From the NCBI GenBank assembly GCA_938002835.1, contig CALKZS010000082.1, positions 1 through 53,775 on the forward strand: DNA of 53,775 nucleotides, read 5' to 3'. Below, piece by piece: positions 1-53,775 of this stretch (positions within the stretch are counted from its first letter, which is position 1; every line of letters begins with the position of its first letter). Made by a program: the position numbers and the translations under genes. This stretch comes from an uncultured Dokdonia sp. GTDB lineage: Bacteria > Bacteroidota > Bacteroidia > Flavobacteriales > Flavobacteriaceae. The notes beneath the pieces were generated by a model. The model was not told where the DNA came from, searched no databases, and saw nothing but the letters and a program-made list of their open reading frames with translations.

Positions 1-10
1 AACTCGTAAC

Positions 11-1144
11 GTGTCCTCCATCTACATCCACATACCATTTTGCAAGCAAGCGTGTCACTATTGTGATTTTCACTTTTCTACGTCTATGGGCAAAAAGGAA
101 GAGATGATTAATGCGATTATCAAAGAACTAGAAATGCGTAAAGCCGAGTTTGAGAATGAGACTGTGGCAACTATTTATTTTGGAGGCGGAACACCATCGG
201 TATTAACTACAGATGAAATTGATGAGATAATCAATGCTTGTTACACACATTATACAATAGAAAAAGACCCAGAAATTACCTTAGAAGCAAATCCAGATGA
301 TCTTTCTATTGCAAAAATTGAAGAACTCGCAAACTCTAAGATTAATAGGTTGAGTATAGGAGTACAATCATTTTTTAATCAAGATCTCAAACTAATGAAT
401 CGTGCTCATAATGCAAAAGAGGCGGTAGAGAGTCTCACGCTTTCGCGAAAGCGTTTTCCAAACAGTTCCTTAGATCTCATTTATGGTATTCCAGAGATGA
501 GCAATGCGCGGTGGGAAGAAAATATAGACAAGGCACTGGCATTAAACACACCACATATATCTGCATATGCACTTACGGTAGAGCCTAAAACGGCATTAGA
601 AAATTTTATAAAAAAAGGAATCGTTCCGCCAGTAAATGACGAAGTAGCGCAAGAGCATCACAAAATATTAGTGCAAAAAATGGAAGCGGCAGGATATGAG
701 AATTATGAGTTTTCAAACTTTGCAAAACCAGGATACTATTCTAAAAATAACACGGCATACTGGCAAGGAAAAATATATATAGGCATAGGACCATCTGCAC
801 ATAGTTATGATGGTAAACGTCGCGCTTGGAATGTTTCAAATAATCCTAAATATATAAAAGCAATTACCTCTGGTGAGTTGCCACAAGAGATAGAAACGTT
901 ATCACAAACAGATCAATATAACGAGTATGTGATGACCCGTTTGCGCACGCAATATGGAGTTTCATTACAAGAAATAGGAACTAGTTTTGGGTTGAAGTTT
1001 AAAGATTATTTTATCAAACATTCTCAAAAACATATTGAAGAGCACTTATTGTTTGTAAAAGATGATCGCGTGTATGTGACAAAAAAAGGGAAGTTTTTAA
1101 GTGATGGTATCGCCAGTGATTTATTTATCTTGAATTTGAAGTAA
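11..1144 (+). CDS. hemW: HemW-like radical SAM protein (heme chaperone)
   Basis: Radical SAM protein of the HemW group, formerly annotated as oxygen-independent coproporphyrinogen oxidase. HemW proteins bind heme and are thought to deliver it to hemoproteins in the cytoplasm. The iron-sulfur motif CxxxCxxC is at C11, C15 and C18, followed by DFHFS. HemW has this three-cysteine form, while true HemN has an additional Cys. The SAM-binding GGGTPS is at residues 58-63. The 377-aa length is normal for HemW. The start is GTG at 11; a slightly earlier start outside the window cannot be excluded because only 10 bases precede it. A perfect copy of the genome palindrome lies inside the gene at 438-453 and is read as TLSRKR within what should be a helix before the DLIYGIP motif. 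Family assignment is firm; heme trafficking is family knowledge. Confidence 0.93.
   Translation: MSSIYIHIPFCKQACHYCDFHFSTSMGKKEEMINAIIKELEMRKAEFENETVATIYFGGGTPSVLTTDEIDEIINACYTHYTIEKDPEITLEANPDDLSIAKIEELANSKINRLSIGVQSFFNQDLKLMNRAHNAKEAVESLTLSRKRFPNSSLDLIYGIPEMSNARWEENIDKALALNTPHISAYALTVEPKTALENFIKKGIVPPVNDEVAQEHHKILVQKMEAAGYENYEFSNFAKPGYYSKNNTAYWQGKIYIGIGPSAHSYDGKRRAWNVSNNPKYIKAITSGELPQEIETLSQTDQYNEYVMTRLRTQYGVSLQEIGTSFGLKFKDYFIKHSQKHIEEHLLFVKDDRVYVTKKGKFLSDGIASDLFILNLK
438..453. repeat. Perfect 16-bp palindrome CGCTTTCGCGAAAGCG (copy 1, in hemW)
   Basis: Exact copy of the interspersed palindrome, extended to an 18-bp palindrome by flanking A and T (437-454). It is read in frame as LSRKR in HemW. 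Confidence 0.95.
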
Positions 1145-1225
1145 GTTTAATAAAAATAGGTGTCTATATAAAGAATGTGATATTTTGAGTTTACTTATAT
1201 TTATACTTTATCATACCTATAGCCA

Positions 1226-1987
1226 GTGCTTGCAAAAATCACTCATAACAAAGAGACTTTTATAGTAAATCTTTTAAAACCCATCGATATTTCGGTGCCT
1301 ATTACTAGTAAAAGCAATCCTCAGGCTTGGTATCTTGATACACCTAAATTTACCACGGTAAAAAATGGAGATTGGGTAGGAAGTGTTAAAGATGGCGGTG
1401 ATGTAAATTTTAGAACCATTACTTTTAATCCGCATTCTCACGGGACACATACAGAAACCGTAGGTCACATTACATCGCAAATACATAGCATTAATGAGCA
1501 TTTAAAAACTTTCTTTTTTATTGCAGAACTTGTGACAGTAACCCCAGAAGCTTTAGATACAGCAGACAATGATTTTGTGATTAAAGCAAGTCAGTTTAAT
1601 AATGTATTAAAAGCATCTGCCGAAGCATTAATCATTCGTACAGCACCTAATTTAGAGGATAAAAAAACAAAAAATTGGTCCCATACAAACTGGCCTTATG
1701 TTGAGGAGGAAGCAGTGGTACGCTTTCGCGAAAGCGGAATAAAACACCTTCTCATAGATCTTCCTAGTGTAGATAAAGAAAAAGATGGAGGCGCTTTAAA
1801 AGCACATCACGCATTTTGGAATACAAAGGGAGCATTGAGACTAGATGCTACAATCACAGAGATGATTTATGTGCCAGATACAGTGCCAGATGGTACGTAT
1901 TTATTAAACCTTCAAATAGCGTCTTTTGATAATGATGCAACACCTAGTAAACCCATTCTATATTCTATAAAAAAAATAAACGAATGA
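1226..1987 (+). CDS. Cyclase family protein (kynurenine formamidase-like)
   Basis: Member of the metal-dependent cyclase family (PF04199), which includes bacterial kynurenine formamidase KynB, isatin hydrolase and polyketide cyclases. The metal-binding signature is visible as H70-x-H72-G-T-H75-x-E77. The start is GTG at 1226; there is no nearby in-frame ATG. The stop codon overlaps the start of the next gene in an ATGA arrangement (1984-1987), so the two are probably translationally coupled. A tryptophan 2,3-dioxygenase lies 38 kb away in the same window, so a formamidase role in tryptophan breakdown is possible, but KynB function is not proven by the motif. A palindrome copy at 1721-1736 encodes RFRES inside the protein. 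Confidence 0.8.
   Translation: MLAKITHNKETFIVNLLKPIDISVPITSKSNPQAWYLDTPKFTTVKNGDWVGSVKDGGDVNFRTITFNPHSHGTHTETVGHITSQIHSINEHLKTFFFIAELVTVTPEALDTADNDFVIKASQFNNVLKASAEALIIRTAPNLEDKKTKNWSHTNWPYVEEEAVVRFRESGIKHLLIDLPSVDKEKDGGALKAHHAFWNTKGALRLDATITEMIYVPDTVPDGTYLLNLQIASFDNDATPSKPILYSIKKINE
1721..1736. repeat. Perfect 16-bp palindrome (copy 2, in cyclase gene)
   Basis: Exact copy of CGCTTTCGCGAAAGCG. It is read in frame as RFRES between a conserved Glu-rich segment and the DLPSVD motif of the cyclase. Confidence 0.95.
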
Positions 1988-2325
1988 AAGAACCATATTA
2001 CGCTGTAATATTTACATCAAAGCAAACAAGCCAAACTCGAGGTTATAAACAAGCAGCAGCTCTTATGGAAGAACTTGCACAGCAAATGCAAGGATATTTA
2101 GGTATAGAAAGTGCAAGAAACGAAAGTGATAAAGAAGGGGTGACAGTCTCTTACTGGAGGTCTCTAGAAGATATTGCACGATGGAAAGAGCAAGCAGAAC
2201 ATCAAGGAGCACAACGAATGGGAAAATCTGATTGGTATGAAAATTATACCGTGCGCATTTGTAAAGTAGAACGAGAATACCATTTTGAAGCGGCAACAAA
2301 TGGAAAAACAAAAGATGTTTCTTAA
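1984..2325 (+). CDS. Antibiotic biosynthesis monooxygenase (ABM) domain protein
   Basis: A 113-aa protein with the pattern of small dimeric alpha/beta-barrel ABM proteins (HmoA/YgiN type): an N-terminal strand (YYAVIFTSK), a helix with MEELAQQMQGYLGIES, then SYWRSLEDIARWKEQAEHQ and a C-terminal strand. Such proteins act as small cofactor-light monooxygenases or heme-degrading enzymes, but many have no known substrate. It overlaps the upstream cyclase by four bases (ATGA), so both are likely made together. The pairing suggests a shared small-molecule pathway, which I cannot name. No terminator is visible directly after the gene. Confidence 0.8.
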   Translation: MKEPYYAVIFTSKQTSQTRGYKQAAALMEELAQQMQGYLGIESARNESDKEGVTVSYWRSLEDIARWKEQAEHQGAQRMGKSDWYENYTVRICKVEREYHFEAATNGKTKDVS

Positions 2326-2412
2326 AAACTCACTCACACCCTCAAAAGTTCATTTAACTCATTAAAACAAGTCATTCCCTCATTTTGTCTGTATAAATAA
2401 TATGAATAATCA

Positions 2413-2420
2413 TAGATTTG
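2413..2420 (+). promoter_or_regulatory. Candidate Bacteroidota -7 element TAGATTTG
   Basis: Exact match to TAnnTTTG, 19 bp before the ATG of the small candidate peptide gene. The nearest upstream TTTG (2384-2387) is 25 bp away, longer than the usual 19-21, so the -33 element is poor. Confidence 0.4.
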
Positions 2421-2439
2421 AATATTAATATAAGCCAAA

Positions 2440-2547
2440 ATGAAGAACAACAGATTACTCGCAACAAACTTGAAGACTTTAAAACTTGAAACATTATTGG
2501 TAGTATGCGAGAGGCCTTTTGGGGCCAAAATATCATTCACAAAATAA
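2440..2547 (+). CDS. Candidate 35-aa peptide (hypothetical)
   Basis: Short open frame starting ATG AAG AAC AAC and ending TAA at 2545-2547. It encodes a basic N-terminal half (MKNNRLLATNLKTLKLETLL) and a C-terminal half with one Cys (VVCERPFGAK and a Ser/Phe/Thr/Lys tail). A perfect TAnnTTTG lies 19 bp before the start, giving a short leader as is typical in Bacteroidota. The leader-like LKTLKLETLL stretch is vaguely reminiscent of ribosomal peptide precursors, but no modification enzyme is adjacent, so I do not assign a class. It could also be chance coding in a gap. The only support is promoter placement and a clean start. Confidence 0.3.
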   Translation: MKNNRLLATNLKTLKLETLLVVCERPFGAKISFTK

Positions 2548-2803
2548 GATAAAGTTAGGTTTCATTTACTCTAATTTTACAAGGCATCAAAGATTTTTTT
2601 AAATATCAAAATGTATAGATCATTCATTTTAATATTTCTGTTTCTACGACACAAGCGTCTCAAAAATTTTATATAATCATTTAATAATCATCTCATATCG
2701 GCTATCTTTAGCTAGATATTGAATGCAAAAAAATTCACGGTTTACAGCCTATTTGTATTTATAGACTAACTGTAATTTTACTACCAAACACAATCGTCAT
2801 ATT

Positions 2804-5800
2804 ATGCTCAAAAAGACAGGCTCCTTCAAGCTATATCATCTAGCAACAACCCTATTGCTTTTATTATTAGTAGTAGTTTCTTGTAAAGACAAACCATCTG
2901 AAACAGATAACCTTTTTAAATTTAAAGATTACATATCTTATCATACAGAAGGGTTGCAGTCTATTACTAGTCCTATTCACGTTACGGTAGCAAACTCATT
3001 AACTCAGTTTGAGTTAGATCAAGAAATTCCAAACGATTACTTTAAAATATCACCTAATGTAGAAGGAACGCTTTCTATAAGAAATCAGCGATTATTAGAG
3101 TTTAGACCAACTAACTATTTAGAGCCAAATACTACTTATGAGGTTACAGTTTTATTAGATAAAATCTATGATGATCTTCCTGATGGGATGGAAAAATTTA
3201 ATTTTAGTTTTAAAACTATTAAGGCAGATTTTAAGGTAGATCTACGTGCTATACAATCATACAGTAGGGAGTATAATTACTTAGAAGGACAGATTGAAGG
3301 AAGTGATGCTATTGCTTTAGAAAAAGCAGAGAAACTTATAGAAGCTTTTCAAGATAGTAAAAGCTTAAAAATTAAATGGCTTAATAAAGATTTGTATTCT
3401 AAATTTCACCCATTTAGAATTGATAGTATAAAAAGATTTGAAGGAGATAAGACTATTTTAATTAAATGGGATGGAGATGCTATAGGAGCCGAAGATACCA
3501 AAGGGTCAAATACAGTATTGATACCTGGGCGTAATAATTTTTCGATTATAAATGTAGATCAAACACTTGGAGAAAATGCATCATTAAATATTAACTTTTC
3601 AGATCCTTTAGAAAGCAAGCAAAATTTTGCTGGATTAGTGACAGTACAAAGAGGAGGGGATTTACGTTTTGAAGTAGATGGAAATGTACTGCACGTATAT
3701 CCTGGCAATAAAATAGTAGGAAACTCTAAAATAGAAGTTTTTCAGGGAATAAAAAATGTCTACGGGTATAAACTCAAGAATCCTTTTTCTGAGGTCATTT
3801 CTTTTGAGCAACTCAAACCAGCATTAAAACAAGTTACTAATGGAGTGATTTTACCTAATTCTGGAAGTACACCATTTTATTTTGAAGCTGTAAACTTAAG
3901 TCACGTAGATGTGCGCGTTATCAAAATATATGAAAATAATGTACTAGAGTATTTACAAGATGGAGATCTTAATGATAAAGGAACGCACAATTTAAAAAGA
4001 GTAGGGCGTCGTATCGCAAAAAAGACTATTGAAATTGCTTCAAAAGAAGATATAGATAGGGGGCTCTGGAAAGTACACGGTGTAGATATGTCTACTATTT
4101 TTAAGGCAGATCCTGGAGCATTATATCGAGTTGAGGTGAGTTTTAAACCAGAGTATGCATTATATGAATGTGAAGAAACGTCTTCAAATGTAGAAGAAGA
4201 TACTTATGATGATTATTACTATTATGAAGATGATTACTATGAGGATTCATACTCAGAAACACAAGCAGAAAATGAAGACGAGCGTGAAGAGCAGTATTGG
4301 GATAACCGTATCTATAGATGGCGTAATAGAGTATATAACTGGGAAGAAGAAGATAACCCTTGTCATAAAGCATTTTATACCGAAGATCGTTTCTTAAACG
4401 CTAATATCTTAGGGTCAGATCTTGGGATTATTGTAAAGAAAGGAAAAGACAATAGTTTTGTATTTGCAGCTTCAGATATTATAAGTACAGCTCCAGAAGC
4501 AAATACAGAAATAAAACTTTATAACTATCAAAAACAAGTTATTGCATCTGCAACTACAGATGCGACAGGAATTGTAAAAATGAGTCCAAAAGGACACCCA
4601 GTGTATGCGGTAGCAAAAAAAGAGAATAACTATGCATATATGAAACTTGCAGATGGATACAGTTTATCTATGAGTAAGTTTGATATTTCTGGACGTCATT
4701 TAGAAAAAGGTCTTAAAGGATTTACATATCTAGAAAGAGGAGTACATCGTCCGGGAGATGATATTTACCTCACATTTGTGTTAGATGATAGCGCAAATCC
4801 ATTACCTAAAGATCATCCTGTAAAGCTTGAAGTAACAGATGCACGTGGTAAGTTAGTCTATAGAAAAGTACTCACTGAAGGAAGCAAAGATCCTAAGAGT
4901 AATGAAGTAAAAGCACTTAATAATTTTTATTCATATACTATTCCTACAGAACCTACATCACCTACCGGAAATTGGGGAGCAACAGTATCTGTAGGAGGTG
5001 CTACATTCTATGAATCATTAAAAGTAGAGACCATAAAACCTAACCGCCTTAAAGTAGCGTTAGAGTTTGATGACGAAATCTTAAAAGGAAATGAAAGTCT
5101 CACAGGTAAAGCTACTGTAAAGTGGTTACACGGAGCTCCTGCTCGTAATCTTAGAATTAATAGTGATGCAACGATCACAAGTTCACGCACTAGTTTTAAG
5201 AAATTTCCAAATTATAATTTTGATGATCCCACAAGATATTTTAGTCCTGTAGAGATTAATGTTCTAGATACAGAGCTTAACGAAGAAGGGATGACAGATA
5301 TAGATTCTGAATTAGAATTAAGTGATAGGGCTCCTGGAATGTTAAGAGCTACATTCTTAACAAAAGCATATGAAGGAGGAGGAGATTTTTCTCTAGATGT
5401 GGTAAGTAAACAGATAGCACCTTTTGATCACTTTGTAGGACTTAGATCTCCAGAAAGTAGAGCATATGGTAGTTACTATACAGATGAGAATACCACGTTT
5501 GATATTGCGACTACAGATACACAAGGTAATGCTGCTGGGAATAGAAAACTAGAAGTAAAAGTATTTAAAATGTCTTGGCGATGGTGGTGGAATCGTAGTA
5601 GCGATCATTACTCAAGTTATGAGACAGGAACAGTGCATACACCTGTAAATGAATTTGATGTAACTACAAATGGCAGTGGTAAAGCAAATGTTACTGTAAA
5701 TATTCCAGAAGAAGAAAGTGGTCGTTATTTAATTAGAGTCGAAGATCCAGAAAGTGGTCACGCAACAGGGCGTATCGCATATTTTTATCGTAACTGGAGT

Positions 5801-8422
5801 GGTTTACAGAGAGATTCAGAAAGTGCAAAAATGCTTGTCTTTACAGCAGATAAAGAGAAGTACGAAGTGGGAGATAAAGCAGTTGTAAAGTTCCCATCTT
5901 CTGCAGCAGGAAGAGCATTAGTGAGTATAGAAAATGGCACACGAGTGATAGATAGTTATTGGGTAGATGCTCAAAAAGGGGAGACTTCTTTTAATATTCC
6001 TATTACTCCTGAAATGGCACCTAATGTGTTTATTAATATCTCACTATTACAACCTCACGAGCAATCTAAAAATGATTTACCTATACGTTTGTATGGTGTC
6101 GTTCCTATCTTGGTAGAAGATAAAAGCACAGTGCTAGAACCACAAATCTCAATGCCAGAGGTGTTAAAGCCAGAAGAAAGTTATACTGTAAAAGTAAGTG
6201 AGAAAAATAGTAAGGCAATGACCTATACGATTGCTGTAGTAGATGATGGTTTATTAGATCTCACTCGTTTTAAAACACCTAGAATACACAATTACTTTTA
6301 TAGTCCTGAAGCATTAGGTGTAAAAACTTTTGATATGTATGATGATGTTATTGGAGCTTTTTCTGGAAGCGTAGATAATATTTATGCGATAGGAGGAGGT
6401 GATGCTGCTGGCGCTGCAAAAAATAGAAAAGCAGAACGATTTAAGCCTGTAGTTACCTATTTAGGGCCTTTCGCTTTAAGCAAAAATGAAACCAAAACGC
6501 ATACATTAGAAATGCCTAATTATGTAGGGTCTGTAAGAACAATGGTGATTGCAGGAGATGCAACAAAGAGTGCATATGGTAAGGCAGATAAAACAACACC
6601 TGTTAGAAAACCATTAATGGTATTAGGATCGCTTCCGCGAAAACTTTCTCCTGGAGAACACGTGACATTACCAGTGACAGTGTTTGCTATGGAAAAGCAT
6701 ATAAAGAAAGCAAAAATCACCGTAAAAACATCAGAAGCATTTAAGGCAACAGATGGGCAATCCAAAACTGTAAACTTTACACGAATAGGAGAAAAAATAG
6801 TTCCTTTTGAGTTTGATATGCAACCTGCTACTGGAATTCAAAAAGTACAAATCATTGTAGAAGGTCACGGAGAGCGTGCAACTTATGATGTAGAAATAGA
6901 TGTAGAAAACCCTAACCCAATCACTCAAAAAGTGACAGATTATCAGCTTGCTGCTTCAGATAATTTAGAGATTTCTTATGACACATTTGGTGTGTCAGGT
7001 TCTAACGAAAGCGCATTAGAATTTTCTACACTACCTCCTATGGATTTTACAAAGCGTATGGAATATCTTATTCGTTATCCACACGGTTGTGTAGAGCAAA
7101 CCACATCTAGTGTATTCCCACAATTATTCTTAAGTGATGTATTTGACTTAACATATAATCAAAAACAAGAAGCTCAAGAAAACATTAAAAATGGAATTAC
7201 TCGTTTAGGAAGGTTCCAAAATGCAGATGGTGGTTTAGGATACTGGCAAGGGGAAACTAAAGCAGATGCTTGGGGAACAACCTATGCGGGTCACTTTATG
7301 ATAGAAGCTCAAAAAAGAGGTTATGCGTTACCTCTCACATTTATGAGCAACTGGTTACGTTTCCAGAAAAAAGCAGCTAGAGAATGGAGATCTGGACAAT
7401 ATCGATACAACTCAAGCTTGGTTCAAGCATATAGATTATATACACTAGCTTTAGCAGAGCAACCAGATCTTGCAGCGATGAACCGCTTGCGCGAAAATGC
7501 AGACCTTTCTAATGATGCAAAATGGAGACTAGCAGCAGCATATGCACTCGCAGGACAAGAAAAAATTGCACGCACGATCGCCAGCAGTGCAAACATAGAT
7601 TTTAAACCTAATAATTATAATTACCATTCATACGGTTCTGTATTTAGAAACAGAGCAATGGCATTAGAAACAATGGTTGTGTTAAAAGATAGTAAGCAAA
7701 AAGAGCTAGCAATTTCTATGGCAAAAGATCTGTCATCTAGTAAATGGTATAGTACACAGGAGACGAGTTATGCATTGTTAGCAATGGCAAAAATGGTACA
7801 GAAAAATGGAGGTAAAGCGATGAAACTCTCATATATAAAAGATGGAAAATCTGAAACCTTAGAAACAGGTCAAGCTATTGCACTACGTGAGTTAACAACT
7901 CAAGGAGGAAGCAATAAAGTGGTTCTTAAAAATGAAAAAGGAAATGTCGTTTTTGTAAGACTTATTCAGAGAGGTAAATTACCATTAGGTCAAGAACTTG
8001 CCGAAAATAAAAATTTCTCAGTTACCACAACCTTTATTGATGGATTTGATAATGAAATTGATATTACAGAGCTAAGACAGGGAGAAGAGTTTACTGCAAA
8101 AATTAGAGTGAGTAATAACAGTAGTGATTTTATAGATAATGTGGCGCTTACTCAAATTTTCCCTAGTGGATGGGAGATTGTAAACACTCGCTTTACAGAA
8201 GCTGGAGGGAGCACAGGAGGAAATGCACGATATACAGATATTAGAGACGATCGTGTAAACTTCTACTTTGATATGAATAAAGAAACTACCAAGACATTTA
8301 GTGTGCGTATAAATGCAAGTTATTTAGGAGATTATTATTTACCAGGAACTCAAGTAGAGGCAATGTATGATGCAAATTATTATGCAAGAGGAAAAGGAAA
8401 CTGGGTAAAGATTAAGCAATAA
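2804..8422 (+). CDS. Alpha-2-macroglobulin family lipoprotein
   Basis: Bacterial alpha-2-macroglobulin of 1872 aa, the large envelope protease trap (E. coli YfhM/MagD-like). The N-terminus is a lipoprotein signal peptide with lipobox VVSC (C27). The bait and MG domains follow. The thioester motif is intact as G1428-C1429-V-E-Q1432, so covalent trapping of attacking proteases is possible. After it come the alpha-helical thioester-domain repeats and a C-terminal receptor-like domain. An unusual acidic, tyrosine-rich low-complexity stretch (about residues 463-495) interrupts the early MG region. The next gene encodes PBP1C, the classic partner, which fits a defence-and-repair unit in the periplasm. 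Pairing and function are family knowledge; motif and order are seen directly. Confidence 0.95.
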   Translation: MLKKTGSFKLYHLATTLLLLLLVVVSCKDKPSETDNLFKFKDYISYHTEGLQSITSPIHVTVANSLTQFELDQEIPNDYFKISPNVEGTLSIRNQRLLEFRPTNYLEPNTTYEVTVLLDKIYDDLPDGMEKFNFSFKTIKADFKVDLRAIQSYSREYNYLEGQIEGSDAIALEKAEKLIEAFQDSKSLKIKWLNKDLYSKFHPFRIDSIKRFEGDKTILIKWDGDAIGAEDTKGSNTVLIPGRNNFSIINVDQTLGENASLNINFSDPLESKQNFAGLVTVQRGGDLRFEVDGNVLHVYPGNKIVGNSKIEVFQGIKNVYGYKLKNPFSEVISFEQLKPALKQVTNGVILPNSGSTPFYFEAVNLSHVDVRVIKIYENNVLEYLQDGDLNDKGTHNLKRVGRRIAKKTIEIASKEDIDRGLWKVHGVDMSTIFKADPGALYRVEVSFKPEYALYECEETSSNVEEDTYDDYYYYEDDYYEDSYSETQAENEDEREEQYWDNRIYRWRNRVYNWEEEDNPCHKAFYTEDRFLNANILGSDLGIIVKKGKDNSFVFAASDIISTAPEANTEIKLYNYQKQVIASATTDATGIVKMSPKGHPVYAVAKKENNYAYMKLADGYSLSMSKFDISGRHLEKGLKGFTYLERGVHRPGDDIYLTFVLDDSANPLPKDHPVKLEVTDARGKLVYRKVLTEGSKDPKSNEVKALNNFYSYTIPTEPTSPTGNWGATVSVGGATFYESLKVETIKPNRLKVALEFDDEILKGNESLTGKATVKWLHGAPARNLRINSDATITSSRTSFKKFPNYNFDDPTRYFSPVEINVLDTELNEEGMTDIDSELELSDRAPGMLRATFLTKAYEGGGDFSLDVVSKQIAPFDHFVGLRSPESRAYGSYYTDENTTFDIATTDTQGNAAGNRKLEVKVFKMSWRWWWNRSSDHYSSYETGTVHTPVNEFDVTTNGSGKANVTVNIPEEESGRYLIRVEDPESGHATGRIAYFYRNWSGLQRDSESAKMLVFTADKEKYEVGDKAVVKFPSSAAGRALVSIENGTRVIDSYWVDAQKGETSFNIPITPEMAPNVFINISLLQPHEQSKNDLPIRLYGVVPILVEDKSTVLEPQISMPEVLKPEESYTVKVSEKNSKAMTYTIAVVDDGLLDLTRFKTPRIHNYFYSPEALGVKTFDMYDDVIGAFSGSVDNIYAIGGGDAAGAAKNRKAERFKPVVTYLGPFALSKNETKTHTLEMPNYVGSVRTMVIAGDATKSAYGKADKTTPVRKPLMVLGSLPRKLSPGEHVTLPVTVFAMEKHIKKAKITVKTSEAFKATDGQSKTVNFTRIGEKIVPFEFDMQPATGIQKVQIIVEGHGERATYDVEIDVENPNPITQKVTDYQLAASDNLEISYDTFGVSGSNESALEFSTLPPMDFTKRMEYLIRYPHGCVEQTTSSVFPQLFLSDVFDLTYNQKQEAQENIKNGITRLGRFQNADGGLGYWQGETKADAWGTTYAGHFMIEAQKRGYALPLTFMSNWLRFQKKAAREWRSGQYRYNSSLVQAYRLYTLALAEQPDLAAMNRLRENADLSNDAKWRLAAAYALAGQEKIARTIASSANIDFKPNNYNYHSYGSVFRNRAMALETMVVLKDSKQKELAISMAKDLSSSKWYSTQETSYALLAMAKMVQKNGGKAMKLSYIKDGKSETLETGQAIALRELTTQGGSNKVVLKNEKGNVVFVRLIQRGKLPLGQELAENKNFSVTTTFIDGFDNEIDITELRQGEEFTAKIRVSNNSSDFIDNVALTQIFPSGWEIVNTRFTEAGGSTGGNARYTDIRDDRVNFYFDMNKETTKTFSVRINASYLGDYYLPGTQVEAMYDANYYARGKGNWVKIKQ

Positions 8423-8456
8423 ATAATAGGTTTAATAAGAGAATAATTGATTTATT

Positions 8457-10820
8457 TTGAATAGAAAAAAAGCAATCCAATATCTCAAAAAGCATAAAAT
8501 CAAAATTATAATTTTGACACTGGTTTTTGGGTATTGGTTGTTTTGTTTACCCAAACCTTTATTTAAGGATCCTCACGCTACGGTGGTAGAAAGTGTAGAA
8601 GGTAATCTTATGGGTGCTCGTATTGCAAGTGACGGCCAGTGGAGGTTTCCAGCTTTAGATAGCATTCCCTATAAATTTGAGCGATGCATATTGCTCTACG
8701 AAGATGAGTACTTTTATAAACATCCAGGTTTTAATCCTGTTGCGATGAGTAAAGCCATCTGGGGCAACTTAACTACAGATAGACGCCGTGGTGGGAGCAC
8801 ACTCACACAGCAAGTAATACGTTTATCTCGTAAAGGGCAAGAACGATCTTATGTCGAAAAGGCAGTAGAGCTTATAAAAGCAACACGTCTAGAAGCTGGA
8901 TATTCCAAACAAGAGATTCTTAATATGTATGCTACTTATGCACCTTTTGGAGGTAATGTAGTAGGACTTGAGACAGCCTCTTGGAGATATTATGGAGTGC
9001 CTTCATCACAATTGAGCTGGGGACAAATGGCAGCACTGGCAGTATTGCCCAATAACCCTAGTATGGTTAGACCAGGTAAAAATGAAACTAGATTCTTAAA
9101 AAAGCGCAATGCACTTCTCAAAAAACTTTTGAAATCTCAAGAAATAGATGAGATTGCATATGAGCTTGCATTACTAGAAGAATTACCTCAAAAACCATAT
9201 CCTTTACCACAGCTAGCACCGCATCTAGTAGAAACTATCAGACAGCAGTCTGAAGGAAAGCGCATAAAGACTACAATACAAACATCTGTACAGCAAGATC
9301 TCAATAGGCTTTCAGTAACTCACTATAATAATTTAAAGCAAAATGAGATTTATAACCTTGCTATTCTAGTAATGGATATTAAGGAAAAAAAGGTGATAGG
9401 ATATGTAGGTAATTCGCCCACAGATATAGAGCATCATAAAGATGTAGATATTGTCACAAAAAACCGAAGCACAGGAAGTACACTAAAACCTTTTTTATAT
9501 ACGGGAATGCTAGATGAAGGGATTATTTTGCCTAAAACTCTCGTAGCAGATATCCCAACAACGATAGGGACATATAGACCTCAGAATTTTAATAACGAAT
9601 ATGAAGGTGCTGTCTCTTCAGATAAAGCACTAGCAAGATCACTCAATGTGCCTGCAGTGAAAATGTTACGATCTTATGGGTTAGATAAATTTTATGGAGA
9701 CCTTAAGAAAATGAAATTAGGAGGCATTAATAAGCCTTCAAGTCATTATGGACTTGCGATGATCTTAGGAGGAGCAGAGAGTAGTCTTTTTGAGCTTACA
9801 AAAACCTATGCCGGTATGGCACATACACTACATACATTTACAAATACCTCAAGTGAGTATAGTAACGATGCTTTTGAGGGATACCGCTTTCGCGAAAGCG
9901 TAACAAACCAAAAAGACAAGGAACTACAAGGAGAACCCCCTATATTTTCTGCAGGAGCCATATACAATACATTAGAGACACTACGAAAAGTAAACCGACC
10001 GACAAGTGAAGAAAACTGGCAGTTTTATGAAGATGCACAACCTATTGCTTGGAAAACAGGAACCAGTTTTGGCTTTAAAGATGCCTGGGCAGTAGGAGTA
10101 ACTCCAGAGTATGCCATAGGAGTTTGGATTGGAAATGCAGATGGAGAAGGAAGACCTGGTATAACAGGAATTCAAGCAGCAGCGCCCTTATTTTTTGATG
10201 TACTGCGCAGTTTACCGTCCAACAGAAAATGGTTTGACACTCCATATGATGCACTTACTGAAGTAACGGTATGTAAAAAAAGTGGAATGAAAACGAGTGT
10301 CTATTGCCCAGAAACTGAGACATTATTAGTTCCTGTTGAAGGAGAAGAAAGTAGAGCGTGTCATTATCATAAACAAGTTTATGTGACACAAAATGAATCG
10401 TACAGAGTACATTCTGATTGTTATGAACTTGATGAGATGAAAGGAAAAACCTTTTTCTCACTTCCCACTGCAATGGAGTATTATTATGCATTAAAACATC
10501 CGGATTACAAAGAATTACCGCCATACCACCCAGATTGCAGTGCTACTGGGGAATTGCCACTCACATTTATATATCCTAAGGATAATGAAGCGGTATTATT
10601 ACCCAAGGACTTTGATGAGACTGTAAATGATGTCATCTTTAAGGTAGCACATCGCACTCCAGATATTAAGTTGTTTTGGTATTTAGACAATAAATTTGTT
10701 GGAAGTACAGAAGATTTTCACGAGCTAGCCATTGTACCTGAATCTGGCACATATATATTAACTGTAGTAGACGAAGAAGGTAATTCAGTGCAGAAGAAAA
10801 TAGAGATAATTAAAGCATAG
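8457..10820 (+). CDS. pbpC: Penicillin-binding protein 1C (bifunctional peptidoglycan synthase)
   Basis: Class A PBP of 787 aa. After a basic N-terminus and one membrane anchor (about residues 16-30) comes a GT51 glycosyltransferase domain with catalytic E82 in YEDEYFYKHPG and the RGGSTLTQQ motif (residues 111-119). The transpeptidase domain follows, with SxxK at S341-K344 (STLK), an SLN box and KTGT. A C-terminal PBP1C-type domain closes the protein. It synthesises and crosslinks peptidoglycan at the inner membrane. The start appears to be TTG at 8457: an in-frame stop lies just upstream and the next Met is beyond the membrane segment. It follows the alpha-2-macroglobulin gene by 34 bp, the usual pairing. 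A palindrome copy (9885-9900) encodes RFRES in the transpeptidase domain. Confidence 0.95.
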   Translation: MNRKKAIQYLKKHKIKIIILTLVFGYWLFCLPKPLFKDPHATVVESVEGNLMGARIASDGQWRFPALDSIPYKFERCILLYEDEYFYKHPGFNPVAMSKAIWGNLTTDRRRGGSTLTQQVIRLSRKGQERSYVEKAVELIKATRLEAGYSKQEILNMYATYAPFGGNVVGLETASWRYYGVPSSQLSWGQMAALAVLPNNPSMVRPGKNETRFLKKRNALLKKLLKSQEIDEIAYELALLEELPQKPYPLPQLAPHLVETIRQQSEGKRIKTTIQTSVQQDLNRLSVTHYNNLKQNEIYNLAILVMDIKEKKVIGYVGNSPTDIEHHKDVDIVTKNRSTGSTLKPFLYTGMLDEGIILPKTLVADIPTTIGTYRPQNFNNEYEGAVSSDKALARSLNVPAVKMLRSYGLDKFYGDLKKMKLGGINKPSSHYGLAMILGGAESSLFELTKTYAGMAHTLHTFTNTSSEYSNDAFEGYRFRESVTNQKDKELQGEPPIFSAGAIYNTLETLRKVNRPTSEENWQFYEDAQPIAWKTGTSFGFKDAWAVGVTPEYAIGVWIGNADGEGRPGITGIQAAAPLFFDVLRSLPSNRKWFDTPYDALTEVTVCKKSGMKTSVYCPETETLLVPVEGEESRACHYHKQVYVTQNESYRVHSDCYELDEMKGKTFFSLPTAMEYYYALKHPDYKELPPYHPDCSATGELPLTFIYPKDNEAVLLPKDFDETVNDVIFKVAHRTPDIKLFWYLDNKFVGSTEDFHELAIVPESGTYILTVVDEEGNSVQKKIEIIKA
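9885..9900. repeat. Perfect 16-bp palindrome (copy 3, in pbpC)
   Basis: Exact CGCTTTCGCGAAAGCG, read as RFRES between the SLN and KTGT motifs, probably in a surface loop. Confidence 0.95.
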
Positions 10821-10916
10821 GTATGGTCTCTACCTTTTATTGTGTCCTATTGCTATTCTAGAAAAAGAGGCTAAATTTTTTGTTCATACTTATCTGTAAA
10901 TGAGTTTGAAAAAAAA

Positions 10917-10932
10917 CATTTTCGCAAAAGCG
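10917..10932. repeat. Decayed palindrome copy
   Basis: CATTTTCGCAAAAGCG differs from the consensus at three positions, all C-to-T or G-to-A transitions. It lies where the -33 region of the pepP promoter would fall. Confidence 0.5.
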
Positions 10933-10944
10933 TACCCAAATTTG

Positions 10945-10952
10945 TATTTTTG
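10945..10952 (+). promoter_or_regulatory. -7 element TATTTTTG upstream of pepP
   Basis: Exact TAnnTTTG match 54 bp before the ATG at 11007. The -33 position overlaps the decayed palindrome (TTTTCG at about 10919-10924). Confidence 0.45.
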
Positions 10953-11006
10953 ATAAAACTGAGTTATTAACTTAAACTAGACACCTACCTCTGTCAGGTG
11001 ACAATT

Positions 11007-12299
11007 ATGAAATACAACCCAATAGATAGTTCCCTTTTTGTAAAAAACCGTAAAAATTTTATGGTTCAAATGAAGCCTAATAGCCTTGCCGTTTTTAATA
11101 GTAACGATATATATCCTATAAGTGCAGATAGCACTATTCCTTTTGAACAACACAGAGATATTTTTTATCTGAGCGGTGTAGATCAAGAAGAGAGTATTCT
11201 TATGCTTTTTCCTGATTGTCCTAAAGAGCAATACCGCGAGATATTATTTCTTAAAGAAACAAATGAACATATTGCGATTTGGGAAGGTGAAAAACTTACT
11301 AAAGAAACTGCCTTTAAAACCGCTGGCATAACAACTGTTTTCTGGTTACAAGATCTTGAGAAAATATTTGGAGAACTAATGACCTATGCAGATACTGTAT
11401 ATGTAAATACAAATGAACATTACAGAGCTTCTGTAGAAACCGAAACTCGTGAAGATCGATTTACAAAATGGTGGAAAGCAAAATACCCAGCTCATAGCGT
11501 TGCTAAGAGTAATCCTATTTTACAACGGTTGCGTTCTGTAAAAGATCAAATAGAAATAGATCTTATGCAACACGCTTGTAATATCACAGACAAAGGATTT
11601 AGAAGAGTGCTAGATTTTGTAAAACCTGGTGTATGGGAATATGAGATAGAGGCAGAACTCATACACGAGTTTATACGTAACCGCTCTAAAGGATTTGCAT
11701 ATACCCCTATTATTGCTTCTGGAAACAATGCAAATGTGTTACACTATATAGAAAACAATCAGCAATGTAAAGATGGAGACTTGATATTAATGGATGTTGC
11801 TGCAGAGTATGCAAACTACGCTAGTGATCTTTCTAGAACAATACCTGTAAATGGACGATATACAGATCGTCAAAAAGCTGTATATAATGCTGTACTTCGT
11901 GTAAAAGATGAGGCTACTAAACTTCTCACTCCTGGAACACTCTGGACAGAATATCACATAGAAGTAGGTAAAATGATGACTTCAGCACTACTGGGTTTAG
12001 GCTTACTAGATAAAGTAGATGTTGCAAATGAAAATCCAGACTGGCCAGCATATAAAAAATACTTTATGCACGGTACTTCACATCATATAGGTCTTGATAC
12101 TCACGATTATGGACTACTACACGAACCTATGCAAGCAAATAATGTGTTTACTGTAGAACCTGGCATTTATATACCCGATGAAGGTTTTGGAATACGTATA
12201 GAAGATGATGTTGTAATACAACAAAATGGTGATCCTTTAAATCTTATGGGACACATTCCTATTACTGTTGAAGAAATTGAAGATCTTATGAATAAGTAA
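11007..12299 (+). CDS. pepP: Xaa-Pro aminopeptidase (aminopeptidase P, M24B)
   Basis: Metallopeptidase removing the N-terminal residue before proline. The N-terminal creatinase-like domain is followed by the pita-bread M24 fold with all five metal ligands: D263, D274, H359, E384 and E399 (LMDVAAEYANYASDLS, HGTSHHIGLDTHD, VEPGIYIP, IRIEDD). I chose ATG at 11007 (MKYNPIDSSLF) rather than an in-frame GTG three codons upstream, because related proteins begin with this motif. The length of 430 aa is normal. Downstream are a palindrome copy and a bidirectional terminator shared with lysC. Cytoplasmic, as no signal peptide is seen. Confidence 0.93.
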   Translation: MKYNPIDSSLFVKNRKNFMVQMKPNSLAVFNSNDIYPISADSTIPFEQHRDIFYLSGVDQEESILMLFPDCPKEQYREILFLKETNEHIAIWEGEKLTKETAFKTAGITTVFWLQDLEKIFGELMTYADTVYVNTNEHYRASVETETREDRFTKWWKAKYPAHSVAKSNPILQRLRSVKDQIEIDLMQHACNITDKGFRRVLDFVKPGVWEYEIEAELIHEFIRNRSKGFAYTPIIASGNNANVLHYIENNQQCKDGDLILMDVAAEYANYASDLSRTIPVNGRYTDRQKAVYNAVLRVKDEATKLLTPGTLWTEYHIEVGKMMTSALLGLGLLDKVDVANENPDWPAYKKYFMHGTSHHIGLDTHDYGLLHEPMQANNVFTVEPGIYIPDEGFGIRIEDDVVIQQNGDPLNLMGHIPITVEEIEDLMNK

Positions 12300-12368
12300 A
12301 TAACACGGGTGGGAGCTTTTAGCACTTAGCTATTGGCTGATATTCACATCAAAAAACTATTTTTATTA

Positions 12369-12384
12369 CGCTTTCGCGAAAGCG
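12369..12384. repeat. Perfect 16-bp palindrome (copy 4, intergenic)
   Basis: Exact copy between convergent pepP and lysC. It ends 10 bp before the terminator stem at 12395. Flanking A and T extend it to 18 bp. Confidence 0.95.
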
Positions 12385-12394
12385 TATAAAAACA

Positions 12395-12428
12395 AAAGCC
12401 CAATATCTTTTTACAGATATTGGGCTTT
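12395..12428. terminator. Bidirectional terminator between pepP and lysC
   Basis: A 14-bp perfect stem (AAAGCCCAATATCT paired with AGATATTGGGCTTT) with a 6-nt loop. It is T-rich on the plus side and A-rich at the other end, so it can serve both convergent genes. Confidence 0.9.
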
Positions 12429-12460
12429 CTAACTAACTACTAAAATATAATAAAGGAAAT

Positions 12461-13789
12461 CTATGCAGAAACTACTTGAGTAAATACGTAGTTCTGTAAC
12501 AGTTCTAATGCACGTTGTTTATCTTCTGTTGCAACAAGTAATGATATGTTATTATTACTACCTCCATAAGAAATCATACGTACGTTTACATCTTTTAAAA
12601 TCTGAAAAAGCTTGTGTGTATTTTGATCTGAACTAATATTATGACCCACAAGACAAATAATAGTTTGCTCTTTATCTACAGTAACTTGTGCAAATTGTGA
12701 CAGCTCGTCTTCAATAGCTTGTAAATTACTAATATTATCTATCGTAAGTGATACCGCTATCTCAGAAGTAGTAATCATATCTATAGATGTTTCATAACGC
12801 TGAAAAATCTCAAACACACTACTTAAAAACCCGTGAGCTTGTAACATCCTACCAGATTTTATCTTAAGCGCTGTGATACCGTCTTTTGCAGCAATAGCCT
12901 TAATTCCTTCTCCCTGAGCACGATGTGTGATAATAGAACCCTTTGCGTCTTTATCCATTGTATTTTTAAGATGCAATGGGATATTATCTTCTCTTAAAGG
13001 CTGTACTGTCTGTGGGTGTAATATTTTTGCTCCAAAATAAGCTAGCTCTGCAGCTTCATCATAAGAAAGTTCTGGAATGGCGTGTGTCTCTGCTACAAAA
13101 CGAGGGTCATTGTTATGAAAACCATCTATATCTGTCCAGATTTGAACTTCGCTTGCTTGTATTGCTGCTCCTACGATAGTTGCAGTATAATCACTCCCTC
13201 CTCGCTGTAGATTTGATATTTGCCCAGCATAATTACGACAGATAAAACCTTGCGTGATATATATATCTGCATCACCCGTATCCTCTATCACACGATTTAA
13301 GTTCTGACGTATATAATATGTATCTGGCTCATTTTCTTTATCAATGCGCATAAACTCTAATGCAGGCAATAACGCTGTAGACACTCCTTCTTGTTGTAAA
13401 TAATGTGCAAATATATAAGTAGAAAGTAACTCACCTTTTGAGACAAATTCATCTGTAACAGCTTGTGTATACTCTGTAGATCTTGTTAAGTTTTCTAAAC
13501 TAGAAAATATCTCGTCTACATATCCTCTTACTTTTGCTCGTATTTTATCATTAGTATATAAATTTTCAAGTACATCATCATAGTGTTTTTGTAACTCTCC
13601 TACTAGTTCATATGCAGTAGCAATCTCTCCCATTTGAGTAGCATCTGCTATTTGTACAAGAGCATTTGTAGTTCCAGACATTGCAGAGAGTACTACAATT
13701 TTAGGTGCTCGCGTGTCTATAATATCACGCACTTGCTTCATATTTTCTACAGATCCTACAGAGGTTCCTCCAAATTTTAATACTTGCAT
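12461..13789 (-). CDS. lysC: Aspartate kinase (monofunctional)
   Basis: Phosphorylates aspartate, the first step to lysine, threonine, methionine and diaminopimelate. The N-terminal KFGGTSVG (residues 5-12) and the LQRGGSDYTATI segment are the kinase signatures. The C-terminal third holds the tandem ACT domains that normally bind the feedback amino acid. I chose the ATG at 13789 (MQVLKFGG). An upstream in-frame GTG at 13810 would sit inside a perfect -7 element and is therefore unlikely. The length is 442 aa. The gene is divergent from an ACT-domain protein, with a 102-bp promoter region between them, and convergent with pepP. Confidence 0.95.
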   Translation of the reverse strand: MQVLKFGGTSVGSVENMKQVRDIIDTRAPKIVVLSAMSGTTNALVQIADATQMGEIATAYELVGELQKHYDDVLENLYTNDKIRAKVRGYVDEIFSSLENLTRSTEYTQAVTDEFVSKGELLSTYIFAHYLQQEGVSTALLPALEFMRIDKENEPDTYYIRQNLNRVIEDTGDADIYITQGFICRNYAGQISNLQRGGSDYTATIVGAAIQASEVQIWTDIDGFHNNDPRFVAETHAIPELSYDEAAELAYFGAKILHPQTVQPLREDNIPLHLKNTMDKDAKGSIITHRAQGEGIKAIAAKDGITALKIKSGRMLQAHGFLSSVFEIFQRYETSIDMITTSEIAVSLTIDNISNLQAIEDELSQFAQVTVDKEQTIICLVGHNISSDQNTHKLFQILKDVNVRMISYGGSNNNISLLVATEDKQRALELLQNYVFTQVVSA

Positions 13790-13809
13790 CTTCTTATTAT
13801 TTGAGAACA

Positions 13810-13817
13810 CAAATCTA
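13810..13817 (-). promoter_or_regulatory. -7 element TAGATTTG for lysC
   Basis: On the minus strand this is an exact TAnnTTTG, 20 bp before the lysC ATG. It decides the lysC start against the upstream GTG. No good -33 is seen. Confidence 0.5.
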
Positions 13818-13859
13818 GAAGAGTTTTCAATAGTGTAATAATAAATAAAGAAAAAAGAC

Positions 13860-13867
13860 TAAATTTG
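13860..13867 (+). promoter_or_regulatory. -7 element TAAATTTG for the ACT-domain gene
   Basis: Exact TAnnTTTG, 24 bp before the TTG start at 13892. With the lysC element it forms a back-to-back promoter pair about 43 bp apart. Confidence 0.45.
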
Positions 13868-13891
13868 AACAAAATGTTAATTATATAACAA

Positions 13892-14548
13892 TTGAGAACA
13901 ATCGCCGACTGTGTTACCGAAATTATTGGGAGTCAACCTTACATAGAAGAAGCTCTTTCCCAGAAGATTATTAATTATGCTGCACTTGCAGAAAGTTTAA
14001 ATGGACGCATTTCTATAATGTTATCAAAGCCTGTAAAAAACGGTGCTATCTTGATGGCCTTGCGACGTTATGCTGCTCCTACAGAGACTAAAAAATCAAT
14101 GCGTCTTAAAGAAGTACTTTCTAATCTAGGAGATATTACCGTGCGTTCTAACTTAGTAGATTTTACCTTTCTTAATTCTGGCACACTGATTCAAAACCAC
14201 GCTCAGATATTGAGTACTGTTGCACAGAATCCACAAATATTTTATGCTTTTACTCGCGGTATGCACGAAAGTACACTTATTATATCTGCAAAAGAAACAG
14301 ATCGCATTAAAGAACATTTTAAAGATGAGACGATCTTAGAATTTAAAGAAATGCTTTCTGCAATAAGTATTAGATTACCTGAGGGAAATGCTACAGTTGC
14401 TGGTTTATATTACCAGATATTTAAAAGTCTGGCTTGGGAAGGTATCTCTTTGCACGAAGTCATCTCTACAACAAATGAGTTTATTATTCTTGTAGAAGAT
14501 CACCTAGTAGAACGTGCTTTTTCGGTTATAAAAAAGCTTAAGATATAA
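13892..14548 (+). CDS. ACT-domain protein divergent from lysC
   Basis: A 218-aa protein whose last 60 residues (LPEGNATVAGLYY... NEFIILVEDHLVERAFSVI) look like an ACT regulatory domain of the aspartokinase type. The N-terminal 60 residues are helical and could be a small winged-helix or dimerisation module, but no clear helix-turn-helix is visible. No kinase motif is present. The start is TTG at 13892; an ATG at 13874 in the same frame runs into a stop. Its position back-to-back with lysC suggests a role in sensing an aspartate-family amino acid, which is inference. Its 3' end overlaps the convergent brnQ gene by 11 bp. Confidence 0.65.
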   Translation: MRTIADCVTEIIGSQPYIEEALSQKIINYAALAESLNGRISIMLSKPVKNGAILMALRRYAAPTETKKSMRLKEVLSNLGDITVRSNLVDFTFLNSGTLIQNHAQILSTVAQNPQIFYAFTRGMHESTLIISAKETDRIKEHFKDETILEFKEMLSAISIRLPEGNATVAGLYYQIFKSLAWEGISLHEVISTTNEFIILVEDHLVERAFSVIKKLKI

Positions 14549-15827
14549 AGGTGTTTGTATCACGCTTTCGCGAAAGCGTAATTACATTCACTAAAATAAA
14601 AGTAACTACTGCTGGTAATAGCCAACTTAGATTAACTGTCCCTAAAGGGAGAAATTCCAAAACAGGTTTCATTGCATCTTTAAATCCTATAGCTGCCCAA
14701 AAATCTGGTGCACTAAAAAAGATAGTTACTACAACTACAATCTTAAACACAATTCTGGAAGCATATTTTTGAGGAATTGCATTAAGCAAAATAAGCACAA
14801 TTGTCACTGGATAAATAAACATTAATGCTGGAATCGCCACTACAATAATAGAATGTACATCAAGTTGCCCCATCAATACTCCTAAAATAGCTCCTAAAAT
14901 TGCGGTCACTTTATAAGCACTTTCAGAATTATTAAATAATCCTTTTATAAAATCTGCTGTTCCTGTAATGATTCCTACAGCGGTGGTAAAACACGCTAAG
15001 CTCACTAATACTCCTAAAACATTAGCTCCTATTGCGCCTAGAGTTTCTGTACTTAAAAATTGTAATAATGCTGTACGATCTGTATGTTCCATACCGCCGC
15101 TTTGTAATGACCCTAAAAAGATCAAACCACCATAAATAACTAATAACCCCAACCCCGCAATGATACCTGCGTTAGTGATAATGGTTTTATTTTCTTCAAT
15201 AGATCTATTTTTAAATCTTAAGGATATCACAATCACACCTCCAACAACGACGCCTCCTATAGCATCAAAGGTTTGATACCCTTCTAAAATTCCACTTGTA
15301 AATGTGCTATCAAAAATAGAAACCCTTAGAGTTTGATAATCTCCCATAACTCCTATCCCTATAATCAATAGTAGAATAAGTATAATAGCTGGGGTGAGGT
15401 ATTTTCCAATCAGATCCATTATTTTAGATCTGTTTAACGCAAATACTAAAACTAGTATAAAATAGATACTACTTAACATCCAGCTAGATATGTCAAAATA
15501 AGGTGCTATAGCCATTTCATAAGTAACAGAAGCTGTACGAGGAGCTGGCAAGGCTATAGAAATAGTATAGATAATAAGACAGTATATAAGTGCAAACAAT
15601 GGAGATACTTTTTTTGCAAAGTCCATCATCGTTCCTTGCAATCTTGCGTGACCGTAGATAGCTAATATAGGAATGATTACTGCGGAGATAGTAAAACCTA
15701 ATAACACAAAAAACCAAGAGCTACCTGCGTTATAACCAAGAAAAGAAGGTAATATGAGGTTTCCCGCTCCAAAAAATAATGAAAATAGTGCAAAAGCGGT
15801 AATAAAAGTTTGTTTGGTCATTTTCAT
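14538..15827 (-). CDS. brnQ: Branched-chain amino acid carrier, LIVCS family (BrnQ)
   Basis: Inner-membrane symporter for leucine, isoleucine and valine. About twelve hydrophobic segments are visible, starting with TKQTFITAFALFSLFFGAGN, and the N-terminal FGAGNLILP motif is typical of BrnQ. I set the start at the ATG 15827 (MKMTKQTF). An upstream start would add a non-conserved 27-residue tail that crosses into the divergent hydrolase gene. The extreme C-terminus is encoded by a palindrome copy (14563-14578), giving LSRKRDTNTFIS, a basic tail after the last membrane segment. The gene end overlaps the convergent ACT-domain gene by 11 bp. The neighbourhood of lysC, ACT protein and BrnQ hints at amino acid homeostasis. 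Confidence 0.92.
   Translation of the reverse strand: MKMTKQTFITAFALFSLFFGAGNLILPSFLGYNAGSSWFFVLLGFTISAVIIPILAIYGHARLQGTMMDFAKKVSPLFALIYCLIIYTISIALPAPRTASVTYEMAIAPYFDISSWMLSSIYFILVLVFALNRSKIMDLIGKYLTPAIILILLLIIGIGVMGDYQTLRVSIFDSTFTSGILEGYQTFDAIGGVVVGGVIVISLRFKNRSIEENKTIITNAGIIAGLGLLVIYGGLIFLGSLQSGGMEHTDRTALLQFLSTETLGAIGANVLGVLVSLACFTTAVGIITGTADFIKGLFNNSESAYKVTAILGAILGVLMGQLDVHSIIVVAIPALMFIYPVTIVLILLNAIPQKYASRIVFKIVVVVTIFFSAPDFWAAIGFKDAMKPVLEFLPLGTVNLSWLLPAVVTFILVNVITLSRKRDTNTFIS
14563..14578. repeat. Perfect 16-bp palindrome (copy 5, 3' end of brnQ)
   Basis: Exact copy close to the convergent gene ends. It encodes LSRKR in the final residues of BrnQ on the minus strand. Confidence 0.95.
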
Positions 15828-15863
15828 AGGTTGGATGATATTTGCCGTTGAAGATAATAACAA

Positions 15864-16637
15864 ATGAACATCAATTACAAAGACGCTAGTATATTTTATA
15901 CAGATCAAGGTTCTGGATTTCCTGTAATCTTACTTCACGGTTTTTTAGAGAACCATTCAATGTGGAGTCCTTTTCTAAAACAGCTCACATTATCATACAG
16001 AGTGATTTGCATTGATCTTTTAGGTCACGGCAATACAGAATGCATAGGTTATGTTCATTCTATGGAAGATATGGCAGAAGCTGTAAATGCCGTTATTAGT
16101 CATTTAGATATTAATACCGCTCAACTAATAGGGCACTCTATGGGTGGATATGTAGGTCTTGCTTTTGCAAAAGCGCATCCTCAAAAAACCACTGCTTTAT
16201 GTTTATTAAACTCAACACCAGAACAAGATAGTAAAGAACGTAAAGAACTCCGTAAACGAGCAATAGTAATGGCAAAAACGCAATACAATCAACTTGTGCG
16301 TATGTCATTTGTAAATTTATTTGACAAAATAACTAAAGAACAACATTCATTAGAAATCAAAAAAGCAATTAGGGAAGCATTAAAAACACCTATTCAAGGA
16401 TTTATAGCTGCCCATTCAGGAATGAGCAACCGAGATGATTTTGTTGCTTTCTTCAAAACATCTACATTTAAAACGGGAATGGTTTTAGGAAAAAATGATT
16501 GGATTATTAATGCAGAAAAACACTTAGTAGATTATGAGTCGCACGTAGACTTTTTTAAATTGATAGATAGCGGGCATATGTCACATATTTCAAAAAAGAA
16601 TGATACAAATAATGCTCTATTACATTTTCTATCTTGA
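15864..16637 (+). CDS. Alpha/beta hydrolase
   Basis: A 257-aa alpha/beta-hydrolase fold protein. The oxyanion-hole HG is in LLHGFLENH (residues 23-31). The nucleophile elbow is GHSMGG with S92, and the general base is probably H238 in DSGHMSH. An acid in GKNDWII completes a plausible triad. The substrate is unknown; MhpC-like esterases share this layout. No signal peptide. It is divergent from brnQ with only 36 bp between starts, so the promoters must overlap. A decayed palindrome (16160-16175) encodes AFAKAHP just after the nucleophile helix. Confidence 0.85.
   Translation: MNINYKDASIFYTDQGSGFPVILLHGFLENHSMWSPFLKQLTLSYRVICIDLLGHGNTECIGYVHSMEDMAEAVNAVISHLDINTAQLIGHSMGGYVGLAFAKAHPQKTTALCLLNSTPEQDSKERKELRKRAIVMAKTQYNQLVRMSFVNLFDKITKEQHSLEIKKAIREALKTPIQGFIAAHSGMSNRDDFVAFFKTSTFKTGMVLGKNDWIINAEKHLVDYESHVDFFKLIDSGHMSHISKKNDTNNALLHFLS
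16160..16175. repeat. Decayed palindrome copy in hydrolase gene
   Basis: TGCTTTTGCAAAAGCG: three CpG-site transitions from the consensus, read as AFAKA. Confidence 0.6.
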
Positions 16638-16734
16638 TTAAAAAATCCATACAATTAACTAGTAAAAAGCATTTTGGGCGCTTTCTAATTATAAAATCAC
16701 ATCTAAATGTTAAAATATTTGTGAATTTTGCCGA

Positions 16735-16742
16735 TAAATTTG
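16735..16742 (+). promoter_or_regulatory. -7 element TAAATTTG
   Basis: Exact TAnnTTTG 53 bp before the small gene at 16796. TTTG motifs lie upstream at 16718 and 16727, but the spacing is short. Confidence 0.4.
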
Positions 16743-16795
16743 TGTATTTCATAGATTTTTAATTACTTACCTATAATTAAATCCTCCTTTATGAT

Positions 16796-17050
16796 ATGAA
16801 GCCTACTAATTTAAAAACTGAAAAGTCTACAAATAAACCTTTTAACCACATTACCTGTAGAATATTTGGACACAAATATCGTATCACAAAACGTTATGAG
16901 TCAAATATTAAAGAGTTTGAATGTGCTCATTGTAAAAAACAATATACTTTAGATGCGTATGGAAACTATACGCCTCTCACTGATAAGCTAAAGAGCATTA
17001 ATGAAATGTATGAGAATTTTTATGTTAAAAAATTTTCTCACTTTTCTTAA
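16796..17050 (+). CDS. Small protein with a CxxC zinc-ribbon-like motif
   Basis: An 84-aa protein of unknown function. It has C...FGHKYR in the first third and CAHCKKQY in the middle, so a Cys/His metal site (C, H, CxxC) is plausible. It resembles the layout of short DUF1660-type proteins, but I do not claim that family. The C-terminal 30 residues are helical. The start is ATG at 16796; an ATG at 16791 is out of frame and stops immediately. Its end overlaps the convergent thiL gene by 4 bp. Confidence 0.6.
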   Translation: MKPTNLKTEKSTNKPFNHITCRIFGHKYRITKRYESNIKEFECAHCKKQYTLDAYGNYTPLTDKLKSINEMYENFYVKKFSHFS

Positions 17051-18102
17051 TTTTTTTCTTTACTTAGGGCATTCCATCCTCTAGCAATCAATTCTATTTT
17101 AGTATTTGCTCGTGTAATAAGATGTATGCCTTCACTTTCTTGAGTCATATGACCTATGATAGAAAAATTAGGGTTTCCTTTAATTTTAGGGAAATCTTCT
17201 GGAGAGATTGTAAATAATAATTCGTAATCTTCTCCACCACTTAGTGCTATTGTTGTACTATCAAGTTTAAATTCTTCACAAGAACTTATCACTTGAGGAT
17301 CTAATGGTATTTTATCTTCATATACATTACAACCTACTTTTGAGTTTTTACAAATATGAAGTACTTCTGAAGAAAGTCCATCACTCACATCTATCATAGA
17401 TGTAGGTATCACTTCTAGTTGTTGTAATATACTAGATACATCCTTACGAGCTTCGGGCTTTAGTTGCCTCTCTATAAGATAAGAATATGCCTCAAGATCT
17501 GGCTGGCTTTGAGGGTTTACTTTAAAAACAGCTTTTTCTCTTTCTAAAATTTGAAGCCCCATATATGCTGCTCCTACATCTCCACTAACCACAAGTAAAT
17601 CTCCTTCTTTTGCAGTACTTCTTTGTACAGCTTTATTTTTTTGAACGTGACCTATTGCTGTAACACTTATTAATAATCCTGTTTGTGATGAGGTTGTATC
17701 ACCTCCTACAAGATCTAATTTATAATTTACACACGCAGTTTGTATTCCTGCATATAATTCTTCTATAGCTTCTAGAGGAAATCTATTTGACACAGCAATA
17801 GATACTGTAATCTGACTTGCAGATGCATTCATTGCATAAACATCAGATAGATTCACCATTACTGCTTTATAACCTAAATGTTTTAAAGGCACATAGCTTA
17901 AATCAAAGTGCACTCCTTCTGTTAGTAAATCTGTCGTTACTACAATCTCTTCATCTGGAAAATGTAAAATAGCAGCATCATCACCTACTCCTTTGATGGT
18001 ACTTTTATGTGTTATTTTAAAGTGCTCTGTGAGGTGATCTATCAGTCCAAATTCTCCTAATTCTGATAACGATGTGCGTTCTTTATTCTTATCTTCTAAC
18101 AT
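17047..18102 (-). CDS. thiL: Thiamine-monophosphate kinase
   Basis: Phosphorylates thiamine monophosphate to thiamine diphosphate, the last step of cofactor synthesis. The family motifs are all visible: GVGDDAAIL near residue 40, TTDLLTEGVHFD, VNLSDVYAM, VGGDTTSS and SGGEDYELLF. The 351-aa length fits ThiL. The ATG at 18102 is only 5 bp from the end of a perfect -7 element, so the mRNA may be almost leaderless. No other thiamine genes are adjacent. Confidence 0.95.
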   Translation of the reverse strand: MLEDKNKERTSLSELGEFGLIDHLTEHFKITHKSTIKGVGDDAAILHFPDEEIVVTTDLLTEGVHFDLSYVPLKHLGYKAVMVNLSDVYAMNASASQITVSIAVSNRFPLEAIEELYAGIQTACVNYKLDLVGGDTTSSQTGLLISVTAIGHVQKNKAVQRSTAKEGDLLVVSGDVGAAYMGLQILEREKAVFKVNPQSQPDLEAYSYLIERQLKPEARKDVSSILQQLEVIPTSMIDVSDGLSSEVLHICKNSKVGCNVYEDKIPLDPQVISSCEEFKLDSTTIALSGGEDYELLFTISPEDFPKIKGNPNFSIIGHMTQESEGIHLITRANTKIELIARGWNALSKEKN

Positions 18103-18107
18103 AATGA

Positions 18108-18115
18108 CAAAGATA
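18108..18115 (-). promoter_or_regulatory. -7 element TATCTTTG for thiL
   Basis: Exact minus-strand TAnnTTTG ending 5 bp before the start codon. Transcription would begin within a few bases of the ATG. Confidence 0.45.
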
Positions 18116-18222
18116 CTTATTCTTAATTGTTACTTAAGATTTTAAAAAATTAACTATTTCAATAAGGTCAATACACTCAAAACTCTTTATTTTTACCATA
18201 AAGCAACTTCTAAAATTAAAAA

Positions 18223-19638
18223 ATGAAGTATATATTCTTACGCCCTATTTTATTTATACTTCTCTTTACTTCACTATGTATAAACTCGCAAACTCCTTGT
18301 GAAAACGGATTTGCTGGACCATATCCGTGTCTTGGTTTTGATTTACAAGATCAACTCACAGAAAGTGACCTTGGAACTTCATTTGTAAATGATAGTTGGG
18401 GATGGACAGATAGTACTACTGGTAAAGAATATGCAATTATAGGTCTTAGAGATGGAACTGCTTTTATAGATATATCTTCTCCTACAAATGTCATTTTGCT
18501 TGGCACATTACCCACACATACTGTAGCAAGTATTTGGAGAGATATAAAAGTATATCAAGACTATGCTTTTATAGTAAGTGAAGCTTCTGGACACGGAATG
18601 CAAGTTTTTGATCTTACAAGATTAAGAAATGTAACCACTCCCCAAACATTTACAGAAGATGCACATTATGATGGTTTTGGTAATGCTCATAATATTGTTA
18701 TAAATACAGAAAGTGGTTTTGCTTATGGAGTTGGAACGACAACTTTTAACGGAGGCCCTCATTTTGTAGATATATCTGACCCATTAAATCCTACATTTGC
18801 TGGAGGTTATGGAGATAACAACTACAGTCACGACGCACAAGTAGTTACATATAATGGCCCAGACACAGACTATACTGCAAGAGAAATACTTATAGGTAGT
18901 AATGAAGATATCGTTGCATTAGTGGATATTACAGACAAAGCAAATCCTGTAGAAATTTCGACAATTACATATCCAAGTATAGGATTTACTCATCAAGGTT
19001 GGTTTACAGAAGACCAACGATTTTTTCTTTTAGGTGATGAAACAGATGAAATAGGATTTGGTTTCAACACCCGAACAGTTGTTTTTGATTTTAACGACCT
19101 TGACAATCCACAATTATTATTTGAATATGAAGGCCCTACAGAAGCGATAGATCACAATGGATATGTACTAAACGATCTCTTTTATCTTGCAAACTATAGA
19201 GCAGGTATGCGTCTTATTAACCTATCCACCATTGAAGATAGTAATATTGCAGAAATAGGTTATTTCGATACTTTTCCTTCAAGTGATAGTGCAGATTTTG
19301 GCGGAGGCATTTGGAATGTATATCCTTATTTTGAAAGTGGGAATATTGTTCTGAGTGGTGGTGGTGGCTTTTTCTTAGTAAAAGATAATGGAAATTTATC
19401 TGTTTCAGAAAATAGTCAAACCTCTAACGAACTTCGTATATATCCTAATCCTGCTCAAAATATCGTACATCTCAGTGCTAAAAATAATATTGGAGTTGTC
19501 ACGTTATATTCTGTACTAGGAGAAGTTATTATTAAAAAAGATATACAAACCGAAGGAAATCTTGATGTATCAAACATATCTCCAGGAATTTACTTTTTGA
19601 AATCCAAAAACAGTGTGCAACGTCTTATCATTCGATGA
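18223..19638 (+). CDS. Choice-of-anchor B / LVIVD-repeat protein with T9SS sorting domain
   Basis: Secreted 471-aa protein. A signal peptide (to about residue 22) precedes a beta-propeller-like region built of LVIVD-type repeats, with segments such as FIDISSP, FDLTRLR, VDISDPLNPTFAGGY and VVDITDKANP-like strands. The last 65 residues, beginning LRIYPNPAQNIV and ending in a LIIR tail, form a type A T9SS C-terminal sorting domain, so it should be exported and attached to or released at the surface. It is the first gene of a five-gene operon ending in MbnP/MbnH-like proteins. Its stop overlaps the next start (ATGA). Tandem paralogue of the next gene. The ligand is unknown. Confidence 0.85.
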   Translation: MKYIFLRPILFILLFTSLCINSQTPCENGFAGPYPCLGFDLQDQLTESDLGTSFVNDSWGWTDSTTGKEYAIIGLRDGTAFIDISSPTNVILLGTLPTHTVASIWRDIKVYQDYAFIVSEASGHGMQVFDLTRLRNVTTPQTFTEDAHYDGFGNAHNIVINTESGFAYGVGTTTFNGGPHFVDISDPLNPTFAGGYGDNNYSHDAQVVTYNGPDTDYTAREILIGSNEDIVALVDITDKANPVEISTITYPSIGFTHQGWFTEDQRFFLLGDETDEIGFGFNTRTVVFDFNDLDNPQLLFEYEGPTEAIDHNGYVLNDLFYLANYRAGMRLINLSTIEDSNIAEIGYFDTFPSSDSADFGGGIWNVYPYFESGNIVLSGGGGFFLVKDNGNLSVSENSQTSNELRIYPNPAQNIVHLSAKNNIGVVTLYSVLGEVIIKKDIQTEGNLDVSNISPGIYFLKSKNSVQRLIIR

Positions 19639-20864
19639 AAAAAATAATCCCCATATTTATAATTATCGCATATGCTATCATAGCTTGTAAAAATGATGAT
19701 AACACACAAACACCCGAAGAAATTATACCAGGGGATGTTTTTGAAAGATCTCAATGCACTAATGGTTTTGCAAATGTATACCCCTGTAATAACTATGACC
19801 TGATGGCAAGAATATCCTTAGCCACTTTAGGAGTAGAAAGACTTAATGACATATGGGGATGGACAGATCCTGATACACAAAAAGAGTATGCGTTAGTAGG
19901 CACTTTTTCAAATACTATATTTATTGACATTACCAATCCAGAAAATCTTATTATTGTGGGTAGTCTTCCCACACAAAGCACTTCTTCTAACTGGAGAGAT
20001 ATTAAAGTATTTCAAAACTATGCTTTTATTGTAAGTGAGGCTGCAAATCACGGGATGCAAGTCTTTGATCTAACAAGATTGAGAGACCCTCAAACAACAC
20101 CAATTACTTATACAGCAGATGCTGTTTACACAGAATTTAGCACAGGTTCTACCCATAATATTGTAATCAATGAAGACTCTGGATATGCATATGCCGTAGG
20201 AACAGATGATTTTTTAGGAGGCCCTCATATCATCAACATTCAAGATCCTCTTAATCCCACTTTTGCAGGAGGTTTTGACTTTATAGACTATACACACGAC
20301 GCTCAAGTAGTGACCTACAATGGTCCAGATCCTGATTATCAAGGACGAGAACTATTAATTGGAAGTACCGAAAACTTTCTCACTGTTGTAGATGTAACAG
20401 ATAAGTCTAATCCTGAGTTCATCTCTAGAGTTGCACAAGATAATGTAGGATTTATTCATCAAGGATGGTTTAATGAATCTCAAACCTTATTTTATACAAA
20501 TGATGAACTGGACGAAACAGAATTTGGCTTTAACTCTCGCACGCTTGTTTTTAATCTCTCAGATCTAGATAATCCTATATATGAAGGTCCATATTTTGGC
20601 CCCACACAGGCCGTAGATCACAACCTCTACGTAAAAGAAAATGAGTTGTTTCTATCTAACTATTCTGCCGGTTTAAGAATAGCAGATATTTCAGACCCCA
20701 ACCCTACTTCAATTACAGAGATAGGGCATTTTGACACATTTCCTGAAACAGATGATGCTATTTTTGATGGTGTGTGGAGCGTTTATCCATTTTTTGATAG
20801 TGGAAACATTATCATCTCAGACATCACAAATGGTTTTTTTATCATTCGTAAAACTGGCACTTGA
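19635..20864 (+). CDS. Choice-of-anchor B / LVIVD-repeat lipoprotein
   Basis: Paralogue of the preceding protein, sharing the WGWTD, NWRDIKVFQNYAF, HGMQVFDLTRLR, GGPHIINIQDPLNPTFAGG and HQGWF blocks. It differs in anchoring: the N-terminus is a lipoprotein signal with C18 (AIIAC), and there is no T9SS tail. So one copy is a lipoprotein and the other a T9SS substrate. The 4-bp ATGA overlap with the upstream gene supports translational coupling. The repeats suggest a beta-propeller binding protein; no enzyme motif is seen. Confidence 0.82.
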   Translation: MKKIIPIFIIIAYAIIACKNDDNTQTPEEIIPGDVFERSQCTNGFANVYPCNNYDLMARISLATLGVERLNDIWGWTDPDTQKEYALVGTFSNTIFIDITNPENLIIVGSLPTQSTSSNWRDIKVFQNYAFIVSEAANHGMQVFDLTRLRDPQTTPITYTADAVYTEFSTGSTHNIVINEDSGYAYAVGTDDFLGGPHIINIQDPLNPTFAGGFDFIDYTHDAQVVTYNGPDPDYQGRELLIGSTENFLTVVDVTDKSNPEFISRVAQDNVGFIHQGWFNESQTLFYTNDELDETEFGFNSRTLVFNLSDLDNPIYEGPYFGPTQAVDHNLYVKENELFLSNYSAGLRIADISDPNPTSITEIGHFDTFPETDDAIFDGVWSVYPFFDSGNIIISDITNGFFIIRKTGT

Positions 20865-20866
20865 TT

Positions 20867-22312
20867 ATGAGAAAAAAAATCTTTCATAATAATAGTTTTA
20901 GTACGCTTTCGCGAAAGCGTATATACATCATATTACTTACTTTATTCACATTTATCTCCTGTTCTAAAGACGAATCAACCTCAACAAATGATGATGAAGG
21001 TTTTACCAATGACGATGATGGAAATACTGATGACAATGACACATTAGACAACCTAAGTATCGAGTTTATTAAAGTATTAGGAGGAAGCCAGAATGACTCT
21101 TTCAGAGCTGTAGTATCCACCTCTGATGGAGGGTATGCTGCCATAGGAGATTCTCAAAGCACAGATGGAGACATTACCGATAATGATGATCAGATTAATC
21201 AATTATGGCTTGTGAAAACGGATCAAAACGGCACAATTATTTTTTCAAAAACCTATGGAGGTAGTGAAGATAATAGGGCTACAGATATTATCACAACCTC
21301 AGATGGCGGGTATGCCATTTTAGGATATAGTGAGAGTAGTGATGGTGATCTTACAGATAATAATGGGTTTTATGACCACTGGATTGCAAAGTTAGATTCA
21401 CAAGGGACTATAGAATGGCAACATAACTATGGTTTTTCAGGATCTGATCAAGCAAATGCACTTATACAAACTACTGATGGAGGTTTTTTTACAGCTGGTT
21501 TTTTAGATGTCACGGCTTCTGGTGGCGATGGGAATAATGGCTTTCAAGAAAATAATCAAACCACTAGAAACACCCTACACGGGGTAGGAGAATTTTGGGG
21601 TCACAAACTAGATGCCTCTGGAAATCTTGTGTGGAGAAGGTATTTTGGAGGATCTAATAACGATAGAGCTTATGATGTTACTAATGCTCCAGATGGAGGA
21701 ATCTTAATGGTAGGGGCATCAGAAAGTGCAGATTTTGATATATCTGCCTCTCAAGGGAGTTATGATTTTTGGGCGGTGCGCATAGATAACTCAGGAGAAT
21801 TACTTTGGGAAAAATCTTTAGGAGGTACAGAAATAGATATTGCATATGCTGTTACAAACGCTACAGATGGAGCTTATATAATTGCTGGTGATACTAGAAG
21901 CTCTGATGGACATATTACAGCCCCTCGTGGAAATGCAGATATATGGCTAGTCAAACTAAACGATGAAGCAGAAATTGTATGGCAACGAAGTCTTGGAGGT
22001 TCTAATTTTGATACTTTAAGAGATATCACTAACACCTCTAATGGCTATGTTATAACAGGAGCGTCCAGAAGTTCTGATGGTCAAGTAACAGAAAATAATG
22101 GTCAAAATGACTTTTGGATTGCTACTACAGACACCTCTGGAAATCTTACAGATCAATTAGTAATAGGTGGTAATAATCAAGATTTTGGTTACGGTGTCAC
22201 TACAGATAGCCAAGGAAATATTATTGTTGTAGGAGATACAGCAAGCACAAATGGGTCTTTAACAACTAGTAACGGCGAGACAGATGCCGTGCTTATAAAA
22301 ATTATGCAATGA
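20867..22312 (+). CDS. Repeat lipoprotein (DGG-type beta repeats)
   Basis: About 481 aa, lipoprotein signal with C32 (FISC). After an acidic Asp/Asn linker come six to seven repeats of roughly 60 residues with the pattern TSDGGY..xGxSxSxDGDxT...WxxKxDxxGxxxWxxxxGGSxxD. These are typical of large surface proteins in Bacteroidota and suggest a propeller or solenoid. Start: ATG 20867, two bases after the previous stop. The signal n-region is unusually long because a perfect palindrome (20904-20919) encodes TLSRKR just before the hydrophobic core. Role unknown; operon with the MbnP/MbnH pair. Confidence 0.75.
   Translation: MRKKIFHNNSFSTLSRKRIYIILLTLFTFISCSKDESTSTNDDEGFTNDDDGNTDDNDTLDNLSIEFIKVLGGSQNDSFRAVVSTSDGGYAAIGDSQSTDGDITDNDDQINQLWLVKTDQNGTIIFSKTYGGSEDNRATDIITTSDGGYAILGYSESSDGDLTDNNGFYDHWIAKLDSQGTIEWQHNYGFSGSDQANALIQTTDGGFFTAGFLDVTASGGDGNNGFQENNQTTRNTLHGVGEFWGHKLDASGNLVWRRYFGGSNNDRAYDVTNAPDGGILMVGASESADFDISASQGSYDFWAVRIDNSGELLWEKSLGGTEIDIAYAVTNATDGAYIIAGDTRSSDGHITAPRGNADIWLVKLNDEAEIVWQRSLGGSNFDTLRDITNTSNGYVITGASRSSDGQVTENNGQNDFWIATTDTSGNLTDQLVIGGNNQDFGYGVTTDSQGNIIVVGDTASTNGSLTTSNGETDAVLIKIMQ
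20904..20919. repeat. Perfect 16-bp palindrome (copy 6, in a signal peptide)
   Basis: Exact copy in the n-region of the lipoprotein signal sequence, supplying the positive residues SRKR. Confidence 0.95.
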
Positions 22313-23058
22313 GAATTTATATATTAATACTTGCTTCTATAATTATATTAACAGGCTGTTCTGGAGACTCATCTCCTAACACTCCAGAAGTAGGAAACTT
22401 AACTTTAGATTTTAACAATCTAATAGGAGATAACAATCTAACCTTAAATAGCAGAGTATATACAAATAACAGTGACGAAACCTATGAAGTAAGTGAGTTA
22501 AAATATATTATTTCAAATATTGTTCTTACTTCAGCTACTGGTGCATCGCATACCATTCCAGTAGAAGATAGCTATTTTGTGATTAACCAAGATGGTGCTA
22601 CAACAGCTACACTTTCAGATATTCCTGTTGGGAATTATACAGGCATTCGATTTGGTGTAGGTGTAGATCCAACAAAGTACCCTATAGAGTCTGGAACACT
22701 AAACTTTATACCTACGGCAGAAGAAGCTGGTATGCTTTGGACGTGGTCTGCAGGGTATAAATTTATCAAATTTGAAGGTATCTATACCACTACTACTGAT
22801 GAAGATGAACCTAACACTTTTTTATACCACGTAGGTAGTCACGGAGCTACTTTAGACAACTATAAAGAAGTTGAGCTTAGCATTTCAAAAGAAATCACCT
22901 CAACTGCAACAGCATCACAAACAATCAATTTTGACGTAGCCAAAATATTTGATAGTATTAACACACTCTCTTTAGAAGAAAAAAGTGATATCCAAGTAGA
23001 TCCAGAGAATGCTCCTAAAATTGCAGAAAACGTACAAACAGCATTTAGTATACAGTAA
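22309..23058 (+). CDS. MbnP-like copper-binding lipoprotein
   Basis: A 249-aa lipoprotein (C17, LTGC) with the features of the MbnP family: an N-terminal LTLDFNN strand, YxxSxLKYIISN-like segment, DIPVGNYTGIRFGVGVD, a W144-x-W146-SAGYKFIKFEG block and H174-x3-H178. In studied homologues the MbnH partner oxidises a Trp of MbnP to kynurenine, creating a copper site. The conserved WTW and His residues here fit that. The start ATG overlaps the upstream stop (ATGA). The downstream gene is the MbnH-like di-heme protein. No methanobactin precursor or MbnB/C is near. Family assignment is from motif memory; copper binding is inference. Confidence 0.8.
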   Translation: MRIYILILASIIILTGCSGDSSPNTPEVGNLTLDFNNLIGDNNLTLNSRVYTNNSDETYEVSELKYIISNIVLTSATGASHTIPVEDSYFVINQDGATTATLSDIPVGNYTGIRFGVGVDPTKYPIESGTLNFIPTAEEAGMLWTWSAGYKFIKFEGIYTTTTDEDEPNTFLYHVGSHGATLDNYKEVELSISKEITSTATASQTINFDVAKIFDSINTLSLEEKSDIQVDPENAPKIAENVQTAFSIQ

Positions 23059-23059
23059 A

Positions 23060-24118
23060 TTGAAATACCTTTTTTACATATTCATTTTTTTAAGCATTGG
23101 CTGTAGTTCAGATAATAATTCTTCTAGTGATGACGAAGGGTATACTCCTATACCTAATCCAGAATTAACTTTTGAAATTCCTTCAAACTTTCCTGAAACA
23201 ACCTATGATCTTTCTCAAAACCCACCCACAGAGAGAGGTTTTGAACTAGGGAAGAAACTATTTTATGATGGCCAACTAGCCTCAGACGGAGTCGTTTCTT
23301 GTGGTTTTTGTCACATCCAGAGTTTTGCTTTTACACATCACACTCACATCACCAGTCACGGAGTAGATGGAAAAATAGGAGAACGCAATGCGCAACCATT
23401 ACACAATCTAGCATTTATGCAAGATTTTACGTGGGATGGCGCCACTACCTTTTTAGACTCACAACCTATTATTCCACTCACGGCAGAAAAAGAAATGAAT
23501 GAGACAATCTCTAATGTACTCTCAAAATTAGAAAATGACCCTAATTATCCTGAGATGTTTGCAAATGCATTTGGTTCTGAAGGAGTGACTGCAGAGCGTA
23601 TGTTTAAAGCGTTATCTCAATTTATGGTATTAATGGTGAGTGCAAATTCTAAATTTGACAAATGGCAACGTGGAGAAAGTGTCACTTTTACTGATGATGA
23701 AGAAGCTGGCCGAATCTTATTTGACACTAATTGTGCTTCTTGCCACGCTGGAAGTTTACAAACAGATCAAAGCTATCGCAATAATGGCCTACCTGCAGAT
23801 CCAGAATTTATGGATAATGGTCGTGAGAAAGTAACGGGATTACCAGAAGACAGTTTTAAATTTAAAGTTCCTAGCCTACGAAATATTGAGATTACTTTCC
23901 CATATATGCACGATGGTCGTCTAGCAACTTTAGAAGATGTACTTGACTTTTATTCAGATGGCGTAGAAGATAGTGAAACACTAGACCCTATCCTTAGACA
24001 AACAGATGGGTCATTAGGAATACCCTTAACCTCTGATGAAAAAAACCAACTCATTGCTTTTCTAAAGACCTTAACAGATAATGACTTCTTACTAGACAAT
24101 CGCTTTGCTGAGTTTTAA
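23060..24118 (+). CDS. MbnH/MauG-like di-heme cytochrome c peroxidase family lipoprotein
   Basis: Two c-type heme motifs, C81-GF-C84-H85 and C225-AS-C228-H229, plus RNAQPLHNLAFMQDFTWDG and SLRNIEITFPYMHDGR blocks mark the CcpA/MauG family. I choose TTG at 23060 as start, two bases after the MbnP stop, giving a proper lipoprotein signal (FLSIGC, C15). A longer frame beginning inside the upstream gene at 23009 would put non-hydrophobic residues before the signal. The fixed pairing with MbnP suggests it oxidises a Trp in that partner (known for MbnH). It is the last gene of the operon and lies convergent to the ThuA-domain gene. Confidence 0.85.
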   Translation: MKYLFYIFIFLSIGCSSDNNSSSDDEGYTPIPNPELTFEIPSNFPETTYDLSQNPPTERGFELGKKLFYDGQLASDGVVSCGFCHIQSFAFTHHTHITSHGVDGKIGERNAQPLHNLAFMQDFTWDGATTFLDSQPIIPLTAEKEMNETISNVLSKLENDPNYPEMFANAFGSEGVTAERMFKALSQFMVLMVSANSKFDKWQRGESVTFTDDEEAGRILFDTNCASCHAGSLQTDQSYRNNGLPADPEFMDNGREKVTGLPEDSFKFKVPSLRNIEITFPYMHDGRLATLEDVLDFYSDGVEDSETLDPILRQTDGSLGIPLTSDEKNQLIAFLKTLTDNDFLLDNRFAEF

Positions 24119-24148
24119 GCAAGAGATGTGCTTCAGGTTAATTGACTC

Positions 24149-25225
24149 TCACTTTAACCTCCACGCTCTTTTACTTGATGTTTCTTTATTTGGAAAATCT
24201 GTAGGTACTTTAATAGATACATTTCCTGTAGCTGCCCATTGAGATCCTCTTGTAAATGTCACTATAAACCCTACACTTTCCATTGAGTAATCCATATGTC
24301 CTAAAGCTGTATGAAAAATTCTTCCTTTGCCATAGTCTATAGTCATTAGTAAGGGTTCGTGTTTGCCAGATCCTTTATTTTCTGGAGCCCAAGGTTGTGC
24401 ATTACCTTCAATATCAGAAAATGATGTGGCAAGCACCGTTACATTTTTTGCAGGGCCTCTCAATCTATCGTACAACTCGTCTTTGGTGTGCTTCCATTCT
24501 CTGGGTAATCCTTTCATTATAGGATGTTCTGGCGCTCTACTGGTCAATACAAATTCCGTTTCTGGACCGTGAGACGTCTCTTCTCCATTTGCTGGAATAA
24601 TTAATCCTTTTCCACTTCCGTCATAGTATATACGTTTTCCTTTATTTAGATCTCGATGTCCCCATCCTCCTACTCCTATCATCTCATTAAAAGCATCCCA
24701 ATTTCCAAAGGAGTTATTTGCAGCGTGTACAACAACTAAGCCTCCGCCATTTTGCATATAGTCTTCAAAACTTGCCTTTACCTCAGTAGTCCAATCACTT
24801 GAGTCCATTCCAAAATTTGAAATCACTACATCATACTTAGAAAAATCTGGATGAAAATCTGGATCTGCGATAATGCTATCTGAGGGAATATGTACTTTAT
24901 AATCTTCCAATTTGTAGTTCTCTAATAATCTCTTAATACTATCGTGATTATATCCATCTACTTCCCCGTGATGCGGCCCTTGATATGTATATTTTGTTCT
25001 ATATACAGCTACCTCAAAAAGAGTAGTTTCTTCTAGATATGACTTCATCATCATTGTAGTCTTAGGCCATACACCGTGGTTATTCTGACCATCTATAATA
25101 AGAGCTTTGAGTTTTTCTTTTACAATAGAGGCTTCATCTTTAACAGAAGAGGTATTGTTTTTGTTTTGACAATTTGAAAGTGTAATAACACAAAAAAGCG
25201 ATACAATATATAGTCTTATACTCAT
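24149..25225 (-). CDS. ThuA domain-containing lipoprotein
   Basis: ThuA-like domain protein with a class I amidotransferase-like fold. The N-terminus gives a lipoprotein signal ending in LSNC (C19) if the ATG 25225 is used; an ATG 9 bp upstream is equally possible, while the longest frame (to 25297) adds a tail partly derived from a decayed palindrome. Motifs: LIIDGQNNHGVWPKT, YDVVISNFG, GGGLVVVHAANN, HTKDELYDRL and GKGRIFHTALGH. Such proteins in Bacteroidota are usually linked to sugar or putative glycoside metabolism, and the substrate is unknown. It follows a TauE/SafE gene on the same strand. Confidence 0.85.
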   Translation of the reverse strand: MSIRLYIVSLFCVITLSNCQNKNNTSSVKDEASIVKEKLKALIIDGQNNHGVWPKTTMMMKSYLEETTLFEVAVYRTKYTYQGPHHGEVDGYNHDSIKRLLENYKLEDYKVHIPSDSIIADPDFHPDFSKYDVVISNFGMDSSDWTTEVKASFEDYMQNGGGLVVVHAANNSFGNWDAFNEMIGVGGWGHRDLNKGKRIYYDGSGKGLIIPANGEETSHGPETEFVLTSRAPEHPIMKGLPREWKHTKDELYDRLRGPAKNVTVLATSFSDIEGNAQPWAPENKGSGKHEPLLMTIDYGKGRIFHTALGHMDYSMESVGFIVTFTRGSQWAATGNVSIKVPTDFPNKETSSKRAWRLK

Positions 25226-25280
25226 ACTTAACATATTAATGTTTTTAAATATACTTATAATATAAATGTCTACCGTCTTC

Positions 25281-25296
25281 CGCTTTTGCGAAAGCA
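25281..25296. repeat. Decayed palindrome copy
   Basis: CGCTTTTGCGAAAGCA: two CpG-site transitions from the consensus. It sits in the short gap between the ThuA and TauE/SafE genes. Confidence 0.7.
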
Positions 25297-25304
25297 TAAT
25301 AAAA

Positions 25305-26063
25305 TTAATTTAAAAACAACTTTACCACCGCTACAACAAGTACCACTATCAACACATAATAGGCAATCTGATCTGCTTGTTTATAACGGGATGCAAACTT
25401 AGCTGTTAGATAACCTCCTAGCGTTTGCCCTATAGCCATTATGAGTCCCATTTTCCAATCAATGAGTCCTTGAAAATGAAAAATACCAATAACGAAAAGA
25501 GTGTATATTGCGATCACAAAACCTTTAAGAGCATTACTTTCTGTAATATTCATACGCAGCGCAAGAACCATTATAATGAGAAAGAAAACACCCATTCCCA
25601 TTTGAATAAACCCTCCATAAAATCCTAATGCAAATAGCAAGGGAATGTAGATATACCATTTAGGTTTAAAATGAAGATCTGTCTCTCTTAACCATCTTTT
25701 AGGTTTTACCAAAACAGCAATAAGCATAAAAACCATCATAAATTTAAATACTGCTCTAAACTGCTCATTACTTACATTAATAGCAAGTAACACACCTGCA
25801 ATAGCTCCAATAAAAATAGGGATGATGTACTTTTTATTACTAGAGATGTTGAGTTTTCCATTTTTATAAAACACCCACGAGGCTACACTGCTTTGTGTAA
25901 AAATCCCTACTCTATTGGTCCCATTTGCAACATTAGGGGGCAATCCTAAAACTTCTGTAAGAATAGTAAGCGTGATAACACTTCCATTACCTGCAAGGGT
26001 ATTAATACCTCCTGAGATGAGAGCACCTATGATGGCAATACTATATGATTGAAATTCTGTCAT
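25305..26063 (-). CDS. TauE/SafE family membrane permease
   Basis: A 252-aa polytopic protein with about eight membrane segments and the typical N-terminal GALISGGINTLAGNGSVIT and LGLPPNVANGTNRVGI motifs of the TauE/SafE (TSUP) family. Members export or import organosulfonates, sulfite or other small anions; the substrate here is unknown. The start lies 2 bp after the stop of the upstream TonB receptor, so the two are cotranscribed. Confidence 0.88.
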   Translation of the reverse strand: MTEFQSYSIAIIGALISGGINTLAGNGSVITLTILTEVLGLPPNVANGTNRVGIFTQSSVASWVFYKNGKLNISSNKKYIIPIFIGAIAGVLLAINVSNEQFRAVFKFMMVFMLIAVLVKPKRWLRETDLHFKPKWYIYIPLLFALGFYGGFIQMGMGVFFLIIMVLALRMNITESNALKGFVIAIYTLFVIGIFHFQGLIDWKMGLIMAIGQTLGGYLTAKFASRYKQADQIAYYVLIVVLVVAVVKLFLN

Positions 26064-26065
26064 AT

Positions 26066-28111
26066 CTATAAATCAATAACAACTCCTCCATATACATTAA
26101 ACCCAGGTGCAGGCTCAAAAAACCGACCTCCAAAGGCATTGATACGTACGTTATCTGTATACTCTTGATCTAGTAAATTATTAATACCAATATAAGGTTT
26201 TATAGTGACTTCTCTAAAAGAAGTTTGATAGCTAGCATTTAGGTTTACAAGTTCATACCCTTCTATTTCGGTCTCGTTACCATCATCTGCAAACTGACTT
26301 CCTATGAAGTTAGTGATTAAACTAGCTGTAAAGCCTTTTTTATTTGCATACTGGATTCTTAGAGAGGTAGTATTTTTTGCAATTCCAGGTAAATAATTAG
26401 TATCAAACACTTCATCACCTACTTCAAAATCTTCATATTTAAAATCTGAATATGCGTAGGATGCGGTTGCCTGCACATTTTTTGATATCGCATAACTTCC
26501 TTCTACCTCAACACCTTTACGAGCTGTTTCTCCTGCATTTCTAAAAAATTCTCTATCTGGAAATGCTTCTAATTCAAAAGGCACCAGATCATCACGAGTT
26601 CTTATTGTAAATGCCGCTATACTGTAGTTAAATTTAGAATATAAAACCCCTCTAAATCCTATCTCGAAAGATGTTGCTTTTTGTGCTTTTAGATTCTCAT
26701 TAAATCCGTCTTCTCCATCTGGATTTGATGATAATTCTGAAAGCGCCGGCGTCTCAAAACTAGTAGAGAAATTGATGTATGGAGTTATCGCTTTCGCGAA
26801 AGCGTAACTAACACCTATACTTGGGTTAAATGCATTTAATATCACGCTTCCAGAATCGTCTCCATTGCTTAAAAAACGATCATCGGCGGCAAGTTTATTA
26901 TAATCAAAACGAGCACCCGCAGTAATAAATAAATTATCTAAAGACCAATGATCTATCGCATAAAAACCTAGATTAGTAAATTTTTCTAACTGTCTAAAAG
27001 ACTGCACTCCTTGAATACCTTCTAAATTACTAAAGCGATCTCTAGTATCTCCTTGATATGCAAAGTCATATCCTATTTGCAGTTCATTAGTCTTCTTTTT
27101 ATAGCTAATGCTTGTTCCTTGACCTACATAGTCTCGGTTAAGGTCTATGACACCACCATCTTCAAAAGGGAGTAACCCACTAAATTTTCTGTTGCTATAA
27201 AAAGCATATCCATTTATAGTAGTCGCTTTTGTTTTTTTCCATTCTAAGCTAAGCCCTGCTTTAAACTGAGCAATAGCTTCTCCTGTTTTAAATAATATAT
27301 TACGATCTCTTGCTTGTCTTCTATTTGCGGTTACTTCTTCTAATGTAAGTCCGCCAGGGTCATCTGCTTGTGGTGCATCGACATAGTTAAGTATTGTTGT
27401 CAATCGTGTGTGATCTGTGAGCTTAAATTCACCTTTAAAATTGGTGTTAATTTGTTTAAAACCGCTTTGATCTCTGTAGCCATTAGACCTTGCATAATTT
27501 GCGTGAAAAATATAACTCGCTAGAGAATCTCCCACAGCGGCCGTGGCTTGATAATTCTGAAAACCATAAGATCCAAGTCCTACTTTTACAGTTGCTGCTG
27601 TTTTTGAATCATCTAAATCAAAAGAATTATAAGATAAGCTTTTTATAGCAACGACACCTCCAGACGCATTTCCATATAAACTAGAGCTTGCTCCTTTAAC
27701 AATCTCTATACGATCTATAATCCCTAGATTGAGATTATCTAATTGTCCTTGTCCATCTGGTGTGGTTTCTGGAATACCGTCTACTATAAGTTTTATACCT
27801 CGTATCCCAAAAGCAGCTCTTGCTCCAAAACCTCTTATAGAAATGCGTGCGTCTTGTGCAAAATTATTTGCATTTTGAACAAAAACTCCTGCGGTAGGTT
27901 GTAGGTATTCCTGAATAGAAAATTGTTGTTTTATTCCATTTTCTGATGCTATCTCTAACACACTAATAGTTGCTGGCATTTTAGCAGCATTACTTTTTAT
28001 ACGTGTTGAGGTTATCTCTACAGTATCTATAGTTTGATTGGGTATGACTTGACCATAGCCTATGAAATAACTCATAAAGCAAATGAGACAACTAAATATA
28101 TATTTTTTCAA
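26066..28111 (-). CDS. TonB-dependent outer-membrane receptor (FecA-like)
   Basis: A 681-aa receptor with signal peptide (to about residue 20), plug domain (VEITSTRIKSNAAKMPATISV, RISIRGFG, VDGIPETTPDG, RIEIVKGASSSLYGN) and a C-terminal beta-barrel ending in aromatic/hydrophobic strands (GGVVIDL). It has no N-terminal carboxypeptidase-like repeat, unlike SusC proteins, which fits siderophore, metal or vitamin import. It is first in an operon with the TauE/SafE permease. A palindrome copy (26789-26804) encodes AFAKA in a barrel strand or turn. Confidence 0.9.
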   Translation of the reverse strand: MKKYIFSCLICFMSYFIGYGQVIPNQTIDTVEITSTRIKSNAAKMPATISVLEIASENGIKQQFSIQEYLQPTAGVFVQNANNFAQDARISIRGFGARAAFGIRGIKLIVDGIPETTPDGQGQLDNLNLGIIDRIEIVKGASSSLYGNASGGVVAIKSLSYNSFDLDDSKTAATVKVGLGSYGFQNYQATAAVGDSLASYIFHANYARSNGYRDQSGFKQINTNFKGEFKLTDHTRLTTILNYVDAPQADDPGGLTLEEVTANRRQARDRNILFKTGEAIAQFKAGLSLEWKKTKATTINGYAFYSNRKFSGLLPFEDGGVIDLNRDYVGQGTSISYKKKTNELQIGYDFAYQGDTRDRFSNLEGIQGVQSFRQLEKFTNLGFYAIDHWSLDNLFITAGARFDYNKLAADDRFLSNGDDSGSVILNAFNPSIGVSYAFAKAITPYINFSTSFETPALSELSSNPDGEDGFNENLKAQKATSFEIGFRGVLYSKFNYSIAAFTIRTRDDLVPFELEAFPDREFFRNAGETARKGVEVEGSYAISKNVQATASYAYSDFKYEDFEVGDEVFDTNYLPGIAKNTTSLRIQYANKKGFTASLITNFIGSQFADDGNETEIEGYELVNLNASYQTSFREVTIKPYIGINNLLDQEYTDNVRINAFGGRFFEPAPGFNVYGGVVIDL
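26789..26804. repeat. Perfect 16-bp palindrome (copy 7, in TonB receptor)
   Basis: Exact copy, read on the minus strand as YAFAKAIT in a predicted barrel strand. Confidence 0.95.
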
Positions 28112-28129
28112 TTTTTTTATTTATAAGAA

Positions 28130-28137
28130 CAAAGTTA
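28130..28137 (-). promoter_or_regulatory. -7 element TAACTTTG for the TonB receptor
   Basis: Exact minus-strand TAnnTTTG, 18 bp before the start at 28111. No clear -33. Confidence 0.45.
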
Positions 28138-28255
28138 CTTGATCGCTGTATTATAAAGTGTGAAAAAAAACCATAATTTTTTAGTAAATTAAGATCAATA
28201 ATGACTCATATCTTTTACCAATTCTGTAAAACTAATCCAAATTTTTAGCTTACCG

Positions 28256-28263
28256 TATATTTG
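28256..28263 (+). promoter_or_regulatory. -7 element TATATTTG for the DUF4230 operon
   Basis: Exact TAnnTTTG in the divergent intergenic region. It implies an 80-nt leader before 28345. Confidence 0.4.
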
Positions 28264-28344
28264 TATAGTTAAGGATTAACACATAAGATTATTAATGGTC
28301 TAGATGTTAGGTTAATACCGTATTTAATAAACGGCAAAAAAATT

Positions 28345-28962
28345 ATGGAATTACTATTTTTAGGTCTAGTTGTAGGAGTAATACTCGCATATTTTATTTA
28401 TGACTGGTTTTCAAAAAGAGCAAAACGTCCAGATGGTCAAATGCAATCTATGGTTTTGATGGAGCGCATACGTGCTGTCTGTAAATTTATTACGGTAGAA
28501 GGTGACTTTGCAGAAATCTACCACTATGAAGACATAAAAAGCAAGTGGACTAACCTTTTTTTAGGAACCAAAAGAGCCATTATACTTATAGATGCAAAAG
28601 CACACATAGGTTTTGATCTCACAAAGATCAAAATGCAAGCAGACGATAAGAAAAAAACAATTGTACTTTTTAACTTCCCAGAGCCAGAACTACTTTCTGT
28701 AGAAACAGATTTTAAATATTATGATAAAAAAGAAGGTTGGGCAAATCCTATTACGAGTACAGATCTCACAGAGATTAATAGAGAGGCAAAACAACATATA
28801 GTTGATAAAATACCACAAAGTGGGTTGTATACTGAGGCAAAAAGACAAGCGCTAGAAACGGTACAATTAATGCAAAAACTGGTAGAAACTATAGGTTGGA
28901 CAATAGATTATACTGCATTAGAGGTTGAGGCATCTAAAGAAGTGAAGAAGATTAAAGAATAA
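28345..28962 (+). CDS. DUF4230 domain-containing membrane-anchored protein
   Basis: A 205-aa protein with one N-terminal membrane helix (LLFLGLVVGVILAYFIYDWF) and a DUF4230 domain: LMERIRAVCKFITVEGDFAEIY, then KRAIILIDAKAHIGFDLTKI. The function of the family is unknown. The stop overlaps the next gene's ATG by one base (TAATG), so they are coupled. Confidence 0.85.
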   Translation: MELLFLGLVVGVILAYFIYDWFSKRAKRPDGQMQSMVLMERIRAVCKFITVEGDFAEIYHYEDIKSKWTNLFLGTKRAIILIDAKAHIGFDLTKIKMQADDKKKTIVLFNFPEPELLSVETDFKYYDKKEGWANPITSTDLTEINREAKQHIVDKIPQSGLYTEAKRQALETVQLMQKLVETIGWTIDYTALEVEASKEVKKIKE

Positions 28963-29447
28963 TGATATATCTAATCACTGGAAATACAGGAGCTGGAAAA
29001 ACTACGTATGCGCAGCAACTAAAGAAATCTCACAATGGTGTTGTATTTTCAATAGATCATTGGAATAAAACCCTCTTTTTAGATGACAAAAAAGAGACAG
29101 ACGGAATAGATTGGTTTTTAGAACGCATTGCAAGATCTGATGCTATGATACAATCTCTTACAATACAACTTGAAAATGCAGGAACTCCTGCAATATTAGA
29201 TTTAGGATTTGCAAAGAGAGATCGAAGAGCTGCTTTTTATGATTTTTTGAAAAAGAATAAACTTCTATTTGAGTTACATTTTTTAGATACACCTACTCCT
29301 ACTAGAAAACAAAGAGTACAAAAAAGAAATATCGAAAAAGGAGAGACGTATCAATTTGAAGTTTCAGACCAAGATTTTGAATTTATGGAGACTTGGTTTG
29401 AACCACTTACTAATGAAGAATTAGAAAAAGCCATCGTCATACATTAG
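28962..29447 (+). CDS. P-loop ATPase/kinase-like protein (AAA_33 type)
   Basis: A 161-aa nucleotide-binding protein with Walker A G7-NTGAGK-T14-T15 right at the N-terminus. FSIDHWNKTLF and ILDLGFAKRDRR follow, as in small-molecule or nucleic-acid kinases of the AAA_33/zeta-toxin group, and an RxxR-rich lid segment (RKQRVQKRN) is seen. The substrate is unknown. No antitoxin-like gene is next to it, so I do not call it a toxin. Coupled to the DUF4230 gene. Confidence 0.8.
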   Translation: MIYLITGNTGAGKTTYAQQLKKSHNGVVFSIDHWNKTLFLDDKKETDGIDWFLERIARSDAMIQSLTIQLENAGTPAILDLGFAKRDRRAAFYDFLKKNKLLFELHFLDTPTPTRKQRVQKRNIEKGETYQFEVSDQDFEFMETWFEPLTNEELEKAIVIH

Positions 29448-29504
29448 TATTTTTTAAAGGTATTAATGCAAAGAATAAAGAAGATATAGATTCTTTAAGT
29501 CATT

Positions 29505-30164
29505 ATGAAAAAGCAAAAAATTAAAGTATTAAGTTATGGAATATACTTATTGATAAGTATTAGCTTGTTGATTTTACTTTTTATGATGCGAGATCAATCT
29601 AATTGGGTTGCAGGCGGATTAAGAGAATTACTCACATACACATTAATTGGATTGACAATCATTTTTTTATTGATTGCAATTATGATGTTTTTAAAATATA
29701 GAAGTAAAAGAACTCTCATTTTTGGATCGATAGGAATAATTCCTTGTCTTGTGGCAATTCCTTTTTTTGAAGGGCCAGTTTTGAGTAAACAAAATAGCTT
29801 AAGCAAAAAAGAAGAAATCATAGAGTTAAGGTATATTGCTTGGGCGTGTGATTGTGCAAACTGGGCAACAGAAGAAGATTTAGAAAAGTACTCAGGAAAT
29901 TTTGACGATTCTTTAGCTTATCATAGCATTTTTATTGAACCTGCAAATCAATCATTAGCATTGCCTGACACACTTAACTATGGTAATGACGTTATTAGGT
30001 TCACAGGACAATTTTATACTAAAAGAGGGTTTCCTAAAGGATATAAATCTCATCAAGATCCAGATAAAGCAAGAGTTTTTAGATATGATACTTATGAAGT
30101 AATAGAAAGTAATTATCGAAAATCAATTGAAGCTTTACGTGAATATGAGCAAATGAACAAGTAG
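29505..30164 (+). CDS. Membrane protein of unknown function
   Basis: A 219-aa protein with three membrane segments in the first 95 residues (ISLLILLFMM, LLTYTLIGLTIIFLLIAIMMF, LIFGSIGIIPCLVAIPFF). A soluble C-terminal domain follows with WACDCANW, IFIEPANQSLALPD and RFTGQFYTKRGFPKGY. The CDC-W and GQFY patterns recall periplasmic domains of Bacteroidota lipoproteins without named function. Not recognised further. Confidence 0.65.
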   Translation: MKKQKIKVLSYGIYLLISISLLILLFMMRDQSNWVAGGLRELLTYTLIGLTIIFLLIAIMMFLKYRSKRTLIFGSIGIIPCLVAIPFFEGPVLSKQNSLSKKEEIIELRYIAWACDCANWATEEDLEKYSGNFDDSLAYHSIFIEPANQSLALPDTLNYGNDVIRFTGQFYTKRGFPKGYKSHQDPDKARVFRYDTYEVIESNYRKSIEALREYEQMNK

Positions 30165-30240
30165 TCAAAATATTTTTTAATCAATCGCTTAAAGCGAAAT
30201 TAAGTGTATTTTTATCATAAAATATAGATAGATTAAAGTG

Positions 30241-30597
30241 ATGAATATAGAAGCCTTTAGATCTTATTGTTTATCAAAAAAAGGGGTTGCAGAAGAGTTT
30301 CCTTTTGATGAGCATACATTGGTTTTTAAGGTAATGGGTAAAATGTTTGCCCTAACTTCTTTAGAACGTTTACCACTTTCTGCAAATCTAAAATGCGATC
30401 CCGATAAAGCGATCGAATATAGAGAACAATATGATGGTGTAATTCTCCCAGGATATCATATGAATAAGAAACACTGGAATACCTGTATTCTTGAAGAATT
30501 AGCTCCAAATATATTACAACATCTTGTAGATCATTCGTATGATCTCGTAGTTTCAAAACTTACTAAAAAACTCAAAGCCGAACTTGCGGCTCTATAA
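30241..30597 (+). CDS. MmcQ/YjbR family protein
   Basis: A 118-aa protein with the YjbR fold signature: N-terminal IEAFRSYCLSKKGVAEEFPFDEHTLVFKVMGKMFAL, then LKCDPDKAIEYREQYDGVILPGYHMNKKHWNTC. The family is called DNA-binding from a double-wing structure, but the biological role is unclear. The start is ATG at 30241; a GTG immediately before it would add one residue. The next gene starts one base after its stop. Confidence 0.9.
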   Translation: MNIEAFRSYCLSKKGVAEEFPFDEHTLVFKVMGKMFALTSLERLPLSANLKCDPDKAIEYREQYDGVILPGYHMNKKHWNTCILEELAPNILQHLVDHSYDLVVSKLTKKLKAELAAL

Positions 30598-30598
30598 T

Positions 30599-32371
30599 AT
30601 GAAACAACCTCAAGCCTTTTATGAGGCACAGCACGCATTATTTACAGCAGCGCTACAAACTGCAAAGAATAAACTCAATCTCTCTAGCACGATTCGGTTA
30701 GTGGTTTTTCTAGCTGCCGCAGCAGGAATCTATGTTGCATTAGGAAATACACAACTTGTTATAGGGATCGCTCTTGCTGGGATTATCGCTTTTTTATTTT
30801 TAGTAACTAGACATACTAAACTCAAATATGATAGAGATTTAAATAAAGCACTTATAGAGCGCAATGAACTAGAGATAAAAGTTTTAAAAAGAGATTTTTA
30901 CGATCTTCCAGAAGGGAATGAGCATCACAGTCCAGAACACGTATATAGTCAAGATATTGATCTTTTTGGGCGAGGTTCTTTTTATCAATATCTAAATCGC
31001 ACTGCTTTAAATAGCGGTTCAGAACAACTTGCAACGATGTTGTTGTCTAATGATATTGAAGCGATAGATCAAAAGCAAAAAGCGGTGAAAGAATTATCTC
31101 AACTACCAGAGTGGAGACAGCGTTTTGGGGCAGTGGCTTCGTTAGTAAAAACAGAAGTCTCGGCAGATAGGGTATCACAATGGTTAGAAAATTATGAAGA
31201 ATTTACACCATCGTACATAAAGATGTTTTCACGTGTTTTTTCTGTGATTTCCTTACTTGTAATGGGAGCATATTTTTTTAGTTTTATAGCTGGATGGTGG
31301 GTGTTTATTTCATTTGGATTGGGACTTTTGATTTCTGGGAGGTATTTAAAAAAAATAAATGTGTTAGCTGCTCATACAGGTAAAATACAAAGCACTTTTG
31401 AGCAGTATGCAAGATTACTCTCTCAGATAGAAGGACAAGAATTTGAGAGTACTATGCTTTCGCAAAAGCGTGAAACCATTATTTCAACAACACAATCTAG
31501 CTCGTCTATTTTAAAGAAATTTTCAAAGTATCTAGATGCATTAGATCAACGCAATAATGTACTTGTTGCGATTTTTGCAAATGGATTTTTTTTAAGAGAT
31601 CTCGCTGTAGTCTCAACCATAGAAAAGTGGATTAAAACTCACAAAACAGAAGTAGATGTATGGTTTAAAACAATCGCATTTTTTGATGCATATAATAGTT
31701 TAGGTAACTACGCATTTAATCATCAGGAACATACATTTCCTGAGATTACAGAAGATAAAAACACATTAGAATCTACAGCTTCTGCACACCCATTATTAGA
31801 TCCAGCAGTGGCTGTACGCAATGATATTACAATTGCTCAAGATCAATTTTTTATCATTACAGGAGCAAATATGGCTGGTAAAAGTACTTTTTTACGTACC
31901 GTTGCTTTACAAATTGTAATGGCAAATGTAGGACTACCAGTATCTGCAAAAACGGCACAATATACACCTATAAAACTCATTACGAGTATGCGCACAACAG
32001 ATAGTCTTACAGATGATGAGAGTTACTTCTTTAGTGAGCTCAAACGTCTTAAATTTATTGTAGATGAGATAAAGATAGATCGTTACTTTATAATTTTAGA
32101 TGAGATTTTAAAGGGAACTAATAGTACAGATAAAGCGGTAGGTTCTCGCAAGTTTATAAACAAGCTAGTCGCATCTGGTGCCACAGGTATTATTGCAACA
32201 CACGATTTGAGTTTGTGTGAGGCAGCTAGTGATCTTGATGAGGTAAAGAATTATTATTTTGATGCACAGATTATTAATGACGAACTCTTCTTTGATTATA
32301 CTTTTAAGAAGGGCATTTGCCAAAATATGAATGCTAGTTTCTTGCTCAAGAAAATGGAAATTGTAGAGTAA
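30599..32371 (+). CDS. Membrane-anchored MutS-family ATPase
   Basis: About 590 aa. The N-terminal half carries two hydrophobic hairpins (VVFLAAAAGIYVALG/VIGIALAGIIAFLFLV and VISLLVMGAYFFSFIAGWWVFISFGLGLLISG). The C-terminal half is a MutS domain V ATPase with Walker A G-ANMAGKS at residues 422-429, then MRTTDSLTDDESYFFSELKRL and ILDEILKGTNSTDK (Walker B and signature). It lacks a mismatch-recognition domain with the FxE motif, so it is not canonical MutS. Homologues are common in Bacteroidota but their role is not established. Start ATG 30599 follows the YjbR stop by one base. A decayed palindrome lies at 31455-31470. Confidence 0.85.
   Translation: MKQPQAFYEAQHALFTAALQTAKNKLNLSSTIRLVVFLAAAAGIYVALGNTQLVIGIALAGIIAFLFLVTRHTKLKYDRDLNKALIERNELEIKVLKRDFYDLPEGNEHHSPEHVYSQDIDLFGRGSFYQYLNRTALNSGSEQLATMLLSNDIEAIDQKQKAVKELSQLPEWRQRFGAVASLVKTEVSADRVSQWLENYEEFTPSYIKMFSRVFSVISLLVMGAYFFSFIAGWWVFISFGLGLLISGRYLKKINVLAAHTGKIQSTFEQYARLLSQIEGQEFESTMLSQKRETIISTTQSSSSILKKFSKYLDALDQRNNVLVAIFANGFFLRDLAVVSTIEKWIKTHKTEVDVWFKTIAFFDAYNSLGNYAFNHQEHTFPEITEDKNTLESTASAHPLLDPAVAVRNDITIAQDQFFIITGANMAGKSTFLRTVALQIVMANVGLPVSAKTAQYTPIKLITSMRTTDSLTDDESYFFSELKRLKFIVDEIKIDRYFIILDEILKGTNSTDKAVGSRKFINKLVASGATGIIATHDLSLCEAASDLDEVKNYYFDAQIINDELFFDYTFKKGICQNMNASFLLKKMEIVE
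31455..31470. repeat. Decayed palindrome copy in MutS-like gene
   Basis: TGCTTTCGCAAAAGCG: two CpG-site transitions, read as LSQKR. Confidence 0.65.
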
Positions 32372-32375
32372 TACA

Positions 32376-32858
32376 ATGAATAAAAAGCGAGCTTTTAAGA
32401 TATTTCAAGATGCTATGATGGTTGTGTTTTCTATCATATCATTACTCATATTGATTGATTTTAGATATACAAAAGAGACTAGTATTGAGAATATTTCTAA
32501 AACAACACACCAGCTTGAAAATAAATATAGCGCGGCTCGCAATTATTATTATGCATATTTTATACAGACAGAAAATAGAGTTATTGCTATATCTGAAGAG
32601 TTTCAGGCTAAGGTTGGTCAAAACACTCAAGTTGCTATAGAAAAGTCACTATTATTTAATGAAATAAATAAAGTAACATTACTTGATACAATGGAAGATG
32701 AGGTATATTCTTTTAGAAGGGCTACAGGTCTTTTTCTTCCTTGTTTTGTTTTACTTGTTTTAGGTTTAGGTTTTAAAATAGGACCAAGGCTCAATACATT
32801 GGTTTTTGTTAGTGAAATGTTACTCATTGCAGATTTTATATATCTACTTTTTAATTAA
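32376..32858 (+). CDS. Small membrane protein, unknown
   Basis: A 160-aa protein: one membrane segment near the N-terminus (MMVVFSIISLLILIDF), a soluble loop of about 90 residues, then two membrane segments (ATGLFLPCFVLLVLGLGF and LNTLVFVSEMLLIADFIYLLF). No family recognised. It lies 4 bp after the MutS-like gene and is likely in the same operon. Confidence 0.6.
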   Translation: MNKKRAFKIFQDAMMVVFSIISLLILIDFRYTKETSIENISKTTHQLENKYSAARNYYYAYFIQTENRVIAISEEFQAKVGQNTQVAIEKSLLFNEINKVTLLDTMEDEVYSFRRATGLFLPCFVLLVLGLGFKIGPRLNTLVFVSEMLLIADFIYLLFN

Positions 32859-32872
32859 TTGCATCTGTACAT

Positions 32873-33874
32873 ATGGATAGTCTTACTCAAATTGTTTTAG
32901 GAGCTGCAGTAGGTGAAGCTGTTTTAGGAAAAAAAATAGGTAACCGAGCTATGCTTTGGGGTGCTATTGCTGGGACAATTCCAGATCTAGATGTCATTGC
33001 GAGATCTGTAACAGACACTATAACCGCGACAGCAGTACATCGTGGGTTTAGCCATTCTATAGTTTTTTCAGTGCTAATGGCTCCACTGCTAGGATGGTTA
33101 CTACATCAAATAAGAAAACGAGAAAATGTAGGTTGGAAAGGATGGTCTTGGTTATTCTTTTGGGGCTTATTTACACATCCGCTATTAGATGCATTTACTA
33201 CTTGGGGAACACAATTATTTTGGCCTTTTAAAACCAGATTGGCTTTTAACTCTATTTTTGTGATCGATCCGTTGTACACATTACCTTTTTTAATATGTGT
33301 GATTATCGCAATGATAAAGAGACGAGATTCGCTTTCGCGAAAGCGAATAAACAACCTAGGTATTTATCTAAGTACAGCTTATCTCCTAGTGACATTAGTA
33401 CTTAAATGGGTGGCATTTACAAAGGTCGAAAAATCGTTAAAAAGGCAAGGAATTGAATATTCTCAAATTTCTACCAGACCATCATTTATGAATACCATTT
33501 TATGGAATATAAATGTAGACACCCCAAATGAATACTTAATAGGGGATTATTCTTTTTTTGATAGTCAAGAGATCTCATTTACCTCCTATCCTAAAAAAAG
33601 AGAAGTTTCTCAATTACTAGCAAGTAGAGAAGAAGTGCAATGTCTAATAGATATTTCTGAAGGTTGGTATATATTAGAGCAAGAAGGAGATCAATGGGTG
33701 TATAATGATTTACGTTTTGGATTGATAGCTATAGATCCAGAGAAACCTCAGTTTGTATTTAGATATTTCTTAGACGATAATGGTGACAAGATTATTGCTA
33801 CCGAAGATCGCCCAGATCGTAGTAATATGAAAACTGTTTTTTATTCCTTATGGTCTAGAATAAGAGGGAATTAA
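32873..33874 (+). CDS. YdjM-family membrane metal-dependent hydrolase
   Basis: A 333-aa protein of the YdjM family (PF04307, membrane-bound predicted metal-dependent hydrolase). The typical opening MDSLTQIVLGAAVGEAVLG, then AGTIPDLDVIA and VHRGFSHSI, plus FTHPLLDAFTTWGTQ, supply the conserved Asp/His residues in membrane-flanked loops. Several membrane helices follow. A perfect palindrome (33330-33345) encodes SLSRKR in a cytoplasmic loop after the fourth helix. The substrate is unknown. Confidence 0.88.
   Translation: MDSLTQIVLGAAVGEAVLGKKIGNRAMLWGAIAGTIPDLDVIARSVTDTITATAVHRGFSHSIVFSVLMAPLLGWLLHQIRKRENVGWKGWSWLFFWGLFTHPLLDAFTTWGTQLFWPFKTRLAFNSIFVIDPLYTLPFLICVIIAMIKRRDSLSRKRINNLGIYLSTAYLLVTLVLKWVAFTKVEKSLKRQGIEYSQISTRPSFMNTILWNINVDTPNEYLIGDYSFFDSQEISFTSYPKKREVSQLLASREEVQCLIDISEGWYILEQEGDQWVYNDLRFGLIAIDPEKPQFVFRYFLDDNGDKIIATEDRPDRSNMKTVFYSLWSRIRGN
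33330..33345. repeat. Perfect 16-bp palindrome (copy 8, in YdjM-family gene)
   Basis: Exact copy. Flanking bases extend the palindrome to 20 bp (33328-33347, TTCGCTTTCGCGAAAGCGAA), the longest version here. Read as LSRKR. Confidence 0.95.
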
Positions 33875-34107
33875 AGGAACAGTAACAGCAGATTATGTAT
33901 TAAGTCTTATATTGTATAATAGAAATATTGCAATAATATAATATTAGGTGTGTTTTTAAAAAAATATTTTATATTTACCTAGATATGATACTTCATAGTT
34001 GGATATATTTATTACTACTTCTTAAATTCCTCATAAAGAGGAGTCCAGAATAGGTCTAGTTACTTTGTTTTTTTGAGTAATTTTAAATCTTCTAAATATT
34101 TAATAAA

Positions 34108-35268
34108 ATGCCTTTTTATCATAAATTGGGAAAAATCCCACCTAAGCGTCATACACAGTTTCGTAAGCCTGATGGCGAGTTGTATAATGAGCAAGTATTT
34201 GGAACCATTGGGTTTGATGGTATGAGTACCATAAGTTATCACACACAACGACCAACACAAGTTAAAGAAATACGACAACAGTATTCTGTAAAGCCAGAGA
34301 TTGAAAAAGAAAATAATATACAATCGTATCGTTTTAGAGGATTTCAAATACCACCACAAAGAGATTATTTAGAGAGTAGAAAATCGGTACTTACTAATAG
34401 TGATTGTACTATTATACTGGCTGCTCCTCAAGATAAAACGCAAAGCTATTTTTATAAAAATACAGATGCAGATGAGCTATTATTTATACATAAAGGCTCA
34501 GGAAAGCTACGCACACATCTAGGAAATCTTGATTTTAAATATGGTGATTATTTATTGATACCTCGTGGTGTGATTTATAAAATAGATTTTGATACAGACG
34601 ATAATAGATTGTTTATTGTAGAATCTAGACGCCCTTTGTATACACCTAAAAGATATCGTAACTGGTTTGGTCAATTGTTAGAGCATTCTCCTTATTGTGA
34701 GCGTGATTTGAGAAGACCCTATGAGCTAGAAACTAATGATGAAAAAGGAGATTTTTTAATTAAAGTAAAAAAACAAGACGATATTTTTGATATGGTCTAT
34801 GCCTCACATCCTTTTGACGTTGTAGGGTATGATGGATATAATTATCCCTATGCATTTTCTATACACGATTTTGAACCAATAACTGGACGTATACACCAGC
34901 CGCCACCAGTACATCAAACTTTTGAGACAGATGCTTTTGTGGTATGTAGTTTTGTTCCTCGTAAATATGATTATCATCCATTAAGTATACCAGCACCATA
35001 TAACCATAGTAATATAGATAGTGATGAGGTGTTGTATTATGTAGATGGCGATTTTATGAGTCGTACAGATATAGAAGCAGGTCACATATCTCTTCACCCT
35101 GCAGGAATACCGCACGGTCCTCACCCCGGAACTACCGAAAAATCAATAGAAAAAGAAGGGACTGAAGAACTAGCAGTTATGGTAGATACGTTTAAACCTT
35201 TAAAGGTATGTAAAGATGCAATGTCTATTGCAGATGAGCACTATCATAAAAGCTGGTTAGATCATTAA
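34108..35268 (+). CDS. hmgA: Homogentisate 1,2-dioxygenase family protein
   Basis: A 386-aa cupin dioxygenase that opens the homogentisate ring in tyrosine breakdown to maleylacetoacetate. Typical blocks are FHKLGKIPPKRHTQF-like at the N-terminus, ADELLFIHKGSG, DYLLIPRGVIY, RIHQPPPVHQTFET and LHPAGIPHGPHPG. Shorter than the 430-450 aa mammalian type. In the iron site the usual H-x5-E pattern appears as H-x5-D (VHQTFETD), with an E two residues earlier, so ligand assignment is uncertain. The hppD gene lies 2.3 kb downstream on the same strand. A UTR of 233 bp upstream shows no clear -7 element. Confidence 0.88.
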   Translation: MPFYHKLGKIPPKRHTQFRKPDGELYNEQVFGTIGFDGMSTISYHTQRPTQVKEIRQQYSVKPEIEKENNIQSYRFRGFQIPPQRDYLESRKSVLTNSDCTIILAAPQDKTQSYFYKNTDADELLFIHKGSGKLRTHLGNLDFKYGDYLLIPRGVIYKIDFDTDDNRLFIVESRRPLYTPKRYRNWFGQLLEHSPYCERDLRRPYELETNDEKGDFLIKVKKQDDIFDMVYASHPFDVVGYDGYNYPYAFSIHDFEPITGRIHQPPPVHQTFETDAFVVCSFVPRKYDYHPLSIPAPYNHSNIDSDEVLYYVDGDFMSRTDIEAGHISLHPAGIPHGPHPGTTEKSIEKEGTEELAVMVDTFKPLKVCKDAMSIADEHYHKSWLDH

Positions 35269-35351
35269 TAACTATATGAGAATCCAATAAATTTTAATAA
35301 AAAAAGGTAATTTGAAAGCTTTTTAAATACTTAAAGAAATAGTTGTTTTTT

Positions 35352-35672
35352 ATGGAGAAAAAATTACCAGCAGATCCTCTTGCACTTGTTTTTGGCATAA
35401 TTAGTATTGTTGTTGGGTCTACAGGTTCTTGTTGTGGTGGTTATCTATCATTAGTAACATTAGGATTATCTATAGCAGGATTAATAATTGCAAATAAAAG
35501 TTTAGAACTATATAGGCACAATCCATCAGAATATAGTGAGTCTAGTAGAAATAATGTTTCGGTAAGTCGTGTCATAAACATAATTTCTGTTTCAATAAAT
35601 GTGATTATATTAGGATTATCGATACTTAATTTATTTTTTATTGGGTTTTCAATTCTAGATGATCTTACTTAA
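35352..35672 (+). CDS. CCC-motif membrane protein 1
   Basis: A 106-aa protein opening with EKKLPADP, two to three membrane segments and a Cys-rich turn (TGSCCGG), then LYRHNPSEYSESSRNNVSVSRVINIIS. First of three paralogues in this stretch that share KLPADP...LGI, a Cys cluster and the ESSRNNV block. Known only as CCC-motif membrane proteins in Bacteroidota. ATG 35352 is preferred to a TTG three codons upstream because paralogues start at the same motif. Function unknown. Confidence 0.75.
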   Translation: MEKKLPADPLALVFGIISIVVGSTGSCCGGYLSLVTLGLSIAGLIIANKSLELYRHNPSEYSESSRNNVSVSRVINIISVSINVIILGLSILNLFFIGFSILDDLT

Positions 35673-35683
35673 AAGTTGTAGTA

Positions 35684-36415
35684 ATGAAAATCTGTATTGC
35701 ACAAACACAATCTTTAAGAGGTCAGGTTCAAGAAAATATTAAAAATCACTTGAAAATTATCAAGAGCGCTATACAATGGAATATAGATTTAATAGTTTTT
35801 CCAGAATTATCCATTACAAGTTATGAGCCTCATCTAGCGAAAGAACTAGCAATAGAACTAGAAGACATACGCTTAAATTCTTTTCAAAAGTTATCTGATA
35901 AAAATGAAATAACTATTGGGATTGGAGTGCCTACAAAAGATTATAATGGAATACATATTAGTATGCTTATTTTTCAACCAAATAGACAAAGAACTGTTTA
36001 TTCTAAAGAAATACTTCATATAGATGAATTACCATATTTTACTAGTGGAATAAATAGCCAACAATTATTAAATGTAAAAGGAAAGAAAATTGCAATTGGG
36101 ATCTGTTATGAAACACTAAAACGAGAGCATTTTATAAAAGCAAAAGAAAATAAAGCCGAAATCTATATTGCTAGTGTTGCAAAACCAGATAGAGGTACTA
36201 ATAAGGCATATCTTCACTTTTCTATAATTTCTAAAGAATTCAAAACTCCAATTTTAATGTCTAATTGTGTTGGATATTGTGATAACTTCTTAAGTAATGG
36301 CAGAAGCTCAGTATGGAATCAAAAAGGAGAATTAATTAGTGAACTTGATACTATAAACCAAGGAATCATAGTATATGATACAGAAATTGAGATCGCAAAA
36401 TCGGTCTATTATTAA
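35684..36415 (+). CDS. Carbon-nitrogen hydrolase (nitrilase family)
   Basis: A 243-aa nitrilase-superfamily amidase. The Glu-Lys-Cys triad is visible as E41 (FPELSITSY), K108 (YSKEILH) and C141 (GICYET). The length is short but complete for an amidase domain. The substrate is unknown. It lies 11 bp after a CCC-motif protein and breaks the set of three paralogues. Confidence 0.85.
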   Translation: MKICIAQTQSLRGQVQENIKNHLKIIKSAIQWNIDLIVFPELSITSYEPHLAKELAIELEDIRLNSFQKLSDKNEITIGIGVPTKDYNGIHISMLIFQPNRQRTVYSKEILHIDELPYFTSGINSQQLLNVKGKKIAIGICYETLKREHFIKAKENKAEIYIASVAKPDRGTNKAYLHFSIISKEFKTPILMSNCVGYCDNFLSNGRSSVWNQKGELISELDTINQGIIVYDTEIEIAKSVYY

Positions 36416-36551
36416 AAATTGATTGATATAGATTTTAGCCCAAGTTGAAATGTTAGTTAATTTGTACCGTTACAGTAGCTTTTTTCTTATTTTTAGACAC
36501 TAATTGCAAGTAGCATTAAAACAACTAACATAACCTATAAACTAAAGTAGT

Positions 36552-37025
36552 ATGCAAAAAAAATTACCAGCAGATCCATCATCACTCATTCTAGGAATTA
36601 TTGGACTTGTTATGGGTATAGTAATTTGCTGTTGTTTTCCTTTTATTTCAATTATTCCTCTAGTTTTAAGTATTTGGGGACTTGTGATGGCAAATAAGAG
36701 TATACGACTTTATCGTATAGATGCTTCAGAATATACTGAGTCTAGTAGAAGCAATGTTTCTATAGGACGTGTTCTTAATATTTTGTCTATAATAATGAAT
36801 GGTTTCCTCACCATCAGTATATTATTGATGTTCTTATTCATAGGAGCAGCTGGAATAGAAGATTTTCGTAACGGTCTTACAGAAGGGCTTAATGGAGATA
36901 ATACTAATGATTGGGAGTACGAAGACACTTATGAAGATGTATATGATTTAGAAGAAGTAGACTCTCTTTCTACAGATAGTATTTTCTTGCAAGAAGTATA
37001 TCCTGATAGCGATAGTATTGAATAG
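36552..37025 (+). CDS. CCC-motif membrane protein 2
   Basis: A 157-aa paralogue with QKKLPADP at the start, VICCCFPF Cys cluster, two further hydrophobic stretches and an acidic C-terminal tail (DWEYEDTYEDVYDLEEVDS). Shares ESSRSNVSIGRVLNI with its neighbours. The acidic tail is absent from copy 1. Confidence 0.75.
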   Translation: MQKKLPADPSSLILGIIGLVMGIVICCCFPFISIIPLVLSIWGLVMANKSIRLYRIDASEYTESSRSNVSIGRVLNILSIIMNGFLTISILLMFLFIGAAGIEDFRNGLTEGLNGDNTNDWEYEDTYEDVYDLEEVDSLSTDSIFLQEVYPDSDSIE

Positions 37026-37028
37026 ATA

Positions 37029-37044
37029 CGCTTTCGCGAAAACA
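37029..37044. repeat. Decayed palindrome copy
   Basis: CGCTTTCGCGAAAACA, two G-to-A changes, in the short gap between CCC-motif genes 2 and 3. The same variant occurs at 40262-40277. Confidence 0.7.
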
Positions 37045-37054
37045 TAAAAAATGG

Positions 37055-37546
37055 ATGTCACAAAATAAATTACCAGCAGATCCGCTATCAATGATATTAG
37101 GAATAATGTCCTTATTGATAGGTATTTGTAGCTGTTGCTGTTCAATAGTGTTTTTCCCTTTTGCATTCATAGCAATACTACCACTGTTAATATCGATTAT
37201 AGGATTTATAAGTGCAAATAGAAGTTTAAGAAGCTATCGTATAAATCCTGAGATATATTCTGAGTCTTCTAAAAATAATGTACGTACAGGAAGAGTTATT
37301 AATGGTATTGTGATACTGTTTAGTATATTGTCATTATTAGTAATGATTATATTTTTTGTTAGTTATGGGAACTCCTTTTTAGACGCATATAATCAAGCAG
37401 AAGAAGTAAGGTTTTTTGAAGAATCTAATCAAAACACAGAAGATATATATGATAATGAGCACGTAGATACTATTAATGATGAAGCGCTCCATATAAAAGA
37501 GACAACTTTAGATACGTTAACAATAGATTCAAAAGAGGGAGAATAA
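37055..37546 (+). CDS. CCC-motif membrane protein 3
   Basis: A 163-aa paralogue opening with SQNKLPADPLSM, with CSCCCSIVFFP, three hydrophobic segments, ESSKNNVRTGRVINGI and an acidic C-terminal tail. Closest in design to copy 2. It starts just 29 bp after copy 2 and precedes hppD by 19 bp, so it may be cotranscribed with hppD. Confidence 0.75.
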   Translation: MSQNKLPADPLSMILGIMSLLIGICSCCCSIVFFPFAFIAILPLLISIIGFISANRSLRSYRINPEIYSESSKNNVRTGRVINGIVILFSILSLLVMIIFFVSYGNSFLDAYNQAEEVRFFEESNQNTEDIYDNEHVDTINDEALHIKETTLDTLTIDSKEGE

Positions 37547-37565
37547 CCTAAAGAACACACATATA

Positions 37566-38726
37566 ATGAGTAAAGAGTTTAAATCAGTAGATTACGGTCT
37601 TGAAAAAATATTTGAAGGAGCGCAAGATTTTCTTCCATTGCTTGGAACAGATTATGTAGAGCTTTATGTGGGTAATGCAAAGCAAGCAGCTCATTTCTAT
37701 AAAACGGCTTTTGGTTTTCAATCTTATGCATATAAAGGTTTAGAAACTAGTTCTCGAGATACTGTGAGTTATGTGCTTAAGCAAGATAAAATAAAATTAG
37801 TACTTACATCTCCTCTAGGAAGTGCATCAAAAATAAATGACCATATTGTAAAACACGGAGACGGAGTAAAAGTTGTCGCACTTTGGGTAGATGATGCTCG
37901 TGATGCCTATGAGCAAACCATAAAGCGCGGTGCAACATCGTATTGTAAGCCTTTTGTAGAAACAGATGAAAATGGTGAGACTGTGCGTGCAGGAATTTAT
38001 ACTTATGGTGAGACAGTACATATGTTTGTAGAGCGCAAGAATTATAAAGGTGTTTTTTTACCAGGATATCGTGAGTGGACATCTGATTATAGCCCAGAAT
38101 CAACAGGTCTTAAGTATATAGACCATATGGTAGGTAATGTAGGATGGAACCAGATGAATACGTGGGTAAAATTTTATGAAGATGTAATGGGTTTTGTAAA
38201 TTTTCTTTCTTTTGATGACAAGCAAATTCATACAGAGTATTCTGCGCTTATGAGCAAGGTAATGAGTAATGGAAATGGTCGCATTAAATTCCCTATAAAT
38301 GAACCTGCAGAAGCAGCCAAAAAATCACAAATAGAAGAGTATCTCGATTTTTATGAAGGAGCAGGAGTACAACACCTTGCCTTGGCTACAGACGATATTA
38401 TTAAAACAGTGGCTCAATTAAAAGCTAGAGGGATAGAATTTTTACCTCCACCGCCACAAACCTATTATGACGATATTCCACAGCGACTGGGTGAGCATAT
38501 GAAGGTGATGAAAGAAGATATTGAAAAGTTGCAAGAACTTTCTATTCTGGTAGATGCAGATGAAGACGGGTATTTATTACAGATTTTTACTAAACCTTTA
38601 CAAGACAGACCCACGCTGTTTTTTGAAATCATACAGCGTATGGGAGCAAAAGGCTTTGGAGCAGGAAACTTTAAGGCACTGTTTGAATCTATAGAAAGAG
38701 AGCAAGCCCAAAGAGGGACATTATAA
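37566..38726 (+). CDS. hppD: 4-hydroxyphenylpyruvate dioxygenase
   Basis: Converts 4-hydroxyphenylpyruvate to homogentisate, feeding hmgA. The iron ligands are visible: H187 (YIDHMVGN), H270 (VQHLALAT) and E354 (LFFEIIQR), in the C-terminal of two vicinal-oxygen-chelate domains. The C-terminal GFGAGNFKALFESIEREQ helix is diagnostic of HPPD. Length 386 aa is normal. A strong terminator follows at 38755. Confidence 0.97.
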   Translation: MSKEFKSVDYGLEKIFEGAQDFLPLLGTDYVELYVGNAKQAAHFYKTAFGFQSYAYKGLETSSRDTVSYVLKQDKIKLVLTSPLGSASKINDHIVKHGDGVKVVALWVDDARDAYEQTIKRGATSYCKPFVETDENGETVRAGIYTYGETVHMFVERKNYKGVFLPGYREWTSDYSPESTGLKYIDHMVGNVGWNQMNTWVKFYEDVMGFVNFLSFDDKQIHTEYSALMSKVMSNGNGRIKFPINEPAEAAKKSQIEEYLDFYEGAGVQHLALATDDIIKTVAQLKARGIEFLPPPPQTYYDDIPQRLGEHMKVMKEDIEKLQELSILVDADEDGYLLQIFTKPLQDRPTLFFEIIQRMGAKGFGAGNFKALFESIEREQAQRGTL

Positions 38727-38754
38727 AAACATTTAAAATCTGTAAAATGAAATA

Positions 38755-38793
38755 AAAACTTCGTCTTTTAATATATGAAAAGGCGAAGTTTTT
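38755..38793 (+). terminator. Terminator after hppD
   Basis: Stem AAACTTCGTCTTTT paired with AAAAGGCGAAGTTT (one G-U pair), 8-nt loop, then a T tract. Confidence 0.9.
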
Positions 38794-38853
38794 TTAGTTG
38801 TATTAATTTTTGGAACGCCATTTGTATATTTATATGCACAAACCATTACCAAA

Positions 38854-39672
38854 ATGAAAAATATAAAAACATATAGTCTCGTAAGTCTTTTTGTGATAAC
38901 CCTGTTATCTTATCTTTCTTTTTCGGTTCCGCCAGAGCAATTATTAACTACAGAACGTGTAGATAGTTATAAGGCAGGAGAATGGCTCAAGTTTAGAGTG
39001 CACTATGGACTTCTTACAGGGGGGTATGCAACAATATCCATAAAAGATGAAATGTATAAAGGAAAAGCAGTACATCATATAAAAGGATTTGGAGAAACTA
39101 CAGGGGTTGTAGGACTTGCTTTTGGGGTAGAAGATTATTATGAGAGTTGGGTAGATAAAAAGACAGACCTACCCTATAAATTTTTACGTAAAATAGATGA
39201 AGGCGGTCACACAAAAAATAAAGTTATAGAGTTTGATCAGGTAAATCATAAAGCATATGTAAAAGACCTTAAACGCAAAAAAGATACAACTATAACTATA
39301 AAACCAGGGATTCAAGATATGGTATCTGCAATGTATTACTTGCGCAATAATCTTGATACTTCTAAGTTAAAAGTACAAGATAAGATAGATCTTACAATGT
39401 TTTTTGATGGAGAAAACTACCCTTTTAGAATGCGTTTTTTAGGGAGAGAACAAATATCAACTAAGTTTGGAAAAGTAAATAGTCTTAAATTCAGACCTTT
39501 AGTAGAAGAGGGTCGTGTCTTTAAAGAGCAAGAAAGTCTTACTATTTGGGTGAGTGATGATAGTAATAAAATACCATTACGTATCAAGGCCGACCTGGCA
39601 GTAGGATCTCTCAAAGCAGATTTAAATGCATATAAAGGACTCAAACACCCATTTAAGATCGTCTTTGATTAG
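38854..39672 (+). CDS. DUF3108 domain-containing exported protein
   Basis: A 272-aa protein with an N-terminal signal peptide (to about residue 24) and the DUF3108 pattern: YKAGEWLKFRVHYGLLTGGYATISI, GVEDYYESWVDKKTDLPYKF and GIQDMVSAMYYLRN. It is a beta-rich periplasmic or outer-membrane-facing protein of unknown role. Separated from hppD by the terminator. Confidence 0.88.
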   Translation: MKNIKTYSLVSLFVITLLSYLSFSVPPEQLLTTERVDSYKAGEWLKFRVHYGLLTGGYATISIKDEMYKGKAVHHIKGFGETTGVVGLAFGVEDYYESWVDKKTDLPYKFLRKIDEGGHTKNKVIEFDQVNHKAYVKDLKRKKDTTITIKPGIQDMVSAMYYLRNNLDTSKLKVQDKIDLTMFFDGENYPFRMRFLGREQISTKFGKVNSLKFRPLVEEGRVFKEQESLTIWVSDDSNKIPLRIKADLAVGSLKADLNAYKGLKHPFKIVFD

Positions 39673-39753
39673 TATAATTTGTAAATTGCAAGCTAATATA
39701 AATTAAGGATGTGGAGTGCTGTAGATAATATATGTAACTATATGTAAATTCTC

Positions 39754-39769
39754 CGCTTTCGCGAAAGCG
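39754..39769. repeat. Perfect 16-bp palindrome (copy 9, at kynA start)
   Basis: Exact copy ending 3 bp before the kynA ATG, exactly where a ribosome-binding site would be. In RNA it can fold into a 6-bp hairpin with a CGCG loop. Confidence 0.95.
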
Positions 39770-39772
39770 TAA

Positions 39773-40711
39773 ATGAAAAAACCTATACAACCAGACATAG
39801 AGAAAATAATTGGGGAACTAGATCATAAGTATGAAAAAATAGATCAAGATCTAGATGATCATCTAGAGGGTTTATTGCAAAGTAAGCCTATTACATACTG
39901 GGATTATATTCATACAGATGCGCTCCTCAATTTACAATTACCGCGCACAAACTTTCCAGATGAGAATGTCTTTATAATGTACCATCAGGTTAATGAACTT
40001 ATCTTTAAGATGGTACTTTGGGAGATAGATCAAGTTGCGCATCATCCAGATCTTACAGTAGATTTCTTTAGCTCACGTTTAGACCGAATAAGTAGGTATT
40101 TTGATATGCTTACCAACTCTTTTAGTATTATGGAAAAAGGGATGGATCTAGATCAGTATATGAAATTTAGAAAAACACTCACACCAGCTAGTGGGTTTCA
40201 AAGTGCTCAATATCGAAAAATTGAATTTGCAAGCACAGACTTAATTAATCTTATAGATATCCGCTTTCGCGAAAACATAAATCGTAATACATCCTACGAG
40301 CACACTCTAGAACATCTGTACTGGCAAGCAGCAGGTAAAGATTATAAGACAGGTAAAAAATCATATTTACTTAAGGAATTTGAAGAAAAGTATAAAAATG
40401 ACTTTGTTGCATTTACAAAAGAATATAATACTATAAATTTGTATGCAAGATTTAAAAGTTTACCGCAAGAAGCTCAAGAAAATCAGAAACTACGAGAAGC
40501 AATGCGTCATTATGACTATACAGTAAATGTTACTTGGGTAATGTCACATTATAATGCTGCAAATCATTATTTAAATAATGGTAAAAAAGTAGTAGAAGCA
40601 ACAGGAGGAAGTGAGTGGACAAAATATATGCACCCTAAATACCAAAGACGCATTTTCTTTCCAGATATATGGACAGAGCAAGAGCTAGCTCAATGGGGTC
40701 AAAATGTGTAA
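39773..40711 (+). CDS. kynA: Tryptophan 2,3-dioxygenase
   Basis: A 312-aa heme dioxygenase opening the indole ring of tryptophan to N-formylkynurenine. Hallmarks are the distal H71 in MYHQVNELIFKM, LTPASGFQSAQYRKIEF, the proximal-heme region SHYNAANHYL and the ATGGSEWTKYM loop. A decayed palindrome (40262-40277) encodes IRFREN. The formamidase and kynureninase steps are not adjacent. Confidence 0.95.
   Translation: MKKPIQPDIEKIIGELDHKYEKIDQDLDDHLEGLLQSKPITYWDYIHTDALLNLQLPRTNFPDENVFIMYHQVNELIFKMVLWEIDQVAHHPDLTVDFFSSRLDRISRYFDMLTNSFSIMEKGMDLDQYMKFRKTLTPASGFQSAQYRKIEFASTDLINLIDIRFRENINRNTSYEHTLEHLYWQAAGKDYKTGKKSYLLKEFEEKYKNDFVAFTKEYNTINLYARFKSLPQEAQENQKLREAMRHYDYTVNVTWVMSHYNAANHYLNNGKKVVEATGGSEWTKYMHPKYQRRIFFPDIWTEQELAQWGQNV
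40262..40277. repeat. Decayed palindrome copy in kynA
   Basis: CGCTTTCGCGAAAACA: two G-to-A changes, read as RFREN. The same variant occurs at 37029. Confidence 0.7.
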
Positions 40712-40724
40712 TTTTAATAATGAA

Positions 40725-42023
40725 ATGTCTGTGAGATACTATCTGTCCCTATTTTTTTTAATTACTCTTCTATTTTCTTCTTGTGATAAAACTGTAAATG
40801 AAGAAGATAACAATCCAGATGAAACTAATGAACCTCCTCCTAAAATTATAAAAGAGTACGGCTATGTACTAGAAGACTATAATGTAATTAGAGATACAGT
40901 GCGTTCTGGTGATAGCTTTGGAAAAATACTTTTTGATTCTAAAGTAGATTATGGCACTATAGAAGAAATCACAGATACTGTAAAATCAGTTTTTGACACA
41001 CGTCGAATAAGGGTAGGAAAACCATACGTACTATTAAAGACTAAAGATACGCTAGAAAAAGCTCAGGTATTTATTTACGAGCAAAATAAAGAAGATTATG
41101 TGGTGATAGATTTTCAAGGTAAAGAAGTAGTTGCCGAAGCAAAAAAGCACCCTATTACTATTCATCAAAGAGAAGTGTCAGGTATCATAAATAGTAATTT
41201 GTCTTCTACTTTTGATGATCTTGGAGTAAATGTAAACGTTGCATATAAAATGGCAGATATATATGCCTGGACAATAGACTTTTTTAAACTTCAAAAAGGA
41301 GATCGGTTTAAATTAATATATGATGAGCGTTTTGTAAATGACAGTATATCTACAGGTATAGGGAAGATTAAAGCTTGTATTTTTGAACACTCTGGAAAAG
41401 AGATATATGCATTTAGATTTGAAAATGATTCAATACCTGGAGGCTATGATTATTATGATGAGAAAGGAGCTAACCTACGTAGAGCATTTCTTAAAGGGCC
41501 ACTTAAGTTTAATAGGATTTCATCTAGATACAATCTTAAAAGGCGTATTAAATATTATGGTTATAAAATTAAACCACATAAAGGAACAGATTTTGCCGGA
41601 CCCGTGGGAACACCTATTCTAGCTACTTCAGATGGAGTAGTTATAAAGTCTGAGCGCAAAGGAGGTAATGGTAATTATGTTAAAATACGCCATAATGCGA
41701 CCTATGAAACACAATACTTACATATGCAACGTCGTGATGTAAAAGTAGGAGATTTTGTTAGGCAAGGAGATGTAATAGGGACTATTGGTATGACGGGTAA
41801 TACAGGAGGTCCTCACGTATGTTACCGTTTTTGGAAAAATGGAAAACAAGTAGATCCTTTTAAGGAAGACTTACCTTCTTCACAAGCTTTAGATTCCTTG
41901 TTACTGCCTAAATATGATAGTATACGAGCTCCTTTAGAGCAAAGACTTGAAAATATTGAGTGGCTCTCTTTAGAAGAGATGGGAGCACTTCTTGAAACTC
42001 AAGAAGAAAATCTAGAATTATAA
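40725..42023 (+). CDS. M23-family peptidoglycan peptidase lipoprotein
   Basis: About 432 aa with lipoprotein signal (LFSSC). The N-terminal domain is followed by an M23/LytM-like domain with H285-xxx-D289 (HKGTDF). The second motif reads H364-V-C366 instead of the usual HxH (GPHVCYRFW), which seems normal for a Bacteroidota subfamily. Likely acts on peptidoglycan crosslinks in the periplasm, or is a non-catalytic regulator. ATG 40725 (MSVRYYLS) gives a clean signal; an ATG at 40704 overlapping kynA adds seven residues. Likely in an operon with kynA. Confidence 0.88.
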   Translation: MSVRYYLSLFFLITLLFSSCDKTVNEEDNNPDETNEPPPKIIKEYGYVLEDYNVIRDTVRSGDSFGKILFDSKVDYGTIEEITDTVKSVFDTRRIRVGKPYVLLKTKDTLEKAQVFIYEQNKEDYVVIDFQGKEVVAEAKKHPITIHQREVSGIINSNLSSTFDDLGVNVNVAYKMADIYAWTIDFFKLQKGDRFKLIYDERFVNDSISTGIGKIKACIFEHSGKEIYAFRFENDSIPGGYDYYDEKGANLRRAFLKGPLKFNRISSRYNLKRRIKYYGYKIKPHKGTDFAGPVGTPILATSDGVVIKSERKGGNGNYVKIRHNATYETQYLHMQRRDVKVGDFVRQGDVIGTIGMTGNTGGPHVCYRFWKNGKQVDPFKEDLPSSQALDSLLLPKYDSIRAPLEQRLENIEWLSLEEMGALLETQEENLEL

Positions 42024-42038
42024 ATACATTTAACTACT

Positions 42039-43652
42039 ATGAAAAATATAAATCCAACCACCACTACTGCTTGGAAAAAACTTCAAGTGCACTTTCAAGA
42101 AACAAAAGATGTGCATCTCAAAGAGTTGTTTGAAGATCAAAACCGCGCAGTAGATTTTACGATACATTGGGAAGATTTTGTAGTAGATTATAGTAAAAAC
42201 CGTATTACAAAAGATACTCGTGACTTACTTGTAGAGCTTGCTAATGAAGTAGGTTTACAAGATGCAATAGATAGTTATTTTGGTGGTGATGCAATTAATG
42301 CAACAGAGGGTCGTGCTGTGATGCATACGGCATTAAGGGATGAGAGTGATACCGCTTTCGCGAAAGCAGAAGTAGATACAGTAAAAAAGGCTATCCAGTC
42401 TTTTACTCAAAAAATTATTTCTGGAGATCATAAAGGAACCACTGGAAAGTCTATAACTGATGTAGTAAATATAGGAATAGGAGGTTCTGACCTTGGTCCA
42501 GTGATGATCGTCGAAGCACTTCAATATTATAAAAATCATCTTAATACACATTTTGTGTCAAACGTAGATGGAGATCACGTGATGGAAATCATCAAAGAAT
42601 TAGATCCAGAAACAACTTTGTTTGTTATTGTGTCTAAAACATTTACTACACAAGAAACCCTTAGTAACGCCCGTACGATAAGAAAGTGGTTTGTTGATAA
42701 GCTAGATGAAAAAGCAGTAGCAAATCACTTTGTTGCAGTCTCTACTAATCTGGAAGCTATTGAAGATTTTGGGATAGTATCTTCTAATGTTTTTCCTATG
42801 TGGGAATGGGTTGGTGGGCGTTTTTCATTATGGAGTTCTGTAGGTTTATCTATAGCCCTTGCGGTAGGATATGATCATTTTGAACAATTACTACACGGAG
42901 CCTTTAAAATGGATACTCATTTTAAAACAGCTTCTTTTGATAAAAACATACCAGTAATTACAGCACTTTTAAGTGTATGGTATAATAATTTTTATAAAGC
43001 ACAAACAGAAGCGATCATTCCATATACTCAGTATTTACATAGATTGCCTGCATATCTACAACAAGCTATTATGGAAAGTAATGGTAAAAGTGTAGATCGT
43101 AATGGAGAAGAAGTGGCTTATGAAACAGGGACTATTATTTGGGGAGAGCCTGGGACAAACTCACAACACGCTTTTTTTCAACTCATTCATCAAGGAACAA
43201 AATTGATCCCTGCAGATTTTATAGGTTTTAGAAAATCATTACATAATAATACAGACCATCACGATAAGTTAATGGCAAATTTCTTTGCTCAAACGGAAGC
43301 CTTGATGAATGGAAAGACAAAAGCTCAGGTTATTGAAGAGTTAACTATAAGTGAGGTTTCTCGAGATCGTATAGATGTTCTATCTCCTTTTAAAGTGTTT
43401 ACTGGAAATAAACCAACCACCACAATACTAGGAGAAAAGCTTACTCCAAAAAGTTTAGGAAGTTTGATTTCTATGTATGAACATAAAATATTTGTACAGG
43501 GAGTAATTTGGAATATTTATTCTTATGATCAATGGGGGGTAGAGTTAGGAAAGCAGTTAGCAACAAAAATTCTTAAAGATTTTGATCAGATAAGTAGTGC
43601 TTCTCACGATGTTTCTACAATGCACTTGTTAAAGTATTACAAAAACTCTTAA
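42039..43652 (+). CDS. pgi: Glucose-6-phosphate isomerase
   Basis: Glycolytic isomerase of 537 aa. The phosphate-binding GIGGSDLGPVM, VSKTFTTQET, QQAIMESNGKS with the catalytic Glu, and the PGI signature GEPGTNSQHAFFQLIHQGT are all present. A decayed palindrome (42353-42368) gives TAFAKAE in a helix. It follows the M23 gene by 15 bp. Confidence 0.97.
   Translation: MKNINPTTTTAWKKLQVHFQETKDVHLKELFEDQNRAVDFTIHWEDFVVDYSKNRITKDTRDLLVELANEVGLQDAIDSYFGGDAINATEGRAVMHTALRDESDTAFAKAEVDTVKKAIQSFTQKIISGDHKGTTGKSITDVVNIGIGGSDLGPVMIVEALQYYKNHLNTHFVSNVDGDHVMEIIKELDPETTLFVIVSKTFTTQETLSNARTIRKWFVDKLDEKAVANHFVAVSTNLEAIEDFGIVSSNVFPMWEWVGGRFSLWSSVGLSIALAVGYDHFEQLLHGAFKMDTHFKTASFDKNIPVITALLSVWYNNFYKAQTEAIIPYTQYLHRLPAYLQQAIMESNGKSVDRNGEEVAYETGTIIWGEPGTNSQHAFFQLIHQGTKLIPADFIGFRKSLHNNTDHHDKLMANFFAQTEALMNGKTKAQVIEELTISEVSRDRIDVLSPFKVFTGNKPTTTILGEKLTPKSLGSLISMYEHKIFVQGVIWNIYSYDQWGVELGKQLATKILKDFDQISSASHDVSTMHLLKYYKNS
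42353..42368. repeat. Near-perfect palindrome in pgi
   Basis: CGCTTTCGCGAAAGCA: one CpG-site transition from the consensus, read as AFAKA. Confidence 0.8.
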
Positions 43653-43771
43653 ATAAATAAAAATATCCTAAAAAATAGGACTTAAGAATGATTACTATAT
43701 GGTTATTAAAAGGTTTAATTTAAGTATTCATAATAATATGCTAAAGCAAATAAGTTAACCTTGAGTTAATC

Positions 43772-43800
43772 TTGAAAAGTTAAGTTTTTAGCTAGTTTTG
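43772..43800 (+). promoter_or_regulatory. Bacteroidota promoter of the Oar-like receptor
   Basis: TTG at 43772-43774 and TAGTTTTG at 43793-43800, 18 bp apart: the best two-part match in the window. It supports the ATG at 43824 over an in-frame GTG at 43800, which lies at the end of the -7 element. Confidence 0.6.
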
Positions 43801-43823
43801 TGCTAGCTAATTATAACATTATT

Positions 43824-46800
43824 ATGAAAAAACTCAAACTTTTACCATTGATTGCTATGCTTTTTATGAGTATTGCATCATTTGCTCAAGGGGTAACTAC
43901 CAGTGCTATTTCTGGTCGTGTTCTTGACAATACAGGAGCTTTGCCTGGAGCAAACATTGTCGCAACTCACGTTCCTACGGGAACTGTATATGGAGCAGTG
44001 ACAGATTTTGACGGGTTTTACCGTCTTACAAACCTTAGACCTGGAGGTCCATATAATGTGGTTATCTCTTATGTTGGTTTTGAAGATTACGCATTAAATG
44101 GTTTTTCTTTAACATTAGGAGAAACTAAGCGTGTTACTGCAACATTATCTGAATCTCAAAACGCTCTTGATGAAGTAGTGATTACTGCTCAAGCAAATGG
44201 TCTGTTTGATTCAAATAAAACAGGATCTGAAACTTCAATAGGTCAGAAAAAAGTTGAAGCATTACCTAACATTTCAAGATCTATTTCTGATTTTGCGCGT
44301 TTAACACCAGAAGCACAAGTACGTGGTGATAATCAATTATCTATTGCTGGTCAAAACAATCGTTATAATGCATTGTATGTAGATGGGGCTGTAAATAATG
44401 ATGCATTTGGATTGTCTGGTTCTGGAACAAACGGAGGTCAGACTGGAGTAAACCCAATATCTATTGATGCGATTGAATCTTTTCAAGTTAACGTTGCTCC
44501 TTATGATGTGACAATTGGAGGATTTGCGGGAGGTGCAATAAGTGCAGTAACAAAGTCTGGTTCAAATAAATTTGAAGGTTCTGCATACTATCTTTTTAGA
44601 AATCAAGATTTAGCCGGTAAGACTCCTGGTGATTTTGATGATGATGATGATAGAGAAAAACTTGCAGAATTTACTGCAAATACATTCGGTATTAGAGCAG
44701 GAGGTCCTATTATTAAGGACAAACTTTTCTTCTTTGTAAACTATGAAGGTCAAAATGATGAAACTCCTCAGCCATTTAATGCGGGTGATTATGTAGGAGA
44801 TTCTGGAACAGCAGGGCTTGATAGTTTTAGTAATTTTTTAGTAAGTGAGTATGGCTATAATCCAGGAACATTTACTAATAATACGACAACTTTAAAAAGT
44901 AATAAAATACTTTTTAAAGTTGATTGGAATATTAATGAAAATCATAAGCTTTCATTTAGAAACAATTTAGTACAAGCCGATTTTTTTGGCATAGGAAGTT
45001 CTAGTTCTAGAACAATAAACTATACAGGTACTGCTCAAAATTTTGAATCAAATACGAACACAGCTTCATTAGAACTTAATTCTACATTCGGAAATAAATA
45101 TTCAAATAGATTTATTTTTGGATATACAAGAGTACGTGATGATAGAGGAATAAATGGAGATCCATTTCCTTTTATAGAAATTAGAGATGGAGATGCTACT
45201 ATTTTTGCAGGTTCAGAACGTTTTTCTACTGCAAACTTATTAGAACAAGATATTTTTACATTGACAAACAACTTCCAAATTTTTAAAGGAAGACATTCTA
45301 TCACATTAGGAACTCACAATGAATATAGTTCTGTTAAGAATGTATTCTTTGGACGTAACTTTGGGGAGTATACTTATAACACTCTTGAAGATTTCTTTAA
45401 TGACGAAGCAAATGAATATAGAAGTAGTTATTCACTTCTTGGAGGAGTAGGAGATGATTCTGTAGGTGCTGCAGAGTTTGATTTATTTCAATTAGGATTC
45501 TATGCTCAAGATGAGGTGCAACTTTCAGAAACATTTAAATTAACAGGAGGTTTACGTGTAGATCTCCCTATTTGGGATGATGGTCGTGGTAATGACGATT
45601 TTAACACTAGAACAGTAGGCCTTTTAGAAGCTGCTGGAAAAGATTTACAAGGAGCACGTGTTGGGCAAGGGCCTAGAACTTCTGCTCATATTTCTCCTAG
45701 ATTAGGGTTCAATTGGGATGTAAAGGGAGATAAAACAACTCAGGTAAGAGGAGGTTTAGGGATGTTTACTTCTAGAATACCATTAGTTTGGCCTGGAGGA
45801 GCTTATAATAATACAGGAACTGTCGTGGCAAATACTAGAGTTTTTAATGGAAACGCTGGTGTGCCTGATAGTGCATTTCAATTTAACCCAGATATTAACA
45901 CTCAATTTAGAGAAGAGGGTGAATTTCAAGGAAACATTGACTTACTTGCAGAAGACTTAAAACTTCCTCAAGTATTTAAGAAGAGTATAGCTGTTGATCA
46001 AAAGTTAGGTGCTGGCTTTACGATTTCTGGAGAAATTTCTCATAGTGAAGTAATAACAGGTCTTCAGTTAGAGAATTTAAACCTAGAAGGAGTTCAATTT
46101 AGAACTACTGGAGCGGGAGCTAGAGATAATTTTGGAGGTGTAGAAGTAGATGATACATATGGAGGGATTTTCTTAATTTCTAATACTAATGATGGAGAAG
46201 CCTTTAACGGATCATTTACAGTTGCAAATAATTTTTATTCATCTATAGTAGATGTTAGATCTTCTGCAACATATTCTTATGGGCGTTCTACGACTGTGTT
46301 TGAAGGAACTTCTTCTCAAAACATATCTAACTGGGCATTTAATGAAAGTGTAAATGGATCTAATAATTTAGGAACATCAGTTTCAGATTTTAGTCAAGGC
46401 CATAGAACACTTGCAAATGTAGTAGTAGATCTTAAGTGGACAGATGATATTAAAACTACAATTGGTCTTTTCTATGAAGGAGCAGAAGGAACACCTTTTA
46501 GTTATGTTGTAGGAGGATTCAGAAGTGATGGTCTTATAGATGATTCTGGAGAATCTTTTACAGCATTACCATTTATTCCTGCTACTTTTGAAGATGCAAA
46601 TTTAATTGATGATGTAGATCGTGATGGAAATGTTGTTGCTACAGCAGAAGAGCAGTATGCAGCGTTTGATGCATTTATAGAAAGTGATGAATATTTAAGA
46701 GATCGTAGAGGTCAATTTGCACAACGTAATAGAAATAGAGCGAGATGGAGTCACGTAGTAGATCTTAAGTTTGCTCAAGATTTTGCAATCAAGTTCGGTG

Positions 46801-47060
46801 AGAATAAACACGCCTTCCAAGTATCTGCAGATATCTTTAACTTTACAAACTTGTTAAATAAAGACTGGGGTAGAAGATTTTTTACAAGTGGGTTTGATAC
46901 AGCAACACTTGTTGAATTTGAAGGCTTTGCAGCAGATGGAACAACACCACAGTTTACATTTAATGATGGTGTAGAAGGAGGTTTAAATCAGATAGATGAT
47001 TCAGGATTTAATTCATCAAGATGGCAAATGCAAATAGGATTACGTTATATATTTAACTAA
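43824..47060 (+). CDS. Oar-like TonB-dependent receptor with carboxypeptidase-regulatory domain
   Basis: About 1078 aa. Signal peptide, then a carboxypeptidase-like beta domain (SGRVLDNTGALPGANIVATH... VTDFDGFYRLTNLRPG... SYVGF), a plug with SIAGQNNRYNALYVDGAVNN and APYDVTIGGFAGGAISAVTKSGSN, and a large barrel ending QIGLRYIFN. The arrangement is that of Oar/OmpA-related receptors in Bacteroidota. The substrate is unknown. It has its own promoter and a strong terminator, so it is monocistronic. Confidence 0.93.
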   Translation: MKKLKLLPLIAMLFMSIASFAQGVTTSAISGRVLDNTGALPGANIVATHVPTGTVYGAVTDFDGFYRLTNLRPGGPYNVVISYVGFEDYALNGFSLTLGETKRVTATLSESQNALDEVVITAQANGLFDSNKTGSETSIGQKKVEALPNISRSISDFARLTPEAQVRGDNQLSIAGQNNRYNALYVDGAVNNDAFGLSGSGTNGGQTGVNPISIDAIESFQVNVAPYDVTIGGFAGGAISAVTKSGSNKFEGSAYYLFRNQDLAGKTPGDFDDDDDREKLAEFTANTFGIRAGGPIIKDKLFFFVNYEGQNDETPQPFNAGDYVGDSGTAGLDSFSNFLVSEYGYNPGTFTNNTTTLKSNKILFKVDWNINENHKLSFRNNLVQADFFGIGSSSSRTINYTGTAQNFESNTNTASLELNSTFGNKYSNRFIFGYTRVRDDRGINGDPFPFIEIRDGDATIFAGSERFSTANLLEQDIFTLTNNFQIFKGRHSITLGTHNEYSSVKNVFFGRNFGEYTYNTLEDFFNDEANEYRSSYSLLGGVGDDSVGAAEFDLFQLGFYAQDEVQLSETFKLTGGLRVDLPIWDDGRGNDDFNTRTVGLLEAAGKDLQGARVGQGPRTSAHISPRLGFNWDVKGDKTTQVRGGLGMFTSRIPLVWPGGAYNNTGTVVANTRVFNGNAGVPDSAFQFNPDINTQFREEGEFQGNIDLLAEDLKLPQVFKKSIAVDQKLGAGFTISGEISHSEVITGLQLENLNLEGVQFRTTGAGARDNFGGVEVDDTYGGIFLISNTNDGEAFNGSFTVANNFYSSIVDVRSSATYSYGRSTTVFEGTSSQNISNWAFNESVNGSNNLGTSVSDFSQGHRTLANVVVDLKWTDDIKTTIGLFYEGAEGTPFSYVVGGFRSDGLIDDSGESFTALPFIPATFEDANLIDDVDRDGNVVATAEEQYAAFDAFIESDEYLRDRRGQFAQRNRNRARWSHVVDLKFAQDFAIKFGENKHAFQVSADIFNFTNLLNKDWGRRFFTSGFDTATLVEFEGFAADGTTPQFTFNDGVEGGLNQIDDSGFNSSRWQMQIGLRYIFN

Positions 47061-47095
47061 TTTTAGATTGTAAAAATTATCTAAAGTATTTTTTT

Positions 47096-47128
47096 AAAAG
47101 CCGCTACTGTTTTTCAGTAGCGGCTTTT
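47096..47128 (+). terminator. Terminator after the Oar-like receptor
   Basis: 14-bp perfect stem (AAAAGCCGCTACTG paired with CAGTAGCGGCTTTT), 5-T loop, and a short T-rich tail. Confidence 0.92.
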
Positions 47129-47139
47129 ACATTTATGGC

Positions 47140-47147
47140 TATCTTTG
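47140..47147 (+). promoter_or_regulatory. -7 element TATCTTTG for the four-TM protein
   Basis: Exact TAnnTTTG 27 bp before the ATG at 47175. Its upstream half lies inside the preceding terminator stem. Confidence 0.5.
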
Positions 47148-47174
47148 AAACTATAAACCTATTAAATAAAAAAT

Positions 47175-47609
47175 ATGTATTCTGTAGTTCAGTTTGTGCA
47201 TTCGTATTGGGCATATCTTGTAGTAATTGTATTAGTTGTCGCTACCATAAATGCATTGACAAAATTCTTCGGTAAAAAAGAATATGGAGGTCGTGATATG
47301 AGCTTTGCTCTTTTTACACTCATTACAATGCATATCCAGTTGCTTATAGGGCTTACACTATGGTTTGTATCTCCTAACGGTCTTTCTGCGATTAGAGCAA
47401 ATGGTATGGGTGGTTTGAGTAATGCTGCTAGGCAACTTGCAGTAGAGCATCCTTTTCTAATGATTATTGCAGTTGTGCTAGTTACAGTAGGATATTCAAA
47501 ACATAAAAAAGAACGTCTCTCTACACCTAAATTTAAGAAAATAGCTATTTTCTATACCTTAGCGCTTATTGCGGTAATGGCTATCATTCCTTGGGGACAA
47601 TGGTTTTAG
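47175..47609 (+). CDS. Four-TM membrane protein with conserved-type histidines
   Basis: A 144-aa protein with four hydrophobic helices and histidines near helix ends (H9, H53, H91, H109), such as VQFVHSYWAYL, LITMHIQLLIGL and AVEHPFLMIIAV. The layout resembles small b-type cytochrome-like membrane proteins, so heme binding is possible but not shown. Monocistronic, flanked by terminators on both sides. Confidence 0.7.
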   Translation: MYSVVQFVHSYWAYLVVIVLVVATINALTKFFGKKEYGGRDMSFALFTLITMHIQLLIGLTLWFVSPNGLSAIRANGMGGLSNAARQLAVEHPFLMIIAVVLVTVGYSKHKKERLSTPKFKKIAIFYTLALIAVMAIIPWGQWF

Positions 47610-47632
47610 AAAATGTGTAAAGTATATTATTA

Positions 47633-47648
47633 CGCTTTCGCGAAAGCA
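47633..47648. repeat. Near-perfect palindrome, intergenic
   Basis: CGCTTTCGCGAAAGCA, one transition from the consensus, 16 bp before the terminator stem. AT-rich arms extend the inverted repeat (TATTATT ... AATAATA). Confidence 0.85.
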
Positions 47649-47664
47649 AAATAATAGTACAATA

Positions 47665-47698
47665 AAAATGCTCAAAACGATATCATTTTGAGCATTTT
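47665..47698. terminator. Bidirectional terminator between the four-TM gene and the EEP gene
   Basis: 13-bp stem (AAAATGCTCAAAA paired with TTTTGAGCATTTT) with an 8-nt loop. T-rich on one side and A-rich on the other, so it serves both convergent genes. Confidence 0.88.
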
Positions 47699-47717
47699 TT
47701 ATAATGAGAAACGTTAA

Positions 47718-48770
47718 TTAAATTTCTTTAATTAAAAACACATACACAGGATAATGATCACTGTAACCGCCAGTATATCCTCCATTTGCAAAGCTTCTGT
47801 ATGGATAGCCTTTGTAACGACCTTTTGGATTACTTAAGTAATTTTTGTTGTAAATACCAGCTTTGTAATATCGTAAAGAGCTAAAGTCTTTTTCAAGTAA
47901 TGGGGCCGAAATGATAATCTGGTCAAAAAGATTCCAACTGTCTCTATATGCTAATGTACCTATACCTTTTTTAAACATAGGTTCCATAGGATTATAAAGC
48001 ATTTTATCTTTTATTTTATCACGATCTGCACTAGCTTTCATTACTTTTTTAACGCTAGGACTTGTGGGGTCATCATTAAGATCTCCCATTGTGATAATCT
48101 TTGCATACGGATCATTGCTCTGAAGACTATCTATAAGTTTCATATTAAGAGCAGCAGCAGCCATACGCTTTTTACGACTACGAGACTCTCCTCCAGAACG
48201 AGATGGCCAGTGATTTACAATGATGTGTATTTTATCTCCATCTAACAACCCAGAAACTAGAAGTTGATCACGTGTGTAGACACGTTTGTTAGAATCATTA
48301 TTGTCATAAATAAACAATTCGTGTTTACTGATGTTGGTGGGTTTAAATAAAGACTTTTGATACATAAGAGCTACATCTATACCACGTCTATCGGGAGAGT
48401 CAAAATGGGCGATTCCATAATCTTTAGGTAATAATTGAGGATCATTTGCAAGTGCTTCGACTGTCTTTCTGTTTTCTATTTCTGCTAGACCTATAATTGC
48501 AGGTGCATTTTGAGCAACATCTGTTCCTATTTCAGAAATTACACGTGACATTTTAGAAACCTTGTCGGCATATATCTCTTCTGTCCAGTGGTCTTTACCA
48601 TCTGGAGTACGATCATCATCAAAAGTGTTAGGATCATTTTCAGTGTCAAAGAGGTTTTCTACATTATAAAATGCAACGGTATGTACGCGATACGACTTTT
48701 TTTCTTGTGCTTTTGCAAAAGCAGATACAAGCATAATGATTACTATAACCTTGTATTTTAAGTTCTTCAT
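47718..48770 (-). CDS. Secreted endonuclease/exonuclease/phosphatase (EEP) family protein
   Basis: A 350-aa protein with a signal peptide (VIVIIMLVSAFAKAQ) and EEP fold motifs: FYNVENLFDTENDP, GLAEIENR, NHWPSRSGGESR, TMGDLNDDPTSPSV and SDHYPVYVF with the catalytic His. It would cleave phosphodiesters (nucleic acid or phospholipid) outside the cytoplasm. It is divergent from a TonB receptor plus DUF5689 lipoprotein. A fully TG/CA-converted palindrome (48708-48723) encodes AFAKA in the signal peptide c-region. Confidence 0.9.
   Translation of the reverse strand: MKNLKYKVIVIIMLVSAFAKAQEKKSYRVHTVAFYNVENLFDTENDPNTFDDDRTPDGKDHWTEEIYADKVSKMSRVISEIGTDVAQNAPAIIGLAEIENRKTVEALANDPQLLPKDYGIAHFDSPDRRGIDVALMYQKSLFKPTNISKHELFIYDNNDSNKRVYTRDQLLVSGLLDGDKIHIIVNHWPSRSGGESRSRKKRMAAAALNMKLIDSLQSNDPYAKIITMGDLNDDPTSPSVKKVMKASADRDKIKDKMLYNPMEPMFKKGIGTLAYRDSWNLFDQIIISAPLLEKDFSSLRYYKAGIYNKNYLSNPKGRYKGYPYRSFANGGYTGGYSDHYPVYVFLIKEI
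48708..48723. repeat. Palindrome variant TGCTTTTGCAAAAGCA
   Basis: All four outer and inner CpG sites changed by transitions while keeping perfect symmetry. Read as AFAKA at the signal peptide cleavage region of the EEP protein. Confidence 0.6.
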
Positions 48771-48816
48771 TTTATGGTGTGTTATCTTTATGTAAAGTAT
48801 TATTCATAGAGCGTGC

Positions 48817-48824
48817 CAAAGGTA
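48817..48824 (-). promoter_or_regulatory. -7 element TACCTTTG for the EEP gene
   Basis: Exact minus-strand TAnnTTTG, 46 bp before the EEP ATG. Confidence 0.45.
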
Positions 48825-48844
48825 ATGAAATGTTAGATTTTAAG

Positions 48845-48852
48845 TACTTTTG
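48845..48852 (+). promoter_or_regulatory. -7 element TACTTTTG for the TonB receptor
   Basis: Exact TAnnTTTG, 61 bp before the start at 48914. It is paired back-to-back with the EEP element 20 bp away. Confidence 0.45.
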
Positions 48853-48913
48853 CAAAATAATTATAACGGTTTCTTAATATAAACTGTTTAATAAAACTAA
48901 TTTACTAAATCAT

Positions 48914-51691
48914 ATGAAGCAATTTACATTAAGTCTTGTCTTTCTACTTCTGAGCATAACTGCTTGGTCTCAAGTACAAGTGACAGGTACTGTGATTGAT
49001 GCAATCACAACAGAGCCGCTTCCTGAAGTTACAGTAAGTATCGAAGGAACATCGGCAGAAACGATTACTCAATCCTCAGGAATTTTTAAACTTGACGGAC
49101 TAGGTATGGAAGGGGATTTAATCCTTGTAGTTTTTAAAAGTGGCTATATCACAAAAAGACTACCTGTTATACTTCTTGAAGGTCAGGTAATAGATATGTC
49201 AAACATAACGTTAGATATTGATATTTCTGCAGAGCAACAGCAAATAGGCCTTATTTCATTATCAGATAACGATCTCAATGGTGATGATGATAATGCTGGA
49301 GGTATAAATGTATCCGGGTTACTTTCTGCAGGTCGTGATGTGTTTTTGAGTGCTGCCGCTTTTGATTGGAGTGCCACTTTTTTTAGACCTCGTGGGTTAG
49401 ATAATCAAAATGGTAAAGTGTTAATTAATGGTGTAGAAATGAACAAACAAGACACCGGTAGACCACAATGGAATAACTGGGGAGGTCTTAACGATGCCCA
49501 GCGTAATCGTGAGTTTGCACAATATCTTACACCAAGTGATTATAGCTTTGGAGGTCTAGCAGGAACAACTAATATCATAATGAGAGCCTCTCAAGAACGT
49601 AAGGGAGGTCGTATTTCATATGCAGCAAGTAATAGATCATACCAAGGTAGAATTATGGCAAGTTATAATTCTGGACTTGCAGCCGATGGTTGGGCATATA
49701 GTATATTATTAGGTAGAAGATTTGGTAATGAAGGTTTTGTAGATGGTACTATTTATGATGCAAACTCAATGTACATTTCTGCAGAGAAGAAAATAAATGA
49801 TAAGCATAGTCTTAATTTTTCTGGTTTTTATACTCCTAATCGTCGTGGTAGATCTGCTTTTCTTACACAAGAACAGTTTGATCTAAAAGGGCGTAAGTAT
49901 AACCCTAACTGGGGATATCAAGATGGAGAACAACGCAATACCCGTATTCGTAATGTGGAAGAACCTGTGTTTATGCTTAATCACTACTGGGATATTAGTG
50001 AGAATACAAGTATTAACACAAATGTTGCATATCAATTTGGAACCGTTAGAAATAGCCGTATAGACAATGGTAGTCTTCGTAATCCAGCACCTAATTACTA
50101 CCAGCTACTACCTAGTTTTGCATTACAAGATCCTAATCCAACAAATTTTGATTTTAGAAATGCTTTCTTATTACAACAAGATTTTATTAATGATGGTCAG
50201 TTTGATTGGAACGCAATATATGAGGCAAATAATAATGGAGGTAATTCTAATGTTATTTTGCAAGATGATGTTATTGCAGATGATCAAATAACAGCTAATA
50301 TTATTGTAAATTCTAGAGTTACAGATAATATATCTGTTGATGGTAATTTGAGTTATAGAAATCTTCACAGTGAAAATTATGCACAAGTGCGTGACCTTTT
50401 AGGAGGAGAAGGTTTTTTAGATATTGATAATTTTTCTGTGAGTGAAAGCCAAGATGGTCAAGATGGTAATCTTGCTCAAAGTGATGTTCGTAATCCTAAC
50501 CGTGTAGTTGTAAAAGGGGACCGCTATAAATATAATTATGAAATAGATGCAAATGTGGTCTCTGGATTTGCTCAAGCAAAGTTTAAATACAACAAAGTAG
50601 ATTTTTATCTTTCTGGAACAGGAAGTAACACAACATATCAGCGTAATGGTTTATTTGAAAATGGAAATTTCTTAGGTAATCGTTCTTTTGGTGAAAGTGA
50701 ACAACTTTCATTTACTAATGGAGGTGTAAAAGCAGGAGCAACCTATAAAATATCTGGACGTCATTTACTTGATGTTAATGGAGGTTACTATAGTACAGCT
50801 CCAGTAATACGTAATAGTTTTAGTAACGCACGTCAAAACAATGATGTTGTAATAGGTCTTGAAAGTGAGAAAGTACAATCGTTAGATCTTAGTTATATTT
50901 TTAGATCTCCTATTGTTAAAGGACGTTTTACAGCATTTTATTCTGGATTTCAAGATGGAACAGATATAGGATTCTTCTTTACAGAAAATGCCATAGCTGG
51001 AGCAGAAGCTGCATTTGTTCAAGAGGTAACTACTAATATAGAAAGAAGAAATATAGGAGCAGAGTTAGGTGTAGAAGCACAGGTGCTTCCTACTCTTAAG
51101 TTAAAGGCTGCTGCTTCTGTGGGACAATATACCTTTGCAAATAATCCAGATATATATTATACATCTGATGATTTTGATGGTGCAGTCACTTTTGGAAATG
51201 GTACAGCTGCGCTAGAAGATCTTCACGTGGCTAGTGGACCAGAACGTGCATATCAAATAGGGTTTGAATATCGTGACCCAGAATTTTGGAACTTTAGCCT
51301 TACTACAAATTACTTTTCAAATGCATATCTTGATGTGAGTAATTTAAGACGTACGACAAACTTTGCACAAGATATAGATGGTCAAATATTTAACGATTAT
51401 GATCCTGATGTGGCAAGAGAACTTTTAAAACAAACTCAAATAGACGATTACTTTTTAGTTAATGTGACTGGAGGAAAATCTTGGAGAGTTGGAGATTATT
51501 TTATCGGTTTTTTTGCAACCATAAACAATGTTCTTAATGAAAACTATATAACAGGAGGTTTTGAAGATAGTAGACGTGCAAATTTTAGAGATCAATTAGA
51601 AGAAGCTCAAAGAGATACTCCTATTTTTGGAGATAGACTATTCTTTGGTTCTGGGACAACATACTACTTTAATGCATACGTGCGCTTTTAA
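48914..51691 (+). CDS. TonB-dependent receptor with carboxypeptidase-regulatory domain
   Basis: A 925-aa protein: signal peptide, a carboxypeptidase-like domain (VTGTVIDAITTEPLPEVTVSIEGT), a plug with FFRPRGLDNQNGKVLINGVEMNKQDTGRPQWNNWGGLND and YSFGGLAGTTNIIMRAS, and a barrel ending TYYFNAYVRF. Together with the downstream DUF5689 lipoprotein and the divergent secreted EEP enzyme it forms a probable uptake locus, maybe for a phosphoester or nucleic-acid product (inference). Confidence 0.92.
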   Translation: MKQFTLSLVFLLLSITAWSQVQVTGTVIDAITTEPLPEVTVSIEGTSAETITQSSGIFKLDGLGMEGDLILVVFKSGYITKRLPVILLEGQVIDMSNITLDIDISAEQQQIGLISLSDNDLNGDDDNAGGINVSGLLSAGRDVFLSAAAFDWSATFFRPRGLDNQNGKVLINGVEMNKQDTGRPQWNNWGGLNDAQRNREFAQYLTPSDYSFGGLAGTTNIIMRASQERKGGRISYAASNRSYQGRIMASYNSGLAADGWAYSILLGRRFGNEGFVDGTIYDANSMYISAEKKINDKHSLNFSGFYTPNRRGRSAFLTQEQFDLKGRKYNPNWGYQDGEQRNTRIRNVEEPVFMLNHYWDISENTSINTNVAYQFGTVRNSRIDNGSLRNPAPNYYQLLPSFALQDPNPTNFDFRNAFLLQQDFINDGQFDWNAIYEANNNGGNSNVILQDDVIADDQITANIIVNSRVTDNISVDGNLSYRNLHSENYAQVRDLLGGEGFLDIDNFSVSESQDGQDGNLAQSDVRNPNRVVVKGDRYKYNYEIDANVVSGFAQAKFKYNKVDFYLSGTGSNTTYQRNGLFENGNFLGNRSFGESEQLSFTNGGVKAGATYKISGRHLLDVNGGYYSTAPVIRNSFSNARQNNDVVIGLESEKVQSLDLSYIFRSPIVKGRFTAFYSGFQDGTDIGFFFTENAIAGAEAAFVQEVTTNIERRNIGAELGVEAQVLPTLKLKAAASVGQYTFANNPDIYYTSDDFDGAVTFGNGTAALEDLHVASGPERAYQIGFEYRDPEFWNFSLTTNYFSNAYLDVSNLRRTTNFAQDIDGQIFNDYDPDVARELLKQTQIDDYFLVNVTGGKSWRVGDYFIGFFATINNVLNENYITGGFEDSRRANFRDQLEEAQRDTPIFGDRLFFGSGTTYYFNAYVRF

Positions 51692-51719
51692 TAACATAGA
51701 ATAAGAAGAAATTTATATT

Positions 51720-53144
51720 ATGAAAACAATAAAATTAACTCAAGTATTTCTGGCTCTTTTAGCCCTAGTTACGATCACAGGTTGTGTAAATGATGATGAT
51801 TTTGCAACGCCTGATCTTACAATAGAAGAACCTCAATTAGATGGAGAAATAATTACAATTACTGCTGTTGAAGGGGTTTTGTTACAAGCAATTCTTGATG
51901 GTGAAAATAGCATCACATTTGAAGGTACAAATGCATATCTAGAAGGTTATGTGATATCTAGTGATGAGTCAGGAAATTGGTTTGAAGAAATAATCATTCA
52001 AGATGAGCCTAGTAATCCTAATAGAGGAATTCGTATACTTATAGATGAAAGTCCGTTATTTACTACCTATGAAATAGGTAGAAAAATCTTTATTAAACTT
52101 GATGGACTAACAGCAGGCTTCGGCAATGGAGTGTTATCTTTAGGTTTTTTAGAAGGTAATTTTTTAGAAAAAATACCTGCGCCTCTTCAATTTGAACTTA
52201 TTCAACGTTCTTCTGAGATTGAAGAAATTATTCCTTTAGAAGTTTCCATTAGTGATTTTGACGATACTTTGGAGAATTTATTTATTACTTTATCAGATGT
52301 TCAATTTTCAAGAGAAGAAGTGATAGATGCATCTTTAACATTTGCAGGTGAGCCGTTAGATGAGTTTGATGGAGAACGTACAATCTTTAGTTGTGAGACG
52401 CAACAAACAGCTATTTTAAGTACAAGTACTTTTGCAGATTTTAAATCGCAAGCATTACCTACAGGAAGAGGTACAATATCAGGAGTCCTTACTCGTAATT
52501 TCTTTGGAGATACATTTAACATTGTTGTAAACGATATTTCTGATATAGCATTTGATGATGATACACGTTGTGATCCAGTAGAGATAGATTGTGGTTTAGC
52601 AACAGCAGCTGGATCGAGTATTCTTTTTGAAGATTTCTTCGAGACTCAATCTACAGGAAATGCTATTTCGGGTAATGGATGGACAAATTTTCAAGAAGCG
52701 GGCTCAAGAACTTGGGAAGCTTTTTCAAGTACAGGTCAAAATGCATCATTAGGTATATCTGCTTCAGTAGGGTCATTTATGTCTGGTGATGACTCAACGA
52801 TTGCGTGGTTAGTGACTCCAGAAATTGATTTTGTATCTGAAGAAGGAGAAACATTACAATTTCAAACATCAAATAGCTTTTCTGATGGAAGTACATTAGA
52901 TATTTTATTCTCAAGCGATTGGGATGGAGTGCCAGCAAACATACCTAATGCGACTTGGGATGTATTACCTTCTGCAACTGTAGTAGATGATGCAGATTTC
53001 TTTGGAGATTGGATCTCATCTGGTATTGTAGATCTATCTTGTGTAGAAACTACGGGTTATATTGCATTTAGATATATAGGCTCTGGAGATGCAGATTTTG
53101 ATGGAACTTATGAGCTTGATGAAATAGAGATTAATGCAAATTAA
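51720..53144 (+). CDS. DUF5689 domain-containing lipoprotein
   Basis: A 474-aa lipoprotein (C22, ITGC). The first half matches DUF5689: GTNAYLEGYVISSDESGNWFEEIIIQD, GRKIFIKLDGL and GTISGVLTRNFFGDTFNIVV. The second half is a jelly-roll, choice-of-anchor-J-like module (LFEDFFETQSTGNAISGNGW, WLVTPEIDF, and TGYIAFRYIGSGDADFDGTYELDEIEI). It is 28 bp after the TonB receptor and likely its surface partner, similar in position to SusD-like lipoproteins though unrelated. Confidence 0.88.
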   Translation: MKTIKLTQVFLALLALVTITGCVNDDDFATPDLTIEEPQLDGEIITITAVEGVLLQAILDGENSITFEGTNAYLEGYVISSDESGNWFEEIIIQDEPSNPNRGIRILIDESPLFTTYEIGRKIFIKLDGLTAGFGNGVLSLGFLEGNFLEKIPAPLQFELIQRSSEIEEIIPLEVSISDFDDTLENLFITLSDVQFSREEVIDASLTFAGEPLDEFDGERTIFSCETQQTAILSTSTFADFKSQALPTGRGTISGVLTRNFFGDTFNIVVNDISDIAFDDDTRCDPVEIDCGLATAAGSSILFEDFFETQSTGNAISGNGWTNFQEAGSRTWEAFSSTGQNASLGISASVGSFMSGDDSTIAWLVTPEIDFVSEEGETLQFQTSNSFSDGSTLDILFSSDWDGVPANIPNATWDVLPSATVVDDADFFGDWISSGIVDLSCVETTGYIAFRYIGSGDADFDGTYELDEIEINAN

Positions 53145-53159
53145 TATTTGTGAGCTTCA

Positions 53160-53175
53160 CGCTTTCGCGAAAGCG
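53160..53175. repeat. Perfect 16-bp palindrome (copy 10, intergenic)
   Basis: Exact copy 15 bp after the DUF5689 stop and 16 bp before the terminator stem. Flanks extend it to 20 bp (53158-53177). Confidence 0.95.
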
Positions 53176-53191
53176 TGATTAAAAATCATAT

Positions 53192-53229
53192 AAAAAGCCC
53201 TGTCATTTGTATAATGATGGGGCTTTTTT
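53192..53229 (+). terminator. Terminator after the DUF5689 gene
   Basis: Stem AAAAAGCCCTGTCATT paired with AATGATGGGGCTTTTT (two imperfect pairs), 5-nt loop and T tract. Confidence 0.88.
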
Positions 53230-53546
53230 AACTATGATTTAAGGTAAATTGTTAATAGGGGCTAAACTAGTTTTTCTATAAAAAATAGGAATAATTATGT
53301 TTCAATAAATAAATCTGAAAGAAGAATTTGATAAGAGAAAATAATGTATGCATAGAATAATTAATTCAAAATAGTTTCAAAACATCAATAAATGAATAGT
53401 GTGCTTGAATATAGTTCTATTAATAATGAGATTGTATTTCTAGATAACTCTCTTTTTGGATTAATAAACTAAATTATTGTAGAGAGTGTAAACTAAACTC
53501 TGTCTGGTTAAAATTTTAGTTTAATTTTAATCAGATATTATGACAA
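53230..53546. other. AT-rich gap before the insertion element
   Basis: About 317 bp without a convincing gene, terminator or -7 element. It leads into the tandem repeats of the IS end. Confidence 0.5.
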
Positions 53547-53547
53547 T

Positions 53548-53653
53548 GTAGGCTTCCCTAGAAATGAAGACTTACCCTTTTTGAAGACTTACCCTTTTTG
53601 TAGGCTTCCCTAGAAATGTAGGCTTCCCTAGAAATGAAGGCTTCCCTGTTTTT
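53548..53653. repeat. Tandem 17-18 bp repeat array at IS end
   Basis: Six units in order A-B-B-A-A-C: A = GTAGGCTTCCCTAGAAAT (53548, 53600, 53618), B = GAAGACTTACCCTTTTT (53566, 53583), C = GAAGGCTTCCCTGTTTTT (53636). All share G-W-AG-R-CTT-M-CC. Confidence 0.9.
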
Positions 53654-53685
53654 CATACAGTTTAAAAATCAATTATTTTTAGATT

Positions 53686-53775
53686 ATGAAAAAAAGCAGA
53701 TTTAGTGAGGCACAGATAGTATCTATGCTTCAGCAGTACGATTCAGGAATGAAGGTTGTCGACATTTGTCGAGAA
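53686..53775 (+). CDS. IS3-family transposase OrfA (partial, 3' end outside window)
   Basis: The first 30 codons start MKKSRFSEAQIVSMLQQYDS and continue GMKVVDICRE, the standard N-terminal helix-turn-helix opening of IS3-family OrfA proteins (HTH_Tnp_1). It binds the IS ends and is usually joined to OrfB by -1 frameshifting. The frame is open to the window end; intactness cannot be judged. Confidence 0.85.
   Translation, partial: MKKSRFSEAQIVSMLQQYDSGMKVVDICRE

Follow-up and report, generated by a model that had tools for sequence, protein, structure and literature searches.

An iterated palindrome of Dokdonia as an oriented motif on both strands, and its possible role as a DNA uptake sequence

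The palindrome CGCTTTCGCGAAAGCG, iterated hundreds of times in the genome of a Dokdonia (Flavobacteriaceae), is the oriented motif TTTCGCGNAAGCG present on both strands at once, and its copies have been kept as DNA far longer than the sequence around them. We think that it may be a clade-specific DNA uptake sequence, by which a cell would recognise DNA of its own kind in natural transformation, a putative function that we read from sequence and put at just under an even chance; among the comparisons offered by the initial annotation (with HIP1, an uptake signal or a segregation signal), it is the best supported. If this is correct, Bacteroidota would, to our knowledge, have their first well-supported uptake sequence, which would also be the first of palindromic form; it would illustrate a way in which marine flavobacteria may restrict gene exchange to their own lineage, and would provide a means of marking DNA for the transformation of Dokdonia, which serves as a model of proteorhodopsin phototrophy. 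Otherwise, hundreds of strongly constrained 14-bp sites make a larger puzzle, and the grammar of superposed oriented units renders the question directly testable either way. No earlier report of the 14-mer was found in the literature searched (subscription journals and preprints lie outside it), and the published occurrences of TTTCGCGAAA are unrelated, as far as titles and the first lines of abstracts tell.

The motif in the window

The window (the whole stretch of 53,775 nucleotides that was analysed) holds ten two-way sites, with the motif on both strands, and six further copies of TTTCGCGNAAGCG with an exact match on a single strand:

438..453, unstranded: two-way site inside a HemN/HemW-like radical SAM gene
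1721..1736, unstranded: two-way site inside a putative cyclase gene
9885..9900, unstranded: two-way site inside a PBP1C-like gene, where it is read as RFRES
12369..12384, unstranded: two-way site between ORFs
14563..14578, unstranded: two-way site at the 3' end of a branched-chain amino acid transporter ORF (minus strand)
20904..20919, unstranded: two-way site at the start of ORF 20861..22312 or immediately ahead of it, the true start codon being uncertain
26789..26804, unstranded: two-way site inside a TonB-dependent receptor gene
33330..33345, unstranded: two-way site inside a YdjM-like gene
39754..39769, unstranded: two-way site between ORFs
53160..53175, unstranded: two-way site between ORFs
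6630..6642, minus strand: one-way copy, N=G
7484..7496, minus strand: one-way copy, N=C
37029..37041, minus strand: one-way copy, N=A, opposite half lost
40262..40274, minus strand: one-way copy, N=A, opposite half lost
42353..42365, minus strand: one-way if the strict 13-mer is required, with only the last G lacking on the opposite strand
47633..47645, minus strand: one-way if the strict 13-mer is required, with only the last G lacking on the opposite strand

The ten exact copies of the 16-mer first annotated are thus confirmed at 10 of 10 coordinates, in both genes and gaps as had been claimed, and the longer palindromes, which had been put at 18-20 bp, are found in six of the ten, where they reach 18-22 bp. 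Their excess over chance is also clear, the highest count in 100 dinucleotide shuffles of the window being 0 and an order-3 Markov model expecting 8e-7 copies where ten are found.

The oriented unit and its flanks

The initial annotation had described the palindrome as symmetric and therefore without orientation. This does not hold for the unit itself: variants that are one-sided bring out an oriented motif, 5'-TTTCGCGNAAGCG-3', of which the palindrome is two superposed copies. The near-invariant part of the 16-mer is the inner GCTTTCGCGAAAGC, and the outermost C/G of the 16-mer accounts for 25 of its 26 one-mismatch copies in 400 kb of one Dokdonia genome (G001). In 1.095 Mb of the same genome, 149 exact 13-mers have no exact partner on the opposite strand (0.06 would be expected), and for 68 of them the partner is short of the last G only.

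A symmetric dimer site is ruled out by the coupling of mismatches in trans. In G001, a changed inner A in the good half goes with loss of the opposite GC in 34 of 41 motifs, against 46 of 632 when this A is unchanged, the latter number counting every palindrome once per strand; taken by locus (unchanged: 46 lost, 293 kept), the Fisher p is 1e-19. The other Dokdonia behave alike (19 of 20 changed motifs, versus 23 lost and 84 kept; p 4e-10), and the test is powerless in genus g11 (1 changed motif, p 1) and in genome G207 (2 changed motifs, p 0.26). One-way forms are too rare in g11 for testing this grammar, with 2 of them for 26 two-way forms in a relaxed count.

The motif is extended on its 3' side by about 20 nt of A/C-rich, G-poor sequence and on its 5' side by a weaker, G/T-rich bias (rich in GG, GT and TG). 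The core, with 12 fixed positions, amounts to ~29 bits and each flank to ~5 bits, figures in which a 20 kb segment of G001 with 1 core site (2.05-2.07 Mb) is counted twice, as it is in the count of 279 gaps and the terminus figure below, in the first counts of one-sided variants and in part of the phage work; it was entered once in the strand-bias, trans-coupling and final one-way (149) counts. Flanks are alike in composition, not in sequence, and there is no covariation between the two flanks. A deamination footprint is not favoured as the source of their bias, because G rises where C falls, and a 6-bp period is too weak to be claimed since A, G and T show a stronger 3-bp period.

Occurrence, conservation and origin of the sites

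The excess is not confined to the window. The genome as a whole (3.10 Mb) has 344 copies of the 16-mer, as opposed to 0 for a reversed-pattern control, and 610 copies of the inner 14-mer; by extrapolation, a genome would have ~880 sites. Neither of the two outcomes that the initial annotation had named as refuting it, a genome without excess or an excess limited to the window, is therefore observed. All 18 Dokdonia genomes searched have the palindrome, in 138-711 copies (the maximum being in G016), and of 397 genomes of the family only those of Dokdonia, of g11 (448-579) and of g191 (153) are copy-rich, the others having 0-13 each. A single origin for Dokdonia and g11 was examined on an RpoB tree, which needs two changes, of which strongly supported branches force only one; g191, a single genome, is the sister of Dokdonia at 100/100 and g11 is unplaced. 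Copies are denser in shared DNA (55 per 212.6 kb versus 10 per 88.5 kb).

Such a highly iterated, clade-specific palindrome, found in genes and gaps and GC-rich relative to the genome, recalls HIP1, for which a cognate DNA methyltransferase and repair would uphold the copies, and part of PMC4390886 deals with alternate HIPs that each have a methyltransferase of their own. We nevertheless consider this very improbable. HIPs are mostly 5-8 bp long, sometimes symmetrically extended, and according to the same part of PMC4390886 a density of 1000-2000 per Mb is usual for alternate HIPs, whereas here we have an oriented 13-mer with flanks and a palindromic core at ~200-270 per Mb. In a search of two methyltransferase classes, PF00145 and PF01555, PF00145 was absent from 8 of 13 Dokdonia, including G016 with its highest copy number, as well as from G258 and G207, and PF01555 did not exceed the cut-off in any of the 13. 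No methylase of these two classes is thus conserved along with the motif, and the HIP1 comparison is weakened.

The positions of the sites are kept between species, as it had been suggested to check: in protein pairs less than 70% identical, the same codons carry the unaltered site in 56 of 65 cases, compared with 3.3% of background 14-mers, although this count takes each genome pair in both directions and the several Dokdonia do not give independent counts. Lost sites are not clearly compensated nearby (42 of 63, versus 59% for random positions, p 0.25).

In the PBP1C gene, the comparison of Dokdonia with other genera (one gene; 17 genomes outside Dokdonia, 14 of motif-poor genera and 3 of g11) indicates that the site arose by substitution, replacing aligned codons without any indel. 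Of the 17 Dokdonia orthologues, the 16 besides that of the window have their site elsewhere in this gene, read as TLSRKR, unlike the RFRES of the window. We had considered that the site of the window was shared with g11, but a better alignment makes separate gains in a variable loop more likely. Some g11 gains in variable loops could involve indels.

A mobile palindromic element inserting copies of itself, in the manner of the Rickettsia palindromic elements or REP/RAYT repeats, would explain copies that are dispersed and sometimes in frame within genes. The replacement of aligned codons in PBP1C and the flanks, which share composition and not sequence, both speak against insertion, and we hardly believe in it.

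Spacing, strand and putative function

Two-way sites form a grid of about 3 kb in which short gaps are avoided: only 11 of 279 gaps are below 1 kb where 66 would be expected, and 2 for the first 100 exact 16-mers of G001 (18.4 expected). Overall even spacing of these 100 could not be retained, since one gap of 38 kb leaves the coefficient of variation (0.91, P 0.20) not significantly low. Lone motifs of G001 have no replication-strand bias (73 leading, 76 lagging, with replichores set roughly from GC skew), and no origin or terminus pattern appears in the sampled third of this genome, the terminus being neither depleted nor enriched (80 core sites in 2.0-2.3 Mb). A segregation signal, as suggested at first, would be expected to show such a pattern.

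ParB/Noc and MatP sites are chromosomal palindromes of 13-16 bp, as is the Dokdonia signal. One might imagine a site needed every few kilobases by a chromosome-organising protein (a nucleoid anchor or occlusion factor), with which the avoidance of short gaps, the strong conservation and the indifference to gene direction would agree. We find this rather unlikely, because trans coupling contradicts a simple site for a symmetric dimer (half-sites in a dyad do not describe the unit), the terminus is unremarkable, phages carry the motif, and there are hundreds more sites, with no ori/ter pattern in the sampled parts. Moreover, 14 of the 15 motif-rich genomes tested have no second ParB paralogue (one PF02195 match each, two in G002), which makes a Noc-like system less likely.

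A bidirectional, Chi-like recombination signal is also unlikely in our opinion, if slightly less so. A helicase-nuclease of the RecBCD/AddAB type would read the motif from its 3' side, stop degrading, and load RecA on the G/T-rich 5' side, so that superposed orientations would serve both ends of a break. The two-way form on a ~3 kb grid would then be sensible, each orientation serving one side, and the GG, GT and TG of the 5' flank and carriage by phages would fit, as would the density of E. coli Chi, given in part of PMC8022716 as one per ~5 kb and higher in core DNA. Both signals are oriented, denser in shared DNA and present about once per 3-5 kb. However, E. coli Chi (GCTGGTGG) has 8 nt and is polarised along the leading strand, whereas the Dokdonia signal has 12 fixed positions plus flanks, is mostly two-way, and is unpolarised in its lone copies.

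We come back to the uptake reading. A putative DNA receptor of the transformation machinery would bind TTTCGCGNAAGCG in either orientation, therefore fragments with the site would be taken up preferentially, and their recombination into the chromosome would raise and keep sites in shared DNA; a two-way site would be engaged whichever strand the receptor meets. The oriented unit with its flank, the clade limits, the origin by substitution (in one gene) and the kept positions suggest such a function, as do the few short gaps, the absence of strand bias, the denser shared DNA and the phage carriage. Indeed, an oriented unit with a flank is the layout of the USS, and the Neisseria DUS and Pasteurellaceae USS are likewise clade-specific, in hundreds of copies per genome, in genes and gaps, without chromosomal orientation bias, avoiding the short gaps that chance would give, of substitution origin (here seen in one gene), and found in phages, some with an integrase. 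Part of PMC1939737 suggests gradual point mutation as the origin of uptake sequences and describes them as evenly spaced and without orientation bias around the chromosome; temperate Pasteurellaceae phages accumulate USS, according to part of PMC6776037. Within Flavobacteriaceae, Riemerella columbina can be transformed, with a preference for its own DNA, and frequent A-rich k-mers of Riemerella and Flavobacterium were proposed as putative uptake words (both in part of PMC7965970).

Several observations plead against it. The known uptake sequences treated in part of PMC1939737 are not palindromes, while the signal of Dokdonia, a member of Bacteroidota with an uptake role deduced from sequence, mostly has both orientations at once, is longer and stricter than these, and has more information (~29 bits plus flanks) than ~880 sites per genome would need. 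An uptake bias has no obvious need for both orientations at one spot, nor for a shortage of second sites within 1 kb, and lost sites are not clearly replaced nearby. No gene for the receptor was found. The ComEC domain, the one part of the DNA import machinery that was searched, is present in 17 of 17 motif-rich and in 10 of 10 motif-poor genomes tested (27 of 27), and therefore does not discriminate.

It is conceivable, though we would bet against it, that we are dealing with a new class of two-way, gridded chromosome signal, in which an asymmetric machine would read TTTCGCGNAAGCG and its flank directionally. Selection might then superpose the orientations for each site to serve both sides, for example in bidirectional recombination or repair, and the recognition protein would be one not yet known in any clade.

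When a consensus query was run against phages and plasmids, all matches stayed at chance level (E 2-8); the motif itself is present in tailed phages, some of which have an integrase.

Finally, if genes are defined crudely by the longest ORF, 93 of 189 copies lie within ORFs and about half are in gaps, which make up ~11% of the DNA. This last enrichment could recall a transcription signal (terminator, operator or RNA hairpin), to which we give almost no credit, considering the copies within ORFs, the lack of covariation of the flanks, and the numbers in tandem, divergent and convergent gaps (63, 16 and 12), which are proportional to their lengths. The half of copies in genes and the indifference to gap type are in line with the uptake reading. 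Lone motifs are sense in 38 cases and antisense in 59 (p 0.04), which we take as a weak difference.

Copy number and clade distribution

The ten palindrome positions listed in the initial annotation are all exact, and no copy appeared in 100 shuffles of the window. The excess extends beyond this contig (contig 82): the draft genome to which it belongs (3.10 Mb) holds 344 exact 16-mers against 0 for the pattern read backwards, and 138-711 copies are present in each of the 18 Dokdonia genomes searched. At least one copy occurs in 48 of 397 Flavobacteriaceae genomes; the palindrome-rich ones belong to Dokdonia (344, 630) and to two other genera, here g11 (495, 579, 448) and g191 (153), and the remaining 42 have 1-13 copies each. 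Among 395 genomes of the phylum, the inner 14-mer (the core) is found 610 times in the window's own genome and 0-6 times in the others.

The site is strict. In 400 kb of the Dokdonia genome G001 there are 79 exact 16-mers and 26 with a single mismatch, which falls on the outermost base in 25 of the 26. Across about 1.1 Mb of this genome the core is found 294 times without mismatch and 21, 56 and 53 times with one, two and three mismatches (Markov expectation, from zero to three mismatches: 0, 0, 2.5 and 25). A flank bias spans about 23 nt on each side, C-poor and rich in G and T on the 5' side and its mirror image on the 3' side; it is alike for genic and gap sites, and left and right flanks vary independently. 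G001 has other repeated words, GTTACCGTTCCG with 37 copies after masking and TAGACGGAACGG with 25 (L087-L106, L142-L146, L171-L181, L212-L231).

An oriented 13-bp unit in Dokdonia

The initial annotation regarded the palindrome as symmetric and so without orientation, a view that one-sided variants and the coupling of mismatches in trans overturn in favour of an oriented 13-mer. In G001, TTTCGCG-N-AAGCG retains 81 copies once palindromes are masked. One half alone is affected in 36 of the 56 double-mismatch cores, and both halves in 46 of the 53 triple-mismatch cores, several of which combine a GC loss in one half with a change of the inner A in the other. The coupling in trans is decisive: where the inner A of an intact half is replaced, the opposite half lacks its outer GC in 34 of 41 cases, against 46 of 632 where the A is kept (46 of 339 if this class is counted by locus, p 1e-19). 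A dyad of half-sites, which predicts joint loss of inner T and outer GC on the same side, is contradicted by this coupling; such cis loss was seen once in G001, and 7 of 8 motifs with a changed inner T retain the same-side GC. Because mismatches are coupled in trans and the cis pattern occurs only once, the motif is a 13-bp unit running across the centre, and the palindrome consists of two such units in opposite orientation that have this centre in common.

With the strict 13-mer, G001 has 218 two-way sites (motif on both strands) and 149 one-way sites (exact on one strand only), about one site per 3.0 kb; in 68 of the 149 the opposite strand is short of only the last G.

Strict 13-mer sites, two-way and one-way
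Window: 10 and 6
G004: 15 and 18
G002: 10 and 14
G017: 7 and 8
G015: 11 and 13
g11: 17 and 12
G207: 6 and 6
Ten motif-poor genera (20 kb each): 0 and 0

If the last G is ignored, two-way sites stand against one-way sites at about 293 vs 80 in G001, 84 vs 42 over five other Dokdonia sets including the window, 26 vs 2 in g11 and 12 vs 4 in G207. This grammar is shown for Dokdonia; one-way sites are too few in g11 and G207 to carry it over to them.

Conservation and placement of the sites

The window's PBP1C-like gene, which carries the two-way site 9885..9900, was found in 17 of 18 Dokdonia genomes, with no orthologue found in G008. In 16 of the 17 orthologues the site lies at identical codons, and among those 16 it is the sole invariant 16-nt stretch (2 of 2298 such stretches, both over the site). 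The window's gene has lost the site at this place and has a different one within a variable loop. That loop region also holds sites in three g11 orthologues; these use two reading frames, so the window and g11 sites were likely gained separately. In 14 motif-poor genera the conserved place holds motif-free codons, with no indel. Positions are also conserved between G001 and G004: of the 15 sites that could be aligned, 14 are identical, compared with 8.7% of background 14-mers, and another 7 sites of G001 found no aligned counterpart. By identity of the protein pair, sites are kept in 56 of 65 cases below 70% (background 3.3%), 106 of 155 at 70-85% (5.6%) and 108 of 115 at 85% or above (36.6%).

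As initially noted, sites lie in both genes and gaps: ORFs cover 89% of a 720 kb sample and hold 93 of its 189 core sites, while the other 96 fall in gaps. Where both flanking genes were called (91 gap sites), the numbers in tandem (63), divergent (16) and convergent (12) gaps match the length of each gap type. Core-site intervals peak near 3 kb, and only 11 of 279 are below 1 kb, where 65.8 would be expected. No terminus effect appeared in the ori-ter check (the 2.0-2.3 Mb stretch has 80 core sites and the 0.6-0.7 Mb stretch 25). The 212.6 kb of DNA common to all four compared Dokdonia hold 55 sites, and the 88.5 kb shared with no more than one other hold 10, counts which are not independent. 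Two long core-site gaps, of 16.7 and 16.8 kb, lie in G001:C1 287374-320876 (GC 0.41, sample average about 0.38).

The G001 ORF palindromes encode AFAKA (49 of 93), RFRES-type (24) or TLSRK-type (20) peptides, and 19 of 93 fall within the first tenth of the ORF; these odd peptides of Dokdonia proteins are probably passengers of a DNA-level signal. Of the lone motifs in G001 ORFs, 59 run antisense to the gene and 38 sense (p 0.04). The share lying in ORFs is larger among lone motifs (97 of 149) than among two-way sites (112 of 218, p 0.01).

A proposed uptake role, candidate readers, phages and stray copies

In PMC1939737, uptake sequences are described as arising by substitution, occurring in genes and gaps and having no orientation bias, with an even spacing noted by others. 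The Dokdonia motif matches these four features; its palindromy and strictness are not among them. Of the readings considered, a DNA uptake sequence would be the most likely. A Chi-like signal, which we consider less likely, would account for the two-way form and the grid of sites, but leaves the missing strand polarity unexplained (PMC8022716).

Among the candidates examined, no reader protein for the motif was found: the PF00145 methylase is present in 5 of 13 Dokdonia and 2 of 3 g11 genomes and absent from G207, the PF01555 methylase is above cut-off in 0 of 13 and 1 of 3 and in G207, ParB occurs once in 14 of 15 motif-rich genomes tested and twice in G002, and ComEC is in 27 of 27 genomes, 17 motif-rich and 10 motif-poor.

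The 16-mer occurs in 41 IMG/VR stretches from 30 records. In three scanned records, 9 of 10 proteins matched phage families (terminase, portal, major head, tape measure and tail sheath among them). Over their 18-28 kb these records carry 4-6 core sites each (about 2.2 per 10 kb), a density to be taken in light of the records having been selected for carrying the site. An integrase is present in 9 of the 30, and in 4 of the 10 records that have at least three core sites, although its absence means little in records that are fragments. Three of the nine with integrase are high-GC, and their single sites are probably due to chance.

Stray palindromes in motif-poor genera, surveyed at nine places in eight genomes with genes identified by eye rather than by family search, lie in or near putative metal-efflux and copper-ATPase genes. 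The stretches bearing them resemble each other between genera, and for this reason were probably transferred. In L162-L170, similar stretches of several genera carry the palindromes at recurring spacings (about 933, 2446 and 3460 bp) together with putative genes for a metal-efflux pump, an outer-membrane factor and a copper P-type ATPase; from sequence, these shared stretches are probably a transferred metal-resistance island. In a motif-poor genus, L132 (G118:C1:100001-120000) has a repeat containing AACGGTTAAGGC, with 14 copies in its 20 kb.
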